From: Agromyces sp. Marseille-P2726
GTDB taxonomy: Bacteria; Actinomycetota; Actinomycetes; Actinomycetales; Microbacteriaceae
Length of the DNA stretch: 64,000 nt
Assembly: GCF_902809835.1 (NCBI RefSeq)
Contig: NZ_CADDWM010000012.1
Coordinates: 250,673 to 314,672 of the forward strand
Reading direction: 5' to 3'
The position numbers and the translations under genes are program-made. Of this stretch, positions 1-64,000 are shown one piece after another. Under the pieces are notes generated by a model. The model was not told the origin of the DNA. It did not search any database and saw only the letters and a program-made list of their open reading frames with translations. Every line of letters begins with the position of its first letter. The first letter of the stretch is position 1.

Positions 1-2
1 GC

Positions 3-77
3 CGCAAGCGCATGGCGAAGAAGAAGCACCGCAAGCTGCTTCGCAAGACGCGTCACCAGCGTCGCAACAAGAAGTAG
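3..77 (+). CDS. 30S ribosomal protein bS22 (AURKAIP1/COX24 domain), 3' end
   Basis: Only the C-terminal 24 residues are in the window. They are extremely basic, reading RKRMAKKKHRKLLRKTRHQR followed by RNKK and TAG. This matches the tail of the roughly 32-residue actinobacterial bS22 (AURKAIP1/COX24 family), a tiny ribosomal protein that binds rRNA in the small subunit. The start lies left of the window. A terminator hairpin follows 20 bp downstream. The call rests on the highly characteristic K/R-rich sequence; the missing N-terminus cannot be checked. Confidence 0.85.
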   Translation, partial: RKRMAKKKHRKLLRKTRHQRRNKK

Positions 78-97
78 TCGTCTTCGCACGACGGCAG

Positions 98-125
98 AGC
101 GTCAGGTCTGTGGCCTGGCGCTTTT
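98..125 (+). terminator. Rho-independent terminator after bS22
   Basis: AGCGTCAGG (98-106) pairs with CCTGGCGCT (114-122) with one G-T wobble. A short T run (122-125) follows. It lies directly downstream of the bS22 stop and upstream of the glutaredoxin-like gene, which has its own promoter. Confidence 0.6.
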
Positions 126-176
126 CGCTGTCCCGGGTCGATTCGGCGGATCGCGGGCCTTCACGACCGTCGCACG

Positions 177-188
177 TAGGCTGAGATC
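177..188 (+). promoter_or_regulatory. -10 box for a leaderless transcript of the glutaredoxin-like gene
   Basis: TAGGCT at 177-182 is followed by 6 nt and then the GTG start at 189. This spacing puts the expected transcription start at the start codon. No Shine-Dalgarno sequence fits between them. The same geometry recurs at many genes in this window. Confidence 0.55.
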
Positions 189-458
189 GTGACCCGAGAC
201 ATCCGCCTCACCCTCATCGGCAAGCCCGGCTGCCATCTGTGCGACGACGCGCGCGAGGTGGTGCAGGCCGTCGTGGCCGAGGTGACGGCTCCCGATGATG
301 CGCCAACCGTGAACCTCGATGAGCTCTCGATCCTCGACGACGCCGCGCTGGCGGAGCGCTATGCCGAGGAGATCCCGGTGCTGCTCATCGACGGCGAGGT
401 GCATGACTTCTGGCGCGTGGACCCGGTGCGGTTGAAGACGGCGCTGCTCGCCGACTGA
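189..458 (+). CDS. Glutaredoxin-like (DUF836-type) protein
   Basis: An 89-residue protein with a thioredoxin-fold start: a beta strand, then GKPGCHLCDD with the CxxC motif at residues 15-18, then a helix. This is the pattern of the short glutaredoxin-like DUF836 family, predicted cytosolic thiol-disulfide proteins. The later EIPVLLIDG stretch fits the cis-Pro region of the fold. The GTG start is supported by a TAGGCT box 6 nt upstream. It stands alone between bS22 and the FAD/Rieske gene. The physiological substrate cannot be inferred. Confidence 0.82.
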   Translation: MTRDIRLTLIGKPGCHLCDDAREVVQAVVAEVTAPDDAPTVNLDELSILDDAALAERYAEEIPVLLIDGEVHDFWRVDPVRLKTALLAD

Positions 459-581
459 CGCCGGGACGGTGGTCGTCGCCTGGTGGGAGAAAGTGCCGGT
501 ATCGGGCCATCCCGCACGATCCTCGGCCCATCGACCGGTCAACCAGTTGCCACCCGCGCACCGCTGGCGTTGACTGTGCCC

Positions 582-2144
582 ATGACTTCGCTCTGGACGG
601 CCGCCGCAATCCCCGACGAATCGGAGCCGACGCCCACATCACGGTACGAGGGCGTCGTCGACCCGGGGGAGCGGTTCGACGTCGCCGTGGTCGGGGCCGG
701 CATCACCGGACTCGCAACCGCGATCATGCTGGTGCAGGGCGGGATGCGCGTCGTCGTCCTGGAGGCCGAGCGGGTGGCGGCGCTCGCGAGCGGGCTCAAC
801 ACCGGCAAGGCGAGCGTGCTCCAGGGGGCGATGCTGCAGCGCATCCGCTCGACGCACTCGGCCCGCGTCGTCCGGGGGTACGCCGACGCCAACCTCGACG
901 GCCAACGCTGGATCGCCGAGTTCTGCGAGCACCACGGCGTGCCCGTCTCGGTCGAGACCGCCTACAGCTACGCCCGGTCGGATTCCGGACTGCGCACGGT
1001 CGACCGCGAGGTCGAGGCCGCGATCGAGGCCGGCCTTCCAGCCGAGAGGGTCGACGCGCTCGACGTCCCCTTCCCGTTCTCGGGCGCCGTCGCGCTGCCC
1101 GGCCAGCTCGGGCTCGACCCCTACCGCCTCGTCGTGGCGATGGCCCGCACATTCGTCGCCGAGGGCGGCGTGCTCCTCGAAGGCATGCGGGTGCAGCACG
1201 TGCACGCCGACCGGCCCGTGGAGCTGCAGACGCCGCGGGGAGTGGTCCGCGCCGACGTCGCCGTCGTAGCGACGGGCGCGCCCACACTGCTGCGCGGCCT
1301 GTACTGGGCGAAGACGAGCCACAACCGCTCCTACCTCACCTCGTACCGAATCCCCGAGGAGCTTGCGGACGTGCTGCCGAGCGGACTGTTCATCTCGGTC
1401 GACTCGCCGACTCGCTCCGTGCGGACCACGCCCGATCCCGAGTCGGGCGTGCCCGATGCTGCGCCGCCGGTGCTCCTCGTCGGCGGCAACGGGCACCCGG
1501 TGGGTCGGATCCCGTCGAACGAGGAGCGGGTGCTCGACCTCGTCGACTGGACGGGACGCTTCTTTCCGGGCGCCGAGCTCACCCACCGATGGGCCGCCCA
1601 GGACTACACGTCGGCGAACCTCGTGCCATTCGTGGGCCGGATGCCGCGTGGCCGAGGCCGCATCTGGACGGCGACGGGCTACGCGAAGTGGGGTCTCACG
1701 AACGGCGCTGCCGCAGCGATCCGCATCTCGGAGGAGATCCTCGGAGTGCCGTGGATGCAGCGGCGCTCCTGGATCCGAGTGCTCGGCACCCGAGTGTCGG
1801 CACCGGCCGACCTCGGGCGCGGTGCCGCCGAGAACGCCCAGATCGCCGCGGAACTGACGGCCGGCTATGCGCGGGCCCAGCGGCATCCGGCCCCTGCTCG
1901 GAAGCCGGCCGAGGGCGAGGGTGTCGTCGTCTCGCGCGGCGGAGTGCCGTACGGGGTGTCCACCGTCGACGGCGTCACCTGTGCGGTACGGGCGGTGTGC
2001 ACGCACCTCGGCGGTCCACTCACGTGGAACGACGCCGAGCATACGTGGGACTGCCCGTTGCACGCGTCTCGCTTCACGGCAACGGGAACGCGCATCGAGG
2101 GTCCCGCGGTGCGCGACCTGCACCGGGAGCGTCGTGGCGACTGA
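582..2144 (+). CDS. FAD-dependent oxidoreductase with C-terminal Rieske [2Fe-2S] domain
   Basis: A 520-residue fusion. The N-terminal DAO-type FAD module has the dinucleotide-binding GAGITG at residues 38-43. The C-terminal Rieske domain carries CTH at 473-475 and CPLH at 491-494, the two Cys and two His ligands of a [2Fe-2S] cluster. Such proteins are thought to feed electrons to or from a substrate amine or acid oxidised at the flavin; the substrate is unknown. I chose ATG 582 over an upstream in-frame start at 483, because the extra 33 residues look non-coding. The stop overlaps the start of the next gene by 11 bp, suggesting translational coupling. Confidence 0.85.
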   Translation: MTSLWTAAAIPDESEPTPTSRYEGVVDPGERFDVAVVGAGITGLATAIMLVQGGMRVVVLEAERVAALASGLNTGKASVLQGAMLQRIRSTHSARVVRGYADANLDGQRWIAEFCEHHGVPVSVETAYSYARSDSGLRTVDREVEAAIEAGLPAERVDALDVPFPFSGAVALPGQLGLDPYRLVVAMARTFVAEGGVLLEGMRVQHVHADRPVELQTPRGVVRADVAVVATGAPTLLRGLYWAKTSHNRSYLTSYRIPEELADVLPSGLFISVDSPTRSVRTTPDPESGVPDAAPPVLLVGGNGHPVGRIPSNEERVLDLVDWTGRFFPGAELTHRWAAQDYTSANLVPFVGRMPRGRGRIWTATGYAKWGLTNGAAAAIRISEEILGVPWMQRRSWIRVLGTRVSAPADLGRGAAENAQIAAELTAGYARAQRHPAPARKPAEGEGVVVSRGGVPYGVSTVDGVTCAVRAVCTHLGGPLTWNDAEHTWDCPLHASRFTATGTRIEGPAVRDLHRERRGD

Positions 2145-2940
2145 GCGGGCTGCGGCCCTCCTCGCCCTGCACTCCGGCCGCGGCTTCGTGCTTCCGAATG
2201 CGTGGGACGCGGGTTCCGCCCGAATCCTCGAGCAGGTCGGCTTTCCTGCCATCGCGACGACCAGCGCGGGGATCGCCTGGTCGTGCGGCCTTCCCGACGG
2301 CGAGGCGCTCGACCTCGAAACCATGTTGTCGAGGGTCGCAGCGATCGTCGCGGCGGTCGACGTTCCCGTCACCGCTGACCTCGAAGCGGGGTACGGGGAC
2401 ACGCCCGACGAGGTGGGCCGCACCGTCGCGCGGGCGGCGGAACTCGGCGTGGCGGGCGCCAACCTGGAGGATGTCGTCGGGGGCAGGCTCCTCGGCATCG
2501 ACGAGGCCGTGGATCGGCTGGCCGCCGCTCGGGCCGCGGCTCCGGCCGGTACCTTCGTGCTGAACGCGCGCACCGACACGTACATGATGCGGACGGGCGA
2601 CGACCCGTTCGGAGAGACGGTCGAGCGGGCTCGCCGGTACGTCGACGCGGGAGCCGACTGCATCTTCGTCCCGGGCGTGGACGAGGAGGAGTCGATCCGC
2701 CGTCTCGCGGCGGAGATCCCGGCCCCGCTCAACGTCGTGGCCGGATTCACCGCGCGCGTCATCGACGCTCCCACGCTCTTCTCGCTCGGCGTCAAGCGCG
2801 TGAGCATCGGCGGCAGCCTGGCTCGTGCTGCGCTCAGCGTCGTCGACCGCGCCGGTCGCGAGCTGCTCGAATCCGGCACGCTCGGGTTCATGGACGGAGC
2901 TCTCGCCTACGCCGAGGTGCAGCGGCGGTTCGGCGCCTGA
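2134..2940 (+). CDS. Isocitrate lyase / PEP mutase family protein
   Basis: A 268-residue TIM-barrel protein of the isocitrate lyase/PEP mutase superfamily. Visible family signatures are LPNAWDAGSARI near the N-terminus, TADLEAGYGD (metal-binding acidic residues) near residue 85 and LNARTDTY near residue 145. The long ICL KKCGH loop is absent, so it is more likely a carboxyvinyl-carboxyphosphonate phosphorylmutase-like or oxaloacetate/2-methylisocitrate-type C-C lyase; the exact substrate is open. GTG 2134 follows GGGAGCG and overlaps the FAD/Rieske stop, so the two genes probably form an operon. Confidence 0.8.
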   Translation: MATERAAALLALHSGRGFVLPNAWDAGSARILEQVGFPAIATTSAGIAWSCGLPDGEALDLETMLSRVAAIVAAVDVPVTADLEAGYGDTPDEVGRTVARAAELGVAGANLEDVVGGRLLGIDEAVDRLAAARAAAPAGTFVLNARTDTYMMRTGDDPFGETVERARRYVDAGADCIFVPGVDEEESIRRLAAEIPAPLNVVAGFTARVIDAPTLFSLGVKRVSIGGSLARAALSVVDRAGRELLESGTLGFMDGALAYAEVQRRFGA

Positions 2941-2962
2941 CCCAGCGTGGATCGACCGTGCG

Positions 2963-3880
2963 TCAGGCGTCGCGGACGCAGCGGAACCCGATGTGCGTCG
3001 TCGCCGTATCGTCGGCCTGCGGCGACCGGGCCGCCGGGCGGTAGCGGAGGCAGTACTCGGGTGAGCACAGGTGCGAGCCGCCCTTGAGCACTCGGCGCGG
3101 AATTCGCGACCCTGGCTCGGCGGATGCCGCGGCGAGCAGGTTCTCGCGACCGGCCGCGTCGACGGCGGCGACGTCGGGCGCGTCGTGCCGCGGCTTGTAG
3201 TAGTCGGTGGTCCACTCCCACACGTTGCCCGTGACGTCGTACAGCCCGTACCCGTTCGGCGGGAACGTCATGACGGGAGACGTGCCGACCCACCCCTCGG
3301 CACCGGTGTTCTCGTACGGGAAGCGCCCCTGCCACCGGTTCACCATGAGGCGGCCGTCGGGGTGCTCGGCGTCGCCCCAGGCGAAGCGTGCGCCGTCGAG
3401 ACCGCCGCGGGCGGCGAACTCGAACTCGGCCTCGGTGGGCAGTCGCCGGCCCACCCACTCGGCGTAGGCCGCGGCATCCGCGAAGCTCACCTGCACCACC
3501 GGGTGCCTGGGCTTGTCATCGACCGACGAGCCAGGGCCGAACGGATGCCGCCAGCTCGCGCCCTCCCCCCAACGCCACCACTGGCGCCAGTCGCGCAGGT
3601 CGACGGGCCCCGAGGTCGGGGTGAACACGAGGCCGCCCGGCACGAGGTCGGACGGGACCGCGCCCGGGAAGTCGGCCGGATCGAGCGGACGCTCGGCGAC
3701 GGTCACGTATCCCGTCGCCTCGACGAACGCGGCGAACTGCTCGTTCGTGACCGGATGCACATCGATGTCGAACGCGGCGAGGGTGCGCTCGTGCACCGGC
3801 GTCTCGTCGGCGTAGAACTCGTCGGATCCCATGCGGAACGTGCCGCCCTCGATGCGGACCATGCGCGTGGCATCCGTCAC
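2963..3880 (-). CDS. Formylglycine-generating enzyme (SUMF1/FGE-sulfatase domain)
   Basis: A 305-residue protein filling the whole FGE-sulfatase domain, from RIEGGTFRMGSDEFYADE at the N-terminus to GFRC at the C-terminus. The catalytic pair is present as CSPEYC (Cys272 and Cys277) just after GGSH and before RYRPAARS, as in genuine FGEs, which oxidise a cysteine in sulfatase CxPxR motifs to formylglycine using copper and O2. EgtB/PvdO-type relatives lack this cysteine pair. No signal peptide is visible, so it acts in the cytosol. No sulfatase lies in the window. The GTG start is fixed by a TAGGCT box 6 nt upstream. Confidence 0.9.
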   Translation of the reverse strand: MTDATRMVRIEGGTFRMGSDEFYADETPVHERTLAAFDIDVHPVTNEQFAAFVEATGYVTVAERPLDPADFPGAVPSDLVPGGLVFTPTSGPVDLRDWRQWWRWGEGASWRHPFGPGSSVDDKPRHPVVQVSFADAAAYAEWVGRRLPTEAEFEFAARGGLDGARFAWGDAEHPDGRLMVNRWQGRFPYENTGAEGWVGTSPVMTFPPNGYGLYDVTGNVWEWTTDYYKPRHDAPDVAAVDAAGRENLLAAASAEPGSRIPRRVLKGGSHLCSPEYCLRYRPAARSPQADDTATTHIGFRCVRDA

Positions 3881-3892
3881 CCCTTGAGCCTA
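3881..3892 (-). promoter_or_regulatory. -10 box for a leaderless FGE transcript
   Basis: On the minus strand TAGGCT (3892-3887) is followed by CAAGGG and GTG 3880. The box sits at the edge of the adjacent repeat array, and part of it has been duplicated with the repeat 49 bp away. Confidence 0.5.
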
Positions 3893-4080
3893 CGCCCGCT
3901 CCGGTGATCGAGGAGGGCCGCGCGGAGCGCGTCCCGGCCTACGCCCGCCCCGGTGATCGAGTAGGGCCGCGCGGAGCGCGTCCCGTATCGAGATCCGCGT
4001 CTCGATACGCGACCGGCTGCGCCGGGCGCTACTCGACGACCGTGGCGCTACTCGACGACCGTGGCGCTACTCGACGGGCG
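3888..4080. repeat. Dispersed palindromic element, partly tandem (FGE/aspS intergenic)
   Basis: The block opens with a 49-bp tandem duplication: GCCTACGCCCG at 3888 and again at 3937, each followed by GGTGATCGAG(G/T)AGGGCCGC. It then holds CGTATCGAGA / TCTCGATACG arms and three copies of GCGCTACTCGAC. It fills the space between two convergent stop/start regions (FGE promoter and the aspS 3' end). No gene is visible in it. Confidence 0.85.
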
Positions 4081-4085
4081 AGATC

Positions 4086-5432
4086 CTACGGCAGCAGGCG
4101 CGTCGGGCCACGGAACAGGTACGTCGTCTCGCGGATCGAGTGCTCGTCGAGCATCAGCATGAGCACCCGGGCGAGGCCCATGCCGAAGCCGCCGTGCGGC
4201 GGAACACCGTAGCGGAAGAAGTCGAGGTAGAACTCGAGCTCCTCGGGGTCGAGTCCCTTCTCCTTCGCCTGCTCGACGAGCACGTCGATGCGGTGCTCGC
4301 GCTGCGCGCCGGTCGAGATCTCGACGCCGTTGTAGATGAGGTCGTAGCTCTTCGTGAGGTTCGGGTGCTCGGCGTAGCGCATGTGGTAGAACGGCCGCAG
4401 GCTGATGTCCCAGTCGGTGAGGAACACGAAGTCGTGGCCGTAGGTCTCGCGCACGTACGCCGAGATCTGTCGCTCGCCCTCGGGGTCGATGTCGGCATCG
4501 TCGCGCGGGATCACGTAGCCGCGGTCGGCGACGATCTGCTTCGCCTCCTCGAGCGGGATGCGCGGGAACGGCAGCGAGGGCACCTCGAGCTCGATGCCGA
4601 ACACCTCGGCGATCTCGGCGCCGTGCTTCTGCTTGACGGCGGTGAACCCGGCGACGAGCAGCTCCTCGTGCATGCGCATGACGTCTTCGTGCGAGTCGAT
4701 CCAGCTCATCTCGGCATCGATCGACGTGAACTCCGTGGCGTGCCGCGAGGTGAACGACGGGTCCGCCCGGAACGCGGGGCCGATCTCGAAGACCCGCCCG
4801 AAGCCCGAGGACTGCGCCATCTGCTTGAAGAACTGCGGACTCTGGGCGAGGTAGGCCGTGCCCTCGAAGTAGCCGACCTCGAAGAGCTCGGCGCGTGACT
4901 CGCTCGCCGACGCCATCAGCTTCGGCGTGTGGATCTCGACGAACTCGTTGTCGATCCAGTACTGCCGCAGCGCGTGCTCGAACGTGGTCTGGATTCGGAA
5001 GATGAGGTTCTGCTTCGGATGCCGCAGGTCGAGGAAGCGCCAGTCCATGCGCTTGTCGAGGCTCGAGTCGGCGGCGATGGGCGTCTCGGGATTCGCTTCG
5101 GTGACGACCTCGAGCGTGCCGATCTTCACCTCGATTCCGCCGAGCTTGACGCGCTCGTCGTGCTTCAGCTCGCCGGTGACGCGGATGAACGAGCCGTGTG
5201 CCAGCGCCGAGATCTGCTCGGTCATCGCGAGGGCCTCGGCCGCGCCGACGCTGACGCCTTCGGGGTCGAGGTCGCGGGTCGCGGGGTTCACGAGCTGCAC
5301 CGCACCCGACTCGTCGCGGAGGATGACGAACTGCACCTTCTTCTGGTCGCGAACCGTCTCGACCCATCCGGCGACGGTCACGGGGCCGTCGGGAAGCGCG
5401 GCGAGGTTCTTGACGAGGGTGCGGGTACTCAC
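4086..5432 (-). CDS. aspS: Aspartate--tRNA ligase, short archaeal-type (likely non-discriminating)
   Basis: A 448-residue class II synthetase. Order: N-terminal OB-fold anticodon-binding domain (VTVAGWVETVRDQKKVQFVI, residues 18-37), then the catalytic core with motif 2 FRADPSFTSRHATEF and motif 3 GFGMGLARVLMLML. It lacks the GAD insertion of the roughly 590-residue bacterial AspRS, so it is the archaeal/eukaryotic-like form, which often charges both tRNA-Asp and tRNA-Asn for later amidation. The start is GTG 5432, with TAGGAT 8 nt upstream. A longer ORF to 5546 only reads through a palindromic repeat. Confidence 0.92.
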   Translation of the reverse strand: MSTRTLVKNLAALPDGPVTVAGWVETVRDQKKVQFVILRDESGAVQLVNPATRDLDPEGVSVGAAEALAMTEQISALAHGSFIRVTGELKHDERVKLGGIEVKIGTLEVVTEANPETPIAADSSLDKRMDWRFLDLRHPKQNLIFRIQTTFEHALRQYWIDNEFVEIHTPKLMASASESRAELFEVGYFEGTAYLAQSPQFFKQMAQSSGFGRVFEIGPAFRADPSFTSRHATEFTSIDAEMSWIDSHEDVMRMHEELLVAGFTAVKQKHGAEIAEVFGIELEVPSLPFPRIPLEEAKQIVADRGYVIPRDDADIDPEGERQISAYVRETYGHDFVFLTDWDISLRPFYHMRYAEHPNLTKSYDLIYNGVEISTGAQREHRIDVLVEQAKEKGLDPEELEFYLDFFRYGVPPHGGFGMGLARVLMLMLDEHSIRETTYLFRGPTRLLP

Positions 5433-5446
5433 GAGCGACCATCCTA
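5433..5446 (-). promoter_or_regulatory. -10 box near the aspS start
   Basis: Minus-strand TAGGAT (5446-5441) lies 8 nt before GTG 5432. That is within the range for a leaderless or nearly leaderless transcript. The palindromic repeat at 5463-5555 begins just upstream and would overlap any -35 region. Confidence 0.4.
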
Positions 5447-5462
5447 CCGGTGGCCCTCCTGC

Positions 5463-5555
5463 CGGTGATCGAGTAGCGCCGGGCGAAGCTCGACGCGTAT
5501 CGAGATCGCGAGCCCGGTCTCGATACACGTCGCTTCGCGTCGCCACTCGACCACC
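5463..5555. repeat. Dispersed palindromic element, full length (aspS upstream)
   Basis: The left half GGTGATCGAGTAGCG...CGTATCGAGA is mirrored by TCTCGATACACG...CCACTCGACCACC, giving a long imperfect hairpin of about 93 bp. It separates the divergent aspS and histidine phosphatase genes. Confidence 0.9.
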
Positions 5556-5594
5556 GCCATCACGGACTCGGCGGTTTCAAAGGGAACCGCTCTC

Positions 5595-5607
5595 TAGACT
5601 GGAGACC
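5595..5607 (+). promoter_or_regulatory. -10 box for a leaderless histidine phosphatase transcript
   Basis: TAGACT (5595-5600), then 7 nt, then GTG 5608. This decides the start against a much longer upstream reading frame. Confidence 0.55.
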
Positions 5608-6267
5608 GTGCCGGCCGAGCAGATCCATCTCGTGCGCCATGGCGAGGTGTTCAACCCCCAGGGCGTGCTCTACGGGCGGCTCCCCGGCTACGGGCTCTCC
5701 GAACTCGGGCGACGGATGGCACAGTCCGCCGCCGACGACCTCGCCGCGCGCGAGCGCACGATCGCCGCGCTCGTCTCGTCGCCGCTCCAGCGAACCCAGC
5801 AGTCCGCCGAGCCGATCGCGGCGGCATTCGGCCTCGAGGCATCCCTCGACGAGCGGGTCATCGAGCCCGAGAACCGTTTCGAGGGCCTGAAGATGCACGG
5901 CCGAGAGAGCGCCCTCCGCGACGTGCGCAACTGGACCTTCCTCGTGAATCCGTGGGAGCCGAGCTGGGGCGAGCCGTTCCGGTCCATCGCCACGCGGATG
6001 CTGCACGCGATGAACGATGCATGGGAGTCGGTCGACGCTGGTGACGTCGTCATCGTGAGCCATCAGCTGCCCATCTGGATGGTGCACCGCCGAGTCCGCG
6101 GCAAGTCGCTCGCTCACGACCCTCGTCGTCGCCGGTGCGCGCTGTCGAGCATCACGTCGTTCGAGCGCGCTTCGACGGACTCCGCAGCCGGCCGGTTCGT
6201 CGAGGTCGGCTATCGCAATCCCGCCGCCGGCCTCGCCGCGCAGGCCACCGACGTGGGGGCGGTGTGA
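5608..6267 (+). CDS. Histidine phosphatase family protein
   Basis: A 219-residue phosphoglycerate mutase-like protein. The catalytic LVRHGE motif is at residues 8-13 (His11 is the phospho-acceptor), and the second active-site histidine is probably in VIVSHQLP near residue 152. Substrate range is broad in this family and cannot be named. It ends at 6267 in a TGATG overlap with the next gene, the first of the cytochrome c maturation operon; this neighbour order is common in Actinobacteria. Confidence 0.9.
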   Translation: MPAEQIHLVRHGEVFNPQGVLYGRLPGYGLSELGRRMAQSAADDLAARERTIAALVSSPLQRTQQSAEPIAAAFGLEASLDERVIEPENRFEGLKMHGRESALRDVRNWTFLVNPWEPSWGEPFRSIATRMLHAMNDAWESVDAGDVVIVSHQLPIWMVHRRVRGKSLAHDPRRRRCALSSITSFERASTDSAAGRFVEVGYRNPAAGLAAQATDVGAV

Positions 6268-6956
6268 TGGGAGTCCGGTGGTCATGTAGGCCACGAAGCA
6301 GCCGTATCGAGACCGGCGAGAGGGGTCTCGATACGCGTCGTGCTGCGCGCGCCACTACTCGACCAGCGGTGGGGATCGCAGCGCTCGTCGCGACATCCGC
6401 CCTGCTGCTCACCGGATGCTCGAGCGACCCGCTCGCCGACCAGTATCGCGAAGGCAGCGGCAAGAACTACATCGCCGGCGACGGCACGATCTCGGAGTTC
6501 GCGGCAGACCAGCGCGGCGAGCCGATCGAGTTCTCGGGAGAGACCGTCGAGGGTGGATCGTTCGATTCGTCCGAGACGCTCGGCGATGTGACGGTCGTCA
6601 ACTTCTGGTATGCGGGCTGCGCGCCCTGCCGCGTCGAGGCCCCCATCCTCGAAGAGGTGTCGCAGGAGTTCAGCGACGACGGCGTGAGCTTCGTCGGCGT
6701 GAACGTTCGCGACCAGGCCGGCACCGCGGCATCCTTCGAGAAGACGTACGGGGTCACCTATCCGTCGATCCTCGACGTGAACGAGGGCACGGCGCAGCTC
6801 GCGTTCGCGGGCGACGTGCCGCCCGCCGCCGTGCCGACCACGATCGTGCTCGACCACGACGGCCGCGTCGCCGCGCGCGTACTGGGGCAGCTCACCGAGG
6901 CGTCGATCCTCGAGTCGATCCTCGACTCCCTCCTCGCCGAGCAGGCGTCGGCGTAA
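6267..6956 (+). CDS. TlpA/ResA-like thioredoxin lipoprotein (System II cytochrome c maturation)
   Basis: A 229-residue protein with a lipoprotein signal (LLLTGC, lipidated Cys51) followed by a thioredoxin domain with [11 protein letters not shown] (CxxC at 118-121). It should keep apocytochrome c haem-binding cysteines reduced on the outer face of the membrane, fed by CcdA. ATG 6267 overlaps the upstream stop. Residues about 12-33, before the hydrophobic signal core, are translated from an inserted palindromic element ([20 protein letters not shown]), so the n-region is unusually long. Downstream ccdA starts 20 bp later. Confidence 0.88.
6303..6364. repeat. Palindromic element inside the tlpA-like gene
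   Basis: GTATCGAGACC, a short loop, GGTCTCGATACGCGT and ACTACTCGACCA form the right part of the dispersed element. It is wholly within the coding sequence and is read in frame. Confidence 0.85.
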
Positions 6957-6976
6957 CGGAAGGCGAGGACCGGACT

Positions 6977-7732
6977 GTGGGCGGCGTCGGCGACATCGTG
7001 CTGAACGGGCAGTTGCTCGCGGCGGTGCCGATCGCGCTCGCCGCCGGCGTCGTGTCGTTCCTGTCGCCGTGCGTGCTGCCGCTCGTGCCCGGGTACCTGG
7101 GCTACCTCGGTGGGTTCACGGATGCCTCGGCCGAGGCATCCGAGGAACGACGCAACCGCCTGCGGCTGGTGCTCGGCGTGGGGCTCTTCATCGCCGGCTT
7201 CACGGTCGTGTTCGTGACGTTCAACCTGCTCGCGGGAGTCGCGGGTGCGTGGTTCAACGCGTACGGAGAGGCGATCACGCGGGCGCTCGGCGTGCTGCTC
7301 ATCGTCATGGGGTTCGTGTTCATCGGCCAGTTCACGTTCCTGCAGCGCACGATCAAGCCGTCGTGGCGGCCGGCGACGGGTCTCGCCGGTGCGCCGCTGC
7401 TCGGCGTGGTGTTCGGCCTCGGCTGGACGCCGTGCATCGGCCCGACCCTGGCGGTCGTGCTGTCGTTGAGCGCGAACTCCGCCTCGGCGGGGCGGGCCGT
7501 GCTGCTCGGCCTCGCGTACTGCATCGGCCTCGGCATCCCGTTCCTCCTCGTGGCCCTCGGCTTCGGATGGGTGACGGGTTCGCTCGGGTTCTTCCGTCGG
7601 CACATCCGGGCCATCAACATCATCGGCGGAGCCCTCCTCATCGCGATCGGCGTCTTCATGGTGTCGGGGCTCTGGAGCATCTGGATGTACGAGCTGCAGG
7701 CGGTGATCACCGGCTTTGTCCCAGCGATCTGA
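6977..7732 (+). CDS. ccdA: Cytochrome c biogenesis protein CcdA
   Basis: A 251-residue DsbD-beta/CcdA-type membrane protein with about six transmembrane segments. The two redox cysteines are visible in [13 protein letters not shown] (near residue 34) and [12 protein letters not shown] (near residue 153), the hallmark pair that carries electrons from cytosolic thioredoxin to the extracytoplasmic thioredoxin-like partner. GTG 6977 lies 20 bp after the TlpA-like gene. The 3' end overlaps resB by 17 bp, so the operon is tightly coupled. Confidence 0.93.
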
Positions 7733-9479
7733 TCCCGACGCCCTGTCGCGCCCGGCCGACCACATCGACTCGGTCGAGCCCGCCGCCCCCGACCGCCCTA
7801 CCGTCGACGGCGGCCCTGGCGCGGCATCCGTCACCCGACCGAAGCTCGGCCCGCTCGGCTGGCTGCGCTTCGCGTGGCGGCAGCTCACGAGCATGCGCAC
7901 GGCGCTGCTGCTGCTGTTGCTGCTCGCCATCGCGGCCGTGCCCGGCTCGCTCGTGCCCCAGCGGTCGAGTGACCCGAACGGCGTCACCCAGTACTTCACC
8001 GACAATCCCGACCTCGCGCCGGTGCTCGATCGCTTCCAGTTGTTCGATGTGTACACGTCGGCGTGGTTCTCGGCGGTGTACCTGCTGCTGTTCCTGTCGC
8101 TCATCGGCTGCGTCATCCCGCGCACGAAGCACCACTTCGAGGCGCTGCGAGCCCGGCCGCCCTGGACTCCCGCACGCCTCTCGCGCCTGGCGGGCTACAC
8201 CGAGCGGCCGCTGGTTTCGACGGACGATCTCGATACACCTTCGCCTGCGGCGAGCGCTACTCGATCAGCAGGGGAAGCGATCGACCGGGCGGCGGCCGAG
8301 CTCAAGCGCGCGGGCTACCGCGTCGAGCGCTACGACGTGCGCGGTGAGCCATCGGTCTCGGCCGAGCGCGGCTACCTGCGCGAGACCGGCAACCTCGTGT
8401 TCCACACGGCGCTCCTCGGGGTGCTCGTGGCCGTCGGCATCGGCGGCGGATTCGGGTTCTCGGGCCAGCGGGTCGTCGTCGAGGGGCAGTCGTTCGTGAA
8501 CACGCTGGCCGCCTACGACTCGTTCAACCCTGGCCGCTTCTTCGACGACACGAACCTCGACCCCTATCGGCTCACGCTCGAGGAGCTCGATGCCGTCTAC
8601 GAGACGCGCAACCAGCAGGCGATCGGCCAGCCCATCGACTTCACCGCACGGGTGTCGGTGCAGGGGCAGGGCGGTGCGCCGACGGATGCCACGGTCAAGG
8701 TCAACGAGCCGCTGCGCGTGTTCGGAACCGACGTGTACCTGCTCGGCAACGGGTACGCGCCGACGATCACGGTGCGCAACCCAGACGGCGACGTCGTGTT
8801 CACCGACTCGGTGCCGTTCCTGCCGCAGGACGCGAATCTCACGTCGATCGGCGTCGTGAAGGTGCCCGACGGCCTCGACGAGCAGCTCGGCATGGTCGGC
8901 TTCTTCTATCCGACGCAGACCACGCTCGGCTCGGGCGCCTATGCGTCGAGCTACCCCGACCTCGTGTATCCGGTACTGACCCTGAACGTCTACCAGGGCG
9001 ATCTCGGCATCGACGAGGGCACGCCGACCTCGGTCTACACGCTCGATCCCACGTCGATGGAGCAGCTGACCGGTGGCGAGACGGGCGTGGACTCGATCGA
9101 GCTCATGCCAGGCGACACGGTGGAGCTTCCGAACGGCCTGGGATCCGTGACGTTCGAGGACGTCTCGCCCGACGCCGGGTCGGATGCCGCGGCCGACGTC
9201 TACTCGCAGAGCGTCTCGCGGTTCGCCAGCTTCGACATCCACGACGACCCGTCGCAGGGGTGGGTTCTCGCGTTCGCCGTGCTGATCCTCGCCGGGCTCC
9301 TCGTGTCGCTCTTCGTGCCGCGCCGACGGATGTGGGTGAAGGCCGCGCGCCGGCCCGACGGCACGGTCGTGCTCGAGTACGCGGGCCTCGCACGTGGTGA
9401 AGACCCGGGTCTCGAGGAGGCGGTGCGCGCCTTCGCCGACAAGCACGCCGGGAAGGCTCAGGATGGATCTGCGGATTGA
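7716..9479 (+). CDS. resB: Cytochrome c biogenesis protein ResB
   Basis: A 587-residue ResB/Ccs1. Hydrophobic segments lie near residues 62-80 ([20 protein letters not shown]), 110-130 and 220-240, followed by a large extracytoplasmic domain and a C-terminal membrane segment ([18 protein letters not shown]). With CcsB it forms the System II haem-delivery and ligation complex. The TTG start at 7716 overlaps ccdA; a later start near the RPKLGPLGW stretch is possible. Residues about 166-184 ([13 protein letters not shown]) come from a palindromic element inserted in frame in the region after the second membrane segment. Confidence 0.92.
8213..8268. repeat. Palindromic element inside resB
   Basis: A partial, diverged copy: GGTTTCGACG, ATCTCGATACACC, a GCCTGCGGCGAGC mini-hairpin and GCTACTCGATCA. 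It is read in frame as [13 protein letters not shown]. Confidence 0.75.
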
Positions 9480-9550
9480 GGAGCGGCGCAGCCGCGTCTC
9501 GAAACCTGTCACGATCGGGGTTTCGAGACGCCCGCTGGGCAGGCTCCTCA
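9478..9550. repeat. Palindromic element, GTCTCGAAACC subfamily (resB/ccsB gap)
   Basis: GAGGAGCGGCGCAGCCGCGT, CTCGAAACC and the mirror GGTTTCGAGACGC...GGCTCCTCA form a hairpin that starts in the resB stop codon. GAGGAG replaces GAGTAG here. The same subfamily is inserted in menE. Confidence 0.75.
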
Positions 9551-9575
9551 ACACACAGCAGCAGGTCCCTCGACG

Positions 9576-9587
9576 TAAGGTGGAACG
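9576..9587 (+). promoter_or_regulatory. -10-like box before ccsB
   Basis: TAAGGT (9576-9581), 6 nt, GTG 9588. It may allow ccsB to be transcribed independently of the operon, since the hairpin repeat lies between resB and ccsB. Confidence 0.4.
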
Positions 9588-10583
9588 GTGACGCTCGACG
9601 AGATCTCCCTCACGCTCGTGTACTCGGCGATGGCCGTGTACGCGATCGCGTTCATCGCGTATGCGATCGACCTCGCGCGTCGCTCCGCGGTCGCCACCCA
9701 GGCAGCCGATGCCGCGGGGTCGACCGCTGCCCCCGCAGCTTCCGAGACCGCCGTCGGGGGCGCCGGTACGACGGTGGTCGCACCGCCGAAGCGAGACGCG
9801 GTAACAGTCGCGTACGGCCGCTCGCCATCGCTGCGCGTGGGCGTGGCGCTCACCGTCGTGGCCTGGCTGCTGCACGCGGCCGCCACCGTCACGCGGGGCA
9901 TCGCCGCCGAGCGGGTTCCGTGGGCCAACATGTACGAGTTCGCGCTCACGGGCACGCTCATCATCACGTCCGTCTACCTGGTCGTGCTCGTCGTCTCCAA
10001 GCACGACCTGCGATTCCTCGGCACCTTCGTGACGGGGCTGGTGCTCGTCCTCCTCGGCGTCGCCGCCGTCAACTTCTACGTCAGCGTGGTCCCGCTGCCG
10101 CCGGCGCTGCAGTCGGCATGGCTCGTGATCCACGTGTTCGTGGCGACGAGCGCGACGGGCTTCCTCGCGCTCGGATTCGCGCTGTCGGTCGTACAGCTGC
10201 TGCAGTCGCGGCGCGAGACCCTCGCGGCATCCGCGAAGACCGTGAAGCAGAACTTCCTCGCCACGCTGCCCGATTCGTCGACCCTCGAGAACCTCGCGTA
10301 TCGCGTCATCATCGTCGGCTTCATTCTCTGGACGTTCACGCTCATGGCCGGCGCGATCTGGGCCGAGGCGGCCTGGGGCCGATACTGGGGCTGGGACACC
10401 AAGGAGGTGTGGACCTTCATCATCTGGGTGGTCTACGCCGGGTACATCCATGCGCGTGCGACGCGCGGCTGGCGCGGTTCGCGGTCGGCGTGGCTCGCGA
10501 TCATCGGCTTCTCGACGGTGCTCTTCAACTTCACCGTCGTCAACCTGTTCTTCAAGGGGCTGCACGCGTACTCGGGTCTCTGA
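9588..10583 (+). CDS. ccsB: c-type cytochrome biogenesis protein CcsB (CcsA/CcmC family)
   Basis: A 331-residue polytopic membrane protein with about eight hydrophobic segments. The tryptophan-rich haem-handling motif WGRYWGWDTKEVW lies near residues 262-274, and conserved histidines lie in WLLHAAATV and YAGYIHAR. This is the System II haem exporter/ligase partner of ResB. With the TlpA-like protein, CcdA and ResB it completes a cytochrome c maturation set, next to the menaquinone genes that supply the quinone of the same respiratory chain. Confidence 0.93.
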   Translation: MTLDEISLTLVYSAMAVYAIAFIAYAIDLARRSAVATQAADAAGSTAAPAASETAVGGAGTTVVAPPKRDAVTVAYGRSPSLRVGVALTVVAWLLHAAATVTRGIAAERVPWANMYEFALTGTLIITSVYLVVLVVSKHDLRFLGTFVTGLVLVLLGVAAVNFYVSVVPLPPALQSAWLVIHVFVATSATGFLALGFALSVVQLLQSRRETLAASAKTVKQNFLATLPDSSTLENLAYRVIIVGFILWTFTLMAGAIWAEAAWGRYWGWDTKEVWTFIIWVVYAGYIHARATRGWRGSRSAWLAIIGFSTVLFNFTVVNLFFKGLHAYSGL

Positions 10584-10602
10584 TCCGAGCGGGTCGTCGA
10601 CG

Positions 10603-10614
10603 TACCATCGCTCT
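10603..10614 (+). promoter_or_regulatory. -10-like box before the LAL regulator
   Basis: TACCAT (10603-10608), 6 nt, ATG 10615. The geometry matches the other predicted leaderless genes here, but the box is less close to TAGRCT. Confidence 0.35.
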
Positions 10615-13197
10615 ATGCGCAGGCAGCTGCTCGAGCGAGAGCGGGAACTCGCCGAACTCGACGAGGCGGTGCGCGCCGCCGTCGGCGGGCACGGCCGCGT
10701 GGTGCTGCTCCATGGCGAGGCGGGCATCGGGAAGTCGACGCTCGTCGGCGCGCTGCGCCAGCATCCTCCCGACGGATGCCGCGTGCTCGTCGGCGCGTGC
10801 GACGCGATGTCGACCCCGCGCACGCTCGGGCCGCTGCGCGACCTGATCCCGTTCGTGGGACCCCGCGCGGGGGAGGCGCTCCGCGCGGGTGACCGCGAGG
10901 AGGTCTTCGCCACGTTCCACGAGGAACTCGCTGCGTCATCCGGCACCGTGCTCGTGGTGGAGGACGTGCACTGGGCCGACGAAGCGACGCTCGATGTGCT
11001 CCGCTTCCTCGCGCGCCGCATCGACGAATTGCCCGCGGCGCTCGTGCTCACCTACCGTGACGAACTCGACCGGAACCATCCGCTGAGCCGTCTGCTCGGC
11101 GACCTCGGCCACGGCGGACACGTCGACCGGATTCCGCTGCGGCACCTGTCGGCAGCCGCGGTCGGGACGTTGACGGCCGGCAGCGGCCTCGACGCCGACC
11201 GCATCCATGCGATCACCGACGGAAACCCGTACTTCGTCACCGAGCTGGTCGCCTCGGCCGGCCAAGCCCGGGTGCCGCCGACCGTCGTCGATGCGGTGAC
11301 CGGTCGGCTCCGACGGCTCGATGTCGCCACGCAGGAACACGTCGAGCAGCTCGCCGTGGTCCCCTCCGCGGTGGACCGCGACCTGCTCGCACGCCTGGTG
11401 CCCGAGGGTGAGGGTGCGCTCAGGGCAGCGGAGGAGGGAGGTCTGCTCGCCGTCAGTCCCGACGGCGTCCGGTTCCGGCACGAACTGACCCGGCATGCAG
11501 TCGTCGACGCCCTCCCCACGTCGCGGCGCATCCAGCTCGAACGACGGGTGCTCGCCGAGCTGCTCGCGTCGGGCGTCGCAGATCCGGCGCGATTGGTGCA
11601 CCACGCGCTCGAGGCGGGCGACATCGATGCGGTCGTGGAGTGGGCGCCGCGCGCGGCTCGCGACGCGGCGGTGAGCGGCGCGCACCGGCAGGCGGCCGCA
11701 CACTACCGCGCGGCCATCCAGCACGCTGACCGATACGACATCGCCGAACGCGTCGCGCTCCTCGAGGAGAACGCGATCGAGGCGTACATGCTCGGCGGCG
11801 AACCCGAGGCGGTCGCATCGCAGGAGGAGGTGATCCGTCTGCGGCGCGAGCTCGGAGACGCCGACGCCCTCGGCGCGAGCCTGCGGTGGATGTCCCGGTT
11901 CCAGTGGATCGCCGGGAATCGCCCCGCAGCCGAGGCCGCGGCCGCCGAGGCCTCCGCCGTGCTCGCGGAATCGGAGGACCACGGCCTGCTCGCGCTCGCC
12001 GTGAGCAACGAGGCGCAACTGGCCATGCTCGCCCACGACCTGCCCCGCGCCATCGACCTGGCAACGCGAGCCGTTGCGCTCGCGCGGGATTCGGGCGAAC
12101 GACGTGCGCTCTCGCATGCGCTCAACAACCTCGGCACCGCCCACATGTTCGAGGACGACGACGAGGGCATCCAGGAGCTGCTCGAAGCGGCCGACATCGC
12201 AGCGACGGCGAACTTCATGGACGATGCGGCCCGCGCCCACGTCAACCTGGTCTGGGCCCTGCTCGACCAGTACCGCCTCCACCTCGCCGAGCGCTACCTC
12301 GAGCCGGCGATGGAGTTCTCGGAGCGCACCGAGGTGCTCGGGCTCTGGACCTACCAGCAGGTGGAGCGCGGTCGCCTGCACCTGGCGCGGGCACAGTGGG
12401 ATGACGCGCTGGCGGCCGCCGCGTACTCCTCCGAGGTGCTGCCGCAGGCGCAGTGCGTCGCGCTCACGATCATCGGCACCGTCCGCACCCGGCGAGGGGA
12501 TCCCGACGCGGAGATGGTGCTCGACGAGGCGAGGGACATCGCCGAGCGCTTGGGTGAGCTGCAGCGCACGGGGCCCGTGGCAGCGGCACGAGCCGAGGCC
12601 GCCCTGCTCCGCGGCGATCTCGGCGAAGTGCGAGCGATCGCACGGCCGGCCTACGACGAGGCGAGGCGACTCGAAGACCTGAACCTGCAGGCGGAGCTCG
12701 CCTGGCTGCTGCGCCGTGCCGGGGACGACGCCCAGCCACCCGCGACCGGCCATCCGTTCGCGGTGCAGGCGCGTGGGGACTGGGGCGGCGCCGCCCAGCT
12801 CTGGCGCGAGGCCGGCGCGCCGTACCACGAGGCGCAGGCCCTCGCGGAGAGCCCCGACGACTCCGACCTGCTCGCCGCGCTCGCCATCCTCGATCGCATC
12901 GGCGCCGCGCCGCTCGCGCGCGTGGTGCGTGCCGACCTCCGCGAGCGTGGCGTGCGGAGCATCCCGCGCGGCCCTACGACGCTCACGCGTCAGAACCCCG
13001 AGGGCCTCACGGATCGCCAGGTCGACGTGCTCCGGCTGCTCGCGAAGGGCCTGACGAACGCCGAGATCGCCGATCAGCTCGTGGTCTCGGTTCGCACCGT
13101 CGACAGCCACGTCGCCGCGATCCTCGCGAAGCTCGGCGTGCCCTCGCGGCAGGAAGCGGTCAGTGCCGCGCAGGGCCTCGGGATGCTCTCGGCCTGA
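10615..13197 (+). CDS. LuxR-family regulator with AAA ATPase domain (LAL type)
   Basis: An 860-residue cytosolic regulator. The N-terminal AAA/NACHT-like ATPase has Walker A GEAGIGKST at residues 34-42 and a Walker B-like VLVVEDVHWAD near 113-123. A long helical, TPR-like middle follows. The C-terminal LuxR helix-turn-helix (LTDRQVDVLRLLAKGLTNAE...) spans roughly residues 799-855. Large ATP-binding LuxR (LAL) proteins sense small ligands or proteins through the helical region. The target genes are unknown; neither neighbour suggests one strongly. Confidence 0.9.
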   Translation: MRRQLLERERELAELDEAVRAAVGGHGRVVLLHGEAGIGKSTLVGALRQHPPDGCRVLVGACDAMSTPRTLGPLRDLIPFVGPRAGEALRAGDREEVFATFHEELAASSGTVLVVEDVHWADEATLDVLRFLARRIDELPAALVLTYRDELDRNHPLSRLLGDLGHGGHVDRIPLRHLSAAAVGTLTAGSGLDADRIHAITDGNPYFVTELVASAGQARVPPTVVDAVTGRLRRLDVATQEHVEQLAVVPSAVDRDLLARLVPEGEGALRAAEEGGLLAVSPDGVRFRHELTRHAVVDALPTSRRIQLERRVLAELLASGVADPARLVHHALEAGDIDAVVEWAPRAARDAAVSGAHRQAAAHYRAAIQHADRYDIAERVALLEENAIEAYMLGGEPEAVASQEEVIRLRRELGDADALGASLRWMSRFQWIAGNRPAAEAAAAEASAVLAESEDHGLLALAVSNEAQLAMLAHDLPRAIDLATRAVALARDSGERRALSHALNNLGTAHMFEDDDEGIQELLEAADIAATANFMDDAARAHVNLVWALLDQYRLHLAERYLEPAMEFSERTEVLGLWTYQQVERGRLHLARAQWDDALAAAAYSSEVLPQAQCVALTIIGTVRTRRGDPDAEMVLDEARDIAERLGELQRTGPVAAARAEAALLRGDLGEVRAIARPAYDEARRLEDLNLQAELAWLLRRAGDDAQPPATGHPFAVQARGDWGGAAQLWREAGAPYHEAQALAESPDDSDLLAALAILDRIGAAPLARVVRADLRERGVRSIPRGPTTLTRQNPEGLTDRQVDVLRLLAKGLTNAEIADQLVVSVRTVDSHVAAILAKLGVPSRQEAVSAAQGLGMLSA

Positions 13198-13324
13198 TGT
13201 CGGCAGATCTCGGTAGCGAGAATCGGTGATCTCGGTATCGGTCGCCGATGAATCGAACCTGCTTCGGCGGTGAACTGGGTTCACGGCTCGCACAGGGCGG
13301 GCTCGGCAGTCAGAAGGATTCATC

Positions 13325-13561
13325 ATGGACACCGCACTCTCCATGAGCACCACCGCTCCCGCAGCCGAGGTCGGCGGACACGCGGCGCACGGCGTTGCCG
13401 GACTCGCGCACCGCGTCGGCATGCGACTGGTCGCCTGGGGCCGCGCCGACGAGCAGCGGCACGGCCGTGAGCACCTGGCGTACCTGCACGAGCGGCGGCT
13501 CGAGGCCGAGCGCCCGCGCAACGAGCGCTTCACCAGCGGGGCGTTGACGCGGCTCGGCTGA
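13325..13561 (+). CDS. Small hypothetical protein
   Basis: A 78-residue, Ala/Arg/His-rich ORF with no recognised domain or membrane segment. It starts with ATG after AGAAGGATTCATC, a plausible Shine-Dalgarno, and is followed immediately by the repeat array. Its unique sequence upstream of the array and good ribosome-binding site favour a real gene, but a function cannot be assigned. The 127 bp before it contain repeated GATCTCGGTA words and no other gene. Confidence 0.5.
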   Translation: MDTALSMSTTAPAAEVGGHAAHGVAGLAHRVGMRLVAWGRADEQRHGREHLAYLHERRLEAERPRNERFTSGALTRLG

Positions 13562-13590
13562 CACTCGTTGGTCGGGCGCGGCGGCGCCCC

Positions 13591-14010
13591 GGTGGTCGAG
13601 TAGCGCCGGGCGCAGCCCGGTGGTCGAGTTGCGCCGGGCGCAGCCCGTCGCGTATCGAGACCCGGCGCGAGCACCCGGTGGTCGAGTAGCGCCGGGCGCA
13701 GCCCGTCGCGTATCGAGACCCGGCGCGAGCACCGGGTGGTCGAGTAGCGCCGGGCGCAGCCCGTCGCGTATCGAGACCCGGCGCGAGCACCGGGTGGTCG
13801 AGTAACGCCGGGCGCAGCCCGACGCGTATCGAGACCCGCCGACGCGTCTCGATACGCGTCGCCTGCGGCGGCGCTACTCGACGACCAGTGGCGCAGCCCG
13901 ACGCGTATCGAGACCAGACGACGCGTCTCGATACGCGTCGCCTACGGCGGCGCTACTCGACGACCAGTGGCGCAGCCCGTCGCGTATCGAGACCAGGCGC
14001 CGCGTCTCCA
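13591..14010. repeat. Tandem array of the dispersed palindromic element
   Basis: Copies of GGTGGTCGAGTAGCGCC start at 13619, 13677, 13735 and 13793, an exact 58-bp period. A partial copy lies at 13591. Two mirror-image full elements follow to 14010 (GTCTCGATACGCGTCGCC...GGCGCTACTCGACGACC). No coding sequence is supported in this 420-bp block; the open frames across it are repeat artefacts. Confidence 0.92.
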
Positions 14011-14034
14011 CGTGCTCTGGTGAGCATCCGTGAT

Positions 14035-14090
14035 GCAGGAGATCGGGACGTCGGTTGCCTTCGGGCGAGGGCGACGTCCCGATCTCCTGC
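14035..14090. repeat. 56-bp perfect hairpin element, possible terminator
   Basis: GCAGGAGATCGGGACGTCG (14035-14053) and its exact reverse complement (14072-14090) enclose an 18-nt loop. It lies 20 bp downstream of the secreted-protein gene on the minus strand and could terminate its transcript. No T run follows. It is unrelated in sequence to the main repeat family. Confidence 0.75.
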
Positions 14091-14109
14091 GTTGGTGCTG
14101 GCGGGAATC

Positions 14110-14529
14110 CTAGAACGGGAGCTCGAGGCCGCAGCTGTCGAAGCTGCTCATGATCTCCGCGCCGTGGGCCGCGAAGATCTCATCGATGCCCTTGCCGTCG
14201 CCAGCCTTGGTGTCGCGGTTCGGGTTGTTGGCGCCGATAGTGCCGCCCTGGCCGTTCGCGCCCTTCACCTTGATGGTGAACGACTGGGGCGCGCCGGTCG
14301 CCGCGTAGGCGTCGAGCACGCACGACGCGTCCGCCTCGGGCATGCCCGCCGTGAGCTCGGAGACGTGCACCGTGAACCAGGCCTGCGAGTTCGAAGCGCC
14401 GGCGTTGCCCTTGTCGGAGCGGTTGGGGTTGAAACACTCGTGCGCATAGGCGGCGGCGCCGGTGGCGAGGACACCCGCCGCGGCGAGCGCGACGCCGGCG
14501 GCGACGTTGGTCAGGGTTCGCTTGAACAT
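14110..14529 (-). CDS. Small secreted protein, function unknown
   Basis: A 139-residue protein with a clear Sec signal peptide: MFKRTLTNV, a hydrophobic Ala/Val-rich core, then a likely cut after AYA before HECFNPN. The mature part has three cysteines (CFNPN, ASCVLDAY, DSCGLELPF) and no recognised domain. ATG 14529 is preceded by a strong GGAGGAAATCC Shine-Dalgarno, so I reject a longer upstream start. About 120 bp upstream is a CCCC(N)GGGG palindrome resembling one upstream of the Flp pilin gene. Confidence 0.8.
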   Translation of the reverse strand: MFKRTLTNVAAGVALAAAGVLATGAAAYAHECFNPNRSDKGNAGASNSQAWFTVHVSELTAGMPEADASCVLDAYAATGAPQSFTIKVKGANGQGGTIGANNPNRDTKAGDGKGIDEIFAAHGAEIMSSFDSCGLELPF

Positions 14530-14676
14530 GTGGATTTCCTCCGGGTTCTGGGGTCTGCGCGCCCGTTCGGACGCGCACGCCTTCAACCGTCGCGTCATCG
14601 TCGGCGCGAAGCATCCGTGCACACCCTGAGTACCGGAGTCGAGCCCCCGCTTTGCACCCCAGATGTGGGGGATTGA

Positions 14677-15750
14677 CTACGAGTCGAAGGTCGGCGTCGG
14701 CGTCGGAGCTGATGCCGACGCAGGTGCGGCCCCCGCCAGCACCGCGTACGCCCGTCCGAGGCGTTCGAGCCACCAGTCCGTGCGCTGGGGGCCGACCGCG
14801 TATCGTGCGAGCAGGTCGGGGTCGGGCAGAACCCGTCCGACCGGGATCGACCCGTCGACCGGCACGAGCGGCGACCGCGTGACATCCGCCGCAAGCAGCG
14901 ACGCTGTGCCGAGGCCGCAGTCGTAGTCGAGCTCGGTGACGGATGCCGCGAGCCGGGCTCCCATCGCCAGGCCCACGCTCGTGTCCAGTGCACTCGAGAC
15001 GACCACGGGCAACCCGGTCTGCTCGACGATGCGGAGCGCCCGGTGGATGCCGCCCAGCGGCTGCGCCTTGATCACGAGCAGGTCGGCCGCGCCCGCCTCG
15101 GCGACGGCCAGCGGGTCATCCGCCCGGCGGACGCTCTCGTCGGCCGCGATCGGAATTCCCATGTACTTCGTACGGCGCCGGATCTCGGCGAGCTCCTCGA
15201 TCGTCGCGCACGGCTGCTCGACGTACTCGAGATCGAATGGCGCGAGAGCGTGGATCGCATGCTCGGCCTCGTCGATGTTCCAGCCGCCGTTCGCGTCGAC
15301 GCGTACCCGACCCTCGGGGCCGAGTGCTTCTCGCACTGCCCGGACGCGCGCGACATCCTCCGACAACGGGCAGTCGCCGCCCGCGACCTTGACCTTCGCG
15401 GTGCGGCAGCCCGGGAAGCGTGCGAGCACGGCGGTCACGCTGTCGGGGTCGACGCCGGGCACCGTCGCGTTCACGCGGACGCGATCGCGCAGGGCGCCCG
15501 GCGGCTCGCTCCAGCCGTAGTCGATCGCCGCAGCGAGCCATGCGGATGCCTCGTGGTCGTCGTACTCAGCGAAGGGCGAGAACTCCGTCCACCCCTCGGG
15601 TCCCTCGAAGAGCATCGCCTCGCGCACCTCGATACCGCGGAACCGGGTCACGAGCGGGAGCGCGACGACGCGCGCAGTGGCGGCGAGGTCGGAGAGCGGG
15701 GGCAGGTGCAGCGCGGCCGGGGGCACGGGCACGGCGTCGTCGTCGGTCAC
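14677..15750 (-). CDS. menC: o-succinylbenzoate synthase
   Basis: A 357-residue enolase-superfamily enzyme that dehydrates SHCHC to o-succinylbenzoate in menaquinone synthesis. The catalytic lysine pair is in RTAKVKVAGGD. Metal ligands are in VRVDANGGWN, LEYVEQPC and PIAADES, and the C-terminal lysine is in LLVIKAQPLGGI. GTG 15750 has GGAG 5 nt upstream. The C-terminus is an Ala/Pro/Thr tail. It is divergent from the small membrane protein and menB. Confidence 0.93.
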   Translation of the reverse strand: MTDDDAVPVPPAALHLPPLSDLAATARVVALPLVTRFRGIEVREAMLFEGPEGWTEFSPFAEYDDHEASAWLAAAIDYGWSEPPGALRDRVRVNATVPGVDPDSVTAVLARFPGCRTAKVKVAGGDCPLSEDVARVRAVREALGPEGRVRVDANGGWNIDEAEHAIHALAPFDLEYVEQPCATIEELAEIRRRTKYMGIPIAADESVRRADDPLAVAEAGAADLLVIKAQPLGGIHRALRIVEQTGLPVVVSSALDTSVGLAMGARLAASVTELDYDCGLGTASLLAADVTRSPLVPVDGSIPVGRVLPDPDLLARYAVGPQRTDWWLERLGRAYAVLAGAAPASASAPTPTPTFDS

Positions 15751-15870
15751 GACTCCATCGTGGCATCCCGACCGTCGCCCGGGTCCTCCCTCGTCGTTCT
15801 CGTCCGTCGAGCGGATGCCCCAGCGGCGTGCGGCGCACTCTGTTAGTGTGAGCCGACTTGGGGGTGCGCA

Positions 15871-16083
15871 ATGCCAGACGATCTCGCGACACTCGGCGTC
15901 GAGGCCGAAGACGTGCAACCCGAGTCGACCGGCCGCAACGTGGCGATCGGCACTGTGGGCCTGGTGCTCGTGATCGCGGGGCTCGTCCCGCTCGCGATCG
16001 GGGCGATCTGGGTCGGCTCCTACGTGTGGGCGGCCGTGGCGTCGCTGCTCACGGGAGGGCCGGGCGTGCCGTCCGGCCTCTGA
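15871..16083 (+). CDS. Small membrane protein, hypothetical
   Basis: A 70-residue protein with two adjacent hydrophobic segments (about residues 25-42 and 45-62). It starts with ATG after TTGGGGGTGCGCA. No family is recognised. It lies between divergent menC and menB. TAGTGT about 20 bp upstream of the start could be a -10 element. Confidence 0.6.
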   Translation: MPDDLATLGVEAEDVQPESTGRNVAIGTVGLVLVIAGLVPLAIGAIWVGSYVWAAVASLLTGGPGVPSGL

Positions 16084-16105
16084 CGCGCGCACGGATCAGC
16101 CGGAA

Positions 16106-16117
16106 TAGGCTGGGAGG
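16106..16117 (+). promoter_or_regulatory. -10 box for a leaderless menB transcript
   Basis: TAGGCT (16106-16111), GGGAGG, ATG 16118. The GGAGG would also read as a Shine-Dalgarno but is too close to the ATG for one, so the leaderless reading is favoured. Confidence 0.55.
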
Positions 16118-17104
16118 ATGGCGCGCGAGGTCTCCGAACTGTTCGATGCGAACGAGTGGGCGGATGCCGCGGCATTCGTCACCGGCTCATCCGGTTTCAC
16201 CGACATCACCTACCACCACTCGACCGACGGACGCATCGCCCGCATCGCGTTCGATCGGCCCGACGTGCGCAACGCGTTCCGCCCGCACACCGTCGACGAG
16301 CTGTACCGCGCCCTCGAGGACGCGCGCACCAACCCCCGCATCGGCGTGGTGCTGCTCACCGGCAACGGACCCAGTGCGAAGGACGGCGGCTGGGCCTTCT
16401 GCTCGGGCGGCGACCAGCGCATCCGCGGGCGCGACGGATACCGGTACGAGGAACCCGGTGGTCGAGTAGCGCCACCAAAGGCGACGCGTATCGAGACCCA
16501 CGTTCCGGATCTCGATACGCGTCCTTCGGTGGCTACTCGATCAACGGATCTCGGGCGCCTGCACATCCTCGAGGTGCAGCGGCTGATCCGCTTCATGCCG
16601 AAGGTCGTCATCGCGGTGGTCCCGGGCTGGGCGGCCGGCGGGGGACACTCGCTCCACGTCGTCTGCGATCTCACGATCACGAGCCGTGAGCACGGGCGCT
16701 TCAAGCAGACGGATGCCGATGTCGGCAGTTTCGACGCCGGATACGGGTCGGCGTACTTCGCCCGTCAGATCGGGCAGAAGTTCGCCCGCGAGGTGTTCTT
16801 CCTCGCCGAGGAGTACTCCGCCGACCGCGCGTACGAGATGGGCGCCGTGAACCGGGTCGTGCCGCACGCCGACCTCGAGCGCGAGGCGCTGGCGATGGCG
16901 CGCACGATCCTGACGAAGTCGCCCACGGCGATCCGCATGCTGAAGTTCGCGTTCAACGCGGTCGATGACGGGCTGGTCGGGCAGCAGGTGTTCGCCGGAG
17001 AAGCCACGCGGCTCGCGTACGGTACCGACGAGGCCGTCGAGGGCCGCGACGCATTCCTCGAGAAGCGCGACCCCGACTGGGGAGCGTACCCCTGGCACTT
17101 CTGA
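16118..17104 (+). CDS. menB: 1,4-dihydroxy-2-naphthoyl-CoA synthase
   Basis: A 328-residue crotonase-fold enzyme that cyclises o-succinylbenzoyl-CoA. Family landmarks are present: FCSGGDQRIRGRDGY, VVPGWAAGGGHSLHVVCDLT, RFKQTDADVGSFDAGYGSAY, FAGEATRLAYGTDEAVEGRD and the WGAYPWHF C-terminus. About 28 residues (114-142, including GGRVAP, TRIET, LDTRPS and ATRS) are encoded by an in-frame palindromic element. They sit in the loop between the GDQRIRGR segment and HILEVQRL, which is flexible in known MenB structures, so activity is probably kept. menE follows 13 bp downstream. Confidence 0.95.
   Translation: MAREVSELFDANEWADAAAFVTGSSGFTDITYHHSTDGRIARIAFDRPDVRNAFRPHTVDELYRALEDARTNPRIGVVLLTGNGPSAKDGGWAFCSGGDQRIRGRDGYRYEEPGGRVAPPKATRIETHVPDLDTRPSVATRSTDLGRLHILEVQRLIRFMPKVVIAVVPGWAAGGGHSLHVVCDLTITSREHGRFKQTDADVGSFDAGYGSAYFARQIGQKFAREVFFLAEEYSADRAYEMGAVNRVVPHADLEREALAMARTILTKSPTAIRMLKFAFNAVDDGLVGQQVFAGEATRLAYGTDEAVEGRDAFLEKRDPDWGAYPWHF
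16457..16545. repeat. Full palindromic element inside menB
   Basis: GGTGGTCGAGTAGCGCC, CGACGCGTATCGAGACC, the mirror GATCTCGATACGCGTC and GGCTACTCGATCA are all present, with both mini-hairpin arms (CCACCAAAGG / CCTTCGGTGG). The whole 89 bp is translated. Confidence 0.92.
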
Positions 17105-17117
17105 GGATCCCGACGCG

Positions 17118-18389
17118 ATGAAACCCCTTGTGCAGGTGTCGGCGACGGATGTCCCTGCGTTGGCCGCGGCGTTTCGGGTCGCGCTCGACGGCGGGCCGGC
17201 CGTGTGGCCGGTGCCATCCCCTCTGCGGGGTGAGGAGCCCGCGAAGCGGGCGTCTCGAAGCCCGTATGCGCCGGTGGGTCTCGAGACGGATGGCCTGCAT
17301 CCTCCTCGACCTGCAGAGGTCGGGGACGGGGTCGCACTCGTCGTCGAGACGAGCGGGTCGACGGATGCCCCGAAGCGGGTGCTGCTCTCGCGAGACGCGT
17401 TGCGCGCCGCCGCGGCGGCGACCGAGGCTGCGCTGAGCGGACCGGGACAGTGGCTCCTGGCGCTGCCGGCCCACTACATCGCGGGCGCCCAGGTGCTCGT
17501 GCGGTCCATCCTCGCGGGCACCGACCCGGTGCTGCTCGAGGCGGAGCCCGAGGGTTCGGGCGGCGGCTTCCAACCGGCGGCGTTCGCCGCGGCATCCGCC
17601 CGACTCGATCGGCACCGCCCGCGCTACACGTCACTCGTGCCGGTGCAGCTCGCGCGGCTCGTCGAGGCGGCGCAGACCGACCGCGTCGTGGCCGACGCGC
17701 TTCGCACGTTCGATCGCATCCTGCTCGGCGGCCAGGCCGCACCGCCCGCCCTCATCGTCGCGGCCGACGCGATCGGCGCACGGGTGACCCGCACCTACGG
17801 CTCGAGCGAGACCGCCGGCGGATGCGTCTACGACGGCCGTCCCCTCGACGACGTGCGCGTACGGATCGATGACGCGTGGAGCGGCCCGGGGCGCGACGGC
17901 CAGGTGCTGCTGGGCGGGCCCATGATCGCCGACGGCTACCTCGACGACCCCGAGCGCACCGCCGCGGCCTTCACCGAGGACGACGCCGGCACGCGCTGGT
18001 ACCGCACCGGCGACCTCGGCGAACTCCGACGCGACGGCATCCTGCGCATCCGAGGTCGGATGGACGACGTCATCATCTCGGGCGGCGTCAAGGTCGTGCT
18101 CGGCGAGGTCGAGCGGGCGGTGCGCCGGGTGCCCGGCTACGAGCATGCGATCGCGGTGCGTACCGAGGACACCGAGTGGGGCGAGCGGGTGGCGGTCGTC
18201 GCAGAGCGAACGGATGCCGCGGCATCCGGCGACCTCGAGACCCTCGCCGCGGCGGCCGATGCAGCGGGGCTCTCGCCCGCGGCGCGCCCCGTGCGCCTCG
18301 AGCTCGTCGACCGGATGCCGCTGCTGCCCTCGGGCAAGCCCGACCGCCGCGCCCTCGAGGGGAGGTTGCGCGGCGGCGGGCCTGCATAG
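17118..18389 (+). CDS. menE: o-succinylbenzoate--CoA ligase
   Basis: A 423-residue short-form acyl-adenylate enzyme. It carries the AMP-binding signature VETSGSTDAPKRVLLS (about residues 74-89), RTYGSSETAGGCVYDGR, the TGDLGEL motif and the C-terminal lysine in LLPSGKPDRRAL. It activates o-succinylbenzoate to its CoA thioester for MenB. Residues about 33-65 (GEEPAKRASRS, then GLETDGLHPPRP) are translated from a GAGGAG-type palindromic element just before the P-loop. ATG 17118 has weak ribosome-binding potential; coupling to menB is likely. Confidence 0.93.
   Translation: MKPLVQVSATDVPALAAAFRVALDGGPAVWPVPSPLRGEEPAKRASRSPYAPVGLETDGLHPPRPAEVGDGVALVVETSGSTDAPKRVLLSRDALRAAAAATEAALSGPGQWLLALPAHYIAGAQVLVRSILAGTDPVLLEAEPEGSGGGFQPAAFAAASARLDRHRPRYTSLVPVQLARLVEAAQTDRVVADALRTFDRILLGGQAAPPALIVAADAIGARVTRTYGSSETAGGCVYDGRPLDDVRVRIDDAWSGPGRDGQVLLGGPMIADGYLDDPERTAAAFTEDDAGTRWYRTGDLGELRRDGILRIRGRMDDVIISGGVKVVLGEVERAVRRVPGYEHAIAVRTEDTEWGERVAVVAERTDAAASGDLETLAAAADAAGLSPAARPVRLELVDRMPLLPSGKPDRRALEGRLRGGGPA
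17217..17312. repeat. Palindromic element (GAGGAG subfamily) inside menE
   Basis: GGTGAGGAGCCCGCGAAGCG, GGCGTCTCGAAGCCC, GGTCTCGAGACGG and CCTCCTCGACC are the four arms of the subfamily also seen at 9478-9550. It is read in frame throughout. Confidence 0.78.
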
Positions 18390-18394
18390 GCGCG

Positions 18395-19897
18395 TCAAGA
18401 CACGGGGGTCGCCGCCGTGTGGGCCGGCAGGGCCTCCGCGGCATCCGCTTCGACGTCGGCCTCGGCGAGCCGGCGTGCCTCGTCGAGGTGGGCCTGCACC
18501 TGAGCCCGGCTCGGCAGCAGCACGCTGGCGAGCGCGGCGAGCGCGAAGCCCGCGACCGCGACCCAGACCGACGCCTGCAGCGCCTCGAGCACGTGCTCGC
18601 GACTCCAGTCGTCGCCGGCAATCGTGAAGAACACGGTCGTCGACACGGCGACGCCGGCCGCTGCGCCGAGCTGCTGGAACGTGCTGTACGCACCCGATGC
18701 GGCGCCCGCATCGGCCACGGGCACGGTCGCGAGCGCGACGTCGACGAGCGGGATGATGAGCAGCGCCAGCCCGAGACCGGCCATGAGCATGGGCCAGACG
18801 GCGGCCCACCCCGTGAAGTCGGCCCCGGCGTCGGCCACGATGGCGAAGACCCACACGACGCCGGCCGCCATGATCACCGCACCGGTCGTCACGAGGTACT
18901 TCCCGACCTTCGCCACGAGCGGGATGACCGCACCCGTGCCGACGAGTGCGCCGAGGCTGAGGGCGAGCAGGTTGAGGCCGGCCGTGAGCGCGTCGAACCC
19001 GAGCGCGACCTGGAGGTAGATGATGAACGGCAGCGTGAAGGCGTTCAGCGCCCCTTGGAATGCCGCCTGGGTCACGATGCCGGCCGAGAATCCGCGATCG
19101 GCGAAGAGCGGCATGGGCAGCAGTGCCGAATGGTCGCGGCGCATGCGACGGTTCGAGTAGGCGACGAACGCCGCGAGCAGCAGCACACCGACGCCGACGG
19201 GGATCCAGAGCCAGGCCGGCCACCCGAGTGTCTGACCCTCGACGAGGGGCACCATGAACGCCAGCACGAGCGCGCTGAGCAGGGCGACGCCGACCAGATC
19301 GAGCCGCATGGGGCGCGAGGAGCGCGTCTCGGGTACGAACCGCGCAGCGAGCGCGAAGATCACGATGCCGACGGGAACGTTGATGAGGAACACGCTGCGC
19401 CACCCGAGGCCCCAGAGGTCGGCATCGACGAGCCAACCGCCGAGCACCGGGCCGGCGACGGCCGCGATTCCGGCCACGCCTCCGATGAGGCCGTACATCG
19501 GCGCGCGTTCGCGCGGGGAGAACAGCGCCTGCACTGACGCGAGCAGCTGCGGCACCATGAGCGCGGCGAACAGTCCCTGCGCGATGCGAGTGGCGACGAG
19601 GACGTCGCCCGACCACGCCGCAGCGGCGGCCGCGGACGCGAGCGTGAAGCCGGTGATGCCGACGAGGAACAGGCGCCGCCGGCCGTACAGGTCGCCGAGC
19701 CGCCCCCCGGTGATCAGCGCCACGGCGAATGCGAGCAGGTAGCCGCTCACGATCCATTCGAGCTGTGCCTCGGATGCCGCGAGGTCGGCGCCGATCGACG
19801 GCAGCGCCACCTGCACGATCGTGACATCGAGCAGGTCCATGAATGAGGCGAACAGGAGGATGCCGATGGCGAGCCCTCGGCGTGGAGTGGTGGCCAT
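18395..19897 (-). CDS. MFS transporter, DHA2 (EmrB/QacA-like) family
   Basis: A 500-residue protein with about 14 hydrophobic segments. Motifs of the drug:H+ antiporter-2 group are visible: LLDVTIVQVALPSIGADL in TM1, GRLGDLYGRRR (motif A) after TM2 and GPVLGGWL (motif C) in TM5. It probably exports a toxic small molecule. ATG 19897 has AAGGG 11 nt upstream. It is divergent from a MarR regulator across a 97-bp spacer containing palindromes, so MarR-controlled efflux is the natural reading. The cytosolic C-terminal tail is acidic and alanine-rich. Confidence 0.92.
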   Translation of the reverse strand: MATTPRRGLAIGILLFASFMDLLDVTIVQVALPSIGADLAASEAQLEWIVSGYLLAFAVALITGGRLGDLYGRRRLFLVGITGFTLASAAAAAAWSGDVLVATRIAQGLFAALMVPQLLASVQALFSPRERAPMYGLIGGVAGIAAVAGPVLGGWLVDADLWGLGWRSVFLINVPVGIVIFALAARFVPETRSSRPMRLDLVGVALLSALVLAFMVPLVEGQTLGWPAWLWIPVGVGVLLLAAFVAYSNRRMRRDHSALLPMPLFADRGFSAGIVTQAAFQGALNAFTLPFIIYLQVALGFDALTAGLNLLALSLGALVGTGAVIPLVAKVGKYLVTTGAVIMAAGVVWVFAIVADAGADFTGWAAVWPMLMAGLGLALLIIPLVDVALATVPVADAGAASGAYSTFQQLGAAAGVAVSTTVFFTIAGDDWSREHVLEALQASVWVAVAGFALAALASVLLPSRAQVQAHLDEARRLAEADVEADAAEALPAHTAATPVS

Positions 19898-19934
19898 GCT
19901 CGTCGTCCCTTCGTAGAATGAGTTCGTTTCCGGT

Positions 19935-19972
19935 TCGGGATAGTCCCGACCTAGAATAATCCCACTTCGGGA
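19935..19972. promoter_or_regulatory. Probable MarR operators between the MFS and MarR genes
   Basis: Two palindromes built on the same half-site lie 10 bp apart: TCGGGATAGTCCCGA (19935-19949) and TCCCACTTCGGGA (19960-19972). The AT-rich TAGAATAAT between them (19952-19960) resembles a -10 region. This is a standard layout for autoregulation by a divergent MarR protein. Confidence 0.6.
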
Positions 19973-19994
19973 ACAATAGGGAGTCGCGATCGAG

Positions 19995-20441
19995 ATGTCA
20001 AGCAAGTCGAAGGTCACCGAGCGCATCGTCGATCTCCTGCAGCTCGTGATCGCCTCCTCGGTCATGAGCAACGAGCGCATCGCGCGCTCCATGGGGCTCA
20101 ACGTGGTCGACCTGCAGGCGCTGGGGTTCATCGCGCGCAACGACGGCGGGATGACCGCCGGAGAGGTGAGCCAGCAGACCGAGCTTCCGACCAGCACGAC
20201 GACGCGCGTGCTCGACCGCCTCGAGCGGCAGGGCTTCATCGAGCGGTCCACGGACCCGAACGATCGACGTCGCGTGGTCGTGCGCGTCCGGCCCGATGCG
20301 GTGCGAGGCGCCGGCGAGGGCGGGGAGGACGACCCGTACGCCGACATCCTCGCCGGCATGAAGCGGATCCACGAGGGCTTCTCGGTCGACGAGCTCGAGG
20401 TCGTGGCCCGCTACCTCGACGCACTGAAGGACCTGCGCTGA
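19995..20441 (+). CDS. MarR-family transcriptional regulator
   Basis: A 148-residue winged-helix repressor. The recognition region is GEVSQQTELPTSTTTRVLDRLERQGFIER, followed by the wing DPNDRRRVVVRV, typical of MarR. N- and C-terminal helices would form the dimer interface. ATG 19995 follows GGGAGTCGCGATCGAG. Divergent from the MFS pump, which it probably represses by binding the palindromes in the shared spacer. Confidence 0.9.
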   Translation: MSSKSKVTERIVDLLQLVIASSVMSNERIARSMGLNVVDLQALGFIARNDGGMTAGEVSQQTELPTSTTTRVLDRLERQGFIERSTDPNDRRRVVVRVRPDAVRGAGEGGEDDPYADILAGMKRIHEGFSVDELEVVARYLDALKDLR

Positions 20442-20462
20442 CCCCGACCGCGGAGGAGCCCC

Positions 20463-20573
20463 GGTGGCCGAGTAGCGCCGACGACGTCGACGCGTATCGA
20501 GACGCAGTGATCTCTCCGAACCAGCACTTCGTCTCGATACGCGTCCGCCTGCGGCGGGCGCTACTCGACGACC
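20463..20573. repeat. Full palindromic element (MarR/menA gap)
   Basis: GGTGGCCGAGTAGCGCC, CGACGCGTATCGAGAC, a 34-nt unique loop, GTCTCGATACGCGTCCGCC and GGGCGCTACTCGACGACC. It ends 10 bp before the menA -10 box. Confidence 0.9.
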
Positions 20574-20583
20574 AAGCGCGAAC

Positions 20584-20595
20584 TAGCATGGCCGT
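20584..20595 (+). promoter_or_regulatory. -10 box supporting the GTG start of menA
   Basis: TAGCAT (20584-20589), GGCCGT, GTG 20596. The spacing favours GTG 20596 over the in-frame ATG at 20620. Confidence 0.45.
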
Positions 20596-21591
20596 GTGGC
20601 ACGCCCAAGACCTCAACGGATGAACCCCGACGACCTCGCGAAGCGTGGCGCCGCGCACCGGCGGTCGGGAAATCCGGCGAGGGCTGCAGCCGGCCCCACC
20701 GGGTCTCGCGGTCCGGCCACCGCGGCGGACTGGGTCGCCGGTGCCCGCATCCGCACGCTGCCGCTGGCGATCGCTCCGGTCGCACTGGGTACGGGCGCCG
20801 GTGTCGTCGCGATCCCCGATGGACCGTGGCATCCGGCCCGCGCCCTGCTCGCGCTCGTCGTGGCGCTCGCGCTGCAGATCGCCGTGAACTACGCGAACGA
20901 CTACTCCGACGGCGTGCGCGGCACCGACGAGCATCGCGTCGGTCCCGCTCGCCTGACCGGATCGGGGGCCGCCAAGCCGCGGCAGGTGCTCGCGGTGGCG
21001 CTCAGCTTCTTCGCGATCGCCGCGGTCGCCGGCCTCGCGCTCGTCGTCGTGACCCAGCAGTGGTGGCTGCTCGTCGTCGGCGCAGTCGCCATCGTCTCGG
21101 CGTGGTTCTACACGGGCGGCAAGCGCCCCTACGGGTACTACGGGCTCGGCGAGCTCTTCGTGTTCGTGTTCTTCGGACTCGTCGCGACGGCGGGATCCGC
21201 GTACGTGCAGGCCCTCACGGTGAACCTCGAGGCCTGGCTCGGCGGCGCAGGCGTCGGCCTCCTCGCGTGCGCGGTGCTCATGTCGAACAACCTCCGCGAC
21301 GTCACGCAAGACAAGGCAGCCGGCAAGCGCACCCTGGCCGTGCTCATCGGCCCGCTCGCCGGGCGCATCCTGCTCGTGGTCTTCCTGCTCGTGCCGTTCG
21401 CGATCGTCGGGTTCTTCGCGCTGTTCTACCCCACGGCGATCCTCGTGCTGTTCGCGCTGCTCCTCGCAGTGCCGGCGTGCGTCATCGCGCTCCTCGCGAA
21501 GACGCCACGGGAACTGCTGCTCGTGCTGCAGCTGGCGAGCATCACCGCCCTCGTCTACGGGGTCGGCCTGGGGCTCGTCTTCGCCCTCTAG
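20596..21591 (+). CDS. menA: 1,4-dihydroxy-2-naphthoate polyprenyltransferase
   Basis: A 331-residue UbiA-superfamily membrane enzyme that attaches the polyprenyl chain to DHNA. The two aspartate-rich motifs are NYANDYSDGVRGTD (near residue 98) and NNLRDVTQDKAAGKR (near residue 236), with about eight membrane segments between and after them. The first about 35 residues are polar and specific to this group. The 3' end overlaps the convergent DUF4229 gene by 4 bp. Confidence 0.94.
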   Translation: MARPRPQRMNPDDLAKRGAAHRRSGNPARAAAGPTGSRGPATAADWVAGARIRTLPLAIAPVALGTGAGVVAIPDGPWHPARALLALVVALALQIAVNYANDYSDGVRGTDEHRVGPARLTGSGAAKPRQVLAVALSFFAIAAVAGLALVVVTQQWWLLVVGAVAIVSAWFYTGGKRPYGYYGLGELFVFVFFGLVATAGSAYVQALTVNLEAWLGGAGVGLLACAVLMSNNLRDVTQDKAAGKRTLAVLIGPLAGRILLVVFLLVPFAIVGFFALFYPTAILVLFALLLAVPACVIALLAKTPRELLLVLQLASITALVYGVGLGLVFAL

Positions 21592-21881
21592 GCGTCGGCG
21601 TTGTCGCGACGCTCGGAGGGAGTCGCGTCGACCGCGGCATCCTCGACCTCGTCATCGTCGCGCACGACGGGCGTCTCGCGGTGGCGTGCGGCGTAGAGCT
21701 CGCTCGACATGGTCTCGCGCGGGCGACGGAGGAAGACGAGCGACGCGCTGAGCCCGAACAGTGCGGCGACGGCCGCCGACACCCACGGGTTGACCCCCGC
21801 GAGCAGCAGCACCGCGAGTGGCACTGCGAACAGCAGGATGCGCAACGCGGTGTACCAGATCCAGACGGGCACGGATTTCAC
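21588..21881 (-). CDS. DUF4229 domain-containing membrane protein
   Basis: A 97-residue protein with two hydrophobic segments (WIWYTALRILLFAVPLAVLL and VSAAVAALFGLSASLVFL), then a basic turn RRPRE and an acidic tail. It matches the actinobacterial DUF4229 family usually found beside menA; the function is unknown. I prefer GTG 21881 to ATG 21884, because TACACT lies exactly 6 nt upstream of the GTG, as for other leaderless genes here. Confidence 0.8.
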   Translation of the reverse strand: MKSVPVWIWYTALRILLFAVPLAVLLLAGVNPWVSAAVAALFGLSASLVFLRRPRETMSSELYAARHRETPVVRDDDEVEDAAVDATPSERRDNADA

Positions 21882-21893
21882 CATGCCAGTGTA
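21882..21893 (-). promoter_or_regulatory. -10 box deciding the DUF4229 start
   Basis: Minus-strand TACACT (21893-21888), GGCATG, GTG 21881. If ATG 21884 were used, the gap would be only 3 nt. Confidence 0.4.
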
Positions 21894-21943
21894 GGTCGGC
21901 CCTGCCTGAACGCTCTCACAGCCGCAGTCGGGCGCGACGCGCC

Positions 21944-21955
21944 TAGACTGTGAGC
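21944..21955 (+). promoter_or_regulatory. -10 box for a leaderless PLDc_N gene transcript
   Basis: TAGACT (21944-21949), GTGAGC, ATG 21956. This supports ATG 21956 over the GTG at 21950. Confidence 0.5.
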
Positions 21956-22480
21956 ATGGCCCGGCTGCTCTTCGGACTCGGCGTCGCTTACGTGGTCTTC
22001 ACCATCTACGCCGTCGCCGACTGCGCCTTCTTCGACCGGTCGCGAGTCCGAGGGCTTTCGCGCGGCTGGTGGATCGTCGTGATCATGTTCGTCCCGATCA
22101 TCGGCGGCGTGCTGTGGTTCATCATCGGCCGCGGCCGGGCGAATCGGGTGGGTCCGTCGCGAGGTGGCACGATGGCGCCCGACGACGATGCTGAGTTCCT
22201 GCGCCAGCTGCGCAACGATGCCGCGCAAGCCGAGCGCATCCGCCGCCTCGAGCAGGACCTCGCCGAGCTCGACGCCGACGACGCGCCGCGTGGAGCGCTG
22301 GGTCCGGGGCGCACGTCCGAGGGTGCCTCGGCCGCCGGCACCGCCGGCGCGGGAAGTGGCGCTGCGGCATCCGACGACCCCTTCGACCCCGGAGACGCCC
22401 TCGGCACCGAGCGCAAGCAGCGCCCCGATGCCCCCGATGCACCAGGGGAGGCCGGTCCCACCGGTCGACCGAATGCCTGA
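21956..22480 (+). CDS. PLDc N-terminal domain (PLDc_N) membrane protein
   Basis: A 174-residue protein. Residues 1-60 hold two membrane segments around [18 protein letters not shown] and the end [17 protein letters not shown], the classic PLDc_N (phospholipase D-nuclease N-terminal) module. The remainder is a cytosolic, charged, probably disordered tail with a short coiled coil ([17 protein letters not shown]). There is no catalytic HKD motif. The stop overlaps the menD start by 8 bp, so it sits in the menaquinone operon by position only. Confidence 0.82.
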
Positions 22481-24371
22481 ACCCGGTCCCGACGCGACGA
22501 CGGAGCAAGGGAGTCCGGCGAGCGACGCTGCAATGGCGCTGCTCAGCGCCTTCGTCGCGGCCGGTGTGCGCGACGTCGTCGTCGCCCCGGGGTCGCGATC
22601 GCAGGCGCTGGCCCTCGCGGCGGCCGAGCTCGAGCGCGTCGGCGCCATCCGCCTGCACGTGCGCATCGACGAGCGTGGAGCGGGGTTCCTCGCGCTCGGC
22701 ACGGCGGTGGAGTCCGGGTTTCCGGCCGTCGTGGTCACGACGTCGGGCACCGCGGTCGCGAACCTGCACCCGGCGGTGCTCGAGGCGCACCATTCCGGCG
22801 TGCCGCTGATCATCTGCTCGGCCGATCGCCCGGCGGAGCTCCGCGGCATCCGCTCGAACCAGACCACCATGCAGCCCGGCATCTTCGCCGGCGCCGTGCG
22901 GCTCGAACGCGACGTCACCGCCCCCGAGGGTGCAGCGGGCGAAACGGATGCCGCGGCGCGCCTCGCCCGTGACGCCGTCTCGGCGGCACTCGGCCGCGAC
23001 AGCTCGGGCGAGCTCGTCCCACACCCCGGCCCCGGTCCGGTGCACCTCAACCTGCAGTACCGCGAGCCCTTGTCGGCCGTGCTGACGCTGGAGGGCGTGC
23101 CCGCTCCGAACGGCGGGAACGGTGGTCGGGTAGCGCCCGGCGAAGCCGGGAACGCTTCGAGAGCCGGGTCGAGAGGTCTCGATACGCGTGCTTCGCGCGC
23201 TCCTCGACCAGCAGACGTCGCGACCATCGAGCCCCGACCGCGCACCGTCGTGGTCGCGGGTGCGGGCGCCGGGCCGGTCGCGGAGGAGTTCGCACGTGCC
23301 GGTGGATGGCCCCTCATCGCCGAGGTCACGAGCGGGGCGCACTTCGGACCGAATCTCGTCGTGGCCTACCGCGAGCTGCTGCGCGAATCCGAATTCGGCG
23401 GTGCCGTCGAACGAGTCGTGGTGTTCGGCCATCCGACGCTGTCGCGCGAGGTGCCGGCGCTCGTGCAGCGCGACGGCGTCGAGACGATCGTCGTCGCGCC
23501 CACGGGCATCGAGTGGTACAACCCGGGTCACCGCGTGGCTCGGTTCGAGCGGGCGGTGCAGGCCGCCGACCACGCGCCGACCGCCGAGGAGCGTGCCTGG
23601 GTGCGTCGCTGGGTGCACGCGAGCCGCGTGCTCCTCGCCGAGGAATCGCCCGAGGCCCCCACCGTCAGGAGTGGGATCGGCGAGCACGGGCACGTCTCCG
23701 ACTTCACCGCACAGCGCGAGTACATGCGCGCACAGCTCGCCATGGTGCGGGCGCCGGTCACCCGCCGCATGCTCGTCGACGCGGTGTGGGCGGCGACCTG
23801 GCCGCACGACCGGCTGGTGTTCGGGGCATCCCGCCTCATCCGCGACGCCGACCGGGCCGTGCCGGGCCGCCGCATCCCCGTGCACGCGAACCGCGGCCTC
23901 GCGGGCATCGACGGCACCGTCGCCACCGCGATCGGCATCGCCCTCGCGAGCCAATCGCCGCAGCCTCCGAGACCATCCCCGATGACAGGGCAGACGCCGA
24001 CTCGGGGCACCGCCGACGGTGCGATGACGGATGCCGCGGCCGGCGTGACCCGTGCCCTCATCGGCGACCTCACACTGCTCCACGACGTGTCGTCGCTCCT
24101 CTTCGGGGATGGCGAACCGCGGCCCCGCATCCAGCTCATCGTCGGCAACGACGGCGGAGGCACGGTCTTCGATGCGCTCGAGGTCGCGGCATCCGCGTCA
24201 TCCGAGGCGTTCGACCGCGTGCAGTACACGCCGCAGCACGTCGATCTCGCCGCGCTCGCGTCGGCCTACGGCTGGAGCTACGCGAGAGCGACGACCCGAG
24301 GCGAGCTCGATGAGGCGCTGACGAGTCGCATCGGCGGACCGCAACTGCTCGAGGTCCCGATCCCGCGTTGA
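22473..24371 (+). CDS. menD: 2-succinyl-5-enolpyruvyl-6-hydroxy-3-cyclohexene-1-carboxylate synthase
   Basis: A 632-residue ThDP enzyme, about 80 longer than the usual MenD. Landmarks: [15 protein letters not shown] and [18 protein letters not shown], the ThDP-activating Glu region [32 protein letters not shown], and [15 protein letters not shown] near the C-terminus. It makes SEPHCHC from isochorismate and 2-oxoglutarate. Residues about 216-246 ([23 protein letters not shown]) are a translated palindromic element at the PYR/central domain junction. A second low-complexity insert ([19 protein letters not shown]) lies near residue 510. ATG 22473 overlaps the preceding stop. Confidence 0.94.
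23121..23210. repeat. Palindromic element inside menD
   Basis: GGTGGTCGGGTAGCGCCC, GGCGAAGCCGGG, AACGCTTCGAGAGCC, GGTCTCGATACGCGT and CGCTCCTCGACCA. It mixes features of both subfamilies and is read in frame. Confidence 0.85.
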
Positions 24372-24445
24372 TGCTTGCCGCGGCATCCGCTCGGTCGGCA
24401 GGATGGAGTCCTGCGCGTCGCCGCGTCGCGTGAGGGGAGCGTGCC

Positions 24446-25303
24446 ATGAGCCGCGAGTCGTTCTGGAGCGAGGATCCCAGCGAGGCACTGCGAGTGCAGC
24501 CCGGCTTCAGCCTGGTCGACACGCCGGCCGATACGACGCCGGGATGCGAGGGCGACAAGGACGAGGGCAAGGCCGCGCTCGAAGAGGGAGCGGCCGCGCT
24601 CGCCGAGCTGCAGGAGCAGCTCTACGCGAACGGGATCGCGGGCGATGACCCGCGGCGCATCCTGCTCGTGCTGCAGGCGATGGACACCGCGGGCAAGGGC
24701 GGCATCGTCAAGCACGTGATGGGGTCGGTCGACCCGCAGGGCGTCGAGCTCAAGGCGTTCAAGAAGCCGACCGAGGAGGAGTTGTCGCACGACTTCCTCT
24801 GGCGCATTCGCCGGGCCCTGCCCGGCCCCGGGAAGATCGGCGTCTTCGACCGCTCGCACTACGAGGATGTGCTCATCGGCCGGGTGCGCGGCCTGGCGCC
24901 GCCCGAGGAGATCGAGCGGCGCTACGGCGCCATCAACGCGTTCGAGGCCGAGGTCGCGGGCGAGGGCGCCACCATCATCAAGGTGATGCTGCACATCTCG
25001 GCGAACGAGCAGAAGCGCCGTCTGCTCGAGCGACTCGAGCGGCCCGACAAGCACTGGAAGTTCAATCCGGCGGACATCGAGGAGCGCGAGCTCTGGCCGC
25101 AGTACATGCAGGCCTACCAGATCGCCATCGAGCGCACCGCAACGCCGCTCGCTCCCTGGTACGTGATCCCCGGTGACCACAAGTGGTACGCGCGGCTCGT
25201 CGTGCAGCACCTGCTGATCCAGGCGCTCGAGAACATGCGGCTCGAGTGGCCGAAGGCCGACTACGACGTCGAGGAGCAGAAGGAGCGCCTGCTCGCCACC
25301 TGA
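24446..25303 (+). CDS. PPK2-family polyphosphate kinase
   Basis: A 285-residue P-loop phosphotransferase. Walker A is LQAMDTAGKGGIVKHV (near residues 73-88). The lid/Walker B region is GVFDRSHYEDVLIGRV. The RRLLERLERPDKHWKF and HKWYARLVVQHLL segments are typical of PPK2. Family members move phosphate between polyphosphate and nucleotides; the preferred nucleotide (AMP, ADP or GDP) is not obvious. ATG 24446 has GAGGGGAG 9 nt upstream. Confidence 0.92.
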   Translation: MSRESFWSEDPSEALRVQPGFSLVDTPADTTPGCEGDKDEGKAALEEGAAALAELQEQLYANGIAGDDPRRILLVLQAMDTAGKGGIVKHVMGSVDPQGVELKAFKKPTEEELSHDFLWRIRRALPGPGKIGVFDRSHYEDVLIGRVRGLAPPEEIERRYGAINAFEAEVAGEGATIIKVMLHISANEQKRRLLERLERPDKHWKFNPADIEERELWPQYMQAYQIAIERTATPLAPWYVIPGDHKWYARLVVQHLLIQALENMRLEWPKADYDVEEQKERLLAT

Positions 25304-25345
25304 GCGAGTCGCGATTGGCGAGCCGTGTCGCGACCGCCAGGCACC

Positions 25346-26638
25346 TCAGCCGCCGAATGCCTCGACGATCGGGCGGAACTTCATGTCGGTCTCGGCGAGT
25401 TCATCGGCCGGCACCGAGTCGTGCATTATTCCGCAACCGGCATATGCCGCCACGGTGCCGTCTGGCGACACCTGCGCGCATCGCAGTGCGATCGCCCATT
25501 CGCCGTCGCCACGGCCGTCGATCCAACCGACCGGTCCGGCGTAGCGCCCCCGATCGAAGCCCTCGAGCTCGGCGAGCACGCGCAGCGCAGCTCGTCGCGG
25601 GGTGCCCGCCACAGCCGCGGTCGGGTGCACCGCCCGCACGAGGTCGAGCGAGCTCGAACCGTCGCCGAGCGTGCCCTTCAGGTCGGTGGCGAGATGCCAC
25701 AGGTTCGGCAGCTGCAATGTGAACGGCTCGGGGCTCGTGTCGAGCCGGGTGGTGTGCGGCGCCAGACGCTTCACGGCGCTCGCAACCGCCAGTGCGTGTT
25801 CGGCGAGGTCCTTCGGCGACGACGCGAGCGCCACCGCCCGTTCGCGGTCGGATGCCTCGCCGGCGCCTCGCGAGGTCGTGCCGGCGAGCACGCGCGCCGA
25901 GACCGTGCCGTGATCGACGCGCACGAGCGTCTCGGGGCTGGCGCCGATCAGGCCGTCGACCGCGAACACCCAGGTGTCGGGGTAGTCGTCGGCGAGTCGG
26001 TTGATGGTCGCACGGAGCCCGTCCTCCTCCTGCAGCTCGCCGACGAGCTGGCGCGCGAGCACGACCTTCTCGAGCTCGCCGTCGCCGATCCGGCGGACCG
26101 CCTCGGTGACGGCGGCCTCGTACTCGTCGGGGGGCACCGAGCCGGGCGTGAACGTCACGCGCGGCACGCGCCGCTTCGGGGTCGGCTCGGGGATCTCGAG
26201 GGTGGCGGCGTCCGATGCCGCGGCATCGGGGTCATCGCCCGACCAGAGCGTGATCCGGGTGACCCAGGCGCGGCCGTCGCGGCGCCCGAGCACGAGCTCG
26301 GGGACGATGAGCACGGAGGTCGAGGCCGACGACTTGGCGAACGCGAACGCGCCGAACGCCACGAGCCCCGTGCCGGGCAGCCCCACGCGATCGTCGACGT
26401 CGGCGTTCGCGGCGAGCGAGGTCCACGCCGCGGAGGCGTCCTCGATGCGGGTCGCACCGCTCGTCTCGATGCGCAGCGTCTCGCCGAGTCCCACGATGCC
26501 CTCGCCCCGTCGCATCCAGAGCAGCGGATGCCGCGGGTCGGCGCGCGGGATCAGGGGCGCCAGCTCGTCGACGGGCTGGGTGCGCACGACGAGGCGGGTT
26601 GCGGGCGCGGCCGACGCAGGGGCATCCGTCGAAGTCAC
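25346..26638 (-). CDS. menF: Isochorismate synthase
   Basis: A 430-residue chorismate-binding enzyme that makes isochorismate, the first menaquinone step. The conserved block includes EKVVLARQLV, IGASPETLVRVDHGTVSARVL, AGTTSRG, VRAVHPTAAVAGTPRRAAL and the C-terminal YAGCGIMHDSVPADELAETD. It runs opposite to PPK2 and menD. GTG 26638 is placed by a TAGGCT box 6 nt upstream. Confidence 0.93.
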   Translation of the reverse strand: MTSTDAPASAAPATRLVVRTQPVDELAPLIPRADPRHPLLWMRRGEGIVGLGETLRIETSGATRIEDASAAWTSLAANADVDDRVGLPGTGLVAFGAFAFAKSSASTSVLIVPELVLGRRDGRAWVTRITLWSGDDPDAAASDAATLEIPEPTPKRRVPRVTFTPGSVPPDEYEAAVTEAVRRIGDGELEKVVLARQLVGELQEEDGLRATINRLADDYPDTWVFAVDGLIGASPETLVRVDHGTVSARVLAGTTSRGAGEASDRERAVALASSPKDLAEHALAVASAVKRLAPHTTRLDTSPEPFTLQLPNLWHLATDLKGTLGDGSSSLDLVRAVHPTAAVAGTPRRAALRVLAELEGFDRGRYAGPVGWIDGRGDGEWAIALRCAQVSPDGTVAAYAGCGIMHDSVPADELAETDMKFRPIVEAFGG

Positions 26639-26650
26639 CGCACCAGCCTA
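26639..26650 (-). promoter_or_regulatory. -10 box for a leaderless menF transcript
   Basis: Minus-strand TAGGCT (26650-26645), GGTGCG, GTG 26638. Confidence 0.55.
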
Positions 26651-26695
26651 CGTCTGACCGCGTCGCGCGGCGCCGCGCGCCCTGCGTGCCCCGTG

Positions 26696-26753
26696 ACGAC
26701 CTTTCGCCCGATGGAGGACCGTTGCTCGCGGTCGTGTGCCGTCGAAAGGTCGT
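26696..26753. repeat. 58-bp hairpin element, copy 1
   Basis: ACGACCTTTCG (26696-26706) and its exact complement CGAAAGGTCGT (26743-26753) enclose a 36-nt loop containing TGGAGGAC and TCGTGTGCCGTC. A second copy of identical total length lies at 40678-40735. It sits 16 bp after the DUF427 stop (minus strand), so it may act as a terminator. Confidence 0.75.
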
Positions 26754-26769
26754 GGCGAGGGGGAAGACC

Positions 26770-27063
26770 TCAGGCGGCGAGTTCCTCGACGACCTCGACG
26801 CCGTGCCAGAAGGCGACGTAGTCGGTGATCTCGGCGGCCGCCGCGAGCGGCGTCGGGTAGTACCAGGCGGCGTTCGGGTTGCGCTTGCCGTCGACCTCGA
26901 CGTGGAAGTAGCTGGCCGTGCCCTTCCAGGAGCACACCGTGTGGTTCTCGCTGGGCACGAAGTAGCGCTCGTCGATCGACTCGCGCGGGAAGTAGTGGTT
27001 GCCCTCGACGACGATCGTGTCATCGGACTCCGCGAGCACTGCACCGTTCCAGATCGCCTGCAT
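26770..27063 (-). CDS. DUF427 domain-containing protein
   Basis: A 97-residue single-domain protein with the DUF427 pattern: AIWNGAVLAES, FPRESIDERYFVPSENHTVCSWKGTASY, then the C-terminal AAWYYPTP...EITDYVAFWHGVEV. A small beta-rich fold of unknown function, common in Actinobacteria. ATG 27063 has GAGGAAG 5 nt upstream. It probably forms its own unit between menF and ubiE. Confidence 0.9.
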   Translation of the reverse strand: MQAIWNGAVLAESDDTIVVEGNHYFPRESIDERYFVPSENHTVCSWKGTASYFHVEVDGKRNPNAAWYYPTPLAAAAEITDYVAFWHGVEVVEELAA

Positions 27064-27213
27064 GTCTTCCTCTCATCGCGGCCGAAGCGGCCCGCTCATC
27101 GACATGGCGGCCGTTTCGACCGCCGCACTGGGTTCAACGAAGCGGGTCGAGGAAGCATTCCCATGCATGGAAACGAGCAGGGCTCGCCCAGGTTCGGCCG
27201 CGGCATCCGACCC

Positions 27214-27225
27214 TAGACTCGGAGG
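27214..27225 (+). promoter_or_regulatory. -10 box for a leaderless ubiE/menG transcript
   Basis: TAGACT (27214-27219), CGGAGG, ATG 27226. Confidence 0.55.
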
Positions 27226-27945
27226 ATGACGCGCCCAGACCTTGGCAAGGACCCCTCGCAGGTGTCGGCGATGTTCGACCGTGTCGCGGCGCGCTACGAC
27301 CGCACGAACAACGTGCTCTCGGTCGGGAACGCGCCGCTCTGGCGGGTCGCGACCACCCGTGCGGTGGCCCCGAAGGCGGGGGAGCGCATCCTCGACGTGG
27401 CTGCGGGCACCGGCACCTCGAGCGCCAGCCTGGCCAGGTCGGGGGCATCCGTCGTCGCCGTTGATTTCTCACCCGGCATGATCGAGGTCGGACGCCGTCG
27501 TCAGACGGGCATGCCGAACATCGTCTTCGTCGAGGCGGATGCCACGGAGCTTCCGTTCGACGATGACGAGTTCGACGCCGTCACCATCTCATTCGGTCTG
27601 CGGAATGTGAACCAGCCGAAGCGGGCGCTCACAGAGTTCTTCCGCGTCACGAAGCCCGGCGGCCGGCTCGTGGTCTGCGAGTTCTCGCACCCCCCGGTCG
27701 GGTTCGTGCGCGCCGGATACCACGCCTACCAGCGCTACATCATGCCCCCGCTCGTGAAGCTGTCGAGCTCGAACGACACGGCGTACGAGTACCTCAACGA
27801 GTCGATCAACGCATGGCCCGACCAGCAGGCGCTCGCGGGGTGGATCCGCGATGCCGGATGGGTCGACGTCGAGTGGCGCAACCTCACGATGGGCGTCGTC
27901 GCGCTGCACCGGGCCCGCAAGCCCGCCGCCTCGGTCGTCGAGTAG
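27226..27945 (+). CDS. menG: Demethylmenaquinone methyltransferase
   Basis: A 239-residue class I SAM methyltransferase of the UbiE/MenG family. Motifs are MFDRVAARYDRTNNVLS, ILDVAAGTGTSS (SAM-binding motif I), ISFGLRNV and EFFRVTKPGGRLVVCEFS. It catalyses the last menaquinone step. The last residues, SVVE, and the TAG stop are encoded by the start of a palindromic element (GGTCGTCGAGTAG), so the natural stop has been replaced or brought forward by the repeat. Confidence 0.95.
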   Translation: MTRPDLGKDPSQVSAMFDRVAARYDRTNNVLSVGNAPLWRVATTRAVAPKAGERILDVAAGTGTSSASLARSGASVVAVDFSPGMIEVGRRRQTGMPNIVFVEADATELPFDDDEFDAVTISFGLRNVNQPKRALTEFFRVTKPGGRLVVCEFSHPPVGFVRAGYHAYQRYIMPPLVKLSSSNDTAYEYLNESINAWPDQQALAGWIRDAGWVDVEWRNLTMGVVALHRARKPAASVVE

Positions 27946-28141
27946 CGCGGCACGCAGAGCGACGCGTATCGAGACGCCGTACCGGTCTCGATACGCGTGC
28001 CGCTTCGCGGCGCGCTACTCGACCACCGGGCGGCGTAGCGGTCTCGATACGCGTGCCGCTTCGCGGCGCGCTACTCGACCACCGGGCCGGCGGCGCGCTA
28101 CTCGACCACCGGGTTCGCGGCGCGCTACTCGACCACCGGGC
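27933..28141. repeat. Palindromic element cluster (ubiE/polyprenyl synthase gap)
   Basis: A full element (GGTCGTCGAGTAGCG...CGTATCGAGAC / GTCTCGATACGCG...GCGCTACTCGACCACC) is followed by extra right halves, ending in three copies of GGCGCGCTACTCGACCACC at short intervals. The first 13 bp are the ubiE 3' end. Confidence 0.92.
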
Positions 28142-28161
28142 GGGGCCACCAGCGGGATCGG

Positions 28162-28174
28162 TAGGCTTGAGGGC
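28162..28174 (+). promoter_or_regulatory. -10 box for the polyprenyl synthase
   Basis: TAGGCT (28162-28167), TGAGGGC, GTG 28175. It excludes the longer frame that reads back through the repeat. Confidence 0.5.
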
Positions 28175-29299
28175 GTGACTCCGAGCCAACCGGTCGCTCG
28201 TCGCGGCTCTGCGCTCGCCGCGAACCTCGGCCTGAGCGAACGCGTGTTCGCGTCGGCCGCCGACCGGGCGATGGCCCGGGCCATCGACGAAGGGATCGAC
28301 CGGGTCGAAGCCGGGCTCCTGCGCGAGGTCGAGTTCGCCGGACCGATCGCGGATGTCTCGACCCGCTACCTGCTCGAAGCCGGTGGCAAGCGCGTGCGGC
28401 CGATGCTGACGCTGCTCACGGCCCAACTGGGTGCGGGCATCACCGACGACGTCGTGATGGCCGCCGAGGCGATCGAGATCACGCACCTCGGATCGCTGTA
28501 TCACGACGACGTGATGGACGATTCCGACCGCCGTCGCGGCGTGCCGAGCGCGCAGACCGTGTGGGGCAACTCGGTGGCCATCCTCACCGGCGACCTGCTC
28601 TTCGCGCGGGCGAGCCAGCTCATGGCGAAGCTCGGCGAGCGCGCCATCCGCATGCAGGCCGACACGTTCGAGCGCCTCGTGCTCGGTCAGTTGCACGAGA
28701 CCGTCGGTCCGAGCGAGGGCGACGACCCGATCGCCCACTACATCCAGGTGCTGGCCGACAAGACCGGCTCGCTCATCGCCGCCGCGGCCCAATCGGGCGT
28801 CGTCTTCTCGGGCGCCGACCCGGCCTACGAGGCGCCGATCATCGAGTTCGGCGAGAAGGTCGGCGTGGCGTTCCAGCTCATCGACGACGTCATCGACCTG
28901 TCGCCGCAGCCCGAGGAGACCGGCAAGGTACCCGGCACCGACCTGCGCGCGGGGGTCATCACGATGCCGTTGCTGAAGCTCGCAGAGCTCGCAGCGACGG
29001 ATGCCGCATCCGCCGACCTGCTCCAACGCATCGAGCGCGACGTGGTGATCGTGACCGACCCGACCGTCGGCGGTGACCCGCTCGACACGAACACGCTCGC
29101 GTCGCGCATCGTGCCCTCGCGAGCCACGGTTGACGGGATCGTCGCCGAACTCCGGGAACACGAAGCCACGCGCGCTACGCTCGCCGAGGCCCACCGTTGG
29201 GCGCGTGACGCGGTCGCCGCCCTCGGCCCGCTGCCCGAGGGCGGCGTGAAGAAGGCGCTCACGCGATTCGCCGAGACGGTGGTGGAGCGACAGAGCTGA
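28175..29299 (+). CDS. Long-chain polyprenyl diphosphate synthase
   Basis: A 374-residue trans-isoprenyl diphosphate synthase. The first aspartate-rich motif DDVMD (in LYHDDVMDDSDRRRG) lies near residue 110 and the second in FQLIDDVIDL near residue 235, with GGKRVRPML upstream. Its place beside ubiE and menA suggests it makes the menaquinone side chain; product length cannot be read from sequence with certainty. Confidence 0.92.
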   Translation: MTPSQPVARRGSALAANLGLSERVFASAADRAMARAIDEGIDRVEAGLLREVEFAGPIADVSTRYLLEAGGKRVRPMLTLLTAQLGAGITDDVVMAAEAIEITHLGSLYHDDVMDDSDRRRGVPSAQTVWGNSVAILTGDLLFARASQLMAKLGERAIRMQADTFERLVLGQLHETVGPSEGDDPIAHYIQVLADKTGSLIAAAAQSGVVFSGADPAYEAPIIEFGEKVGVAFQLIDDVIDLSPQPEETGKVPGTDLRAGVITMPLLKLAELAATDAASADLLQRIERDVVIVTDPTVGGDPLDTNTLASRIVPSRATVDGIVAELREHEATRATLAEAHRWARDAVAALGPLPEGGVKKALTRFAETVVERQS

Positions 29300-29371
29300 A
29301 CCGGCCGACTGAACGGCGCGGATGGAACACGGCCAGACTGAAACGGCCAGAGTTATGGAGAGATCTCACCT

Positions 29372-30751
29372 GTGACGAGGAACAAGCTGCGACTCGCGAT
29401 CGTCGGTGCCGGCCCTGCCGGCATCTATGCCGCCGACATCCTGTTGAAGGCCGAGCGGAACTTCGACGTCTCGATCGACCTGTTCGATCACCTGCCCGCG
29501 CCCTACGGGCTCGTGCGCTACGGCGTGGCACCCGACCACCCGCGCATCAAGGGCATCATCACGGCGCTTCGCGAGGTGCTCGACCGGGGCGACATCCGCA
29601 TCTTCGGCAATGTGCGCTACGGCACGGACATCACCCTCGAAGACCTGAAGCATCACTACAACGCCGTCATCTTCGCCACCGGTGCGGTGCGTGATGCCTC
29701 GCTGAGGCTGCCGGGCATCGACCTCGACGGGTCGTACGGCGCGGCGGATTTCGTGAGCTGGTACGACGGACACCCCGACTACCCCCGCGAGTGGCCGCTC
29801 GACGCGCGCGAGGTCGCCGTGATCGGCAACGGCAACGTCGCGCTCGACGTCGCGCGCATCCTGTCGAAGCACGTCGAAGACCTCATGCCGACCGAGATTC
29901 CCGCCAACGTCGCCGCGGGCCTCGCCCAGTCGCCGGTCACCGACGTGCACATCTTCGGGCGCCGTGGGCCGACGTCGGTGAAGTTCACGCCGCTCGAGCT
30001 GCGCGAGCTCGGCGAGCTGCGCGACGTCGACATGATCCTGTACGACGAGGACTTCGACTACGACGACGCGGCGCGCGCTGCGGTGTCGGGCAACAAGCAG
30101 GTCTTCGTCATCGACAAGGTGCTGAACCAGTGGCGCCAGCGCGAGGTGGGCCAGGCGAGTCGTCGCCTGCACCTGCACTTCTTCGCGAAGCCGCTCGAGC
30201 TCGTCGACGACGGCACGGGTCGCGTCGGCGCCATCCGCTACGAGCGCACGGCGCCCGACGGCGAGGGCGGCGTGGTCGGTACGGGAGAGATCCGCGAGGT
30301 TCCGGTGCAGGCCGTGTACCGCGCGGTCGGCTACTTCGGCACGCCGCTGCCCGGCATCCCGTTCGATCGCGAGTACGGGGTCATTCCAAACCACGAGGGC
30401 CAGGTGCTCTACCACGACCCCGAGACCGGGGAGTCGCGCCAGATGTACGGCGTCTACGCGACCGGATGGATCAAGCGCGGCCCCGTCGGGCTCATCGGCC
30501 ACACCAAGTCCGACGCGATGGAGACGATCAAGCACGTCATCAACGACCTGGGCAACTGGTGGCGGCCGAAGTCGCCGTCGGAGGAGTCGGTCATCGAGCT
30601 GCTCGAGTCTCGCGGCATCCAGTGGACCGCCCTCGACGGCTGGCACCGCCTCGACGAGCACGAGCTGGCGCTCGGGTCGGCCGAGGGCCGCACGCGCATC
30701 AAGGTCGTGCCCCGCGACGAGATGGTCGGCATCTCGCGCGGCGACGAGTAG
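29372..30751 (+). CDS. FprA-type ferredoxin-NADP+ reductase
   Basis: A 459-residue flavoprotein of the adrenodoxin reductase group. The FAD site is VGAGPAGIYAADILLKAE (residues 7-24), the NADP site VAVIGNGNVALDVARIL (about 148-164), and ATGWIKRGPVGLIGHTKSDA is near the C-terminus. The order FAD, NADP, FAD matches M. tuberculosis FprA. It passes electrons between NADPH and ferredoxins. GTG 29372 is the first codon, with GGAGAG further upstream. Confident family call; ferredoxin partner unknown. Confidence 0.92.
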   Translation: MTRNKLRLAIVGAGPAGIYAADILLKAERNFDVSIDLFDHLPAPYGLVRYGVAPDHPRIKGIITALREVLDRGDIRIFGNVRYGTDITLEDLKHHYNAVIFATGAVRDASLRLPGIDLDGSYGAADFVSWYDGHPDYPREWPLDAREVAVIGNGNVALDVARILSKHVEDLMPTEIPANVAAGLAQSPVTDVHIFGRRGPTSVKFTPLELRELGELRDVDMILYDEDFDYDDAARAAVSGNKQVFVIDKVLNQWRQREVGQASRRLHLHFFAKPLELVDDGTGRVGAIRYERTAPDGEGGVVGTGEIREVPVQAVYRAVGYFGTPLPGIPFDREYGVIPNHEGQVLYHDPETGESRQMYGVYATGWIKRGPVGLIGHTKSDAMETIKHVINDLGNWWRPKSPSEESVIELLESRGIQWTALDGWHRLDEHELALGSAEGRTRIKVVPRDEMVGISRGDE

Positions 30752-30759
30752 CGCCCCCC

Positions 30760-30876
30760 GGTGGTCGAGTAGCGCCCGCCGCAGGCGGACGCGTATCGAG
30801 ACCCCGCGTGGGCTGGGAGATTTTTATAAGGGACACCTCGTTCCGCGCCCGCCGTAGGCGGACGCGTATCGAGACC
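30760..30876. repeat. Two half palindromic elements around an AT-rich spacer
   Basis: GGTGGTCGAGTAGCGCCCGC...GACGCGTATCGAGACC is followed by a spacer with TTTTTATAA (30821-30829) and then a second CGCCCGCCGTAGGCGGACGC...CGAGACC in the same orientation. The mirror half is missing. Confidence 0.85.
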
Positions 30877-30894
30877 CCGCCCCCTCGAAGACCC

Positions 30895-31221
30895 CTACGA
30901 CTCCCGGCCGACCGGCGGCTCGCCCACGAACGTGTGTGCCTCGCGCGCGAGTTCCGACCACAGCTGCCAATCGCTGATCCGCACCCAGTTGCGGCTCGGG
31001 CCGCCGTGCTCCCCCTGGAACGGCACGGCGATGCCGCGGTTCCGAAGGTCGGCTGATCGGGATTCGGGCAGCTCGACCACGAGGTCGTCGCCGTCGAGGA
31101 AGGCGAACAACCGGCCCTTCGCCAGCAGCCCGTCGGGGGTCAGGTCGACGTCGTAGTCCTCGTCCATCAGCAGCTCGCGCGTCACGGCGTCGTAGGTGAG
31201 TTCCGACTCGTTCATGGCCAT
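30895..31221 (-). CDS. Hypothetical protein, possibly TfoX/YjbR-like
   Basis: A 108-residue soluble acidic protein. LAKGRLFAFLDGDDLVVELPESR, then WVRISDWQLWSELAREAHTFVG at the C-terminus, resembles the small alpha/beta fold of TfoX-N/YjbR-like proteins, but this is pattern-level only. Possible starts are 31230, 31221 and 31215; 31221 has GACGGG just upstream. It is divergent from the prepilin peptidase gene. Confidence 0.6.
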   Translation of the reverse strand: MAMNESELTYDAVTRELLMDEDYDVDLTPDGLLAKGRLFAFLDGDDLVVELPESRSADLRNRGIAVPFQGEHGGPSRNWVRISDWQLWSELAREAHTFVGEPPVGRES

Positions 31222-31278
31222 CCCGTCCATTCGCCGGTGGGCTGTGTATGCCGAGCATACGCGTCGTCGGCCGGGCGC

Positions 31279-31291
31279 TACGCTGCCAATC
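31279..31291 (+). promoter_or_regulatory. -10-like box before the prepilin peptidase gene
   Basis: TACGCT (31279-31284), GCCAATC, ATG 31292. It selects this ATG over an upstream open frame. Confidence 0.4.
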
Positions 31292-31951
31292 ATGCCTTCA
31301 GCGCCCACGATCACGGCCGTGGTCGCGGTCATCCTCGTGCTCGCCGGGGCTGCGCTCGGTTGGTGGCCCCTCGCATCGTGGACGCAGCGTTCGATCAAGG
31401 GCGAGCGGATGCCGCAGCCCACCGCCCGCGCTGCAGCGGCCGCGATCACCGGCCTCACGTTCGGCGCCCTCGCCGTGGCCTTCGGGTTGTCGTGGATCCT
31501 CCCCGCGCTGCTCGCGTTCGCCGCCGCATCGACGGTGCTCACGCTCGTCGACCTCGCCGAGAAGCGCCTGCCCAACTCGGTCGTCTTCCCGACGCTGGGT
31601 GTCGTCGCGGTGCTCCTCGTGCCGGCGACCTGGGCCGACGGAGCCTGGGTGCGCCTGCTGTGGGCTGTAGGCGGCGCCGCGGCGATGTTCGCGGTGTACT
31701 TCCTGCTCGCGCTGATCTCCCCGTCGTCGATGGGGATGGGCGATGTGAAGCTCGCGCTCGTGATCGGGCTCCTGCTCGGCTGGTTCGGCCTGAACGCGTG
31801 GCTGATCGGGCTGCTCGCAGCGTTCGTTGTCGGCGGACTGGTCGCGATCGTGGCGTTGATCCTTCGTCGCGTCACGTTGCGAGGTTCGATCCCGTTCGGA
31901 CCATCGATGCTCGTCGGGGCGTTGATCGCGCTGCTGCTGGTCGCGCAATAG
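31292..31951 (+). CDS. A24-family prepilin peptidase (CpaA/TadV-like)
   Basis: A 219-residue polytopic aspartic peptidase. The two catalytic aspartates lie in LVDLAEKRLPNSVV (near residue 88) and GMGDVKLAL (near residue 150, the GxGD motif). It should cleave the leader of the Flp pilin encoded 275 bp downstream. There is no N-terminal methylase domain, as is usual for the Tad type. A small hairpin GGGAAC-GTTCG-GTTCCC begins in the stop codon (31951-31967). Confidence 0.88.
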   Translation: MPSAPTITAVVAVILVLAGAALGWWPLASWTQRSIKGERMPQPTARAAAAAITGLTFGALAVAFGLSWILPALLAFAAASTVLTLVDLAEKRLPNSVVFPTLGVVAVLLVPATWADGAWVRLLWAVGGAAAMFAVYFLLALISPSSMGMGDVKLALVIGLLLGWFGLNAWLIGLLAAFVVGGLVAIVALILRRVTLRGSIPFGPSMLVGALIALLLVAQ

Positions 31952-31975
31952 GGAACGTTCGGTTCCCGTCGTGCC

Positions 31976-32040
31976 CGGGGTACAGGCAGCTGTGTTTTCG
32001 GGGTACTCGATAGCGGGATTCGGGGTACACGCGGTACCCC
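31976..32040. promoter_or_regulatory. CGGGGTAC direct repeats upstream of the Flp pilin gene
   Basis: CGGGGTAC occurs at 31976, 32000 and 32021, and inverted GTACCCC at 32034-32040. The regular 21-24 bp spacing places the copies on one DNA face, as expected for a cooperative regulator site. The regulator is unknown. Confidence 0.5.
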
Positions 32041-32120
32041 CAGAGCGGGGGATGGACAACTTCCACTTCCGCGTGTTCATGCGGTTCTTCGAATTGCCGT
32101 GTCCTGCAAACGCCCTCGCA

Positions 32121-32192
32121 CCCCCAAATGGGGGCGTGGCTCGTATGCATACGCACGGTTACGTTCAAGCAGCCACCGGTGCCCGCCGGTGG
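32121..32192. promoter_or_regulatory. Palindrome and 5' leader hairpin before the Flp pilin
   Basis: CCCCC-AAAT-GGGGG (32121-32134) is a compact palindrome. CCACCGG-(6 nt)-CCGGTGG (32173-32192) is a possible mRNA leader hairpin about 35 nt before the pilin ATG. The first could be an operator; a related CCCC-N-GGGG site lies upstream of the secreted protein at 14.5 kb. Confidence 0.4.
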
Positions 32193-32226
32193 CGAGTTCT
32201 CTCTCCTGAACCCGAAGGAACCCGAA

Positions 32227-32439
32227 ATGCTCAAGGCATACTCGCGCGCTGTCGCGCGCATCAACTCGCTCCGCACTGAAGAGGAGGGCGCGACGGCGAC
32301 CGAGTACGCGCTCGTCCTCGGGATCGTGGCGATCGGACTTGTCATCGCGGCCGCAGCCCTTCTGCCGTTCCTGAGCGGATGGGTAGCCGAGATGCAGACC
32401 TGGATGAACAACCAGGACGTCGGCGTCAAGCCCTCCTGA
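32227..32439 (+). CDS. Flp-family type IVb pilin
   Basis: A 70-residue pilin. The leader ends in EEGATATEYALVLGIVAIGLV: processing is expected before the hydrophobic segment, with the Glu-5 and Tyr pair (TEYALV) typical of Flp pilins. The mature protein is very short. It is the structural subunit of the Tad pilus and heads the assembly genes. A strong hairpin just downstream probably raises its mRNA relative to the rest of the operon. Base composition is less GC-rich than in neighbouring genes. Confidence 0.93.
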   Translation: MLKAYSRAVARINSLRTEEEGATATEYALVLGIVAIGLVIAAAALLPFLSGWVAEMQTWMNNQDVGVKPS

Positions 32440-32461
32440 TCGCGATCAATCGACGAATGGG

Positions 32462-32485
32462 TTCGGGGCGCCTGTGCGCCCCGAA
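32462..32485 (+). terminator. Strong hairpin between flp and tadE (attenuator/stabiliser)
   Basis: TTCGGGGCGC (32462-32471), loop CTGT, GCGCCCCGAA (32476-32485): a perfect 10-bp GC-rich stem, 22 nt after the pilin stop and with no T run. It most likely protects the pilin mRNA 3' end or partly terminates, giving excess pilin over assembly proteins. Confidence 0.6.
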
Positions 32486-32510
32486 TCCCGCTCGGCTAAC
32501 GAGGGTTGCG

Positions 32511-32906
32511 ATGATTCCCAATCCGAACGATAGAGGATCGGCGGCGGTTGAGTTCGCCATGGTGCTCCCGCTCGTGATAATGCTCCTGGTTGCGGTGATC
32601 GAGTTCTCACGACTATGGAACATCCAAGCCACGATCTCCGACGGTGCGAGGATCGCCGCGAGGTATGCGGCTGTGCATTCCGAGGATCCCACCGTGATCG
32701 ATGATGCGAAGGCTGAGGCTCGCGCGATCCCCGGAATGTTGGACTGGGACACCGCGACAATCGATGTCAACGTCGATTGCGACGGTGCCAAGTCCGCCAC
32801 GTCGACGATCACAATTCCCGCAGGCTCGATGACCGGCTGGTTCAGCAGCTTGGCTGAAGCTCCCATCACGTTGTCCGCGACAGGAAAGATGCCATGCGGC
32901 GAATGA
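32511..32906 (+). CDS. TadE-family pilus protein
   Basis: A 131-residue pseudopilin-like protein. RGSAAVEFAMVLPLVIMLLVAVIEFSR at residues 8-34 is the TadE signature (Gly/Ala then Glu before the hydrophobic helix). A short extracytoplasmic domain with two cysteines follows. ATG 32511 overlaps nothing upstream, but the 3' end overlaps the next gene by 13 bp. Confidence 0.88.
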   Translation: MIPNPNDRGSAAVEFAMVLPLVIMLLVAVIEFSRLWNIQATISDGARIAARYAAVHSEDPTVIDDAKAEARAIPGMLDWDTATIDVNVDCDGAKSATSTITIPAGSMTGWFSSLAEAPITLSATGKMPCGE

Positions 32907-33961
32907 TCCGGCATCTTCAGGCGCGAGCACGGGACGAGCGCGGCGCGAACGCTGTGCTGCTCGCCATGCTCATCGTGCCGATGATGGGATTCGGCGCTCT
33001 CGCGCTCGACATCTCGGCGCAGCACGCCGAGCGCACTCAACTGCAACAGGGTGCAGACGCAGCGGCGCTCGCGGTTGCGCTGGCATGCGGTGAGGATTCA
33101 TCTACCTGCGCCGGCACGTCGCAGGGCATCGGCGACGAATTCGTGGCAAGCAACGCCGGCATCCCGGTCGACGGCGCAGCGACGATCGAAGAGATCGACT
33201 TCACCGGCAAGCGAGTCACGGTGTCGGCCGACGCCGCCTTCCCGCACTTCTTCGCTTCGCTGATCGACGGCGATGCGGATCCGAGCTCGACCTACGTCCG
33301 CGCCATTGCGACGGCCGAGTGGGAGAACGGAACCCGCGCGACCGTCGTGCCCTTCGCGATCGGTGAGTGCACGGTGCCGACGAGCGGCAACGGCTCCTCG
33401 GAGTACATCCCGATCGAGAACAAGACCTGCTCCGGATCCGTGCCGGGGGGCTTCGGCTGGCTCGAAGATGGGACGCAGTCGTGCATCAAGGATGTCGCGC
33501 TCCTGGATTTCACGACCATCACGACCGGCAACACGGGCAAGTGCATCCTGTCGAACGAGGACCTCGTCGCCGCCGCGGACCAGATCGGCTGTTCCCTCAG
33601 TTCGGTTCCCAACAAGTACAAGACGAACATCGAGAAGCTCTTCTTCTGCTTCATCGGTCGGACCCTCCTCGTTCCTGTCTTCAACCTCGCGAGCCAGTGC
33701 CCGACCACCCCACCGGCGGGTAAGGCGTACTGCATCACGAAGTTCGCCGCTTTCGAGGTCGACGGCGTCCACGTGAAGGTCAATGGAAACGAGCAGATCG
33801 ACGCCTGCGAGCCGGCGGTGTCGTGCTCGCTGCCGAACAACTGGGGTGAGCTCGGATTCCAAGGTCGATTCATCCAGTACGTCACGGTCGAAGACGACTG
33901 GACGCTCGGTCCACCGAAGCCGAAGATCAAGCTGGTCCCGGTCCCGGATCACCTGAACTGA
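32894..33961 (+). CDS. TadG-like pilus assembly protein (TadE/G family)
   Basis: A 355-residue protein. DERGANAVLLAMLIVPMMGFGALALDISAQHAERTQLQQGADAAALA at residues 14-60 is the TadG-like membrane segment followed by the amphipathic helix. The extracytoplasmic domain has many cysteines (over ten), suggesting disulfides. The C-terminal LLVPVFN...ITKFAAFEVDGVHV block is shared by actinobacterial members. It has no von Willebrand A domain like classical TadG. Confidence 0.85.
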   Translation: MRRMIRHLQARARDERGANAVLLAMLIVPMMGFGALALDISAQHAERTQLQQGADAAALAVALACGEDSSTCAGTSQGIGDEFVASNAGIPVDGAATIEEIDFTGKRVTVSADAAFPHFFASLIDGDADPSSTYVRAIATAEWENGTRATVVPFAIGECTVPTSGNGSSEYIPIENKTCSGSVPGGFGWLEDGTQSCIKDVALLDFTTITTGNTGKCILSNEDLVAAADQIGCSLSSVPNKYKTNIEKLFFCFIGRTLLVPVFNLASQCPTTPPAGKAYCITKFAAFEVDGVHVKVNGNEQIDACEPAVSCSLPNNWGELGFQGRFIQYVTVEDDWTLGPPKPKIKLVPVPDHLN

Positions 33962-34008
33962 CCGCCCTCGCCGGCTACTGAGTTCCAACCCGCAACGAAA
34001 GAACCCGA

Positions 34009-34767
34009 ATGAAGACCCGAATCATCGGCGCGATCGTCGCCCTCATCCTCGCCGCTCTCGGCGCGGTCGTGCTCGTGACCTACGTGCGAGGAGCCGACGC
34101 CAGGGCGGCCGAGGGTGCAGAGCTCGTCGAGGTGTACATCGTCCAGGAGGCCATCCCGAAGGGCACCGCGGGGGAGGCGGTGGAGGAGTTCGTCAAGGTC
34201 GACTCCATGCCAGCGAGGAACCAGGCGGAGGGCGCCGTCACCGACCTCGCAGAGCTCGCTGGTCTCGTCGCCGACGCCGACATCCTGCCCGGAGAGCAGC
34301 TGCTCGAGGCCAGGTTCGTCGATCCCGCGCAGCTCGCTGCGCGTGGCGACGTGCAGGTTCCACAAGGGATGCAGCTCATCTCGTTCACGCTGCCGGCCGA
34401 CCGAGTCGTCGGCGGACAAGTGCGTGCGGGCGACAAGATCGGACTCGTCGCCACCGTCGATCCTGACGAGGTCGGCGACACCGAGGACGTGGTCAACCCG
34501 ATCACCTCCTTCGCCTTCCACGGCGTTCTGGTGACGAAGGTGCAGGGGGTCGTCGGCGCCGACCCCGAGACCGGCGAGGCGCAGGATCAGGGCGCAGCCG
34601 ACAGCATCATGGTCACGATCGCGCTGACCGCGCCCGACATCGAGCGTTGGGTGTGGTTCGCGGAGGGCGAGGCCAACCAGTACGCGCAGATGTGGCTCAC
34701 GCTCGAGAACGAGCAGACCGACAACACCGGCACCCGGCCCGTCGACGGAAGCAACGCCTGGCAGTGA
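34009..34767 (+). CDS. cpaB: Flp pilus assembly protein CpaB/RcpC
   Basis: A 252-residue protein with one N-terminal membrane anchor (IIGAIVALILAALGAVVLVTYV), then an SAF domain (VYIVQEAIPKGTAGEAVEEFVKVDSMP...ILPGEQLLEARF, about residues 41-105) and an RcpC-type C-terminal half. It works at the cell envelope in pilus biogenesis. GTGA overlap joins it to the next gene. Confidence 0.9.
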   Translation: MKTRIIGAIVALILAALGAVVLVTYVRGADARAAEGAELVEVYIVQEAIPKGTAGEAVEEFVKVDSMPARNQAEGAVTDLAELAGLVADADILPGEQLLEARFVDPAQLAARGDVQVPQGMQLISFTLPADRVVGGQVRAGDKIGLVATVDPDEVGDTEDVVNPITSFAFHGVLVTKVQGVVGADPETGEAQDQGAADSIMVTIALTAPDIERWVWFAEGEANQYAQMWLTLENEQTDNTGTRPVDGSNAWQ

Positions 34768-36104
34768 CTCCGTTCCTCCTGATCAGTCGCTCTGCCGAGT
34801 ACGAGACCCGTCTGCGGGCTCTGCTCGGTGACCGGCTCGCCGTGGTACCGGGTGAGTTCCTGCTCCTCGGGGCGGAAGCGGTGGTCGAACGGGTCGAATC
34901 CACTCCGCGCATCGCCCTCCTCGGCCCCGTGCTCAATTTCGAGGAGACCCGGGGCCTCGTCGAGGAACTGATCGAACGCCACCGTGATATCGGCCTCATC
35001 GTCGTCCGCGAGCAGCGCACCGACCTCGAGGACTGGGTGGACGACCTGCCACTGCATGCGGTGCTCAGCCCGCAGGCGACGGATGCCACGACGAGCGAGC
35101 TGCTCGATCGACTGTCGGCCTGGCTGGTCGAGAACGGTCGGGCGAACGCGGAGGACTTCTCGAACGGATCCCGTCCGGGCTTCGCGAGCCTCGTCTCGTC
35201 GGAGCCCGTCGACGACGTGTCCGCGTCCGAGGCATCCGCTTTGGAACGCCCCTCGGAAGCCCTCGACGAGGTGGTCCTTGGCGAGTCCATTCCTGTCGAG
35301 TGGGAGTTTCCGCCGCTTCCGGATGGAGTGCCATCAGAGGCGATCGCGATCGTCGCGCCGAAGGGCGGCCAGGGCAAGACGACACTGGCGGTCAACCTCG
35401 CCACGGGTCTCGCCGAGGTCGCCCCGAACTCGGTGGTGCTCGTCGACGCCGACCTCCAGTTCGGCGACATCACGGCGGTGCTGAACCTCACTCCCGAGCG
35501 AACCATCGTCGAAGCGGCCTCCGACTCCGCCGAGGACGAGCTCGTGCTCAAGACTGCGCTCACCCACCACCCCGACGGCTTCTTCGTCGTGGCGAGTGCG
35601 CCCTCACCCGAGCTCGGCGACCTCATCACCGCTGCCGCGCTCGGACGACTCATCGAGCGGCTGCGCGAAGCCTTCCGATACGTCATCGTCGATACGACGC
35701 CCGGACTCGGTGAGGGCACGCTGGTCACCCTCGAGCACGTGACCGACGCAGTGTTCGTGTCGAACATGAGCGTGGCCGGCCTCCGTGCGACTCGCACCGA
35801 GTTCCAGATGCTCACGACGCTCGGCCTGATGCCGAGCAACCGGCACATCGTCTTGAACCAGGTCGACAAGATGAGCGGCCTGACCCTCGGTGATGCAGAA
35901 GCCCTCGTCGGGGCCCCGATCGACGTCGCGGTGCCGAGATCGTCGGCGGTGCTGCTCGCGGCCAACCGGGGCATTCCTCTCATCCACGACGATGTCCGCG
36001 ATCCGGCGGCGCGTGCCGTTCGCTCGCTCGTGATGCGCATCGCGCCCGAGGCGTACCCCAAGCGCTCCAGGATCCAGAGAAGGAGGCGACGTGGGACTGA
36101 ATGA
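34764..36104 (+). CDS. tadZ: CpaE/TadZ-like ParA-family ATPase
   Basis: A 446-residue protein. The N-terminal 150 residues form an atypical receiver-like domain and a linker. The MinD/ParA ATPase starts near residue 190 with the deviant Walker A APKGGQGKTT and continues with LVDADLQFGDIT and VIVDTTPGLGEGT. TadZ proteins localise the Tad machine at the membrane. GTG 34764 overlaps the cpaB stop. The basic C-terminal end overlaps the cpaF start. Confidence 0.9.
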   Translation: MTPFLLISRSAEYETRLRALLGDRLAVVPGEFLLLGAEAVVERVESTPRIALLGPVLNFEETRGLVEELIERHRDIGLIVVREQRTDLEDWVDDLPLHAVLSPQATDATTSELLDRLSAWLVENGRANAEDFSNGSRPGFASLVSSEPVDDVSASEASALERPSEALDEVVLGESIPVEWEFPPLPDGVPSEAIAIVAPKGGQGKTTLAVNLATGLAEVAPNSVVLVDADLQFGDITAVLNLTPERTIVEAASDSAEDELVLKTALTHHPDGFFVVASAPSPELGDLITAAALGRLIERLREAFRYVIVDTTPGLGEGTLVTLEHVTDAVFVSNMSVAGLRATRTEFQMLTTLGLMPSNRHIVLNQVDKMSGLTLGDAEALVGAPIDVAVPRSSAVLLAANRGIPLIHDDVRDPAARAVRSLVMRIAPEAYPKRSRIQRRRRRGTE

Positions 36105-37647
36105 GCGGCTGAATGCCCTCCGCAACCCGCAGCTCGTGGTCGAAACGCCAGTGGGGGTGGGGAATCCGACGGTACCGGATGCCGGCGATGGCATCGAGTC
36201 CGGCGGTGACCTCACCTCATCGCGCGGGGAGTGGGCGGCCGCGGCCGGCTCTGATCGGGCGGAGCCTGAACTCTTCCATCCTCCCGCAGGCACCGCCCGG
36301 CCCGTGCAGGCCGTCCCCCCGCTTTCCTCGCCTGTGCCGCCGCACTCCATCGTCGATCCCCTGGCGTCCGTCAAGGAGAAGGCAGCCCAGGAGCTCTTCG
36401 TCCGTATCGGCTCGCGCATGAGCGACGCGTCGCTCACCGAGGAGCAGCTGCACGCCCTCGCGCGGGCCGAGCTGGCCGAGATCGTCGCCGGCGAGCAGCT
36501 GGCGCTGACGACCGCCGAGCGCAATCGGCTCATCGACGACATCGGCGCCGACGTGCTGGGCTACGGTCCGCTCGAGGCTCTACTCGACGACCCCACGGTG
36601 AGCGAGATCATGGTCAACCGCTACGACCAGCTCTACGTCGAGCGGGAGGGCCGGCTCCTGCCCACCCCGCATCGGTTCACCGGTGAGCCGCAGTTGCGGC
36701 GTGTGATCGAGCGGATCGTGTCCCGCATCGGCCGGCGGATCGACGAGTCCTCGCCGCTCGTCGATGCGCGCCTCGAAGACGGCTCGCGCGTGAACGCCAT
36801 CATTCCTCCGCTCGCCGTGAACGGGTCATCCCTCACCATCCGGAAGTTCGCCGGGACTCCATACACGGTCGAAGACCTGATCCGATTCGGCACCCTGACC
36901 CGCGAGGTGGCAACGGTGCTGGACGCGGCGGTGCGCGCCAAGCTCAACATCCTGGTCTCGGGAGGTACGGGCACCGGAAAGACGACACTGCTCAACGTGC
37001 TCTCGGCATTCATCCCCGACGACGAGCGCATCATCACCATCGAGGATGCGGTCGAACTCCAGCTTCAGCAGGAGCATGTCGTCCGTCTCGAGTCGCGGCC
37101 GCCCAACATCGAGGGGCGCGGCGAGATCACCATCCGCGATCTCGTTCGCAACTCCCTGCGCATGCGGCCTGACCGGATCGTGGTCGGCGAGGTGCGTGGG
37201 GCGGAAAGCCTCGACATGCTGCAGGCGATGAACACGGGTCACGAGGGTTCGATCTCCACACTCCACGCGAACTCGCCACGCGATGCCGTCAGTCGCATGG
37301 AGACGCTCGTGCTGATGGCGGGAATGGACCTTCCCCTGCGCGCGATCCGGGAGCAGATCTCGTCCGCCATCGACCTCATCGTGCAGATCACCCGGCACAA
37401 GGACGGCGTGCGGCGGGTCACCCAGGTGACGGAGGTGCATGGCATGGAGGGCGACATCATCACCCTGCAAGATGCCTTCTCCTTCGATTACTCGGCCGGA
37501 TGGGATGCAGAAGGCAAGCTGCTCGGACAGATCGAGCCCACGGGCGTGCGCCCTCGGTTCGCGGAGCGGATCGCCGATCACGGCATCCTCCTGCCCGTCT
37601 CGCTGTTCCAGGTGAACTATCGCAACCTGCTCGGGGAGATTCGATGA
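36091..37647 (+). CDS. cpaF: CpaF/TadA secretion ATPase
   Basis: A 518-residue GspE-type hexameric ATPase that powers Flp pilus assembly. Walker A is [13 protein letters not shown] (near residue 291), the Asp box [14 protein letters not shown], and a His-containing segment [17 protein letters not shown]. The N-terminal about 95 residues are low-complexity. The GTG start follows AGAAGGAGGCGAC, a clear Shine-Dalgarno. ATGA overlap with tadB. Confidence 0.94.
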
Positions 37648-38600
37648 GCCCCGGGGTCCTCATCATCGGGATCAGCATCGCGCTGCTCGCAGCGCTCGTC
37701 ATCGTGTTCTTCGTGTTGGCTCCGCCGGCGCCCCGGGTGGCGGCCGAACGGCGTCGTGCCCCGGGTGTCGAGTACGAGTCTGCCCTCTCGAAGCTCACTC
37801 ATCGGGCGACGGCGGCGGTCGATGGGCTCACCTCCCGGCGGTCCCGGCGATTCTTCGGGCCCGACGAACTCGAACTCGCCGGTGTCAGGTCCGAGCCGAG
37901 CAGCTTCGTGGTGATGGTTGCCTCGGCGGCCAGCGTGCTCGCACTCGTGGGTGTCGTCCTGGGCCTCGCCAATGGAACCTCACTCATTTGGGGGTTGCTG
38001 CTCGCCCTGCTCGCGCCGATCGGTGCCAAGGCGCTGTTGATCATGCGGGCGTCCCGTCGACGCGCCCGATTCGCCGACCAGGTCGACGACACCGTGCAGC
38101 TCCTGGCCGGTGGCCTGCGCGCCGGCCACGGCCTGACCCGTACGGTGGCTGCCGTGGCGAACGACGCAGAGGCGCCCACGAGCGAGGAGCTCGCGCGGGT
38201 CGTGAACGAGACGCGGCTCGGCCGGAACCTCGCCGAGTCGCTCACCGTGGCCGCGCAGCGAATGCAGAGCGCCGACTTCGAATGGGTGGCACAGGCGGTC
38301 GCCATCAATCAGGAAACCGGCGGCAACCTCGCTGAAGTGCTCGATCAGGTCGGCAAGACCATCCGGCAGCGCAACGAGATCCGGCGCCAGGTGAAAGCAT
38401 TGAGTGCCGAAGGTCGCCTGTCCGCGGTCGTGCTCGTCTCACTGCCGATCGCCGTCTTCATGTTCCTCGCCGTCGTACAGCCGAACTACGTCGGCGTGTT
38501 CTTCACGAACATCTTCGGCATCATCGCCCTCGTCGTGTCCCTGATCCTCCTGATCCTCGGCGCGATCTGGGTCGCATTCGCTGTGAGAGTGAAGTTCTGA
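37644..38600 (+). CDS. tadB: TadB-like type II secretion F family protein
   Basis: A 318-residue inner-membrane platform protein: an N-terminal hydrophobic helix, two more near residues 90-125, the T2SSF cytosolic domain (DQVDDTVQLLAGGLRAGHGL...INQETGGNLAEVLDQVGKTIRQRNE), and two C-terminal membrane segments. It pairs with TadC. ATG 37644 overlaps the cpaF stop. Confidence 0.92.
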   Translation: MSPGVLIIGISIALLAALVIVFFVLAPPAPRVAAERRRAPGVEYESALSKLTHRATAAVDGLTSRRSRRFFGPDELELAGVRSEPSSFVVMVASAASVLALVGVVLGLANGTSLIWGLLLALLAPIGAKALLIMRASRRRARFADQVDDTVQLLAGGLRAGHGLTRTVAAVANDAEAPTSEELARVVNETRLGRNLAESLTVAAQRMQSADFEWVAQAVAINQETGGNLAEVLDQVGKTIRQRNEIRRQVKALSAEGRLSAVVLVSLPIAVFMFLAVVQPNYVGVFFTNIFGIIALVVSLILLILGAIWVAFAVRVKF

Positions 38601-39481
38601 TGGCCCTGCAGATCCTGTTGTACGCCGCGATTGCTCTGACCGCTCTGGGCGTGGCCGGCGCCGTCTTCCTCCTCTTTCCCCGCCGTCAGCCGGCCGTGGA
38701 ACCGCCGGGTGAGCTGCACCCGACCGTCGGCCGAGTACAGCAGGCCAGCTTCAGCGCGTCGCTGATCGCCGCAGCTCCACGCGGCTACATCGGATGGATC
38801 GAGAAGCAGGTCATCCACGCGGGCCGGCCGGTCGGATGGAGCGTCCAGGGCATCTTCACGTGGAAGATCTCGCTGACGGTCGTCGGCGTCGTGCTGGGTC
38901 TGCTGTTCATCATCAGCGGTGGCCCGAATCCCATGAAGGTTCTGCTCGTCATCCTCGGGACGACGCTCCTCTTCTTCCTCCCAGACGTGATGATCAACAG
39001 CCGTGCGCATGATCGGCAGGAAGCGATCAAGTACGCGCTCCCCGACACCCTCGACCAGATGACGATCGCGGTCGAGGCGGGGCTGGGATTCGATGCCGCG
39101 ATGGCGAAAGCGGCCCGCAACGGCAAAGGGCCGCTGGCCGAGGAGCTCATTCGTGTGCTGCAGGACATGAGCATCGGTCGAAGCCGTCGCGACGCGTTCA
39201 TGGAGTTGGAGGGACGGACCACGCAGGAGGATCTGCGCCGATTCATCCGCGCGGTCGTGCAGGCCGATCAATACGGGATCGCGGTCGGCGATGTGCTGCG
39301 CGTACAGGCGGGGGAGATGCGCCTCAAGCGCAAGCAACGTGCTGAGGAGCAGGCCATGAAGGTGACCGTGAAGATCATCTTCCCGCTCGTGTTCTGCTTG
39401 CTCCCCGTGCTGTTCATCGTCCTCCTGACGCCGGCGGCGCTGAACATGATCGAGACGTTCACCGGCATCGACGCGTTCTGA
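38600..39481 (+). CDS. tadC: TadC-like type II secretion F family protein
   Basis: A 293-residue F-type platform protein with the TadC layout: an N-terminal membrane helix, two helices near residues 90-130, then the T2SSF domain (LPDTLDQMTIAVEAGLGFDAAMAKAAR...RAVVQADQYGIAVGDVLRVQAGEMR) and a C-terminal hydrophobic segment. TGATG overlap with tadB. Last gene of the Tad operon; no clear terminator follows. Confidence 0.92.
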   Translation: MALQILLYAAIALTALGVAGAVFLLFPRRQPAVEPPGELHPTVGRVQQASFSASLIAAAPRGYIGWIEKQVIHAGRPVGWSVQGIFTWKISLTVVGVVLGLLFIISGGPNPMKVLLVILGTTLLFFLPDVMINSRAHDRQEAIKYALPDTLDQMTIAVEAGLGFDAAMAKAARNGKGPLAEELIRVLQDMSIGRSRRDAFMELEGRTTQEDLRRFIRAVVQADQYGIAVGDVLRVQAGEMRLKRKQRAEEQAMKVTVKIIFPLVFCLLPVLFIVLLTPAALNMIETFTGIDAF

Positions 39482-39577
39482 CCGTTGCGCTCGGCCTGCC
39501 GGGCCCCGCGTTGCTCAGCACACGCATCGACCTGCACCCGCTCGCTAGGCTGAACGCGACCCGGGAAGGCGAGACGT

Positions 39578-40678
39578 ATGAGCGACCCCGGCACCGCGGC
39601 ACTGAACAGCGCATTGCGCTGGCGCCCCGACGTGCTCGGCGCCGGGTTCGAGCAGCTCACGTTGCCGCTGGGCAGCGACGACGAGGGCGAGCTCGTCGCA
39701 ACGCTCGTGCGGCATCGGGCCGAGCCCGAGCGGCAGGCGCGGTGGCGGTGGCGTTGGCCGTGGGAGCGCGACGAAGTCGACGAAGAACCCGCGGGCGCGG
39801 CATCCGGAGCCGACGTGCTCTACGTGCACGGCTGGAGCGACTACTTCTTCAACCGCGAGCTCGCCGAGTTCTGGACCGCCGCCGGCGCCAGGTTCTTCGC
39901 GCTCGACCTGCGCAAGTACGGTCGCAGTCTGCGCGAGGGGCAGACTCCCGGGTACGTCACGAACCTCGACGACTACGACGCCGACATCGAGGCGGCACTC
40001 GACGCGATCGAGCGCACTCAGGAGGCAACCGAGACGGATGCCGCGGCGGCATCCGCTCGACCGCTGATCCTGCTCGGCCACTCCACCGGCGGGCTCACGC
40101 TGAGCCTCTGGGCGGCTCGGCACCCCGGGCGCGCCGCGGCACTGGTGCTCAACAGCCCCTGGCTGGAGTTCCAGATGAGCCGCGTCGGACGTGAGGCGCT
40201 CGCGCCCGTCGTCAGTTGGGGCGCGCGAGTGAATCCGATGAGTCCAATGCCCAACGTCGACCTCGGCTTCTACACGCGCACGATCGCGAAGGAGCAGGAG
40301 GGAGAGTGGGAGTACTCCCACGAGTGGCGGCCCGATCGCAGTTTTCGGGTGTATCCGGCGTGGCTCACGGCGGTGCTGGCGGGGCATGCGACGGTCGCGG
40401 CCGGCATCGACGTGGGTGCGCCCGCGCTCACGCTGTTGTCGGCGCGGTCGACGATCCTGCCGCGGTGGGATCCGGCCATGTTCTCGAGCGACGTCGTGCT
40501 CGTCGTCGACGACATCGCCGAGCGCGTGCTGAAGCTCGGGCCGACCGTGAGCGTGTCGCGCATCGACGGAGCGCTGCATGACGTGTTCCTGTCGCGACGG
40601 CCGGTACGCGCCGCCGCCTACGACGCGGTCACGCAGTGGCTCCGAGGCTACGCTCCGGGCGGGGTCCCACGCCCGTGA
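39578..40678 (+). CDS. Alpha/beta hydrolase (serine aminopeptidase S33-like)
   Basis: A 366-residue hydrolase. DVLYVHGWSDYFFN gives the oxyanion-hole strand, LLGHSTGGLTLSLWA the nucleophile elbow (Ser in GHSTG), and the catalytic histidine is probably in RIDGALHDVFLSRRP near the C-terminus. It is likely cytosolic and acts on an ester or lipid of unknown identity (monoacylglycerol-lipase-like). A Shine-Dalgarno GAAGGCGAG precedes ATG. The stop codon is the first part of a 58-bp hairpin element. Confidence 0.88.
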   Translation: MSDPGTAALNSALRWRPDVLGAGFEQLTLPLGSDDEGELVATLVRHRAEPERQARWRWRWPWERDEVDEEPAGAASGADVLYVHGWSDYFFNRELAEFWTAAGARFFALDLRKYGRSLREGQTPGYVTNLDDYDADIEAALDAIERTQEATETDAAAASARPLILLGHSTGGLTLSLWAARHPGRAAALVLNSPWLEFQMSRVGREALAPVVSWGARVNPMSPMPNVDLGFYTRTIAKEQEGEWEYSHEWRPDRSFRVYPAWLTAVLAGHATVAAGIDVGAPALTLLSARSTILPRWDPAMFSSDVVLVVDDIAERVLKLGPTVSVSRIDGALHDVFLSRRPVRAAAYDAVTQWLRGYAPGGVPRP

Positions 40679-40735
40679 CGACGTTTCGCTGAGTGGAGGA
40701 CGCGTCGGAGAAGTCGTGTGCCGTCAAGAGGTCGT
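40678..40735. repeat. 58-bp hairpin element, copy 2
   Basis: ACGACGTTTCG (40678-40688) and CAAGAGGTCGT (40725-40735) are the imperfect arms, with TGGAGGAC and TCGTGTGCCGTC in the loop as in copy 1. It starts with the A of the hydrolase TGA stop and lies 38 bp beyond the convergent yajQ stop. Confidence 0.75.
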
Positions 40736-40773
40736 CAGAAGCGGCCGACGCGGCATCCGCTCGGTCGGCCGCG

Positions 40774-41262
40774 TCAGCGGAAGTTCACGAACTGCAGGTC
40801 GACGTCGAGATCCGACGCCTTGAGCAGCCGGATCGTCTCCTGCAGGTCGTCGCGGCTCTTCGATGAGACGCGCAGCTCATCGCCCTGGATCTGCGACTTC
40901 ACCGACTTCGGTGCCTCATCGCGGATGATCTTGCCGATCTTCTTGGCGTGCTCCTGGTCGATACCCTGCTTCAGGCCGACCTCGAGGCGGAACTCCTTGC
41001 CCGACGCGTACGGTTCGCCGGCGTCGAGGCTCTTCAGTGAGATGCCGCGCTTGATGAACTTCGACTGCAGCACGTCGAGCACCGCCTTCACGCGCTCCTC
41101 GGAGTTCGCCTTCAGCAGGATCTTCTCGCCCGACCACTCGACGGATGCACCGACACCCTTGAAGTCGTACCGCTGGTCGACCTCCTTGCGCGCCTGGTTG
41201 ACGGCGTTGTCGGCCTCCATCTTGTCGACCTTGCTCACGATGTCGAACGTTGAATCTGCCAT
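40774..41262 (-). CDS. yajQ: YajQ-family cyclic di-GMP-binding protein
   Basis: A 162-residue protein covering the full YajQ/DUF520 family: SSTFDIVS-type start ([20 protein letters not shown]), [31 protein letters not shown] and the end [14 protein letters not shown]. YajQ proteins bind c-di-GMP or nucleic acids and may act as regulators. ATG 41262 has TAGACT 7 nt upstream. Confidence 0.95.
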
Positions 41263-41275
41263 GCCGGCCAGTCTA
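41263..41275 (-). promoter_or_regulatory. -10 box for a leaderless yajQ transcript
   Basis: Minus-strand TAGACT (41275-41270), GGCCGGC, ATG 41262. Confidence 0.55.
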
Positions 41276-41309
41276 TCGAGGGGTCGGATGCCGCGAGCCG
41301 GCCGCTCCC

Positions 41310-41639
41310 GGTCGTCGAGTAGCCAGCGCAGCAGGCGTATCGAGACGCGGGGCGGGCGTCGGTCGTCGAGTAGCCGGCGCAGCAGGCGTATCGAGACGCG
41401 GGGGCGGGTCTCGGTCGTCGAGTAGCCGGCGCAGCAGGCGTATCGAGATGTGGGGTCGGGGTGTCGGTCGTCGAGTAGCCGGCGCAGCAGGCGTACCGAG
41501 ACGTGGGTCGGGGTTGCGCGGGCGGGGTCTCGATACGCGTCGCGCTTCGCGCGGCGCTACTCGACCACCGGGGACGCGCTTCGCGCGGCGCTACTCGACC
41601 ACCGGGGACGCGCTTCGCGCGGCGCTACTCGACCACCGG
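41310..41639. repeat. Tandem palindromic element array (yajQ/lacI gap)
   Basis: Left halves GTCGTCGAGTAGCC(A/G)GCGCAG...CGTATCGAGA begin at 41311, 41362, 41414 and 41467 (period 51-53 bp). Right halves follow, with GCTACTCGACCACCGG at 41556, 41590 and 41624 (exact period 34 bp). The last copy forms the 3' end and stop of the LacI gene. No gene is visible in the rest of this 330-bp block. Confidence 0.92.
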
Positions 41640-42644
41640 CCGTGCGGTCGACGAGCGCACCCGCAACTCGTACGGCAACGGGGTGACGGCGGGCGGGGCG
41701 GCATCCGCTGCCGGCTCGAGCTGTTCGAGGAGGACCTCGACCGCCTTCTCACCCTGCAACCGCGGGAATTGCGCCACCGTCGACAGCCCGAAGAACTCGG
41801 ACAGGTCGTGGTCGTCGATGCCGATGATCGAGACGTCGCGCGGTACCGAGAGGCCGAGGTCGCGTGCGGTGAGGATCGATCCGATCGCCATCTCATCGGA
41901 TGCCGCGAAGATGGCGGTCGGGCGGTCGTGCGGCACGCCGAGCAGCTGCTTCGCCGCGTGGTATCCGCCCCGCACAGTGAAGTCGGCCGGCGCGACAAGG
42001 CGCTGGTCGAGCTCGATGCCCGCGTCGGTGAGCGCGGCCTCGTACCCGATGCGTCGGTTCGTGGGCAGGTGGAAGTCGAGGTCGAACTCGGGGTCGCCGC
42101 CGATGTGCGCGATGCGCGAGTGGCCGAGTCCGATGAGGTGCTCGGTGGCGAGGCGGGCCACGGCGACGTCGTCGATCGTGAGCGTGCGCACGTCGGGGAT
42201 GGGGCCGCCGACACCCACGAGCGGCTTGCCGAGTTCGTGCAGGCGCGCCACCTCGTGCTCGGTGAGTTCGAGCGAGACGGCGATCACCGCGTCGACGCGC
42301 TGGCGCAGCAGGAAGTGCTCGAACACGCTCGACCGCTCCTGCCCGTCGCCCGAGAGGTTGTAGAGCGTGAGGTCGTAGCCGTTCCGCAGCAGCGCCTGCT
42401 GTGCGCCCTCCAACACCGATGAGAAGAACCATCGATTCAGGAACGGGATCACCACGCCGATGTTGCGTGTGCGACCCGACGCGAGGCTCGATGCGTTCGA
42501 CGACACCACGTAGCCGAGCCGGGCCGCCGCATCGACGACCTTCGCCTTCGACCCCGGCGACACGTGGCCGCGTCCGCTGAGCGCGCGCGACACCGTCGCG
42601 GTCGAGACCCCCGCGAGCTTCGCCACTTCCTCGATGCCGGCCAT
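41625..42644 (-). CDS. LacI-family transcriptional regulator
   Basis: A 339-residue repressor. The N-terminal helix-turn-helix is IEEVAKLAGVSTATVSRALSG (residues 4-24) with hinge LASGRTRNIGVVIP. A periplasmic-binding-protein-like sensor domain follows (AASDEMAIGSI, DVSIIGIDDHD). It is the only LacI protein in the window, so it is a candidate regulator of the maltose-type operon at 48-54 kb, where LacI operators occur. The C-terminus ends PVVE with a TAG stop supplied by a palindromic repeat. ATG 42644 follows GAGGAAG. Confidence 0.93.
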   Translation of the reverse strand: MAGIEEVAKLAGVSTATVSRALSGRGHVSPGSKAKVVDAAARLGYVVSSNASSLASGRTRNIGVVIPFLNRWFFSSVLEGAQQALLRNGYDLTLYNLSGDGQERSSVFEHFLLRQRVDAVIAVSLELTEHEVARLHELGKPLVGVGGPIPDVRTLTIDDVAVARLATEHLIGLGHSRIAHIGGDPEFDLDFHLPTNRRIGYEAALTDAGIELDQRLVAPADFTVRGGYHAAKQLLGVPHDRPTAIFAASDEMAIGSILTARDLGLSVPRDVSIIGIDDHDLSEFFGLSTVAQFPRLQGEKAVEVLLEQLEPAADAAPPAVTPLPYELRVRSSTARPVVE

Positions 42645-42868
42645 GCGCTTCCTCTTCGACCGAACCGCCGATCGGACCGCCTCGTCGGGTGGTCGCAGGC
42701 GACGCTCGATCCTACCGCCGGGGGGTCGTGCGGATGCCGCGTTGCGCGCGTCGTCGGCGAGCCGGATTCCACTTCCCGCCCGTGTGCGATAGAAAAGCGA
42801 GGTCGGGTGTGCCCAGCTTGGGGGGCGACGGCTAGCCCACTGTCACCACCATCGAAAGGATCGAACGC

Positions 42869-43033
42869 GTGAAGTGGGTCAAGCGAATCGTCTTGGGTCT
42901 CGCCGTGGTCTTCGCCCTGTTCTACCTGATCACCCGCCCCGAGGATGCAGCGAACGTCGTCCAGGCAGCGGTCACGGCCGTGTTCGATGGGGCCCAGGCT
43001 GTCGGCAGGTTCTTCACTTCCCTGGCGGCCTAG
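42869..43033 (+). CDS. Small membrane protein, 54 residues
   Basis: A short ORF beginning MKWVKRIVLGLAVVFALFYL, with one N-terminal membrane segment and then an amphipathic Ala/Val-rich helix ending FFTSLAA. The start is GTG 42869, after GAAAGGATC. It lies 12 bp before the PH-domain gene and probably shares its transcript. Upstream, GATAGAAAAG (about 42786) may contain a -10 box. No family is recognised. Confidence 0.6.
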   Translation: MKWVKRIVLGLAVVFALFYLITRPEDAANVVQAAVTAVFDGAQAVGRFFTSLAA

Positions 43034-43045
43034 CCGGGGGGCGAG

Positions 43046-43885
43046 ATGGCTCGTGTGCGGCTGATCGACCCCAAGGTCGAGCGACACCTCATCGCCGACG
43101 AGGGCGAGGTGATCGTCGACGAAGTCGAGAAGCACTGGGCCGCGATGGTCAGGCCGGTGCTCGGGATGCTCCTTGCGATCCCGGTCTTCGCCCTGATCGC
43201 GGTGCTGCCGTCGTGGGCGTACTGGCTCCCGCTGCTGGGCGCGCCCATCCTCGTGTTGCACGGGCTCTGGCGCATGTGGGAGGTGCGCATGGACCGGTTC
43301 GTGATCACCAACATGCGCGTGTTCCGCGTGAACGGCATCCTGTCGCAGCACATCGCCACGATGCCGATCACGCGCATCCTCGACATCTCGGTCGAGAAAC
43401 CGGTGGTCGGCCGCATCTTCGGCTACGGGCATTTCGTATTCGAGTCCGCAGCGCAGGACCAGGGCCTGCGTGAGATCCGGTACGTCGGGCGGCCCGACGA
43501 GCGCGGACTCACGATCCAACGCGTCATCCAGCGCTCTGGACTGCGTGGCGCCGGGGTTCGGCCCCCCGAAGCACCTCGGCCGACCGAGCCGCAGGACACC
43601 TGGTCGCCGCCGCCGACGCAGCGGCCGCAATCGCCGCTCGACTTCGGTGACGGATGGACGGGCAACGTGCGCGTCTCGGCACCGGCACCGCCCGTGACGT
43701 TCCATGGCGACGATGTGCGGACCGGCCCTGTCGAGCTCCCGCGGTCGACGTTCGATCAGCACGACACGTGGCCCGGCGTCCCATCCGGCGACATGCCGCC
43801 TGCGTCGTTCCACCCGAACCAGATCTGGCCGCGCTCGCGACGGTCCGAGCCCGGGCAGCAGCCGCTCGACCCCGACGGCACGTAG
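43046..43885 (+). CDS. PH domain (bPH2-type) membrane protein
   Basis: A 279-residue protein. Two membrane segments (about residues 34-70) follow a cytosolic start, then a bacterial PH domain (DRFVITNMRVFRVNGILSQ...ITRILDISVEKPVVGRIFGYGHFVFESAA, about 80-145). The last 120 residues are Pro-rich and probably disordered, with DTW(S/P)-type repeats. Role unknown. The start follows GGGGGGCGAG. Confidence 0.85.
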   Translation: MARVRLIDPKVERHLIADEGEVIVDEVEKHWAAMVRPVLGMLLAIPVFALIAVLPSWAYWLPLLGAPILVLHGLWRMWEVRMDRFVITNMRVFRVNGILSQHIATMPITRILDISVEKPVVGRIFGYGHFVFESAAQDQGLREIRYVGRPDERGLTIQRVIQRSGLRGAGVRPPEAPRPTEPQDTWSPPPTQRPQSPLDFGDGWTGNVRVSAPAPPVTFHGDDVRTGPVELPRSTFDQHDTWPGVPSGDMPPASFHPNQIWPRSRRSEPGQQPLDPDGT

Positions 43886-44073
43886 GCGGATGCCGCGGCG
43901 CCACCGGCGACCGAGGAGCGCACCGCGCAGCGGGACGCGCATCGGGATCGGCCGCGTTCGAAACGTTCCGGATGCCGCGGCATCGGTGTGCCGGCCCTGA
44001 TTTCACGAGACGCCGCGGGGCGGGTATCCTTTACTGGCCCCCGGTTGTGTGAGGAACGCGGCCGGGTGCGACT

Positions 44074-44155
44074 GGCGAGTTACCCAAGCGGCCAAAGGGA
44101 TCTGACTGTAAATCAGCTGTCTATGACTTCGGGGGTTCGAATCCCTCACTCGCCA
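44074..44155 (+). tRNA. tRNA-Tyr (GTA anticodon)
   Basis: Acceptor arms GGCGAGT (44074-44080) and ACTCGCC (44148-44154) pair, with discriminator A at 44155. The anticodon GTA is at 44108-44110 in the loop CTGTAAA. The T arm GGGGGTTCGAATCCC is intact, and a long variable arm follows the anticodon stem, as in class II bacterial tRNA-Tyr. CCA is not encoded. Confidence 0.97.
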
Positions 44156-44161
44156 CGTCTG

Positions 44162-44185
44162 AAAGCCCCGGTCAGCCGGGGCTTT
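44162..44185 (+). terminator. Rho-independent terminator after tRNA-Tyr
   Basis: AAAGCCCCGG-TCAG-CCGGGGCTTT is a perfect 10-bp stem starting 7 bp after the tRNA, with T-rich sequence after it. Confidence 0.85.
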
Positions 44186-44245
44186 CGTCGTTCCTGCGCG
44201 GGGTGTCCGAGGCGCCGCTCCCCGGGGCGCCGGGGCAGCGACGGG

Positions 44246-44257
44246 TAGCGTGAGGGC
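44246..44257 (+). promoter_or_regulatory. -10 box for a leaderless inositol monophosphatase transcript
   Basis: TAGCGT (44246-44251), GAGGGC, ATG 44258. The identical TAGCGT-GAGGGC-ATG string occurs before the PAAR-like gene at 60.7 kb. Confidence 0.5.
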
Positions 44258-45088
44258 ATGACCCAGCACGAGACATCCGTGGCATCCGCTCTGCTCCTCG
44301 ACCTCGTGCGCGAAATCGCCGTACGGGCCGCGGAGTTCGCGCTCGACGCCCGTCGTGCGGGGGTGAGCGTTGCGGCGACGAAGTCGACCGCGACCGACAT
44401 CGTCACCGCGGTCGACCGCGACACCGAGACGCTGATCCGGTCGCTGATCCTCGAGGCGCGTCCCCACGACGGCATCGTCGGTGAGGAGGAGGCGACGCAC
44501 ACCGGCACGAGCGGCCTCGACTGGATCGTCGATCCGATCGACGGCACGGTGAACTTCCTCTACGGCATCCCGGCGTGGGCGGTCAGCATCGCGGTCGCCG
44601 AGGGCGCCGCCGCCGACGGCACGGGCGGGCGAACGTTGGCCGGAGTGGTCGTGAATCCGGTGAACGGAGAGCTCTTCGAGGCATCCGTCGATGGCGGCGC
44701 GCGCCTCGCGGGTCGAGAGCTGGCGGTGAACACGGATGTCCCGCTGGGCGAGGCGCTCGTCGGGACCGGGTTCGGCTACGCGTCAGAGCGGCGGCGCGAA
44801 CAGGCCGAGGTGCTGCTGCGCCTGCTGCCGCAGTTCCGCGACATCCGTCGTCTGGGATCCGCGGCGCTCGACCTCTGCGCGCTCGCCGCCGGACGCCTGG
44901 ACGCGTACTACGAGCGCGGGCTCAACGTCTGGGACCATGCCGCCGGAGCGCTCATCGCCCGCGAGGCCGGCGCTCGGATCGGAGGCATCGGCGGCGGGGT
45001 CGAGAGCCAGGAGCTCATCGTCGCCGCTGCGCCCGGGTTGTACGAGGAGCTCGCCGACGCACTTCGGTCCGCCGGCCTCGACGCATGA
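44258..45088 (+). CDS. Inositol monophosphatase family protein
   Basis: A 276-residue Mg2+-dependent phosphatase. The metal-binding motifs are GEEEA (near residue 76), DWIVDPIDGTVNFLYG (near 88) and LNVWDHAAGALIAREAGA (near 225). Family members act on inositol phosphate, histidinol phosphate or PAP; nothing nearby decides which. The start is supported by the upstream -10 box. Confidence 0.92.
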   Translation: MTQHETSVASALLLDLVREIAVRAAEFALDARRAGVSVAATKSTATDIVTAVDRDTETLIRSLILEARPHDGIVGEEEATHTGTSGLDWIVDPIDGTVNFLYGIPAWAVSIAVAEGAAADGTGGRTLAGVVVNPVNGELFEASVDGGARLAGRELAVNTDVPLGEALVGTGFGYASERRREQAEVLLRLLPQFRDIRRLGSAALDLCALAAGRLDAYYERGLNVWDHAAGALIAREAGARIGGIGGGVESQELIVAAAPGLYEELADALRSAGLDA

Positions 45089-45280
45089 GGTCAAGCCCCG
45101 TCGGATCCGCGTTCCGATGCGGATTTCGCGGTGCAACCGCCTGTGGGCTGTGGAAAACGGCGGCCTGCGCGTGGCGAAGATCGAAGGGGTCGGTTAGTGT
45201 TGACCGCATTGTTATCTCGACATGGGTCGGGATGCCCACCTCCAGCTCCTGCCCAACCCGATACGCCGAAGGTCCCCTAC

Positions 45281-47153
45281 GTGCTCGAGTCCCCCCTCGT
45301 GCCCGACGGTTCAACGCCAGGCACCCAGGTCCCCGTGCGGCCTGAGCGACCCCTGACGCGACGCGAGCTTCGGGAACGAGAGGCGGCAGAGGCCCGGCGG
45401 CTGGCTGGGGCTGCCGAGGCGGCGACCGCGATGCCCACGCCCGCTGCCGTGACTCCCGCCACGTCGACGCCGGTGATGCCCAGCCAGCGGCCCGCGTTCG
45501 ACCACATCTTCGGCCCCGCGGATGCCGCGGCCCCGGCGCATTCCAACCGCCCCGAGCTCCGGCCCGAACACCTCGAGCCCCGCGCCGAACACCTCGAGCT
45601 CCGCGCCCGACGTCCCGAGCTCCGGGCCGAACACCCCGAGCTCGGCGCCGAACACCCCGAGCTCCGGCCCGAACACCTCGAGCTCCGGGCCCGACGTCCC
45701 GAGCTCCTCGTCCGCACCGACCAGACGACTCCGACCTCCGAGGCCGAGCCGACCGACCGCAAGGCCGGACGCCGCTCGGCCTCTCCGGTTTCCGGCGGCC
45801 CAGATGCCGCCGCGGCATCCGATACCGAGGCATCCGGCTTCGACGCACTCTTCGCCGGTCTCGGCGTCGGCGACGAGTTCGCCGGTGACGACCGGCCCGC
45901 TGAGCGCTCGCGTCGCGCAGAGGGTTCGGCTCGCTCCGGCCGCAAGGCGACGAAGGGCCCGAAGTCTTCGAAGAGGTCGAAGGCGGGCCGGTCGGTGAAG
46001 CAGGGCGGTCCGGGTCCCCTTCGAGGAATGACTCCCGTGGCGCCGGTCGCACCGACATTCGCGAACGGTCCCTTCGAGGCCGCCGCCGCTCCGCTCGCCG
46101 CTGCGGGCTCCGCCGCCTCTTCGGTTGCGGGCGCTTCCTCCGCATCAGAGGTCCAGCCGGCGGCATCCGCGTCCCACGTCGCGCCGGCGCCACCCGCTCC
46201 GGCCGCCCCGTTCGACCTGGGACTCGAGGTCTTCGGCGAGCACCACGACAGCATCGACGGCGACGCGTTCCTCGCATCACCGGCGAGTCGGCGCCGTTCG
46301 GCCCCGGCGCCCAGCACGTCGCGCGGGGGAGCCGGCCGCGACGGCCGCACGGCCGGTCGCACTGGTCGCGCCCCGTCATCCGCACGTCGGGGTGCCGATC
46401 AATCCAGCGCGTCGCGCTCGCGCAACGCCGCCCCTTCGCCGTCGCCGTGGCGCGGTCCGCGCCGTCTCCAGCCTGGTCGCGATGAGCTTCGCTGCCCTGC
46501 TCGCCGTCGCCACGACCATCCCGTCGCTCTCGCTGCTGTCGCCGGCCGACGTGCAGGCGATGGCGTACACGGACTCCATCGGCACGACGCTCGACGGACA
46601 GCACGTCACCATCGACGGGAACATCGTCGCCCAGTCGGTGCAGCGAGAGGGCTACGAGGCCCTGACCATTGAGGAGACCGCTCGTGCGGCCGGGATCCGC
46701 GCCGACAGCGACTTCATCAACAACCCCGCCGGAACCATCCAGTGGCCCTTCAAGGTCGGCGTGCACATCGGCGACCGGTTCGGATACCGCAACTGTGCGG
46801 GCTGCTCGGTGAACCACGGCGGGCAGGACTTCAACCCCGGGCTCGGCGCCGAGATCCAGGCCATCGCCGACGGTGTCGTGTCGAACTCGACCGATTCGGG
46901 CGGCTCGCTCGGCGTCGTGATGATGATCGACCACGTCATCAACGGCGAGAAGATCACGAGCGTCTACGCCCACATGGAGTACGACTCCCGGCGGTTCGAA
47001 GAGGGAGACGTCGTCAAGGTCGGCGACGTCCTCGGAACCACCGGTTCCACCGGCATGTCAACCGGCCCCCACCTGCACTTCGAGATCCGCATCGGCGGCA
47101 TCAACGGCACCAAGGTCGACCCGCTCGAGTGGCTCTGGGCCAACACCAACTGA
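45281..47153 (+). pseudogene. M23 family metallopeptidase, split by a frameshift
   Basis: Two overlapping frames make one protein. The first runs from GTG 45281 to a stop at 46672: RRELRERE, a heptad-repeat stretch, then a long disordered Ala/Pro/Ser region. The second carries the membrane segment VSSLVAMSFAALLAVATT and the M23 domain (GYRNCAGCSVNHGGQDFNPG, HMEYDS, TGPHLHFEIRIGG), ending at 47153. Passing from one to the other needs a +1 shift, most likely between GGGGG 46325-46329 and CCCC 46431-46434. Family members are single-pass peptidoglycan hydrolases. It could be a real mutation, an assembly error or a programmed shift; if truly disrupted, translation from ATG 46482 would still give a 223-residue anchored peptidase. 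Confidence 0.75.
45551..45709 (+). repeat. 21-bp coding tandem repeat (heptads) in the M23 protein
   Basis: About seven and a half units of seven codons, consensus (P/L)EL(R/G)(A/P)EH with RARR replacing RAEH every fourth unit. DNA words GAGCTCCG and CCGAACACC recur. It encodes a strongly charged, probably helical stretch. Confidence 0.85.
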
Positions 47154-47163
47154 TCCCCTGATC

Positions 47164-47179
47164 GGATGCCGCGGCATCC
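47164..47179. repeat. GGATGCCGCGGCATCC palindrome, perfect copy
   Basis: A perfect 16-bp palindrome. Other exact copies lie at 18212-18227 (menE), 48410-48425 and 49406-49421 (alpha-glucosidase). Halves of it (CGGATGCCGCGGC or GCGGCATCCG) recur dozens of times in both coding and spacer DNA. Confidence 0.8.
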
Positions 47180-47238
47180 ACTACTGGGCTCGGCTACTTG
47201 CCTCGCCGTCGCCCGCGCGCCTGGCGGCGCCCGTGCGA

Positions 47239-47300
47239 AACGCATGAGAATCCGGCTTTCGAGTCCTCCAGCGCGGTCATCCTGCCGATTGTCATGCATT
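47239..47300. repeat. 62-bp palindromic element, copy 1 (upstream of endonuclease gene)
   Basis: AACGCATGAGAATCCG (47239-47254), a 30-nt loop, CCGATTGTCATGCATT (47285-47300). The arms pair with three mismatches. Loop sequence is unrelated to copy 2, but the total length is identical. Confidence 0.8.
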
Positions 47301-47376
47301 TCGCGCTGCGGACCAGTTCTCGACAACGGCTCGTCAGGCCGAATTCTCCACAGATGCTGGCGTCGTGGTCACCGGG

Positions 47377-48339
47377 ATGCCGCTACACAAGCAGACTCCT
47401 AACGTGCTTTCGATCCCTCAGCATCTGCGCACTCTCGGCGGCGTGTCGCCGTACTCCGCCCTCGAGCGTGCCGGGTACTCACGGCCTGCGGTGCAAGCGG
47501 CGGTGAGGCGCGGCCTGATCGTCCGCGTGCGGAATGGATGGTTCGCCGTTCCAGACGCCAACCACAACCTCGTCCGTGCGGTTCGCGTCGGCGGAACCGC
47601 AACGGCGACGACGGTTGCCCGGCTGCACGAACTCTGGGTGCATGACGACCGACTCCTCCATGTTCGTGTGCGCCACTCCACGGGGCGGCTCGCTGCACCA
47701 GACGACCGTCGGGTTCGGTTGAACCGTGAGCAGCATGGCGTGTGCGTGCACTACAGCACGCAGGGGGTATTCGACCGCGCACGCGATCCACTCACGGTGG
47801 CGCTCGCAGAGATGTTCGCGTGCACCGACTCGTCGGACGTGCTGTCATCGATCGACTCCGCGCTCGAGCGGGGCAAGCTCCAACTGGAGCATCTCGACTT
47901 GATCCGCACGTGGATGCCGCGATCGCGGCGCCATCTCATCGATCGCGCCGACCCCGACAGCCAGTCGGGACTTGAGACGAGAGTGCGCCTGCTCCTTCTC
48001 TCGCGAAGAATCGCCTTCAAGGCACAGGTCGACATCGACGGCGTCGGTCGAGTCGACTTCGTCGTCGGCGACCGACTCGTCATCGAGGTGGACGGCCGCG
48101 CCTTCCACACCGGGTCGGCCTTCGAGGAGGACCGCCGCCGCGACTTCGTCCTCAGCATGCGCGGCTACCTCGTGCTGCGTCTGAGCTACCGCCAGGTCAT
48201 CGACGATTGGGAGCGAACGCGCGCCGGCATCCTCGCGCTCATTGCCCGTGGCGAGCACCGGTGGGCCGGCCGCGGACCATACGCGCCCGAACTTCCCGAG
48301 TCAACGCACACCGTGGTCGTGGTCAACGAAAACGCATGA
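47377..48339 (+). CDS. AbiEi-type N-terminus plus DUF559-like endonuclease domain protein
   Basis: About 320 residues; start uncertain (ATG 47377, or GTG 47404 or 47365). The N-terminal 70 residues (ALERAGYSRPAVQAAVRRGL, then GWFAVPDAN) resemble the winged-helix type IV antitoxin AbiEi-like domain. The C-terminal 110 residues form a DUF559/Vsr-like PD-(D/E)XK nuclease: LETRVRLLLL, VDFVVGDRLVIEVDGRAFH, FVLSMRGYLVLRLSYRQV. Such fusions are common orphan genes in Microbacteriaceae with no known role. Its final codons and TGA stop (AACGCATGA) are part of a 62-bp palindromic element; another copy lies upstream. Codon use looks slightly less GC-biased than its neighbours. Confidence 0.8.
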   Translation: MPLHKQTPNVLSIPQHLRTLGGVSPYSALERAGYSRPAVQAAVRRGLIVRVRNGWFAVPDANHNLVRAVRVGGTATATTVARLHELWVHDDRLLHVRVRHSTGRLAAPDDRRVRLNREQHGVCVHYSTQGVFDRARDPLTVALAEMFACTDSSDVLSSIDSALERGKLQLEHLDLIRTWMPRSRRHLIDRADPDSQSGLETRVRLLLLSRRIAFKAQVDIDGVGRVDFVVGDRLVIEVDGRAFHTGSAFEEDRRRDFVLSMRGYLVLRLSYRQVIDDWERTRAGILALIARGEHRWAGRGPYAPELPESTHTVVVVNENA

Positions 48340-48392
48340 GAATCCGGGTAGTGAGCGCCGTGAGAACACCATCGGGCGGATTCTCATGCGTT
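48331..48392. repeat. 62-bp palindromic element, copy 2 (overlaps the endonuclease gene stop)
   Basis: AACGCATGAGAATCCG (48331-48346) and its perfect complement CGGATTCTCATGCGTT (48377-48392) enclose a 30-nt loop. The first arm includes the gene's TGA stop. Confidence 0.85.
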
Positions 48393-48436
48393 CTGCAGCC
48401 TGCGGGGCGGGATGCCGCGGCATCCGCCCCCGAGGG

Positions 48437-50134
48437 TCAGGCGCGGAGCCAGGCCGTCGTGTCGCCGGGCAGCGATCGTCCGTCGAGCGCCTCGCTCGCG
48501 AGCAGCACGTCGCCCTCGGGAAGCGTCGCCGGCTCGGAGCCGAGGTTCGTCACGACCACGACGCCGCCGTTGCGGAAGGCCAGCACGTCGTCACCGAATC
48601 CATCGAGCCACGCGAGCGAGCCGGCCCCGAGGTCGAGGGTGCGCCGCAGGCGCAGCGCCTCCTCGTAGAGCGAGAGGGTGGATCCCGCCACACCGCGCTG
48701 CCGGTCACGTGCGAGCTCGCGCCACTGCGCGGGCTGCGGCAGCCAGGGCTCGCCCGAGGGGCCGAAGCCGTAGTTCGGCGCGTCCGCCTCCCACGGGATG
48801 GGCACGCGGCATCCGTCTCGTCCGTAGCGCTCGCCGTTGGTGCGGAACCACGTCGGGTCCTGGCGGGCCTCGTCGGGCAGGTCGATGACCTCGGGCAGGC
48901 CGAGCTCCTCGCCCTGGTAGATGTAAGACGAACCGGGTAGCGCCAGCATCAGCGCCGTGGCGGCACGAGCGCGACGCAGTCCCGGCTCGTACGACGGCAG
49001 CCCCTTCGAGCGCGGACCGAGGCCGTGGCCCTGCGGGTTCGCCTCGGTGACCGAGAGGCGGGTCGCGTGGCGCACGACGTCGTGGTTCGACAGCACCCAT
49101 GTCGACGGCGCGCCGACCGCGCCGAACGCGTCGAGCGACGCGTCGATGACGTGACGCAGTGCCGCGGCATCCCACGGCGTCTCGAGGTACGCGAAGTTGA
49201 ACGCCTGGTGCATCTCGTCGGACCGCACCCACTTGGCCACGCGGGGGAGCGGGTCGACCCACGCCTCCGCGGCCAGCACGCGCTCGCCCGGGTACTCGTC
49301 GAGCAGCGCGCGCCAGTCGCGGTAGATCTCGTGCACGCCCTCCTGCGCCCAGTACGGCGCGTGGTCGACGAACTCGTCGCTGATGCCCGGTTCGAGGGGC
49401 ACACCGGATGCCGCGGCATCCGTCGTGAGACCTCCCGCGCCACCCATGCTGCCGCCCTCAGCGGGCGGCGTGTAGTCGGGCAGGCCGTCGGCCTTCACCA
49501 GCCCGTGCGCGACATCGACGCGGAATCCGTCGACCCCGCGGTCGAGCCAGAAGCGCAGGATGCGGCGGAACTCCTCGCGGACCTCTTCGTTCGTCCAGTC
49601 GAAGTCGGGCTGCGAGCTGTCGAACAGGTGGAGGTACCACTGGCCGTGCGTGCCGTCGGGCTCGACGATTCGAGTCCACGCCGGCCCGCCGAACACCGAC
49701 TCCCAGTTGTTCGGCGGCTCGTCGCCGCCCGGGCCCCGTCCGTCGCGGAAGTAGAACCGAGCCCGCTCCCGACTGCCGACCGGCGCCGCGAGCGCGGCCT
49801 GGAACCATTCGTGCTGGTCGGAGCAGTGGTTCGGCACGAGGTCGACGATGACGCGGATGCCGCGGGCATGCGCCTCGGCGAGCATCGCGTCGAAGTCGGC
49901 AAGCGTTCCGAATCGGGGGTCGACGTCGCAGTAGTCCGCGACGTCGTAGCCGGCATCCCGCTGCGGCGACGTATAGAAGGGCGAGAGCCAGATGGCATCG
50001 ATGCCCAGTTGCTGCAGGTCGCCGAGCCGGCTCGTGATGCCGGCGAGGTCGCCCATGCCATCACCGTCGGCGTCGGCGAAGGAGCGCGGGTAGATCTGGT
50101 AGATCGCGGCGGTGCGCCACCATTCGGAAGTCAT
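48437..50134 (-). CDS. Alpha-glucosidase, GH13 family
   Basis: A 565-residue cytosolic glycoside hydrolase. It starts EWWRTAAIYQIYPRSFADADGDG and holds the four GH13 regions: VIVDLVPNHCS, GFRVDVAHGLV (nucleophile Asp), LAAEAWVDP (acid/base Glu) and WVLSNHDVVRH. There is no signal peptide, so it should hydrolyse maltose or related alpha-glucosides after uptake by the divergent ABC transporter. ATG 50134 is placed by TACAGT 7 nt upstream; a longer frame to 50218 would cover a LacI operator. A TDAAAS insert comes from the GGATGCCGCGGCATCC palindrome. Confidence 0.93.
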   Translation of the reverse strand: MTSEWWRTAAIYQIYPRSFADADGDGMGDLAGITSRLGDLQQLGIDAIWLSPFYTSPQRDAGYDVADYCDVDPRFGTLADFDAMLAEAHARGIRVIVDLVPNHCSDQHEWFQAALAAPVGSRERARFYFRDGRGPGGDEPPNNWESVFGGPAWTRIVEPDGTHGQWYLHLFDSSQPDFDWTNEEVREEFRRILRFWLDRGVDGFRVDVAHGLVKADGLPDYTPPAEGGSMGGAGGLTTDAAASGVPLEPGISDEFVDHAPYWAQEGVHEIYRDWRALLDEYPGERVLAAEAWVDPLPRVAKWVRSDEMHQAFNFAYLETPWDAAALRHVIDASLDAFGAVGAPSTWVLSNHDVVRHATRLSVTEANPQGHGLGPRSKGLPSYEPGLRRARAATALMLALPGSSYIYQGEELGLPEVIDLPDEARQDPTWFRTNGERYGRDGCRVPIPWEADAPNYGFGPSGEPWLPQPAQWRELARDRQRGVAGSTLSLYEEALRLRRTLDLGAGSLAWLDGFGDDVLAFRNGGVVVVTNLGSEPATLPEGDVLLASEALDGRSLPGDTTAWLRA

Positions 50135-50147
50135 GACGCAAACTGTA
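50135..50147 (-). promoter_or_regulatory. -10 box for the alpha-glucosidase gene
   Basis: Minus-strand TACAGT (50147-50142), TTGCGTC, ATG 50134. The LacI-type operator at 50166-50179 would overlap the -35 region of this promoter. Confidence 0.5.
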
Positions 50148-50165
50148 CGACATCTGGCAAACGTA

Positions 50166-50179
50166 TGGAAACGCTTGCA
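50166..50179. promoter_or_regulatory. LacI-family operator, site 1
   Basis: TGGAAACGCTTGCA fits the LacI/CcpA-type consensus TGNAANCGNTTNCA at every fixed position. It is placed to block the alpha-glucosidase promoter and lies 228 bp before malE. Confidence 0.75.
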
Positions 50180-50262
50180 CAATGGCCTGAGAACGCGATC
50201 ATCACGAACCGGTATCAATGCCAGATCTCAGTTTTGGTATCGGGTGACATCCGGGGTATACC

Positions 50263-50276
50263 TGTAATCGCTTGCA
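50263..50276. promoter_or_regulatory. LacI-family operator, site 2
   Basis: TGTAATCGCTTGCA also fits TGNAANCGNTTNCA fully. It is 97 bp from site 1, upstream of the malE leader, so DNA looping between the two sites is possible. Confidence 0.75.
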
Positions 50277-50406
50277 ATCGGCGAGCACTCCACACGGAAG
50301 AACGGCCTTTCGACTGGTGCGCGGTCCCGCGGCTCGGGACGGGGAAGACAGCTCCCTCACCGGCGAAGGCGCCGACCTCCACGCACACACTGAGAAGGGC
50401 ACACCA

Positions 50407-51636
50407 ATGAGGGTGAACAGGAAGAGCCTCCTCGCCGCCGGAGCCGTCGCAGTCATCGCGACGCTCGGGCTCGCGAGCTGCTCCGCCGGCGACAGCGGCT
50501 CGGACGGGGAAGCCTCGTCGAGCGGCACGCTGACGGTCTGGGTCGACGCCGAGCGCGTCGACGCGCTGAAGGGCGCGGCCGAGGCGTACACCGAGAAGAC
50601 CGGTGTGAAGGTCGAGCTCGTCGGCAAGGACAACGCCGACATCAAGGACGACTTCATCCAGCAGGTGCCGACCGGCAAGGGCCCCGACATCACGATGGGT
50701 GCGCACGACTGGCTCGGCGAGCTCTCGACGAACGGCGTCGTGGCGCCGCTCGAGCTCGGCGACTCGGCTGCCGACTACCTGCCCGTGGCGATCGACGCAT
50801 CGACCTACGAGGGCACGGTCTACATGCTCCCCTACGCGGTCGAGAACATCGCCGTGCTGCGCAACGCCGACCTCGTGCCCGAGGCGGCCACGAGCTTCGA
50901 CGACATGATCGCCAAGGGCCAGGCGGCGGGCCTCACCCAGCCGTTCGTCGTCGAGCAGGGCGCCGAGGGAAACCCGTACCACCTGTACCCGTTCCAGACC
51001 GCGTTCGGTGCCCCCGTGTTCGGCACGAACGACGAGGGCTACGACCCCACCGACCTCCAGCTCGGCAACGCCGGTGGCGAGCAGTTCGCGCAGTGGCTCT
51101 CGACGCAGGGCAAGAACGGCACGGGCGTGTTCAACACCGACATCGACGGTGACATCGCGAAGCAGTCCTTCCTCGACGGCACCGCCGCGTTCTGGCTGAC
51201 CGGTCCGTGGAACGTGGGCGCGGCGATCGACGGCGGCATCAACGTCGCGATCGACACGGTGCCGAGCCCGACGGCCGACGCTGCCTCGCCGTTCGCCGGC
51301 GTCAAGGGCTTCTTCGTCTCGTCGGAGTCGGAGAACAAGGTCGCCGCGAACGACTTCCTCGTGAACTACCTCGGCACCGAGGACGTGCAGCTCGAGCTCT
51401 TCGAGGCCGGAAACGTGCTTCCCGCGCTCTCGGCCGCTGCTGAGACGGCATCGGAGGACCCGATCATCGAGGGCTTCGCCGCCGTCGGTGCCGAGGCCGT
51501 GCCGATGCCGGCCATCCCCGCCATGGGTTCCGTGTGGCAGTACTGGGGCATCGCCCAGGCCGACATCATCAACGGCGCCGACCCCATCGCGACGTGGCAG
51601 AAGCTGACCGCTGACGTCCAGGCGGCCATCGGCTAG
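50407..51636 (+). CDS. malE: Maltose/maltodextrin-type solute-binding lipoprotein
   Basis: A 409-residue ABC substrate-binding protein. The lipoprotein signal is MRVNRKSLLAAGAVAVIATL ending in LASC (lipidated Cys25). The mature part starts GTLTVWVDAERVDALKGAAEAYTEKTGVKVELV, closely MalE-like, with GKGPDITMGAHDWLG and AFWLTGPWNVGA. It captures maltose or a maltodextrin outside the membrane for the MalF/MalG channel. The long leader (about 130 nt after operator 2) may have regulatory potential. The ABC ATPase is not encoded here, as is usual in Actinobacteria with a shared MsmK/MsiK. Confidence 0.92.
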   Translation: MRVNRKSLLAAGAVAVIATLGLASCSAGDSGSDGEASSSGTLTVWVDAERVDALKGAAEAYTEKTGVKVELVGKDNADIKDDFIQQVPTGKGPDITMGAHDWLGELSTNGVVAPLELGDSAADYLPVAIDASTYEGTVYMLPYAVENIAVLRNADLVPEAATSFDDMIAKGQAAGLTQPFVVEQGAEGNPYHLYPFQTAFGAPVFGTNDEGYDPTDLQLGNAGGEQFAQWLSTQGKNGTGVFNTDIDGDIAKQSFLDGTAAFWLTGPWNVGAAIDGGINVAIDTVPSPTADAASPFAGVKGFFVSSESENKVAANDFLVNYLGTEDVQLELFEAGNVLPALSAAAETASEDPIIEGFAAVGAEAVPMPAIPAMGSVWQYWGIAQADIINGADPIATWQKLTADVQAAIG

Positions 51637-51645
51637 CAGCACCCG

Positions 51646-51880
51646 GGTGGTCGAGTAGCGCCCGCCGCAGGCGGACGCGTATCGAGACCCGACGTCGGTC
51701 TCGATACGCGTCGCGCTTCGCGCGGCGCTACTCGACCACCGGGGGTCGGGCTTCGCGCGGCGCTACTCGACCACCGGGGGTCGGGCTTCGCGCGGCGCTA
51801 CTCGACCACCGGGGGTCGGGCTTCGCGCGGCGCTACTCGACCACCGGGGGTCGGGCTTCGCGCGGCGCTACTCGACCACC
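51646..51880. repeat. Full palindromic element plus 35-bp tandem right halves (malE/malF gap)
   Basis: A full element (GGTGGTCGAGTAGCGCCCGC...CGAGACC / GGTCTCGATACGCGTCGC...) is followed by right halves with GCTACTCGACCACCGGGGG at 51727, 51762, 51797, 51832 and 51867, an exact 35-bp period. It lies within the transport operon and could lower malF expression or stabilise malE mRNA. Confidence 0.93.
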
Positions 51881-51906
51881 GATCCCGGCGAGGAGGCCAG
51901 GCAACG

Positions 51907-53543
<1,637 letters not shown>

Positions 53544-53544
<1 letters not shown>

Positions 53545-54530
53545 TGGCCGCCGACAAGCCCGTCCCCGGGACGCAGACCGGTCTCGTCGCAGGCGAGATC
53601 GAAGAGATGACGGATGCCGCGACGCGAGGTCGTTCGTCGACGGGCGGGCCTGCGCCCGTCATCCCGAAGCGGCCGTTCAAGTTCGATCGCTGGTTCCGCG
53701 AGACCGGATGGCGCCACATCGTGGGCGTCGTCATGGTCGTGTTCGCGCTGTTCCCCATCGTGTTCGTCGTGTCGTCGTCGCTGAACCCCCAGGGCACGCT
53801 CACCGGCTCGAATGCCCTGTTCTCGCGGATCGGGCTCGACAGCTACGTGCGGATCCTGACCGACCCGCAGGTGCCGTTCTCCCAGTGGTTCCTGAACACG
53901 ATCGTCATCGCGAGCATCACCGCCGTCGGCACCGTGTTCCTCGGTGCCCTCGCCGCGTACTCGTTCTCTCGCATGCGCTTCACCGGCCGGCGGTTCGGGC
54001 TCATCACGATCGTCGTGGTACAGATGTTCCCGCAGATGCTCGCGGTGGTCGCGATCTTCCTGCTCATGAGCACCGTGGCCGACTGGTTCCCCGCGATCGG
54101 CCTGAACACGCAGATCGGGCTCATCATCGTGTACCTCGGCGGGGCGCTCGGCGTGAACACGTTCCTCATGTACGGGTTCTTCAACACGATTCCCGCTTCC
54201 ATCGATGAGGCAGCGAAGATCGACGGCGCCGGGCACGCGCGCATCTTCTTCACGATCATCCTGCGGCTCGCGGCGCCCATCCTCGCGGTCGTGGCCCTGA
54301 TCTCGTTCATCTTCACCGTCAACGAGTTCGTGGTGGCATCCGTCATGCTCATCGACACCGAGAAGCAGACCGTCGCAGTGGGCCTCACGAAGCTCGTGTC
54401 GAACCCGCGCTACGCCGATTGGAGCGCGTTCTCGGCGGGAGCGGTGATGACCGCGCTGCCGGTGGTGGCGCTGTTCCTCTGGCTGCAGAAGTACATCGTG
54501 GGCGGGCTGACGGCCGGCGCCGTCAAGTAG
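53544..54530 (+). CDS. malG: Maltose-type ABC transporter permease MalG
   Basis: A 328-residue permease with a polar N-terminal extension of about 50 residues, then six membrane segments. The EAA motif is DEAAKIDGAGHARIFFTIILRLA (near residue 220), and the C-terminus ends LQKYIVGGLTAGAVK, as in MalG. It partners MalF. The 3' end overlaps the convergent GGDEF-like gene by 8 bp. Confidence 0.93.
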
Positions 54531-55638
54531 TCGCGCTGGCTCGTTGCCAACGATGGCCTCCCGCAGAGCGGGCAGCCTCCATGGCTCGATGCGCCGCGTC
54601 GATCAAGTCGTCGAGGTCGTACCCCGACGACCGCACGTCCGCCCATCCTGCGCTCGCGGCGAGCTCCACCGACAGTGCATGCTCCACCGAGATGGTGGTC
54701 ACCCGATCGAGCAGTTCGCGAACGCACTCCCGCACGGTCGCTCCGGGTCGCGAGACGAGGACGAGGAATCCGGAGGGGCCGTCGGCGCCGACGTCCGCGT
54801 CCGCGGGGAAGCACGCCCGCACGTCGTCGGCGAACCGCTCCACGACACGCCGGAACGCGTCCTCCCCGCCTGCGACGCGCAGGGCGTCGGTGTCGTCGAG
54901 GGAGACCGCCAGCAGCGACCACGACTGCTCTCCGGCGGCGGCCGCGCGCGCGAGGCGGTCGGTGGCCGTTCGCGAGAAGAGGTCGCCGTCGCTCGCCTCC
55001 ACCGATCCCGACGGGTTTCGCGCCAGCGGGAGCAGCGTCACGACCGCGCACACGAGGTACGCGACCGCGCCGATCGACGTGAGGTCGGGGATGACGTGCT
55101 CGACCGGCCCGAGCGTCGCCTCGACGATCACCACCGACATCCCTGCGACGGCGAGGATCGGGAGCAGGCCCGAGACGATGGTGAGGGGGATCAGTTGACC
55201 GCCGCCACGCTCGGGACGCAGCCACAACTCGTACACCGTCAGCGCAGCCCAGACTGCCCCGAGCAGATACGCGCTCGCGTACACCAATGGGGCCGCCGGA
55301 CTTGCGACCGACGCGCCGAGCGCGATCGCCGAACCGACGGCGATCGCCGGCCCGACCCACGCGTATGCGCGTGCGCCACGCGAGGCTCGCAGGCCAGACC
55401 ACGCGAAGGCGGGTGAGCCCAGCCCCAATCCCGCCGCCATTCCTGCGAGCCGGGGCATCTCCGTCGATTGTGCGATGAGCAGGCCGAAGGTCGAGAGCAT
55501 GACGACGATGAACATGATCGACCACAGGAGACTGGCGGTCGACGGTCGGAAGAGGAAGCCCAGGCCGATCATCATCATCGACGCGAGCGTGGCGAGCACC
55601 GCCAGCATCAGGAGTCCATCGACCGGTGCGGGTGTCAC
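54523..55638 (-). CDS. Membrane protein with degenerate GGDEF domain
   Basis: A 371-residue protein: about six or seven membrane segments in residues 1-205, then a C-terminal domain (SWSLLAVSLDDTDALRVAGG ... GWADVRSSGYDLDDLIDAAHRAMEAAR) with the fold pattern of GGDEF. The catalytic loop reads GADGPSGFLVLV instead of GGDEF, so diguanylate cyclase activity is unlikely. It could be a sensor or c-di-GMP-independent signalling protein. The GTG start overlaps the histidine kinase stop by 4 bp, so it is the third gene of a coupled operon. Confidence 0.75.
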   Translation of the reverse strand: MTPAPVDGLLMLAVLATLASMMMIGLGFLFRPSTASLLWSIMFIVVMLSTFGLLIAQSTEMPRLAGMAAGLGLGSPAFAWSGLRASRGARAYAWVGPAIAVGSAIALGASVASPAAPLVYASAYLLGAVWAALTVYELWLRPERGGGQLIPLTIVSGLLPILAVAGMSVVIVEATLGPVEHVIPDLTSIGAVAYLVCAVVTLLPLARNPSGSVEASDGDLFSRTATDRLARAAAAGEQSWSLLAVSLDDTDALRVAGGEDAFRRVVERFADDVRACFPADADVGADGPSGFLVLVSRPGATVRECVRELLDRVTTISVEHALSVELAASAGWADVRSSGYDLDDLIDAAHRAMEAARSAGGHRWQRASATT

Positions 55639-57302
55639 GTCGCCTCCATCGGGATCCGGACGGTCACGTCGGTGCCTGCGCCGGGTTCGCTGGAGATCTC
55701 GATCCGGCCCCCATGGGCGTCCACGATATGCCGGACGATCCCGAGTCCGAGTCCGGTGCCCGGGATGGCGCTGTCGACGGCGGTCGACGAACGGAAGTAG
55801 GGCTCGAACACCCGGTCGAGGTCACCTGCCGGGATGCCGATCCCGGTGTCGCGCACGGACAGCACGATGTCCTCCCCGTCGATGCGCCCGCTGACATGGA
55901 CCGCTCCGCCTGAGGGTGTGTACTTGATCGCGTTGCCGATCAGGTTGTCGACGAGCTGCCGCAGACGGAAGGCGTCGGCCCAGAGGGGCAACGAGCCCTC
56001 ACCGTCGTAGTGGACGCGCACGCCATGTTCGGCCGCGGTCACGGCGAAGGATTCCAGCGAGGCGTCCAGGATCTCCCTGAGGTCCGTGAGGGAGCGGGCG
56101 TCCCGGTCGGCGAGCGTGATCTCGTCGGAACGAGTCGACAGCATGGCATCGACGAGTCGCATCATCCGTTCACTCGCCTCTTCGATGACGCGCAAGCGAC
56201 GGCGAGTCGGTCCGTCGAACGTCCCCTCGTCGAGCAGCCGGTCGGTGTGACCCAGGATCGCGGTGAGCGGGTTGCGAAGTTCATGCGAGACCACGGCCGC
56301 CAGGGCGTCTCGTCTCTTGCCCGCGGCGATCACCTCGGTCACGTCTTCCGCGATGAGCATCGTGCTCGGCTGATCACCGGTGACCGGGGGCTGACGCCGC
56401 GTCGCGACCGACAGTGCGTGCCAGCGACCGTCCGCATCGAAGAGCCACACGGACTCGTTCTCGAACTCCTCGCCGCGGGCCGCCCGAGAGTATGTGCCCT
56501 GCGCCGCGCGAAGGGCCGAGCCGCGCAGCGAGTCGTACTCGATGGAGCGCGGAGGACGGCTCGGTTCCGACTCGTCGATCGCGTACAGCGAGCGGTAGGC
56601 CGCATTCGACGACAGCAGCTCCCCGGTGTCGCTCACCTGGGCGATCCCGATGTTCACCGCATCGAGCATGTCCCTCACGCGCCGTTGCTCGGCCGAGACC
56701 GTGTCGAGCGTGTGACGGATCCGGCGGGATTGCCGCCGCAGCAGCGTGCGGTAGGCGCGCCCCTGCCGAGCCGTCGCGTGCACGGCGATGCCGACGAAGG
56801 TGAGCGCCAGTACCGCGATCAGCACGCGCAGGGCGCTCGCAGCGGAGGTCTCGTTCACGAGCACCTCGATCAGGGTGATGAGGCCCACGACGCCCACTCC
56901 GGCAACCAGGCGGGCGAGGGAGAACTGCGATGCGAGCCAGGTGATCGGGAAGACCCAGAGATGGGAGAGCCGCAGTTCGGTGCTGAAGGTCAGCAACCCG
57001 ACCCACACGATGTCGAGGTAGGGCAGCGACGTCGCCGCCGCTTCGGGAAGCCGTCCCCAAGGTACGACGAGCGCGACTATGGTCGTGGCGAAGACGCCGA
57101 GCACGCCGATGACCAGCGGCGGGATGCCGAGCACGGCCGGATCGAGGGAATATCCCGCCACGACGATGATCGCCACGACGGCGGCGAACAGGAGCTGCCA
57201 GATCCAGATCGTGCGGACACGTGCGTCGGTGTCTGGTGGGTCGAATCCGGAGTCCTGGGCGCGGACCGCCTCCATCACGGCCCGCCCGGTCTTCGACATC
57301 AT
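55635..57302 (-). CDS. Membrane sensor histidine kinase with PAS domain
   Basis: A 555-residue kinase. Six or so membrane segments (residues about 35-180) precede a PAS-like domain (MLDAVNIGIAQVSDTGELLSSNAAYRSLY, about 215-320). HisKA follows with the phospho-acceptor in VVSHELRNPLTAILG. HATPase_c motifs are DNLIGNAIKYTPSGG (N), SVRDTGIGIPAGDL (G1) and GTGLGLGIV (G2). ATGA overlap with the response regulator indicates translational coupling. The signal sensed is unknown. Confidence 0.93.
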   Translation of the reverse strand: MMSKTGRAVMEAVRAQDSGFDPPDTDARVRTIWIWQLLFAAVVAIIVVAGYSLDPAVLGIPPLVIGVLGVFATTIVALVVPWGRLPEAAATSLPYLDIVWVGLLTFSTELRLSHLWVFPITWLASQFSLARLVAGVGVVGLITLIEVLVNETSAASALRVLIAVLALTFVGIAVHATARQGRAYRTLLRRQSRRIRHTLDTVSAEQRRVRDMLDAVNIGIAQVSDTGELLSSNAAYRSLYAIDESEPSRPPRSIEYDSLRGSALRAAQGTYSRAARGEEFENESVWLFDADGRWHALSVATRRQPPVTGDQPSTMLIAEDVTEVIAAGKRRDALAAVVSHELRNPLTAILGHTDRLLDEGTFDGPTRRRLRVIEEASERMMRLVDAMLSTRSDEITLADRDARSLTDLREILDASLESFAVTAAEHGVRVHYDGEGSLPLWADAFRLRQLVDNLIGNAIKYTPSGGAVHVSGRIDGEDIVLSVRDTGIGIPAGDLDRVFEPYFRSSTAVDSAIPGTGLGLGIVRHIVDAHGGRIEISSEPGAGTDVTVRIPMEAT

Positions 57303-58063
57303 GCCTCAGCGCTCTCGGTCAGCCGATAGCCGACTCCGCGCACCGTCTCGATGTACCGCGGGGCCGTCGGATCCTCGTCGAGTTTGCGACGGAGCTTCGC
57401 GATATGGGTCTCGATCGTACGCATCTCGATGTCGGACACGTTGGTGTCGCCGCTCCCGCGCCGGCTGCGGACGACGAGCGCGAGCTCCTCCTTCGTGCGC
57501 ACCCGGCGGCCGGTCTCCATGAGCGCGACGAGGAGATCGAATTCGGTTCGCGTGAGGCCGGCATCGACACCGCCGCGAGCCGCAATGCGCGTCGACTGGT
57601 CGACGACGAGGTCATGGTGCACCAGGACGGGTACCTCATCGGCCTCGCGACCCGGTGGCGCCGCTGCGGGTTCCGTCGACGCCGACGCCTCCGTCTTCAC
57701 GCGTCGAAGCACCGCCTCGATGCGGGCGCGGAACTCCCGCACGCGGAAGGGCTTCGCGACGAAGTCGTCGGCCCCCGCCGACAACGCCAGCACGGCGTCG
57801 GCCTCTTCGGTGAGGGCCGAGACCACGATGATGTGCGTGGCGCTCCGGTCGCGGACGCGTCGGGTCGTCTCGAGCCCGTCGATTCCCGGCATGTTGATGT
57901 CGACGGTCGTGATCAGCGGATCGTGGGCGAGCCCCGCTTCGATTCCCGCCGCACCGCTGGCCGCCCCGTACGCTCGGAACCCGGCCGACTCGAAGATGTC
58001 GACCAGGAGCTCGCGCACCACCTCGTCGTCCTCGATGACCACGGCGGTCGCACCGTCACCCAT
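57299..58063 (-). CDS. OmpR-family response regulator
   Basis: A 254-residue two-domain regulator. The receiver has EDDE near residue 11, the phospho-acceptor Asp in TTVDINMPGIDG near residue 55, and the lysine in FVAKPFRVRE. A linker of about 30 residues (ASASTEPAAAPPG) leads to the winged-helix effector (LTRTEFDLLVALMETG...VSDIEMRTIETHIAKLRRKL...IETVRGVGYRL). First gene of a coupled response regulator/kinase/GGDEF-like operon. ATG 58063 has GGGGGA 5 nt upstream. Confidence 0.93.
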   Translation of the reverse strand: MGDGATAVVIEDDEVVRELLVDIFESAGFRAYGAASGAAGIEAGLAHDPLITTVDINMPGIDGLETTRRVRDRSATHIIVVSALTEEADAVLALSAGADDFVAKPFRVREFRARIEAVLRRVKTEASASTEPAAAPPGREADEVPVLVHHDLVVDQSTRIAARGGVDAGLTRTEFDLLVALMETGRRVRTKEELALVVRSRRGSGDTNVSDIEMRTIETHIAKLRRKLDEDPTAPRYIETVRGVGYRLTESAEA

Positions 58064-58213
58064 CGGTTCCCCCGTCCTCGATCCTGCCCGCATTGTTCCA
58101 CATCGGGGATGGCTCGGATCCGAAACCTATGGTGGCGCTGCCCGCGCCGGACGCAGGGGAAGGGACGGCGACGACCCCAACCGATGATCCTTCGCGGCCG
58201 AGCTTGTGACGCG

Positions 58214-60244
58214 TCAGAGCGGGAAGTCCTCGGCGTCGGTGCCGATCCAGTGCGGCGGGAGGCTCACCGCGGGCTGCTCGCGACGATCGCGACGGTCGGC
58301 AGCGGTCGTCGGGTCGTAGGTGAGGGTGGCCCCGCTCGCACGGACCTCACCACCCTCGAAGGGGTCGTCGACCACGAACGACATCGTGACGGTCGCCGCC
58401 TTTCCCGGCTCGGGGCCGGGCAGCGTGCAGACGCGGCCGGCGAACGTGGCGCAGCCCGCGGGCGAGCCGTCGGGAACGAGCCCCGCGGGCCAGTCGAGGT
58501 CGAGGCCGAGCGTGAAGGTGCCGTCGCGGTACTCCTCGATCTCGGACGCCGGCGCGGTTGCGGTGACGTCGATGGTCGCGGTCACCGACTCGCCCTGGCC
58601 AGGGTCTTCATCCGAATCCAACCGGACGTCGACATCGAACATGCGCTCGCTGACCACCAGGCCCTCGGCGCCCCGGATCAGCTGACCCACCTCGTTCGAC
58701 GCGACATCGGTGAGCGAAGTTCCCGTGACGCGGAGCGGGCCGATGCCCCGAGCGTCGTCGGGATCGAACCACAGGCCGACCTCCCACGTGGTGTTCCCGG
58801 GGTCGTTCGCGTCGTCACTGAAGAAGACGGAGCACGTCGAGTCCTCGAAGGAGTTGCAACCCTGGGTCTCGAGGATCCCGTCGACGAACGCGGGCGGGCT
58901 CACCTGGAAGGCCATGGTGGTCGCTTGATCCGACCCGTCGCCCCGCATCGTGTGATGGATGATCACCCGGGCGTCCGGCTCTCCCTCGGATGGTTCGGCG
59001 TCGACCACCTCCATCCAGAAGAGGTAGGGCTCGAGCGCGATCTCTGCCGTGGCGGGCGCGCCGAAGTCGGCTTCGGGGCCCGTCTCGAGCGTCGTCGCCT
59101 CCTCCTCGTCGAGCGTGACCAGCCGCGTCGCGCCGGCCGTCACCGCGCCTGCGAAGCCGGTCGGCGGAGTCGCGAAGGTGAGCTCGGCCTCATTGCGGGC
59201 ACTCGACAGCTCGATCAGGCATTCGTCACCCGACCGGGGCCGGCCCTCGAGTTCGCGGTCGGTCTCCGGGGCGACCCACGCCTCGCACTCGTCGTCGGTG
59301 AGGAGCAGCCCGTCGGGCCACTCGACTTCCATGGCGAGCAGGGAGTCGTCGGGTGCGTCATCGACCTCGGGCTCCAGCATGAAGGCCACGGGATCGCCCG
59401 CCTTCACGTTGTCGTCCGCAGTGGTGGCGACGACCATCTGCACGTCGGGCTCGGGCAGCGGCGGCTCGCTCGGAGTCGCGGAATCCGTTACCGCGACCGG
59501 CGTCCCCCGCACGCCGCCCAGCACGACTGCGGCGATCCAGACCAGCAGGGCCGCTGCGGCGACCGCTCCGACCGCGATCGCCGCCTTGAGCACCCAGCCG
59601 GCGAAGATGGGGAGCTGCGTGAAGGTTCCGTCGAGTGAGATCGACTGCCCGCCCTCCGGGGTGACGGTCACCACGAACGGATGCTGCACCGGCTCGCCGC
59701 GCCACAGCATCGACCTGGCGCGAACCGTGAGCTCCACGCTCTCGGTGGTGTTGGCCGGCAGCGCCACCCGCGACTGGTCGATGGACACCGCCAGCTCGCC
59801 CGCCGAGACGGAGACCTCGGCATACGAGTGCGCATTGCCGGCGTTGGCGATCGCGATCTCGGCATCACCGCCGCGCCGACCCTCGAGCGCCGGCTGCGAG
59901 AGCACCGCTGCGACGTCGCTGAAGGACTGGATGGTGGCGATCGACTCGACGACGAGGAACTCGTCGGGGTGTTCGGCGGGCACGATGTGGAACCGCACGA
60001 TCAGGTCACCCACCGACCACCGCCCGGTGTGCTCGAGGGTGATCGTCGCCGTGGCGGTGCCGGTCTGACCCGGGTGCACGAGCAGCGTGTCGGGCTCGAT
60101 GACGACGTGCTCGGCCGCCTCGTCGACCACCGTCAGGTGGTACGCCTCGACGTCGTCCCCATCGTTCCGGATCGTCAGCGTGAGCACCTCCGCCTGTCCG
60201 GGCGTGAGCGCGAGCGAGGTGGGCTCGATGTCGACCGTAGCCAT
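58214..60244 (-). CDS. Bitopic membrane protein with Ig-like domains, eCIS-associated
   Basis: A 676-residue protein. Residues 1-210 contain two beta-sandwich-like units (SLALTPGQAEVLTLTIRNDG, then AEIAIANAGNAHSYAEVSVS), with no signal peptide. One membrane segment lies at about 215-243. The remaining about 430 residues look extracytoplasmic, with DUF11-like repeated beta units and paired cysteines. Beside a PAAR-like tip gene and other eCIS genes, it is a candidate membrane anchor for the injection particle, comparable in architecture to membrane proteins of Streptomyces eCIS loci; homology was not tested. ATG 60244 has TAGCGT 6 nt upstream. Confidence 0.65.
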   Translation of the reverse strand: MATVDIEPTSLALTPGQAEVLTLTIRNDGDDVEAYHLTVVDEAAEHVVIEPDTLLVHPGQTGTATATITLEHTGRWSVGDLIVRFHIVPAEHPDEFLVVESIATIQSFSDVAAVLSQPALEGRRGGDAEIAIANAGNAHSYAEVSVSAGELAVSIDQSRVALPANTTESVELTVRARSMLWRGEPVQHPFVVTVTPEGGQSISLDGTFTQLPIFAGWVLKAAIAVGAVAAAALLVWIAAVVLGGVRGTPVAVTDSATPSEPPLPEPDVQMVVATTADDNVKAGDPVAFMLEPEVDDAPDDSLLAMEVEWPDGLLLTDDECEAWVAPETDRELEGRPRSGDECLIELSSARNEAELTFATPPTGFAGAVTAGATRLVTLDEEEATTLETGPEADFGAPATAEIALEPYLFWMEVVDAEPSEGEPDARVIIHHTMRGDGSDQATTMAFQVSPPAFVDGILETQGCNSFEDSTCSVFFSDDANDPGNTTWEVGLWFDPDDARGIGPLRVTGTSLTDVASNEVGQLIRGAEGLVVSERMFDVDVRLDSDEDPGQGESVTATIDVTATAPASEIEEYRDGTFTLGLDLDWPAGLVPDGSPAGCATFAGRVCTLPGPEPGKAATVTMSFVVDDPFEGGEVRASGATLTYDPTTAADRRDRREQPAVSLPPHWIGTDAEDFPL

Positions 60245-60256
60245 GCTCCGACGCTA
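60245..60256 (-). promoter_or_regulatory. -10 box for the Ig-like membrane protein gene
   Basis: Minus-strand TAGCGT (60256-60251), CGGAGC, ATG 60244. Confidence 0.5.
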
Positions 60257-60353
60257 CGGAGCGGCGCGCGTCGAGGGTCGTCCCTCCGACCCACCGCGGG
60301 GGCAGACCTCCTGCCCTTTGGGCCACCGCACGTCGATGTCGGAACGGGCGGGC

Positions 60354-60671
60354 CTACCCGCCGATGACCACGTTCAGCGCTCCTGGGCCGGGCGCGATCG
60401 GTGCTCCGTGCATCGTGAGGTCGCCCAGGCGCGCGGCGGGGAAGTTGCCGACGAGAACCGTGAGGCTGCCCTGCGCGATGCCGTTCGGAGCCGGTGACAC
60501 GCAGGCGATGCCCCCGGGGGTCATGTTCGCCACGGCAGCGGGCATCCCCCCGATCAGTACGGTGGGGACCCCGGCCGCCGGCGTGATCGGCCCGCCGACG
60601 TGGGGTTTCAGCCCGTCGACGAGCGCGCAGAGGGCGACATCGCCGACGCGAAGGGCCGGACCGGTTGGCAT
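60354..60671 (-). CDS. PAAR-like spike-tip protein
   Basis: A 105-residue protein made of the PAAR-like pattern: PALRVGDVALCALVDGLKPH, then repeated short beta segments with VPTVLIGGMPAAVANM, TVLVGNFPAARLGDLTMHG and the end GALNVVIGG. Three-sided PAAR cones cap the VgrG-like spike of contractile injection systems. ATG 60671 is placed by TAGCGT-GAGGGC. It is divergent from the LuxR gene and in the same direction as the membrane protein. Confidence 0.85.
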   Translation of the reverse strand: MPTGPALRVGDVALCALVDGLKPHVGGPITPAAGVPTVLIGGMPAAVANMTPGGIACVSPAPNGIAQGSLTVLVGNFPAARLGDLTMHGAPIAPGPGALNVVIGG

Positions 60672-60683
60672 GCCCTCACGCTA
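60672..60683 (-). promoter_or_regulatory. -10 box for the PAAR-like gene
   Basis: Minus-strand TAGCGT (60683-60678), GAGGGC, ATG 60671, the same string as before the inositol monophosphatase gene. Confidence 0.5.
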
Positions 60684-60844
60684 CGCGCGCGCGGCGCGGC
60701 ATCCCGAGCACTCGAGGACGGACGGTCGCGCAGCGAGCCTGCCCGTTGAGAGCGCGTTGAGTGCGCGAAGAGCGTACCCGGGCAGACTACCCACGTTCCC
60801 CTTCGGCGGAGCCCGAGGCTCCACGTGGTCACCGGGAGGATCCC

Positions 60845-61468
60845 ATGTCTCGCACGACGGTTCGCGTGTACGCCCGCGACCCCATTTCAGAGGCCGGCGT
60901 CTCGAGCGCGCTCCGGCCACGCCCGGAGGTGCGGGTCGTCGCACCCGACGAGAGCGATCCGCCCGACGTCGTGCTCGTCATCGTGGACGCCGTCGACGAG
61001 GAGGCCCTGAATACGCTCCGCTTCGTCCGCCGCAACGGGGAGGCGAGGGTCATCCTGATCGCCTCGCACCTCGACGACCAGGACCTGGTGCGCGCCGTGG
61101 AGTGCGGCGTCGTCGGACTCGTGCGTCGATCGGATGCCACGACCGAACGCCTGCTGTCGGTCATCGCGTCGGCGGCCGCCGGCGAGGGCACCGTGCCGCC
61201 CGATCTGCTCGGCCGCCTGCTCGATCAGGTCGGCCGCCTGCAGCGCACCGTGCTGGACCCGAGGGGAATCACGTTCAACGGCCTCGCGTCGCGTGAGATC
61301 GAGGTGCTGAAGCTCGTCGCAGAGGGCTGGGACACGGCGCAGATCGCCTCGCGGCTCTCGTACTCCGAGCGCACCGTGAAGAACGTGCTCCACGACGTGA
61401 CGACGCGCCTGCAACTGCGCAACCGATCGCACGCCGTCGCCTACGCCATGCGCGAAGGGCTCATCTGA
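60845..61468 (+). CDS. LuxR-type regulator of the eCIS locus
   Basis: A 207-residue protein. The N-terminal receiver-like domain (VRVYARDPISEAGVSSAL ... VLVIVDAVDEEAL) lacks the usual paired acidic residues at its start, so phosphorylation is doubtful. The C-terminal LuxR helix-turn-helix is LASREIEVLKLVAEGWDTAQ to ERTVKNVLHDVTTRLQL. LuxR regulators of this kind sit in actinobacterial eCIS clusters. ATG 60845 follows GGGAGGATCCC, a strong Shine-Dalgarno. Its last codons (GCGCGAAGGGCTCATCTGA) have been caught up in the tandem array that follows. Confidence 0.88.
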   Translation: MSRTTVRVYARDPISEAGVSSALRPRPEVRVVAPDESDPPDVVLVIVDAVDEEALNTLRFVRRNGEARVILIASHLDDQDLVRAVECGVVGLVRRSDATTERLLSVIASAAAGEGTVPPDLLGRLLDQVGRLQRTVLDPRGITFNGLASREIEVLKLVAEGWDTAQIASRLSYSERTVKNVLHDVTTRLQLRNRSHAVAYAMREGLI

Positions 61469-61940
61469 TCGTTCGTCGAGGAGCGCCGCGCGAAGGGCTC
61501 ATCTGATCGTTCGCCGAGGAGCGCCGCGCGAAGGGCTCATCTGATCGTTCGTCGAGGAGCGCCGCGCGAAGCGCTGCATCTGATCGTTCGTCGAGGAGCG
61601 CCGCGCGAAGCGCTGCATCTGATCGTTCGTCGAGTAGCGACGCGCGAAGCGTGCATCTGATCGTTCGTCGAGTAGCGCCGCACGAAGCGCGACGCGTATC
61701 GAGACGCGGCAGCCCGTCTCGATACGCGTCCGGCTGTGCCGGGCGCTACTCGACGACCGAGGCGCGGGGCGCGGGGCGCTCCTCGACGACCGAGACGTCG
61801 GCCCGTCTCGATACACGTCCGGCTTCGCCGGGCGCTACTCGACGACCGAGACGCGGGCCCGTCTCGATACGCGTCCGGCTGCGCCGGGCGCTACTCGACG
61901 AGCGGGGCGCGGGGCGCCGGGCGCTACTCGACGACCGAGG
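61450..61940. repeat. Tandem array and full palindromic elements (LuxR/DUF4255 gap)
   Basis: GATCGTTCG(T/C)CGAG(G/T)AGCG recurs at 61467, 61505, 61543, 61582, 61621 and 61659 (period 38-39 bp). Each unit contains a copy of the LuxR gene 3' end (GCGCGAAGGGCTCATCTGA), which decays to AGCGCTGCATCTGA. From 61670 on there are full elements with mirror arms (CGTATCGAGAC, GTCTCGATACGCGTCCGGC, GGGCGCTACTCGACGACC), repeated to 61940. No gene is visible in the 570-bp gap. Confidence 0.92.
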
Positions 61941-62041
61941 CGCGGGCCGCCAGGCACCTGCCCGAGGAGGAATCCACCGCTGCCCGCAGGGGTGCCCCGA
62001 GCACGGGGCCGGAGGGCGCCGCGGCGCCGCACACTGAACGA

Positions 62042-62692
62042 ATGATCGGCGAGATCGACGACGCCATCCGCGCGCTCGTCAAGGCGTCCGACGGCATCGC
62101 CGCCGACATCGACATCGCGCTCGATGCCCCGACCAAGGACTGGGCCGCGAGGCGCAATGCCCCGACCGTCGACCTCTTCCTCTACGACATCAGGGAGGAC
62201 GCTCGGCGACGGGAGTACGGATTCACCGAGCAGCGCGACGACCGTGGTCTCGTCACGCATCGCGTGCCGGCGCCGCGCTTCTTCAAGCTCTCGTACCTCG
62301 TGACGGCCTGGACGCAGCGGCCCGACGACGAGCATCGCCTGCTGGACGCTCTGCTGCGCTGCTTCCTTCGCTTCGACGCGATCCCCGCATCGTTCGTCAC
62401 GGCGACCCTCGCCGACACGGGACTGCCCTGCTCGCTCACCGTCGCCCAGCCACCACCGGAGGATCGCGCGTTCGCCGACGTCTGGTCGTCGCTCGGCGGA
62501 GAGCTGAAGCCCTCGCTCGACCTCGTGGTCCCCGCGCCCGTGGCACGAGGCTTCAGCTATCCCGCCGGCCCGCCCGTCACCGCCGGGGTGGAGGCGCAGA
62601 TCGCCGCCGAGGACTTCGGGATCGAGGAGAGCTCGTCGCACGCGGCATCCGCGCTGCCGGCGATGCCCGGCGGAACCCCCTCGGAGGACTGA
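62042..62692 (+). CDS. DUF4255 protein (Pvc16/Afp16-like tail terminator)
   Basis: A 216-residue protein matching the DUF4255/Pvc16_N family: IGEIDDAIRALVKASDGIAADIDIALDAPTKDW at the start, then PTVDLFLYDIREDARRREYGFTE and PAPRFFKLSYLVTAWTQRPDDEHRLLDALLRC. In eCIS and phage-like particles these proteins cap the contractile sheath-tube. ATG 62042 is the first start after the repeat; longer frames read through repeat DNA. The AAA ATPase starts 1 bp after its stop. Confidence 0.88.
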   Translation: MIGEIDDAIRALVKASDGIAADIDIALDAPTKDWAARRNAPTVDLFLYDIREDARRREYGFTEQRDDRGLVTHRVPAPRFFKLSYLVTAWTQRPDDEHRLLDALLRCFLRFDAIPASFVTATLADTGLPCSLTVAQPPPEDRAFADVWSSLGGELKPSLDLVVPAPVARGFSYPAGPPVTAGVEAQIAAEDFGIEESSSHAASALPAMPGGTPSED

Positions 62693-62693
62693 G

Positions 62694-64000
62694 ATGATCG
62701 CCGACCCCAGCGTCGCCCACCTGCTGGGGCGGGTGGGGGCGATCGAGGATCGCATCCGTCGGCTGGTGGCGGCGCGACGTGCGGTCGACCCGCAGCCCGA
62801 TGACCCCTTCCGCGGGCTCTACCTCAGCGACGAGATGCTCGATCGGTTGCTGGCCGGGGTGCCCGGTGTTCCGGACTGGTCGGATGCCTCGGCCCGCCTC
62901 GCCGAGACGGAGCAGAAGGCCGACCTGAGCGAAGCCGCGGGGCACCGCCTCCGCCTGCGTCGGCTCGCCGCCGCCTTCGACCTGGGCCCCATCGACGTGG
63001 ACCTGCTGGTGATCGCGCTCGCCGCCGATCTGGACCCGCGCTTCGAACGGTTCTTCGGCTACCTCAACGACGACGTGGGGCGACGCCGGCCGTCGGTCGC
63101 GGTCGCGCTCGAGCTCTGCGGGGTGCCGCTGACCTCAGCCGGCGATCGGGCGCGCCTGATCTCCGGGCCGCTGGTCTCGGGTGGGCTCGTGATCGTCGAG
63201 GACGAGGATCGACCACTGCCGGGGCGCGCGGTGCGCGTGCCCGACCGGGTCGTCGGGCATCTGCTCGGTGACGACACCCCGGATCGCGCGCTCGACGGGG
63301 TACTGCGTGAACCGTCGGTCGTGGAGTGGGGCGACACTCGCCGCGTGGAGCAGGCGCTCGCCGCCGGCATCCGGCTGCTGTACCTGCGGGAGTCGGCGAC
63401 CGGTTCGGGGGCGGCGGTGGCCGTTCGCGGCATCCGCTCGCGGGGTCTCGACGTCGTGCAACTCGACCTCGCCCGCCTCGGGACGGGGCACGACGCAATC
63501 GAACTCGCCCGGCTCGCGACGAGAGAGGCACGCCTGCGCGGGTTGGGCTTGATCGCGGCCCCGGTGACCGCCGAGACGCCGGCCGCCCTCGTCGAGGCGC
63601 TCGCCGATTCGCCGCAGCCGACCATCTTCATCGGCGACTCGACGTGGGACCCCGGCTGGTACCGGGAGCTACCGGCGATGGCCGACGTCCAACCGAGCAC
63701 GACGGCCGAGCGCGTCCAGCTCTGGCGAACCTGGCTCGGTCCAGCGGCCGACGGGCTCGACATCGCCGAGGCGACCGGCCCGTTCCGACTGGGACCCGAG
63801 CAGGTGCAGCGCGCTGCCGACACGGCTCGAGCGCAGGCGACACTCTCGAAGACCGGCGTGATCACCGCTGAGCACCTCGCGGCCGGCGCCAGGGCCGAGA
63901 ACGCGTCGGCGCTCGACCGGCTCGCCCGGCGCGTGTCGCCCCGCGTCGGATGGGACGACCTCGTGCTGCCATCCGGCCCGCTCCGCGCGCTGCGCGAGAT
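62694..64000 (+). CDS. eCIS AAA+ ATPase (Afp15-like), 5' part
   Basis: 435 codons are open to the window end. The N-terminal region (IRRLVAARRAVDPQPDDPFRGLYLSDEMLDRLL and AAAFDLGPIDVDLLVIALAADLDPRFERFFGYLNDD) is typical of the ATPase next to DUF4255 genes in contractile injection loci. The sequence ends at RVSPRVGWDDLVLPSGPLRA, which is where the AAA core usually begins, so Walker motifs lie outside the window. It starts ATG 62694 directly after the DUF4255 stop, with GGAGGACTGAG upstream. Confidence 0.85.
   Translation, partial: MIADPSVAHLLGRVGAIEDRIRRLVAARRAVDPQPDDPFRGLYLSDEMLDRLLAGVPGVPDWSDASARLAETEQKADLSEAAGHRLRLRRLAAAFDLGPIDVDLLVIALAADLDPRFERFFGYLNDDVGRRRPSVAVALELCGVPLTSAGDRARLISGPLVSGGLVIVEDEDRPLPGRAVRVPDRVVGHLLGDDTPDRALDGVLREPSVVEWGDTRRVEQALAAGIRLLYLRESATGSGAAVAVRGIRSRGLDVVQLDLARLGTGHDAIELARLATREARLRGLGLIAAPVTAETPAALVEALADSPQPTIFIGDSTWDPGWYRELPAMADVQPSTTAERVQLWRTWLGPAADGLDIAEATGPFRLGPEQVQRAADTARAQATLSKTGVITAEHLAAGARAENASALDRLARRVSPRVGWDDLVLPSGPLRALRE

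Follow-up and report, generated by a model that had tools for sequence, protein, structure and literature searches.

A palindromic repeat element carried in frame inside core genes of Agromyces

A palindromic repeat of Agromyces sp. Marseille-P2726 fills many spacers of a 64,000-nucleotide stretch (contig NZ_CADDWM010000012.1, positions 250,673 to 314,672; here called the window) and also lies inside core genes, which raises the question of how repeated DNA comes to stand within proteins and what sets the frame in which it is read. Here, we describe the element, its copies within and between genes, and the explanations that these copies allow.

The repeat arms were real and far over chance. 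With at most one mismatch, GGTCTCGATACG matched 296 times in the 3.56-Mb Agromyces genome (reversed pattern, 4), and half-elements (threshold, at most 5 mismatches over 24 arm bases) numbered 251 against 6 in reversed sequence (688,909 bp scanned). The unit was an imperfect hairpin half of about 35 to 41 nt, found singly, as inverted pairs, or arrayed, and head-to-head doubling of halves gave a palindrome of about 80 to 115 nt. Paired positions covaried in 88 distinct 41-nt halves (1:41, GC 62/CG 20; 2:40, GC 68/AT 16; 15:25, CG 50/GC 34), and a single half folded modestly better than shuffled sequences (9 of 200 shuffles were equally good). The first subfamily was searched for within the genus Agromyces and a phylum sample. 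Two other subfamilies behaved like the first, with inserts at loops or linkers that varied between species; the second subfamily has the arms GGTTGAGGAG..CGTCTCGAAACC. GTAG sits within the arm (GGAG in the second subfamily), and the conserved sequence runs on outward as CCGGTGGTCGA.

Element sequence stood in frame in all five genes named in the original prediction (the names tlpA, resB, menE, and menD, and hutI below, were assigned by reading the sequence), as follows:

6280..6364, plus strand, in-frame inverted pair at the start of the tlpA-like lipoprotein gene (ORF 6267-6956), ahead of the core of the signal peptide
8226..8266, minus strand, lone inverted half within resB (7716-9479), in frame (phase 0; 3 mismatches)
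16460..16542, plus strand, in-frame inverted pair of menB (16118-17104), GRVAPPKATRIETHVPDLDTRPSVATRS
17228..17311, plus strand, mixed pair in frame in menE (ORF 16965-18389), read as GEEPAKRASRS and GLETDGLHPPR
23124..23209, plus strand, in-frame inverted pair of menD, inside ORF 22164-24371

We infer that tlpA starts at ATG 6267; its pair has a plus half with 4 mismatches (phase 2) and a minus half with 1 mismatch (phase 0). The menE pair joins a second-subfamily plus half, with 3 mismatches in phase 1, to a first-subfamily minus half, with 4 in phase 0. The menB insert occupies the loop between RGRDGY and GRLHILEVQ, and the only Pfam match of the menD candidate ORF was a TPP-enzyme domain.

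The prediction had all five copies in the same reading frame, which held for one half of the element and failed for the other. Written along the gene strand as GGTCTCGATACG..CGCTACTCGACC, the inverted half was read in one phase in 5/5 genes, giving xLDT or GLET and then an ATR-type peptide. The direct half, present in 4/5, took phase 0 in both menB and menD, phase 2 in tlpA, and phase 1 in menE. Other frames were open, as the prediction had remarked: by phase, the inverted orientation was open in 101, 100, and 100 of 101 distinct intergenic halves. Phase 1 of the direct half was closed in 90/101 intergenic copies. In the sampled part of the genome, the inverted half was in phase 0 at 15/16 sites (P = 8e-7 if the chance of a phase is 1/3). 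Codon usage was rejected as the source of this bias, because the used phase has the poorest codon fit (-0.50 versus -0.26 and -0.23). Order-promoting residues made up 14% of the inverted half in the used phase versus 40% and 24% (disorder and hydropathy scales for phase composition were entered from recall), and the excess of one frame may arise because that phase holds the fewest of them. For the direct half, phase 2 exceeded even phase 0 in polarity, yet 7 sites used phase 0 and 2 used phase 2.

Overall, the 1.09 Mb read (31% of this genome) contained 16 in-frame sites in 14 genes, those besides the five above including clpC, hutH, hutI, an SNF2 helicase gene, and ligD. To judge from the sequences, inserts apparently add about 12 to 30 residues, sometimes many more, to flexible parts of the proteins. 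Site candidates dropped on inspection by eye, being weak matches within otherwise ordinary genes, were L093:19187, L095:19504, L187:4435, L190:16047, L210:12972, and L094:2958; L108:11507 was left out of the site count, and an upstream array at L115 (phase 2) was excluded as probably lying ahead of the start codon. The in-gene copies were open in the frame used. No gene broken by the element was seen among the inspected clusters (69 clusters with noncoding flanks lay outside this inspection). Of 16 clusters with same-strand coding flanks that were frame-shifted or stop-separated, 15 were gene ends or boundaries by eye, and the remaining one belonged to an in-gene array. Stops occurred within the matched resB of genome G006 and the matched hutH of G041 and G050; those in resB of L122 and clpC of L247 fell beyond the gene end. 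A blind 400 kb of this genome gave no convincing in-gene copy (2 weak chance matches), nor did a 400-kb sample of G005 with 174 halves.

Most copies were intergenic, and few lay between divergent genes. The 84 clusters comprised 64 between unidirectional genes, 14 convergent, 4 divergent, and 2 unplaced, and the in-gene clusters of tlpA and menE, at minimum, are among the 84; the divergent position thus held 4/82 placed clusters versus 64/294 crude gene pairs in the blind sample. A TAG or TGA of the element serves neighboring genes as stop codon. Copies listed outside the five genes (no strand assigned) were the following:

3955..4038, inverted pair with noncoding flanks
5467..5552, inverted pair with noncoding flanks
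9474..9553, second-subfamily pair after resB, GGTTGAGGAG..CGTCTCGAAACC
13594..14008, array of halves, its repeat units 58 and 79 nt long
20466..20570, inverted pair
27936..28134, array of halves
30763..30876, half followed downstream by another arm
41313..41634, array of four plus halves and three minus halves (two minus halves truncated)
51649..51877, pair and four truncated units immediately ahead of an ORF that by eye resembles a transporter permease
61474..61933, array of halves

The resB TGA stop lies in an arm of the pair at 9474..9553, where the translation reads ..DGSAD and stops. The element at 20466-20570 is outside menE, falling between an ORF that ends at 20441 and one that begins at 20596. 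The array at 51649..51877 is open in the frame of the ORF, yet it is probably leader rather than protein; its inverted halves are in phases 0, 1, 2, 0, and 1, and it was left out of the in-gene count.

Alignment with orthologues, as the prediction had proposed, yielded rows without the element for all five genes. Inserts varied between species and were positioned in loops, in linkers, or at the front of a signal peptide, and the same linkers received inserts repeatedly across species. The menB insert was shared with G013/A. cavernae, G057, G031, and G002 and was missing from the remaining 28 of the 34 rows. In other genera, menB can also have a long loop that lacks the element (e.g., L046). 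Rows of tlpA without the element start just before the hydrophobic core (alignment judged by eye). The menE insert linker was highly variable in length in 33 rows, with a first-subfamily insert in L160, and the menD linker carried different inserts or none among 20 orthologues. In menD and the SNF2 helicase of other species, inserts were multiplied in tandem, up to long arrays. Neither resB nor ClpC linker 1 showed a clean addition, because across 30 aligned rows the resB loop varied both in content and in length and element-free ClpC rows had loops of similar or variable length.

Alignments to solved structures showed a gap or break at the insert for MenB (Mycobacterium tuberculosis MenB, 1q51), HutH, ClpC linker 2, a nitronate monooxygenase, and an enolase-superfamily protein; orthologue and structure alignments covered sites other than those of AidB, LigD, the APH-aminotransferase, and HutI. 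A Foldseek search with a MenB model (mean pLDDT, 72.7) ranked M. tuberculosis MenB first. Residues 113-148 of the model were not predicted to fold; confidence was also low outside the insert, at 99-111, 201-208, 285-318, and 324-328, so the model supports only the non-folding prediction for 113-148. On a ClpC-core tree (quick tree method; third-subfamily copies at the same linker in L258 and L261 scored absent), the linker-2 label changed 6 times, gains and losses counted alike, with 5 changes forced by starred branches. The label was somewhat clustered on the tree (18/500 shuffles were as low).

The inserted residues of menB drifted in a gene that was otherwise tightly constrained. Flanks had pN of 0.01-0.02 versus pS of 0.30-0.42, and to the extent of this test the genes are no pseudogenes. 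Within the insert, pN/pS was 0.20/0.19, 0.27/0.29, 0.26/0.55, and 0.23/0.22 in four comparisons; against L154, pN was about half of pS. The prediction had left open whether proteins tolerate or select the inserts, and "tolerates" fits better, because pN was near pS in 3/4 comparisons.

The explanation that we consider probable is that a REP/MITE-like element spreads in Agromyces and survives in genes if it supplies an in-frame, polar, flexible stretch. A small non-autonomous palindromic element has spread in the genus, new copies would land widely, and within genes those keeping the frame and adding such a stretch would survive. After insertion, the gene would hold its frame while the residues drift almost freely, as seen for menB, and inserts would decay or multiply in tandem, as in menD and the SNF2 helicase of other species.

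Alternatively, insertion could target a short motif that lies in one codon phase of GC-rich genes, giving a frame bias without selection on the peptide. In this genome, the outer flank mostly reads CCGGT, a motif that may be phase biased in GC-rich genes; in G005, however, it is mostly CCGCC, and no position beyond it exceeds about two-thirds identity, so the outer flank looks like part of the element. Beyond the element, no strongly conserved flank was seen, and no clean empty/filled site pair was found among the genomes compared. A targeted motif also fits poorly with a paired direct half in phase 0, 1, or 2 while the inverted half keeps phase 0, and with the use of other frames, seen in five further genomes at tlpA and, in the case of a third subfamily, in two at resB. 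We regard this alternative as unlikely.

The element might instead belong to the classical GTAG REPs, which a RAYT transposase (Y1 family) mobilizes. Intragenic GTAG REPs/REPINs in Opitutus terrae, Thauera, Xanthomonas, and others contribute 20 to 30, up to 82, residues according to PMC3733652, which also describes short palindromes, head-to-head dimers, clusters, TAG as stop codon, and scarcity between divergent genes, all shared with the Agromyces element, a short palindromic stem-loop of high copy number with its GTAG/GGAG in the arm. That source gives recB in two Xanthomonas as its same-site case, whereas in Agromyces copies recur across species at shared linkers of several genes; Actinobacteria are missing from the phyla that it lists, and the word is absent from its text. 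Unlike those REPs, the Agromyces GTAG is no free, unpaired terminal tag, and no associated RAYT was found: Pfam PF01797 (Y1_Tnp) had matches in 0/60 Agromyces genomes and 0/16 element-bearing Microbacteriaceae relatives, with matches in 5/14 controls. A RAYT origin was rejected on its absence from all 76 genomes tested, and we hold the classical GTAG REP reading improbable. Plasmid or phage carriage was likewise rejected, a 106-base copy having no match in either collection ("distant" mode, E 1e-3).

MITEs resemble the Agromyces element in being short, gene-free, and of high copy number with inverted-repeat ends; a MITE target-site duplication was not seen, in comparisons that had no clean empty site. 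Mycobacterial interspersed repetitive units are actinobacterial short repeats located at gene junctions; compared by description, they differ from the Agromyces copies inside core proteins.

A function of the inserts themselves (binding, assembly, or regulation), kept by selection on the peptide, could account for alike peptides in many proteins and for reuse of the same linkers across species. It agrees badly with the near equality of pN and pS in most menB comparisons, with presence that differs between species, and with lengths that vary up to long tandem arrays, and we consider it improbable. That the segments are cut from RNA or skipped in translation, and so absent from the proteins, is highly improbable, since a removed segment has no need of frame and the in-gene copies are open and frame-keeping although direct-half phase 1 is mostly closed between genes; at the Rfam gathering threshold, moreover, the only RNA family matched in the window was tRNA.

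The survival of in-frame copies that the probable explanation describes has a parallel in Rickettsia, whose palindromic elements are, according to PMC3733652 and PMC10969869, palindromic repeats in frame in many unrelated genes. The Agromyces element is likewise in frame in many unrelated protein genes, and the proposed actinobacterial analogue is supported by these copies and by element-free orthologues; by this analogy, the element appears to work like its Rickettsia counterparts. The two differ in size (units of about 150 bp according to PMC10969869, versus halves of about 35 to 41 nt). Rickettsia elements, of another phylum and set beside ours by description, are called CGTC-tagged repeats in PMC3733652; in Agromyces, the terminal pair is C:G in 20/88 halves, the arm then beginning CGTC, and this C covaries with its partner and is no free tag. 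The open-access literature searched gave no description of the element in Microbacteriaceae, consistent with the prediction, and the arm strings as text returned only papers with titles on other topics.

A broader reading, which we consider doubtful, is that a superfamily of hairpin elements in Microbacteriaceae, moved by an as yet undescribed enzyme, has many times seeded, replaced, and tandemly multiplied linkers of the same core proteins in one genus, the shape of its inverted half making one frame code for a disordered linker that does no harm. If true, new protein linkers would keep arising from this source.

Agromyces offers a GC-rich actinobacterial system in which repeated DNA becomes protein, in addition to Rickettsia and the phyla that bear REPs. 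With the 60 Agromyces genomes searched, whose inserts at shared linkers differ between species, the survival rate of insertions, the frames accepted, and the speed at which inserted residues drift can be measured, and comparison of element-rich with element-poor species is a route to the mobilizer. For annotators and structural biologists, loops of Agromyces core enzymes may be repeat insertions.

The first-subfamily half-element consisted of GGTCGAGTAGCG, a variable self-complementary centre and CGTATCGAGACC (mostly 35-41 nt), usually with CCGGT outside its first arm; two such halves, placed head to head with a spacing of mostly 7-11 nt (53 pairs), formed the palindrome. Scanning 688,909 bp of this 3.56-Mb genome (the window plus stretches picked for containing an exact arm; ≤5 arm mismatches) returned 251 halves, versus 6 in the reversed sequence used as control. 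A blind 400 kb from one contig of the same genome held only 19 halves; the window is therefore an element-rich region. Among 88 distinct 41-nt halves, paired positions co-varied in raw counts made without a shuffled control (1:41, GC 62 or CG 20; 2:40, GC 68 or AT 16; 15:25, CG 50 or GC 34; 16:24, GC 56 or CG 25), from which the half looks to be maintained as a hairpin. Folded alone, a single half was only modestly better than shuffles. Positions 5-6 and 36-37 carried a near-invariant GA/GA mismatch (87/88 and 85/88) within the otherwise covarying stem, and this could be a protein-binding feature. At window positions 41572-41634 and 51744-51877, 29-nt truncated units were repeated behind one complete half, which suggests tandem growth from one element end.

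The first scan gave 106 clusters. In 15 of them the coding flanks lay on a single strand and shared a frame, and the element between them was open; two of these 15 were chance matches within ordinary sequence, and a third was probably a leader. The remaining 12 clusters, with four added sites (tlpA and menE from the original prediction, the first array of the APH-aminotransferase fusion, and the HutI-like gene), made 16 in-gene sites in 14 genes.

In-gene sites of the element in this genome
tlpA, resB, menB, menE and menD: single sites
clpC: two sites
hutH: a tandem double
APH-aminotransferase fusion: two sites
nitronate monooxygenase, SNF2 helicase and AidB-like protein: further sites
enolase-superfamily protein, ligD and hutI: further sites

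All five genes for which an in-frame element had been predicted (tlpA, resB, menB, menE and menD) are thus included. Another 16 clusters had same-strand coding flanks that were shifted in frame or separated by a stop. Inspected by eye, 15 of them looked like gene ends or boundaries, and one was part of the APH-aminotransferase array. In several, resB included, the upstream gene ended on a stop codon within the element. Such stops (TGA or TAG, e.g., after ..PSPVVE) lay inside the element at window positions 9474-9553 and, in other loci, at L117:6578-6750, L108:13017-13057, L112:10352-10392 and L187:17973-18340.

Read on the strand of the gene, the inverted half had no closed phase in almost any of 101 distinct intergenic copies, in agreement with the prediction that a further frame is mostly open too, but it was read in phase 0 (GLDT..ATR type) at 15 of the 16 in-gene sites (P = 8e-7 under equal chances, a yardstick only). 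The one exception was the APH-aminotransferase fusion, whose first array was in phase 2. The predicted single frame therefore stood for the inverted half and failed for the direct half: of the first-subfamily direct halves, those at seven sites were in phase 0 and those at two sites in phase 2, and the second-subfamily half in menE was in phase 1 (phase 0 of that subfamily begins GGT TGA). In five genomes of other species, the signal-peptide front of tlpA used phase 2 (SRYARFARYST type). Since phase 0 of the inverted half was the poorest of the three in order-promoting residues and also fitted codon usage worst, the bias points to the peptide and not to translation speed, and we read it as survival of the peptide most innocuous for its place.

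Alignment of orthologues showed that the inserts vary between species. MenB, by which the nearest named relatives of the genome were Agromyces species (A. cavernae first), carried its insert in 6/34 rows, representing five genomes (L001 and L152 are apparently one), and the other 28 had shorter loops or a different long loop (L167); long loops without the element were also present in other genera. The position is a short loop in Mycobacterium tuberculosis MenB (1q51), and residues 113-148 of the AlphaFold model had pLDDT <50, in a model modest elsewhere too. Against four insert-sharing genomes, insert pN/pS (34-35 codons) was 0.20/0.19, 0.27/0.29, 0.26/0.55 and 0.23/0.22, compared with pN 0.01-0.02 and pS 0.30-0.42 in nearby flanks, and net length differences were whole codons; menB is thus constrained and its frame kept, with the inserted residues nearly free. 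We infer that the inserts are translated. HutH and ClpC linker 2 were also variable, with recognisable inserts in 3/30 and 10/30 rows, respectively. Placing the linker-2 insert label on the ClpC-core tree took 6 changes, of which starred branches forced 5 (18/500 shuffles as low), indicating gain or loss several times at one linker. Against solved structures, the alignments of HutH, ClpC linker 2, nitronate monooxygenase and the enolase-superfamily protein gapped or broke where the insert lies. In resB and ClpC linker 1, element-free rows had linkers comparable or varied in length. MenD had two insert-prone places, and element peptides had expanded into long in-frame tandem arrays in the SNF2 helicase of one compared genome (G058, L305) and MenD of another (G020, L231).

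The exact half pattern was found in 39/60 Agromyces genomes, of which the present one held 115 copies, and in 3/296 genomes of a phylum sample that included only one other Microbacteriaceae genome; all 3 were Agromyces. The second subfamily (GTTGAGGAGC..GTCTCGAAAC) occurred in 18/249 Microbacteriaceae genomes and 11/85 genera. The third, a 19-nt palindrome (GGTTTCGACAAGCTCAACC; ≤3 mismatches), was counted 14 times across 760 kb of loci from other Agromyces, 9 times across 950 kb of family loci and once across 1.09 Mb of this genome, against 0 in reversed controls; in other species it lay in frame in clpC (L258, L261, L244 and L247; GFDKLNQ type) and resB (L141 and L146; VSTGSTS, phase worked out by hand). 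Outside the in-gene class this genome had 84 clusters, although at least those of tlpA and menE are among them; 64 lay between co-directional, 14 between convergent and 4 between divergent genes (2 unplaced); neighbouring pairs in the blind sample, crudely counted, were 164, 66 and 64, respectively. The Agromyces genome G005 (L201-L220) had many element arrays, with 16/28 clusters between convergent genes. No convincing in-gene copy was seen in 400 kb of this element-rich genome, so lineages or element types may not all tolerate in-gene copies equally.

The element would have spread by an enzyme or by hairpin-templated copying. Pfam Y1_Tnp had no match in any of the 60 Agromyces genomes or in 16 further genomes that bear the element. 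No target duplication was seen at element flanks, and no clean empty/filled pair was found. In-frame palindromic inserts are described as Rickettsia palindromic elements, and REPs inside genes are described for Opitutus, Thauera, Xanthomonas and others (PMC3733652; PMC10969869). The Agromyces element works in the same way. As tested, it lacks two features of GTAG REPs, the terminal tag and RAYT. As far as the open-access literature searched shows, the new aspects are the phylum concerned, the absence of a Y1-type enzyme (Pfam Y1_Tnp search), the parallel subfamilies, and inserts that recur and expand in tandem at the same linkers within one genus.
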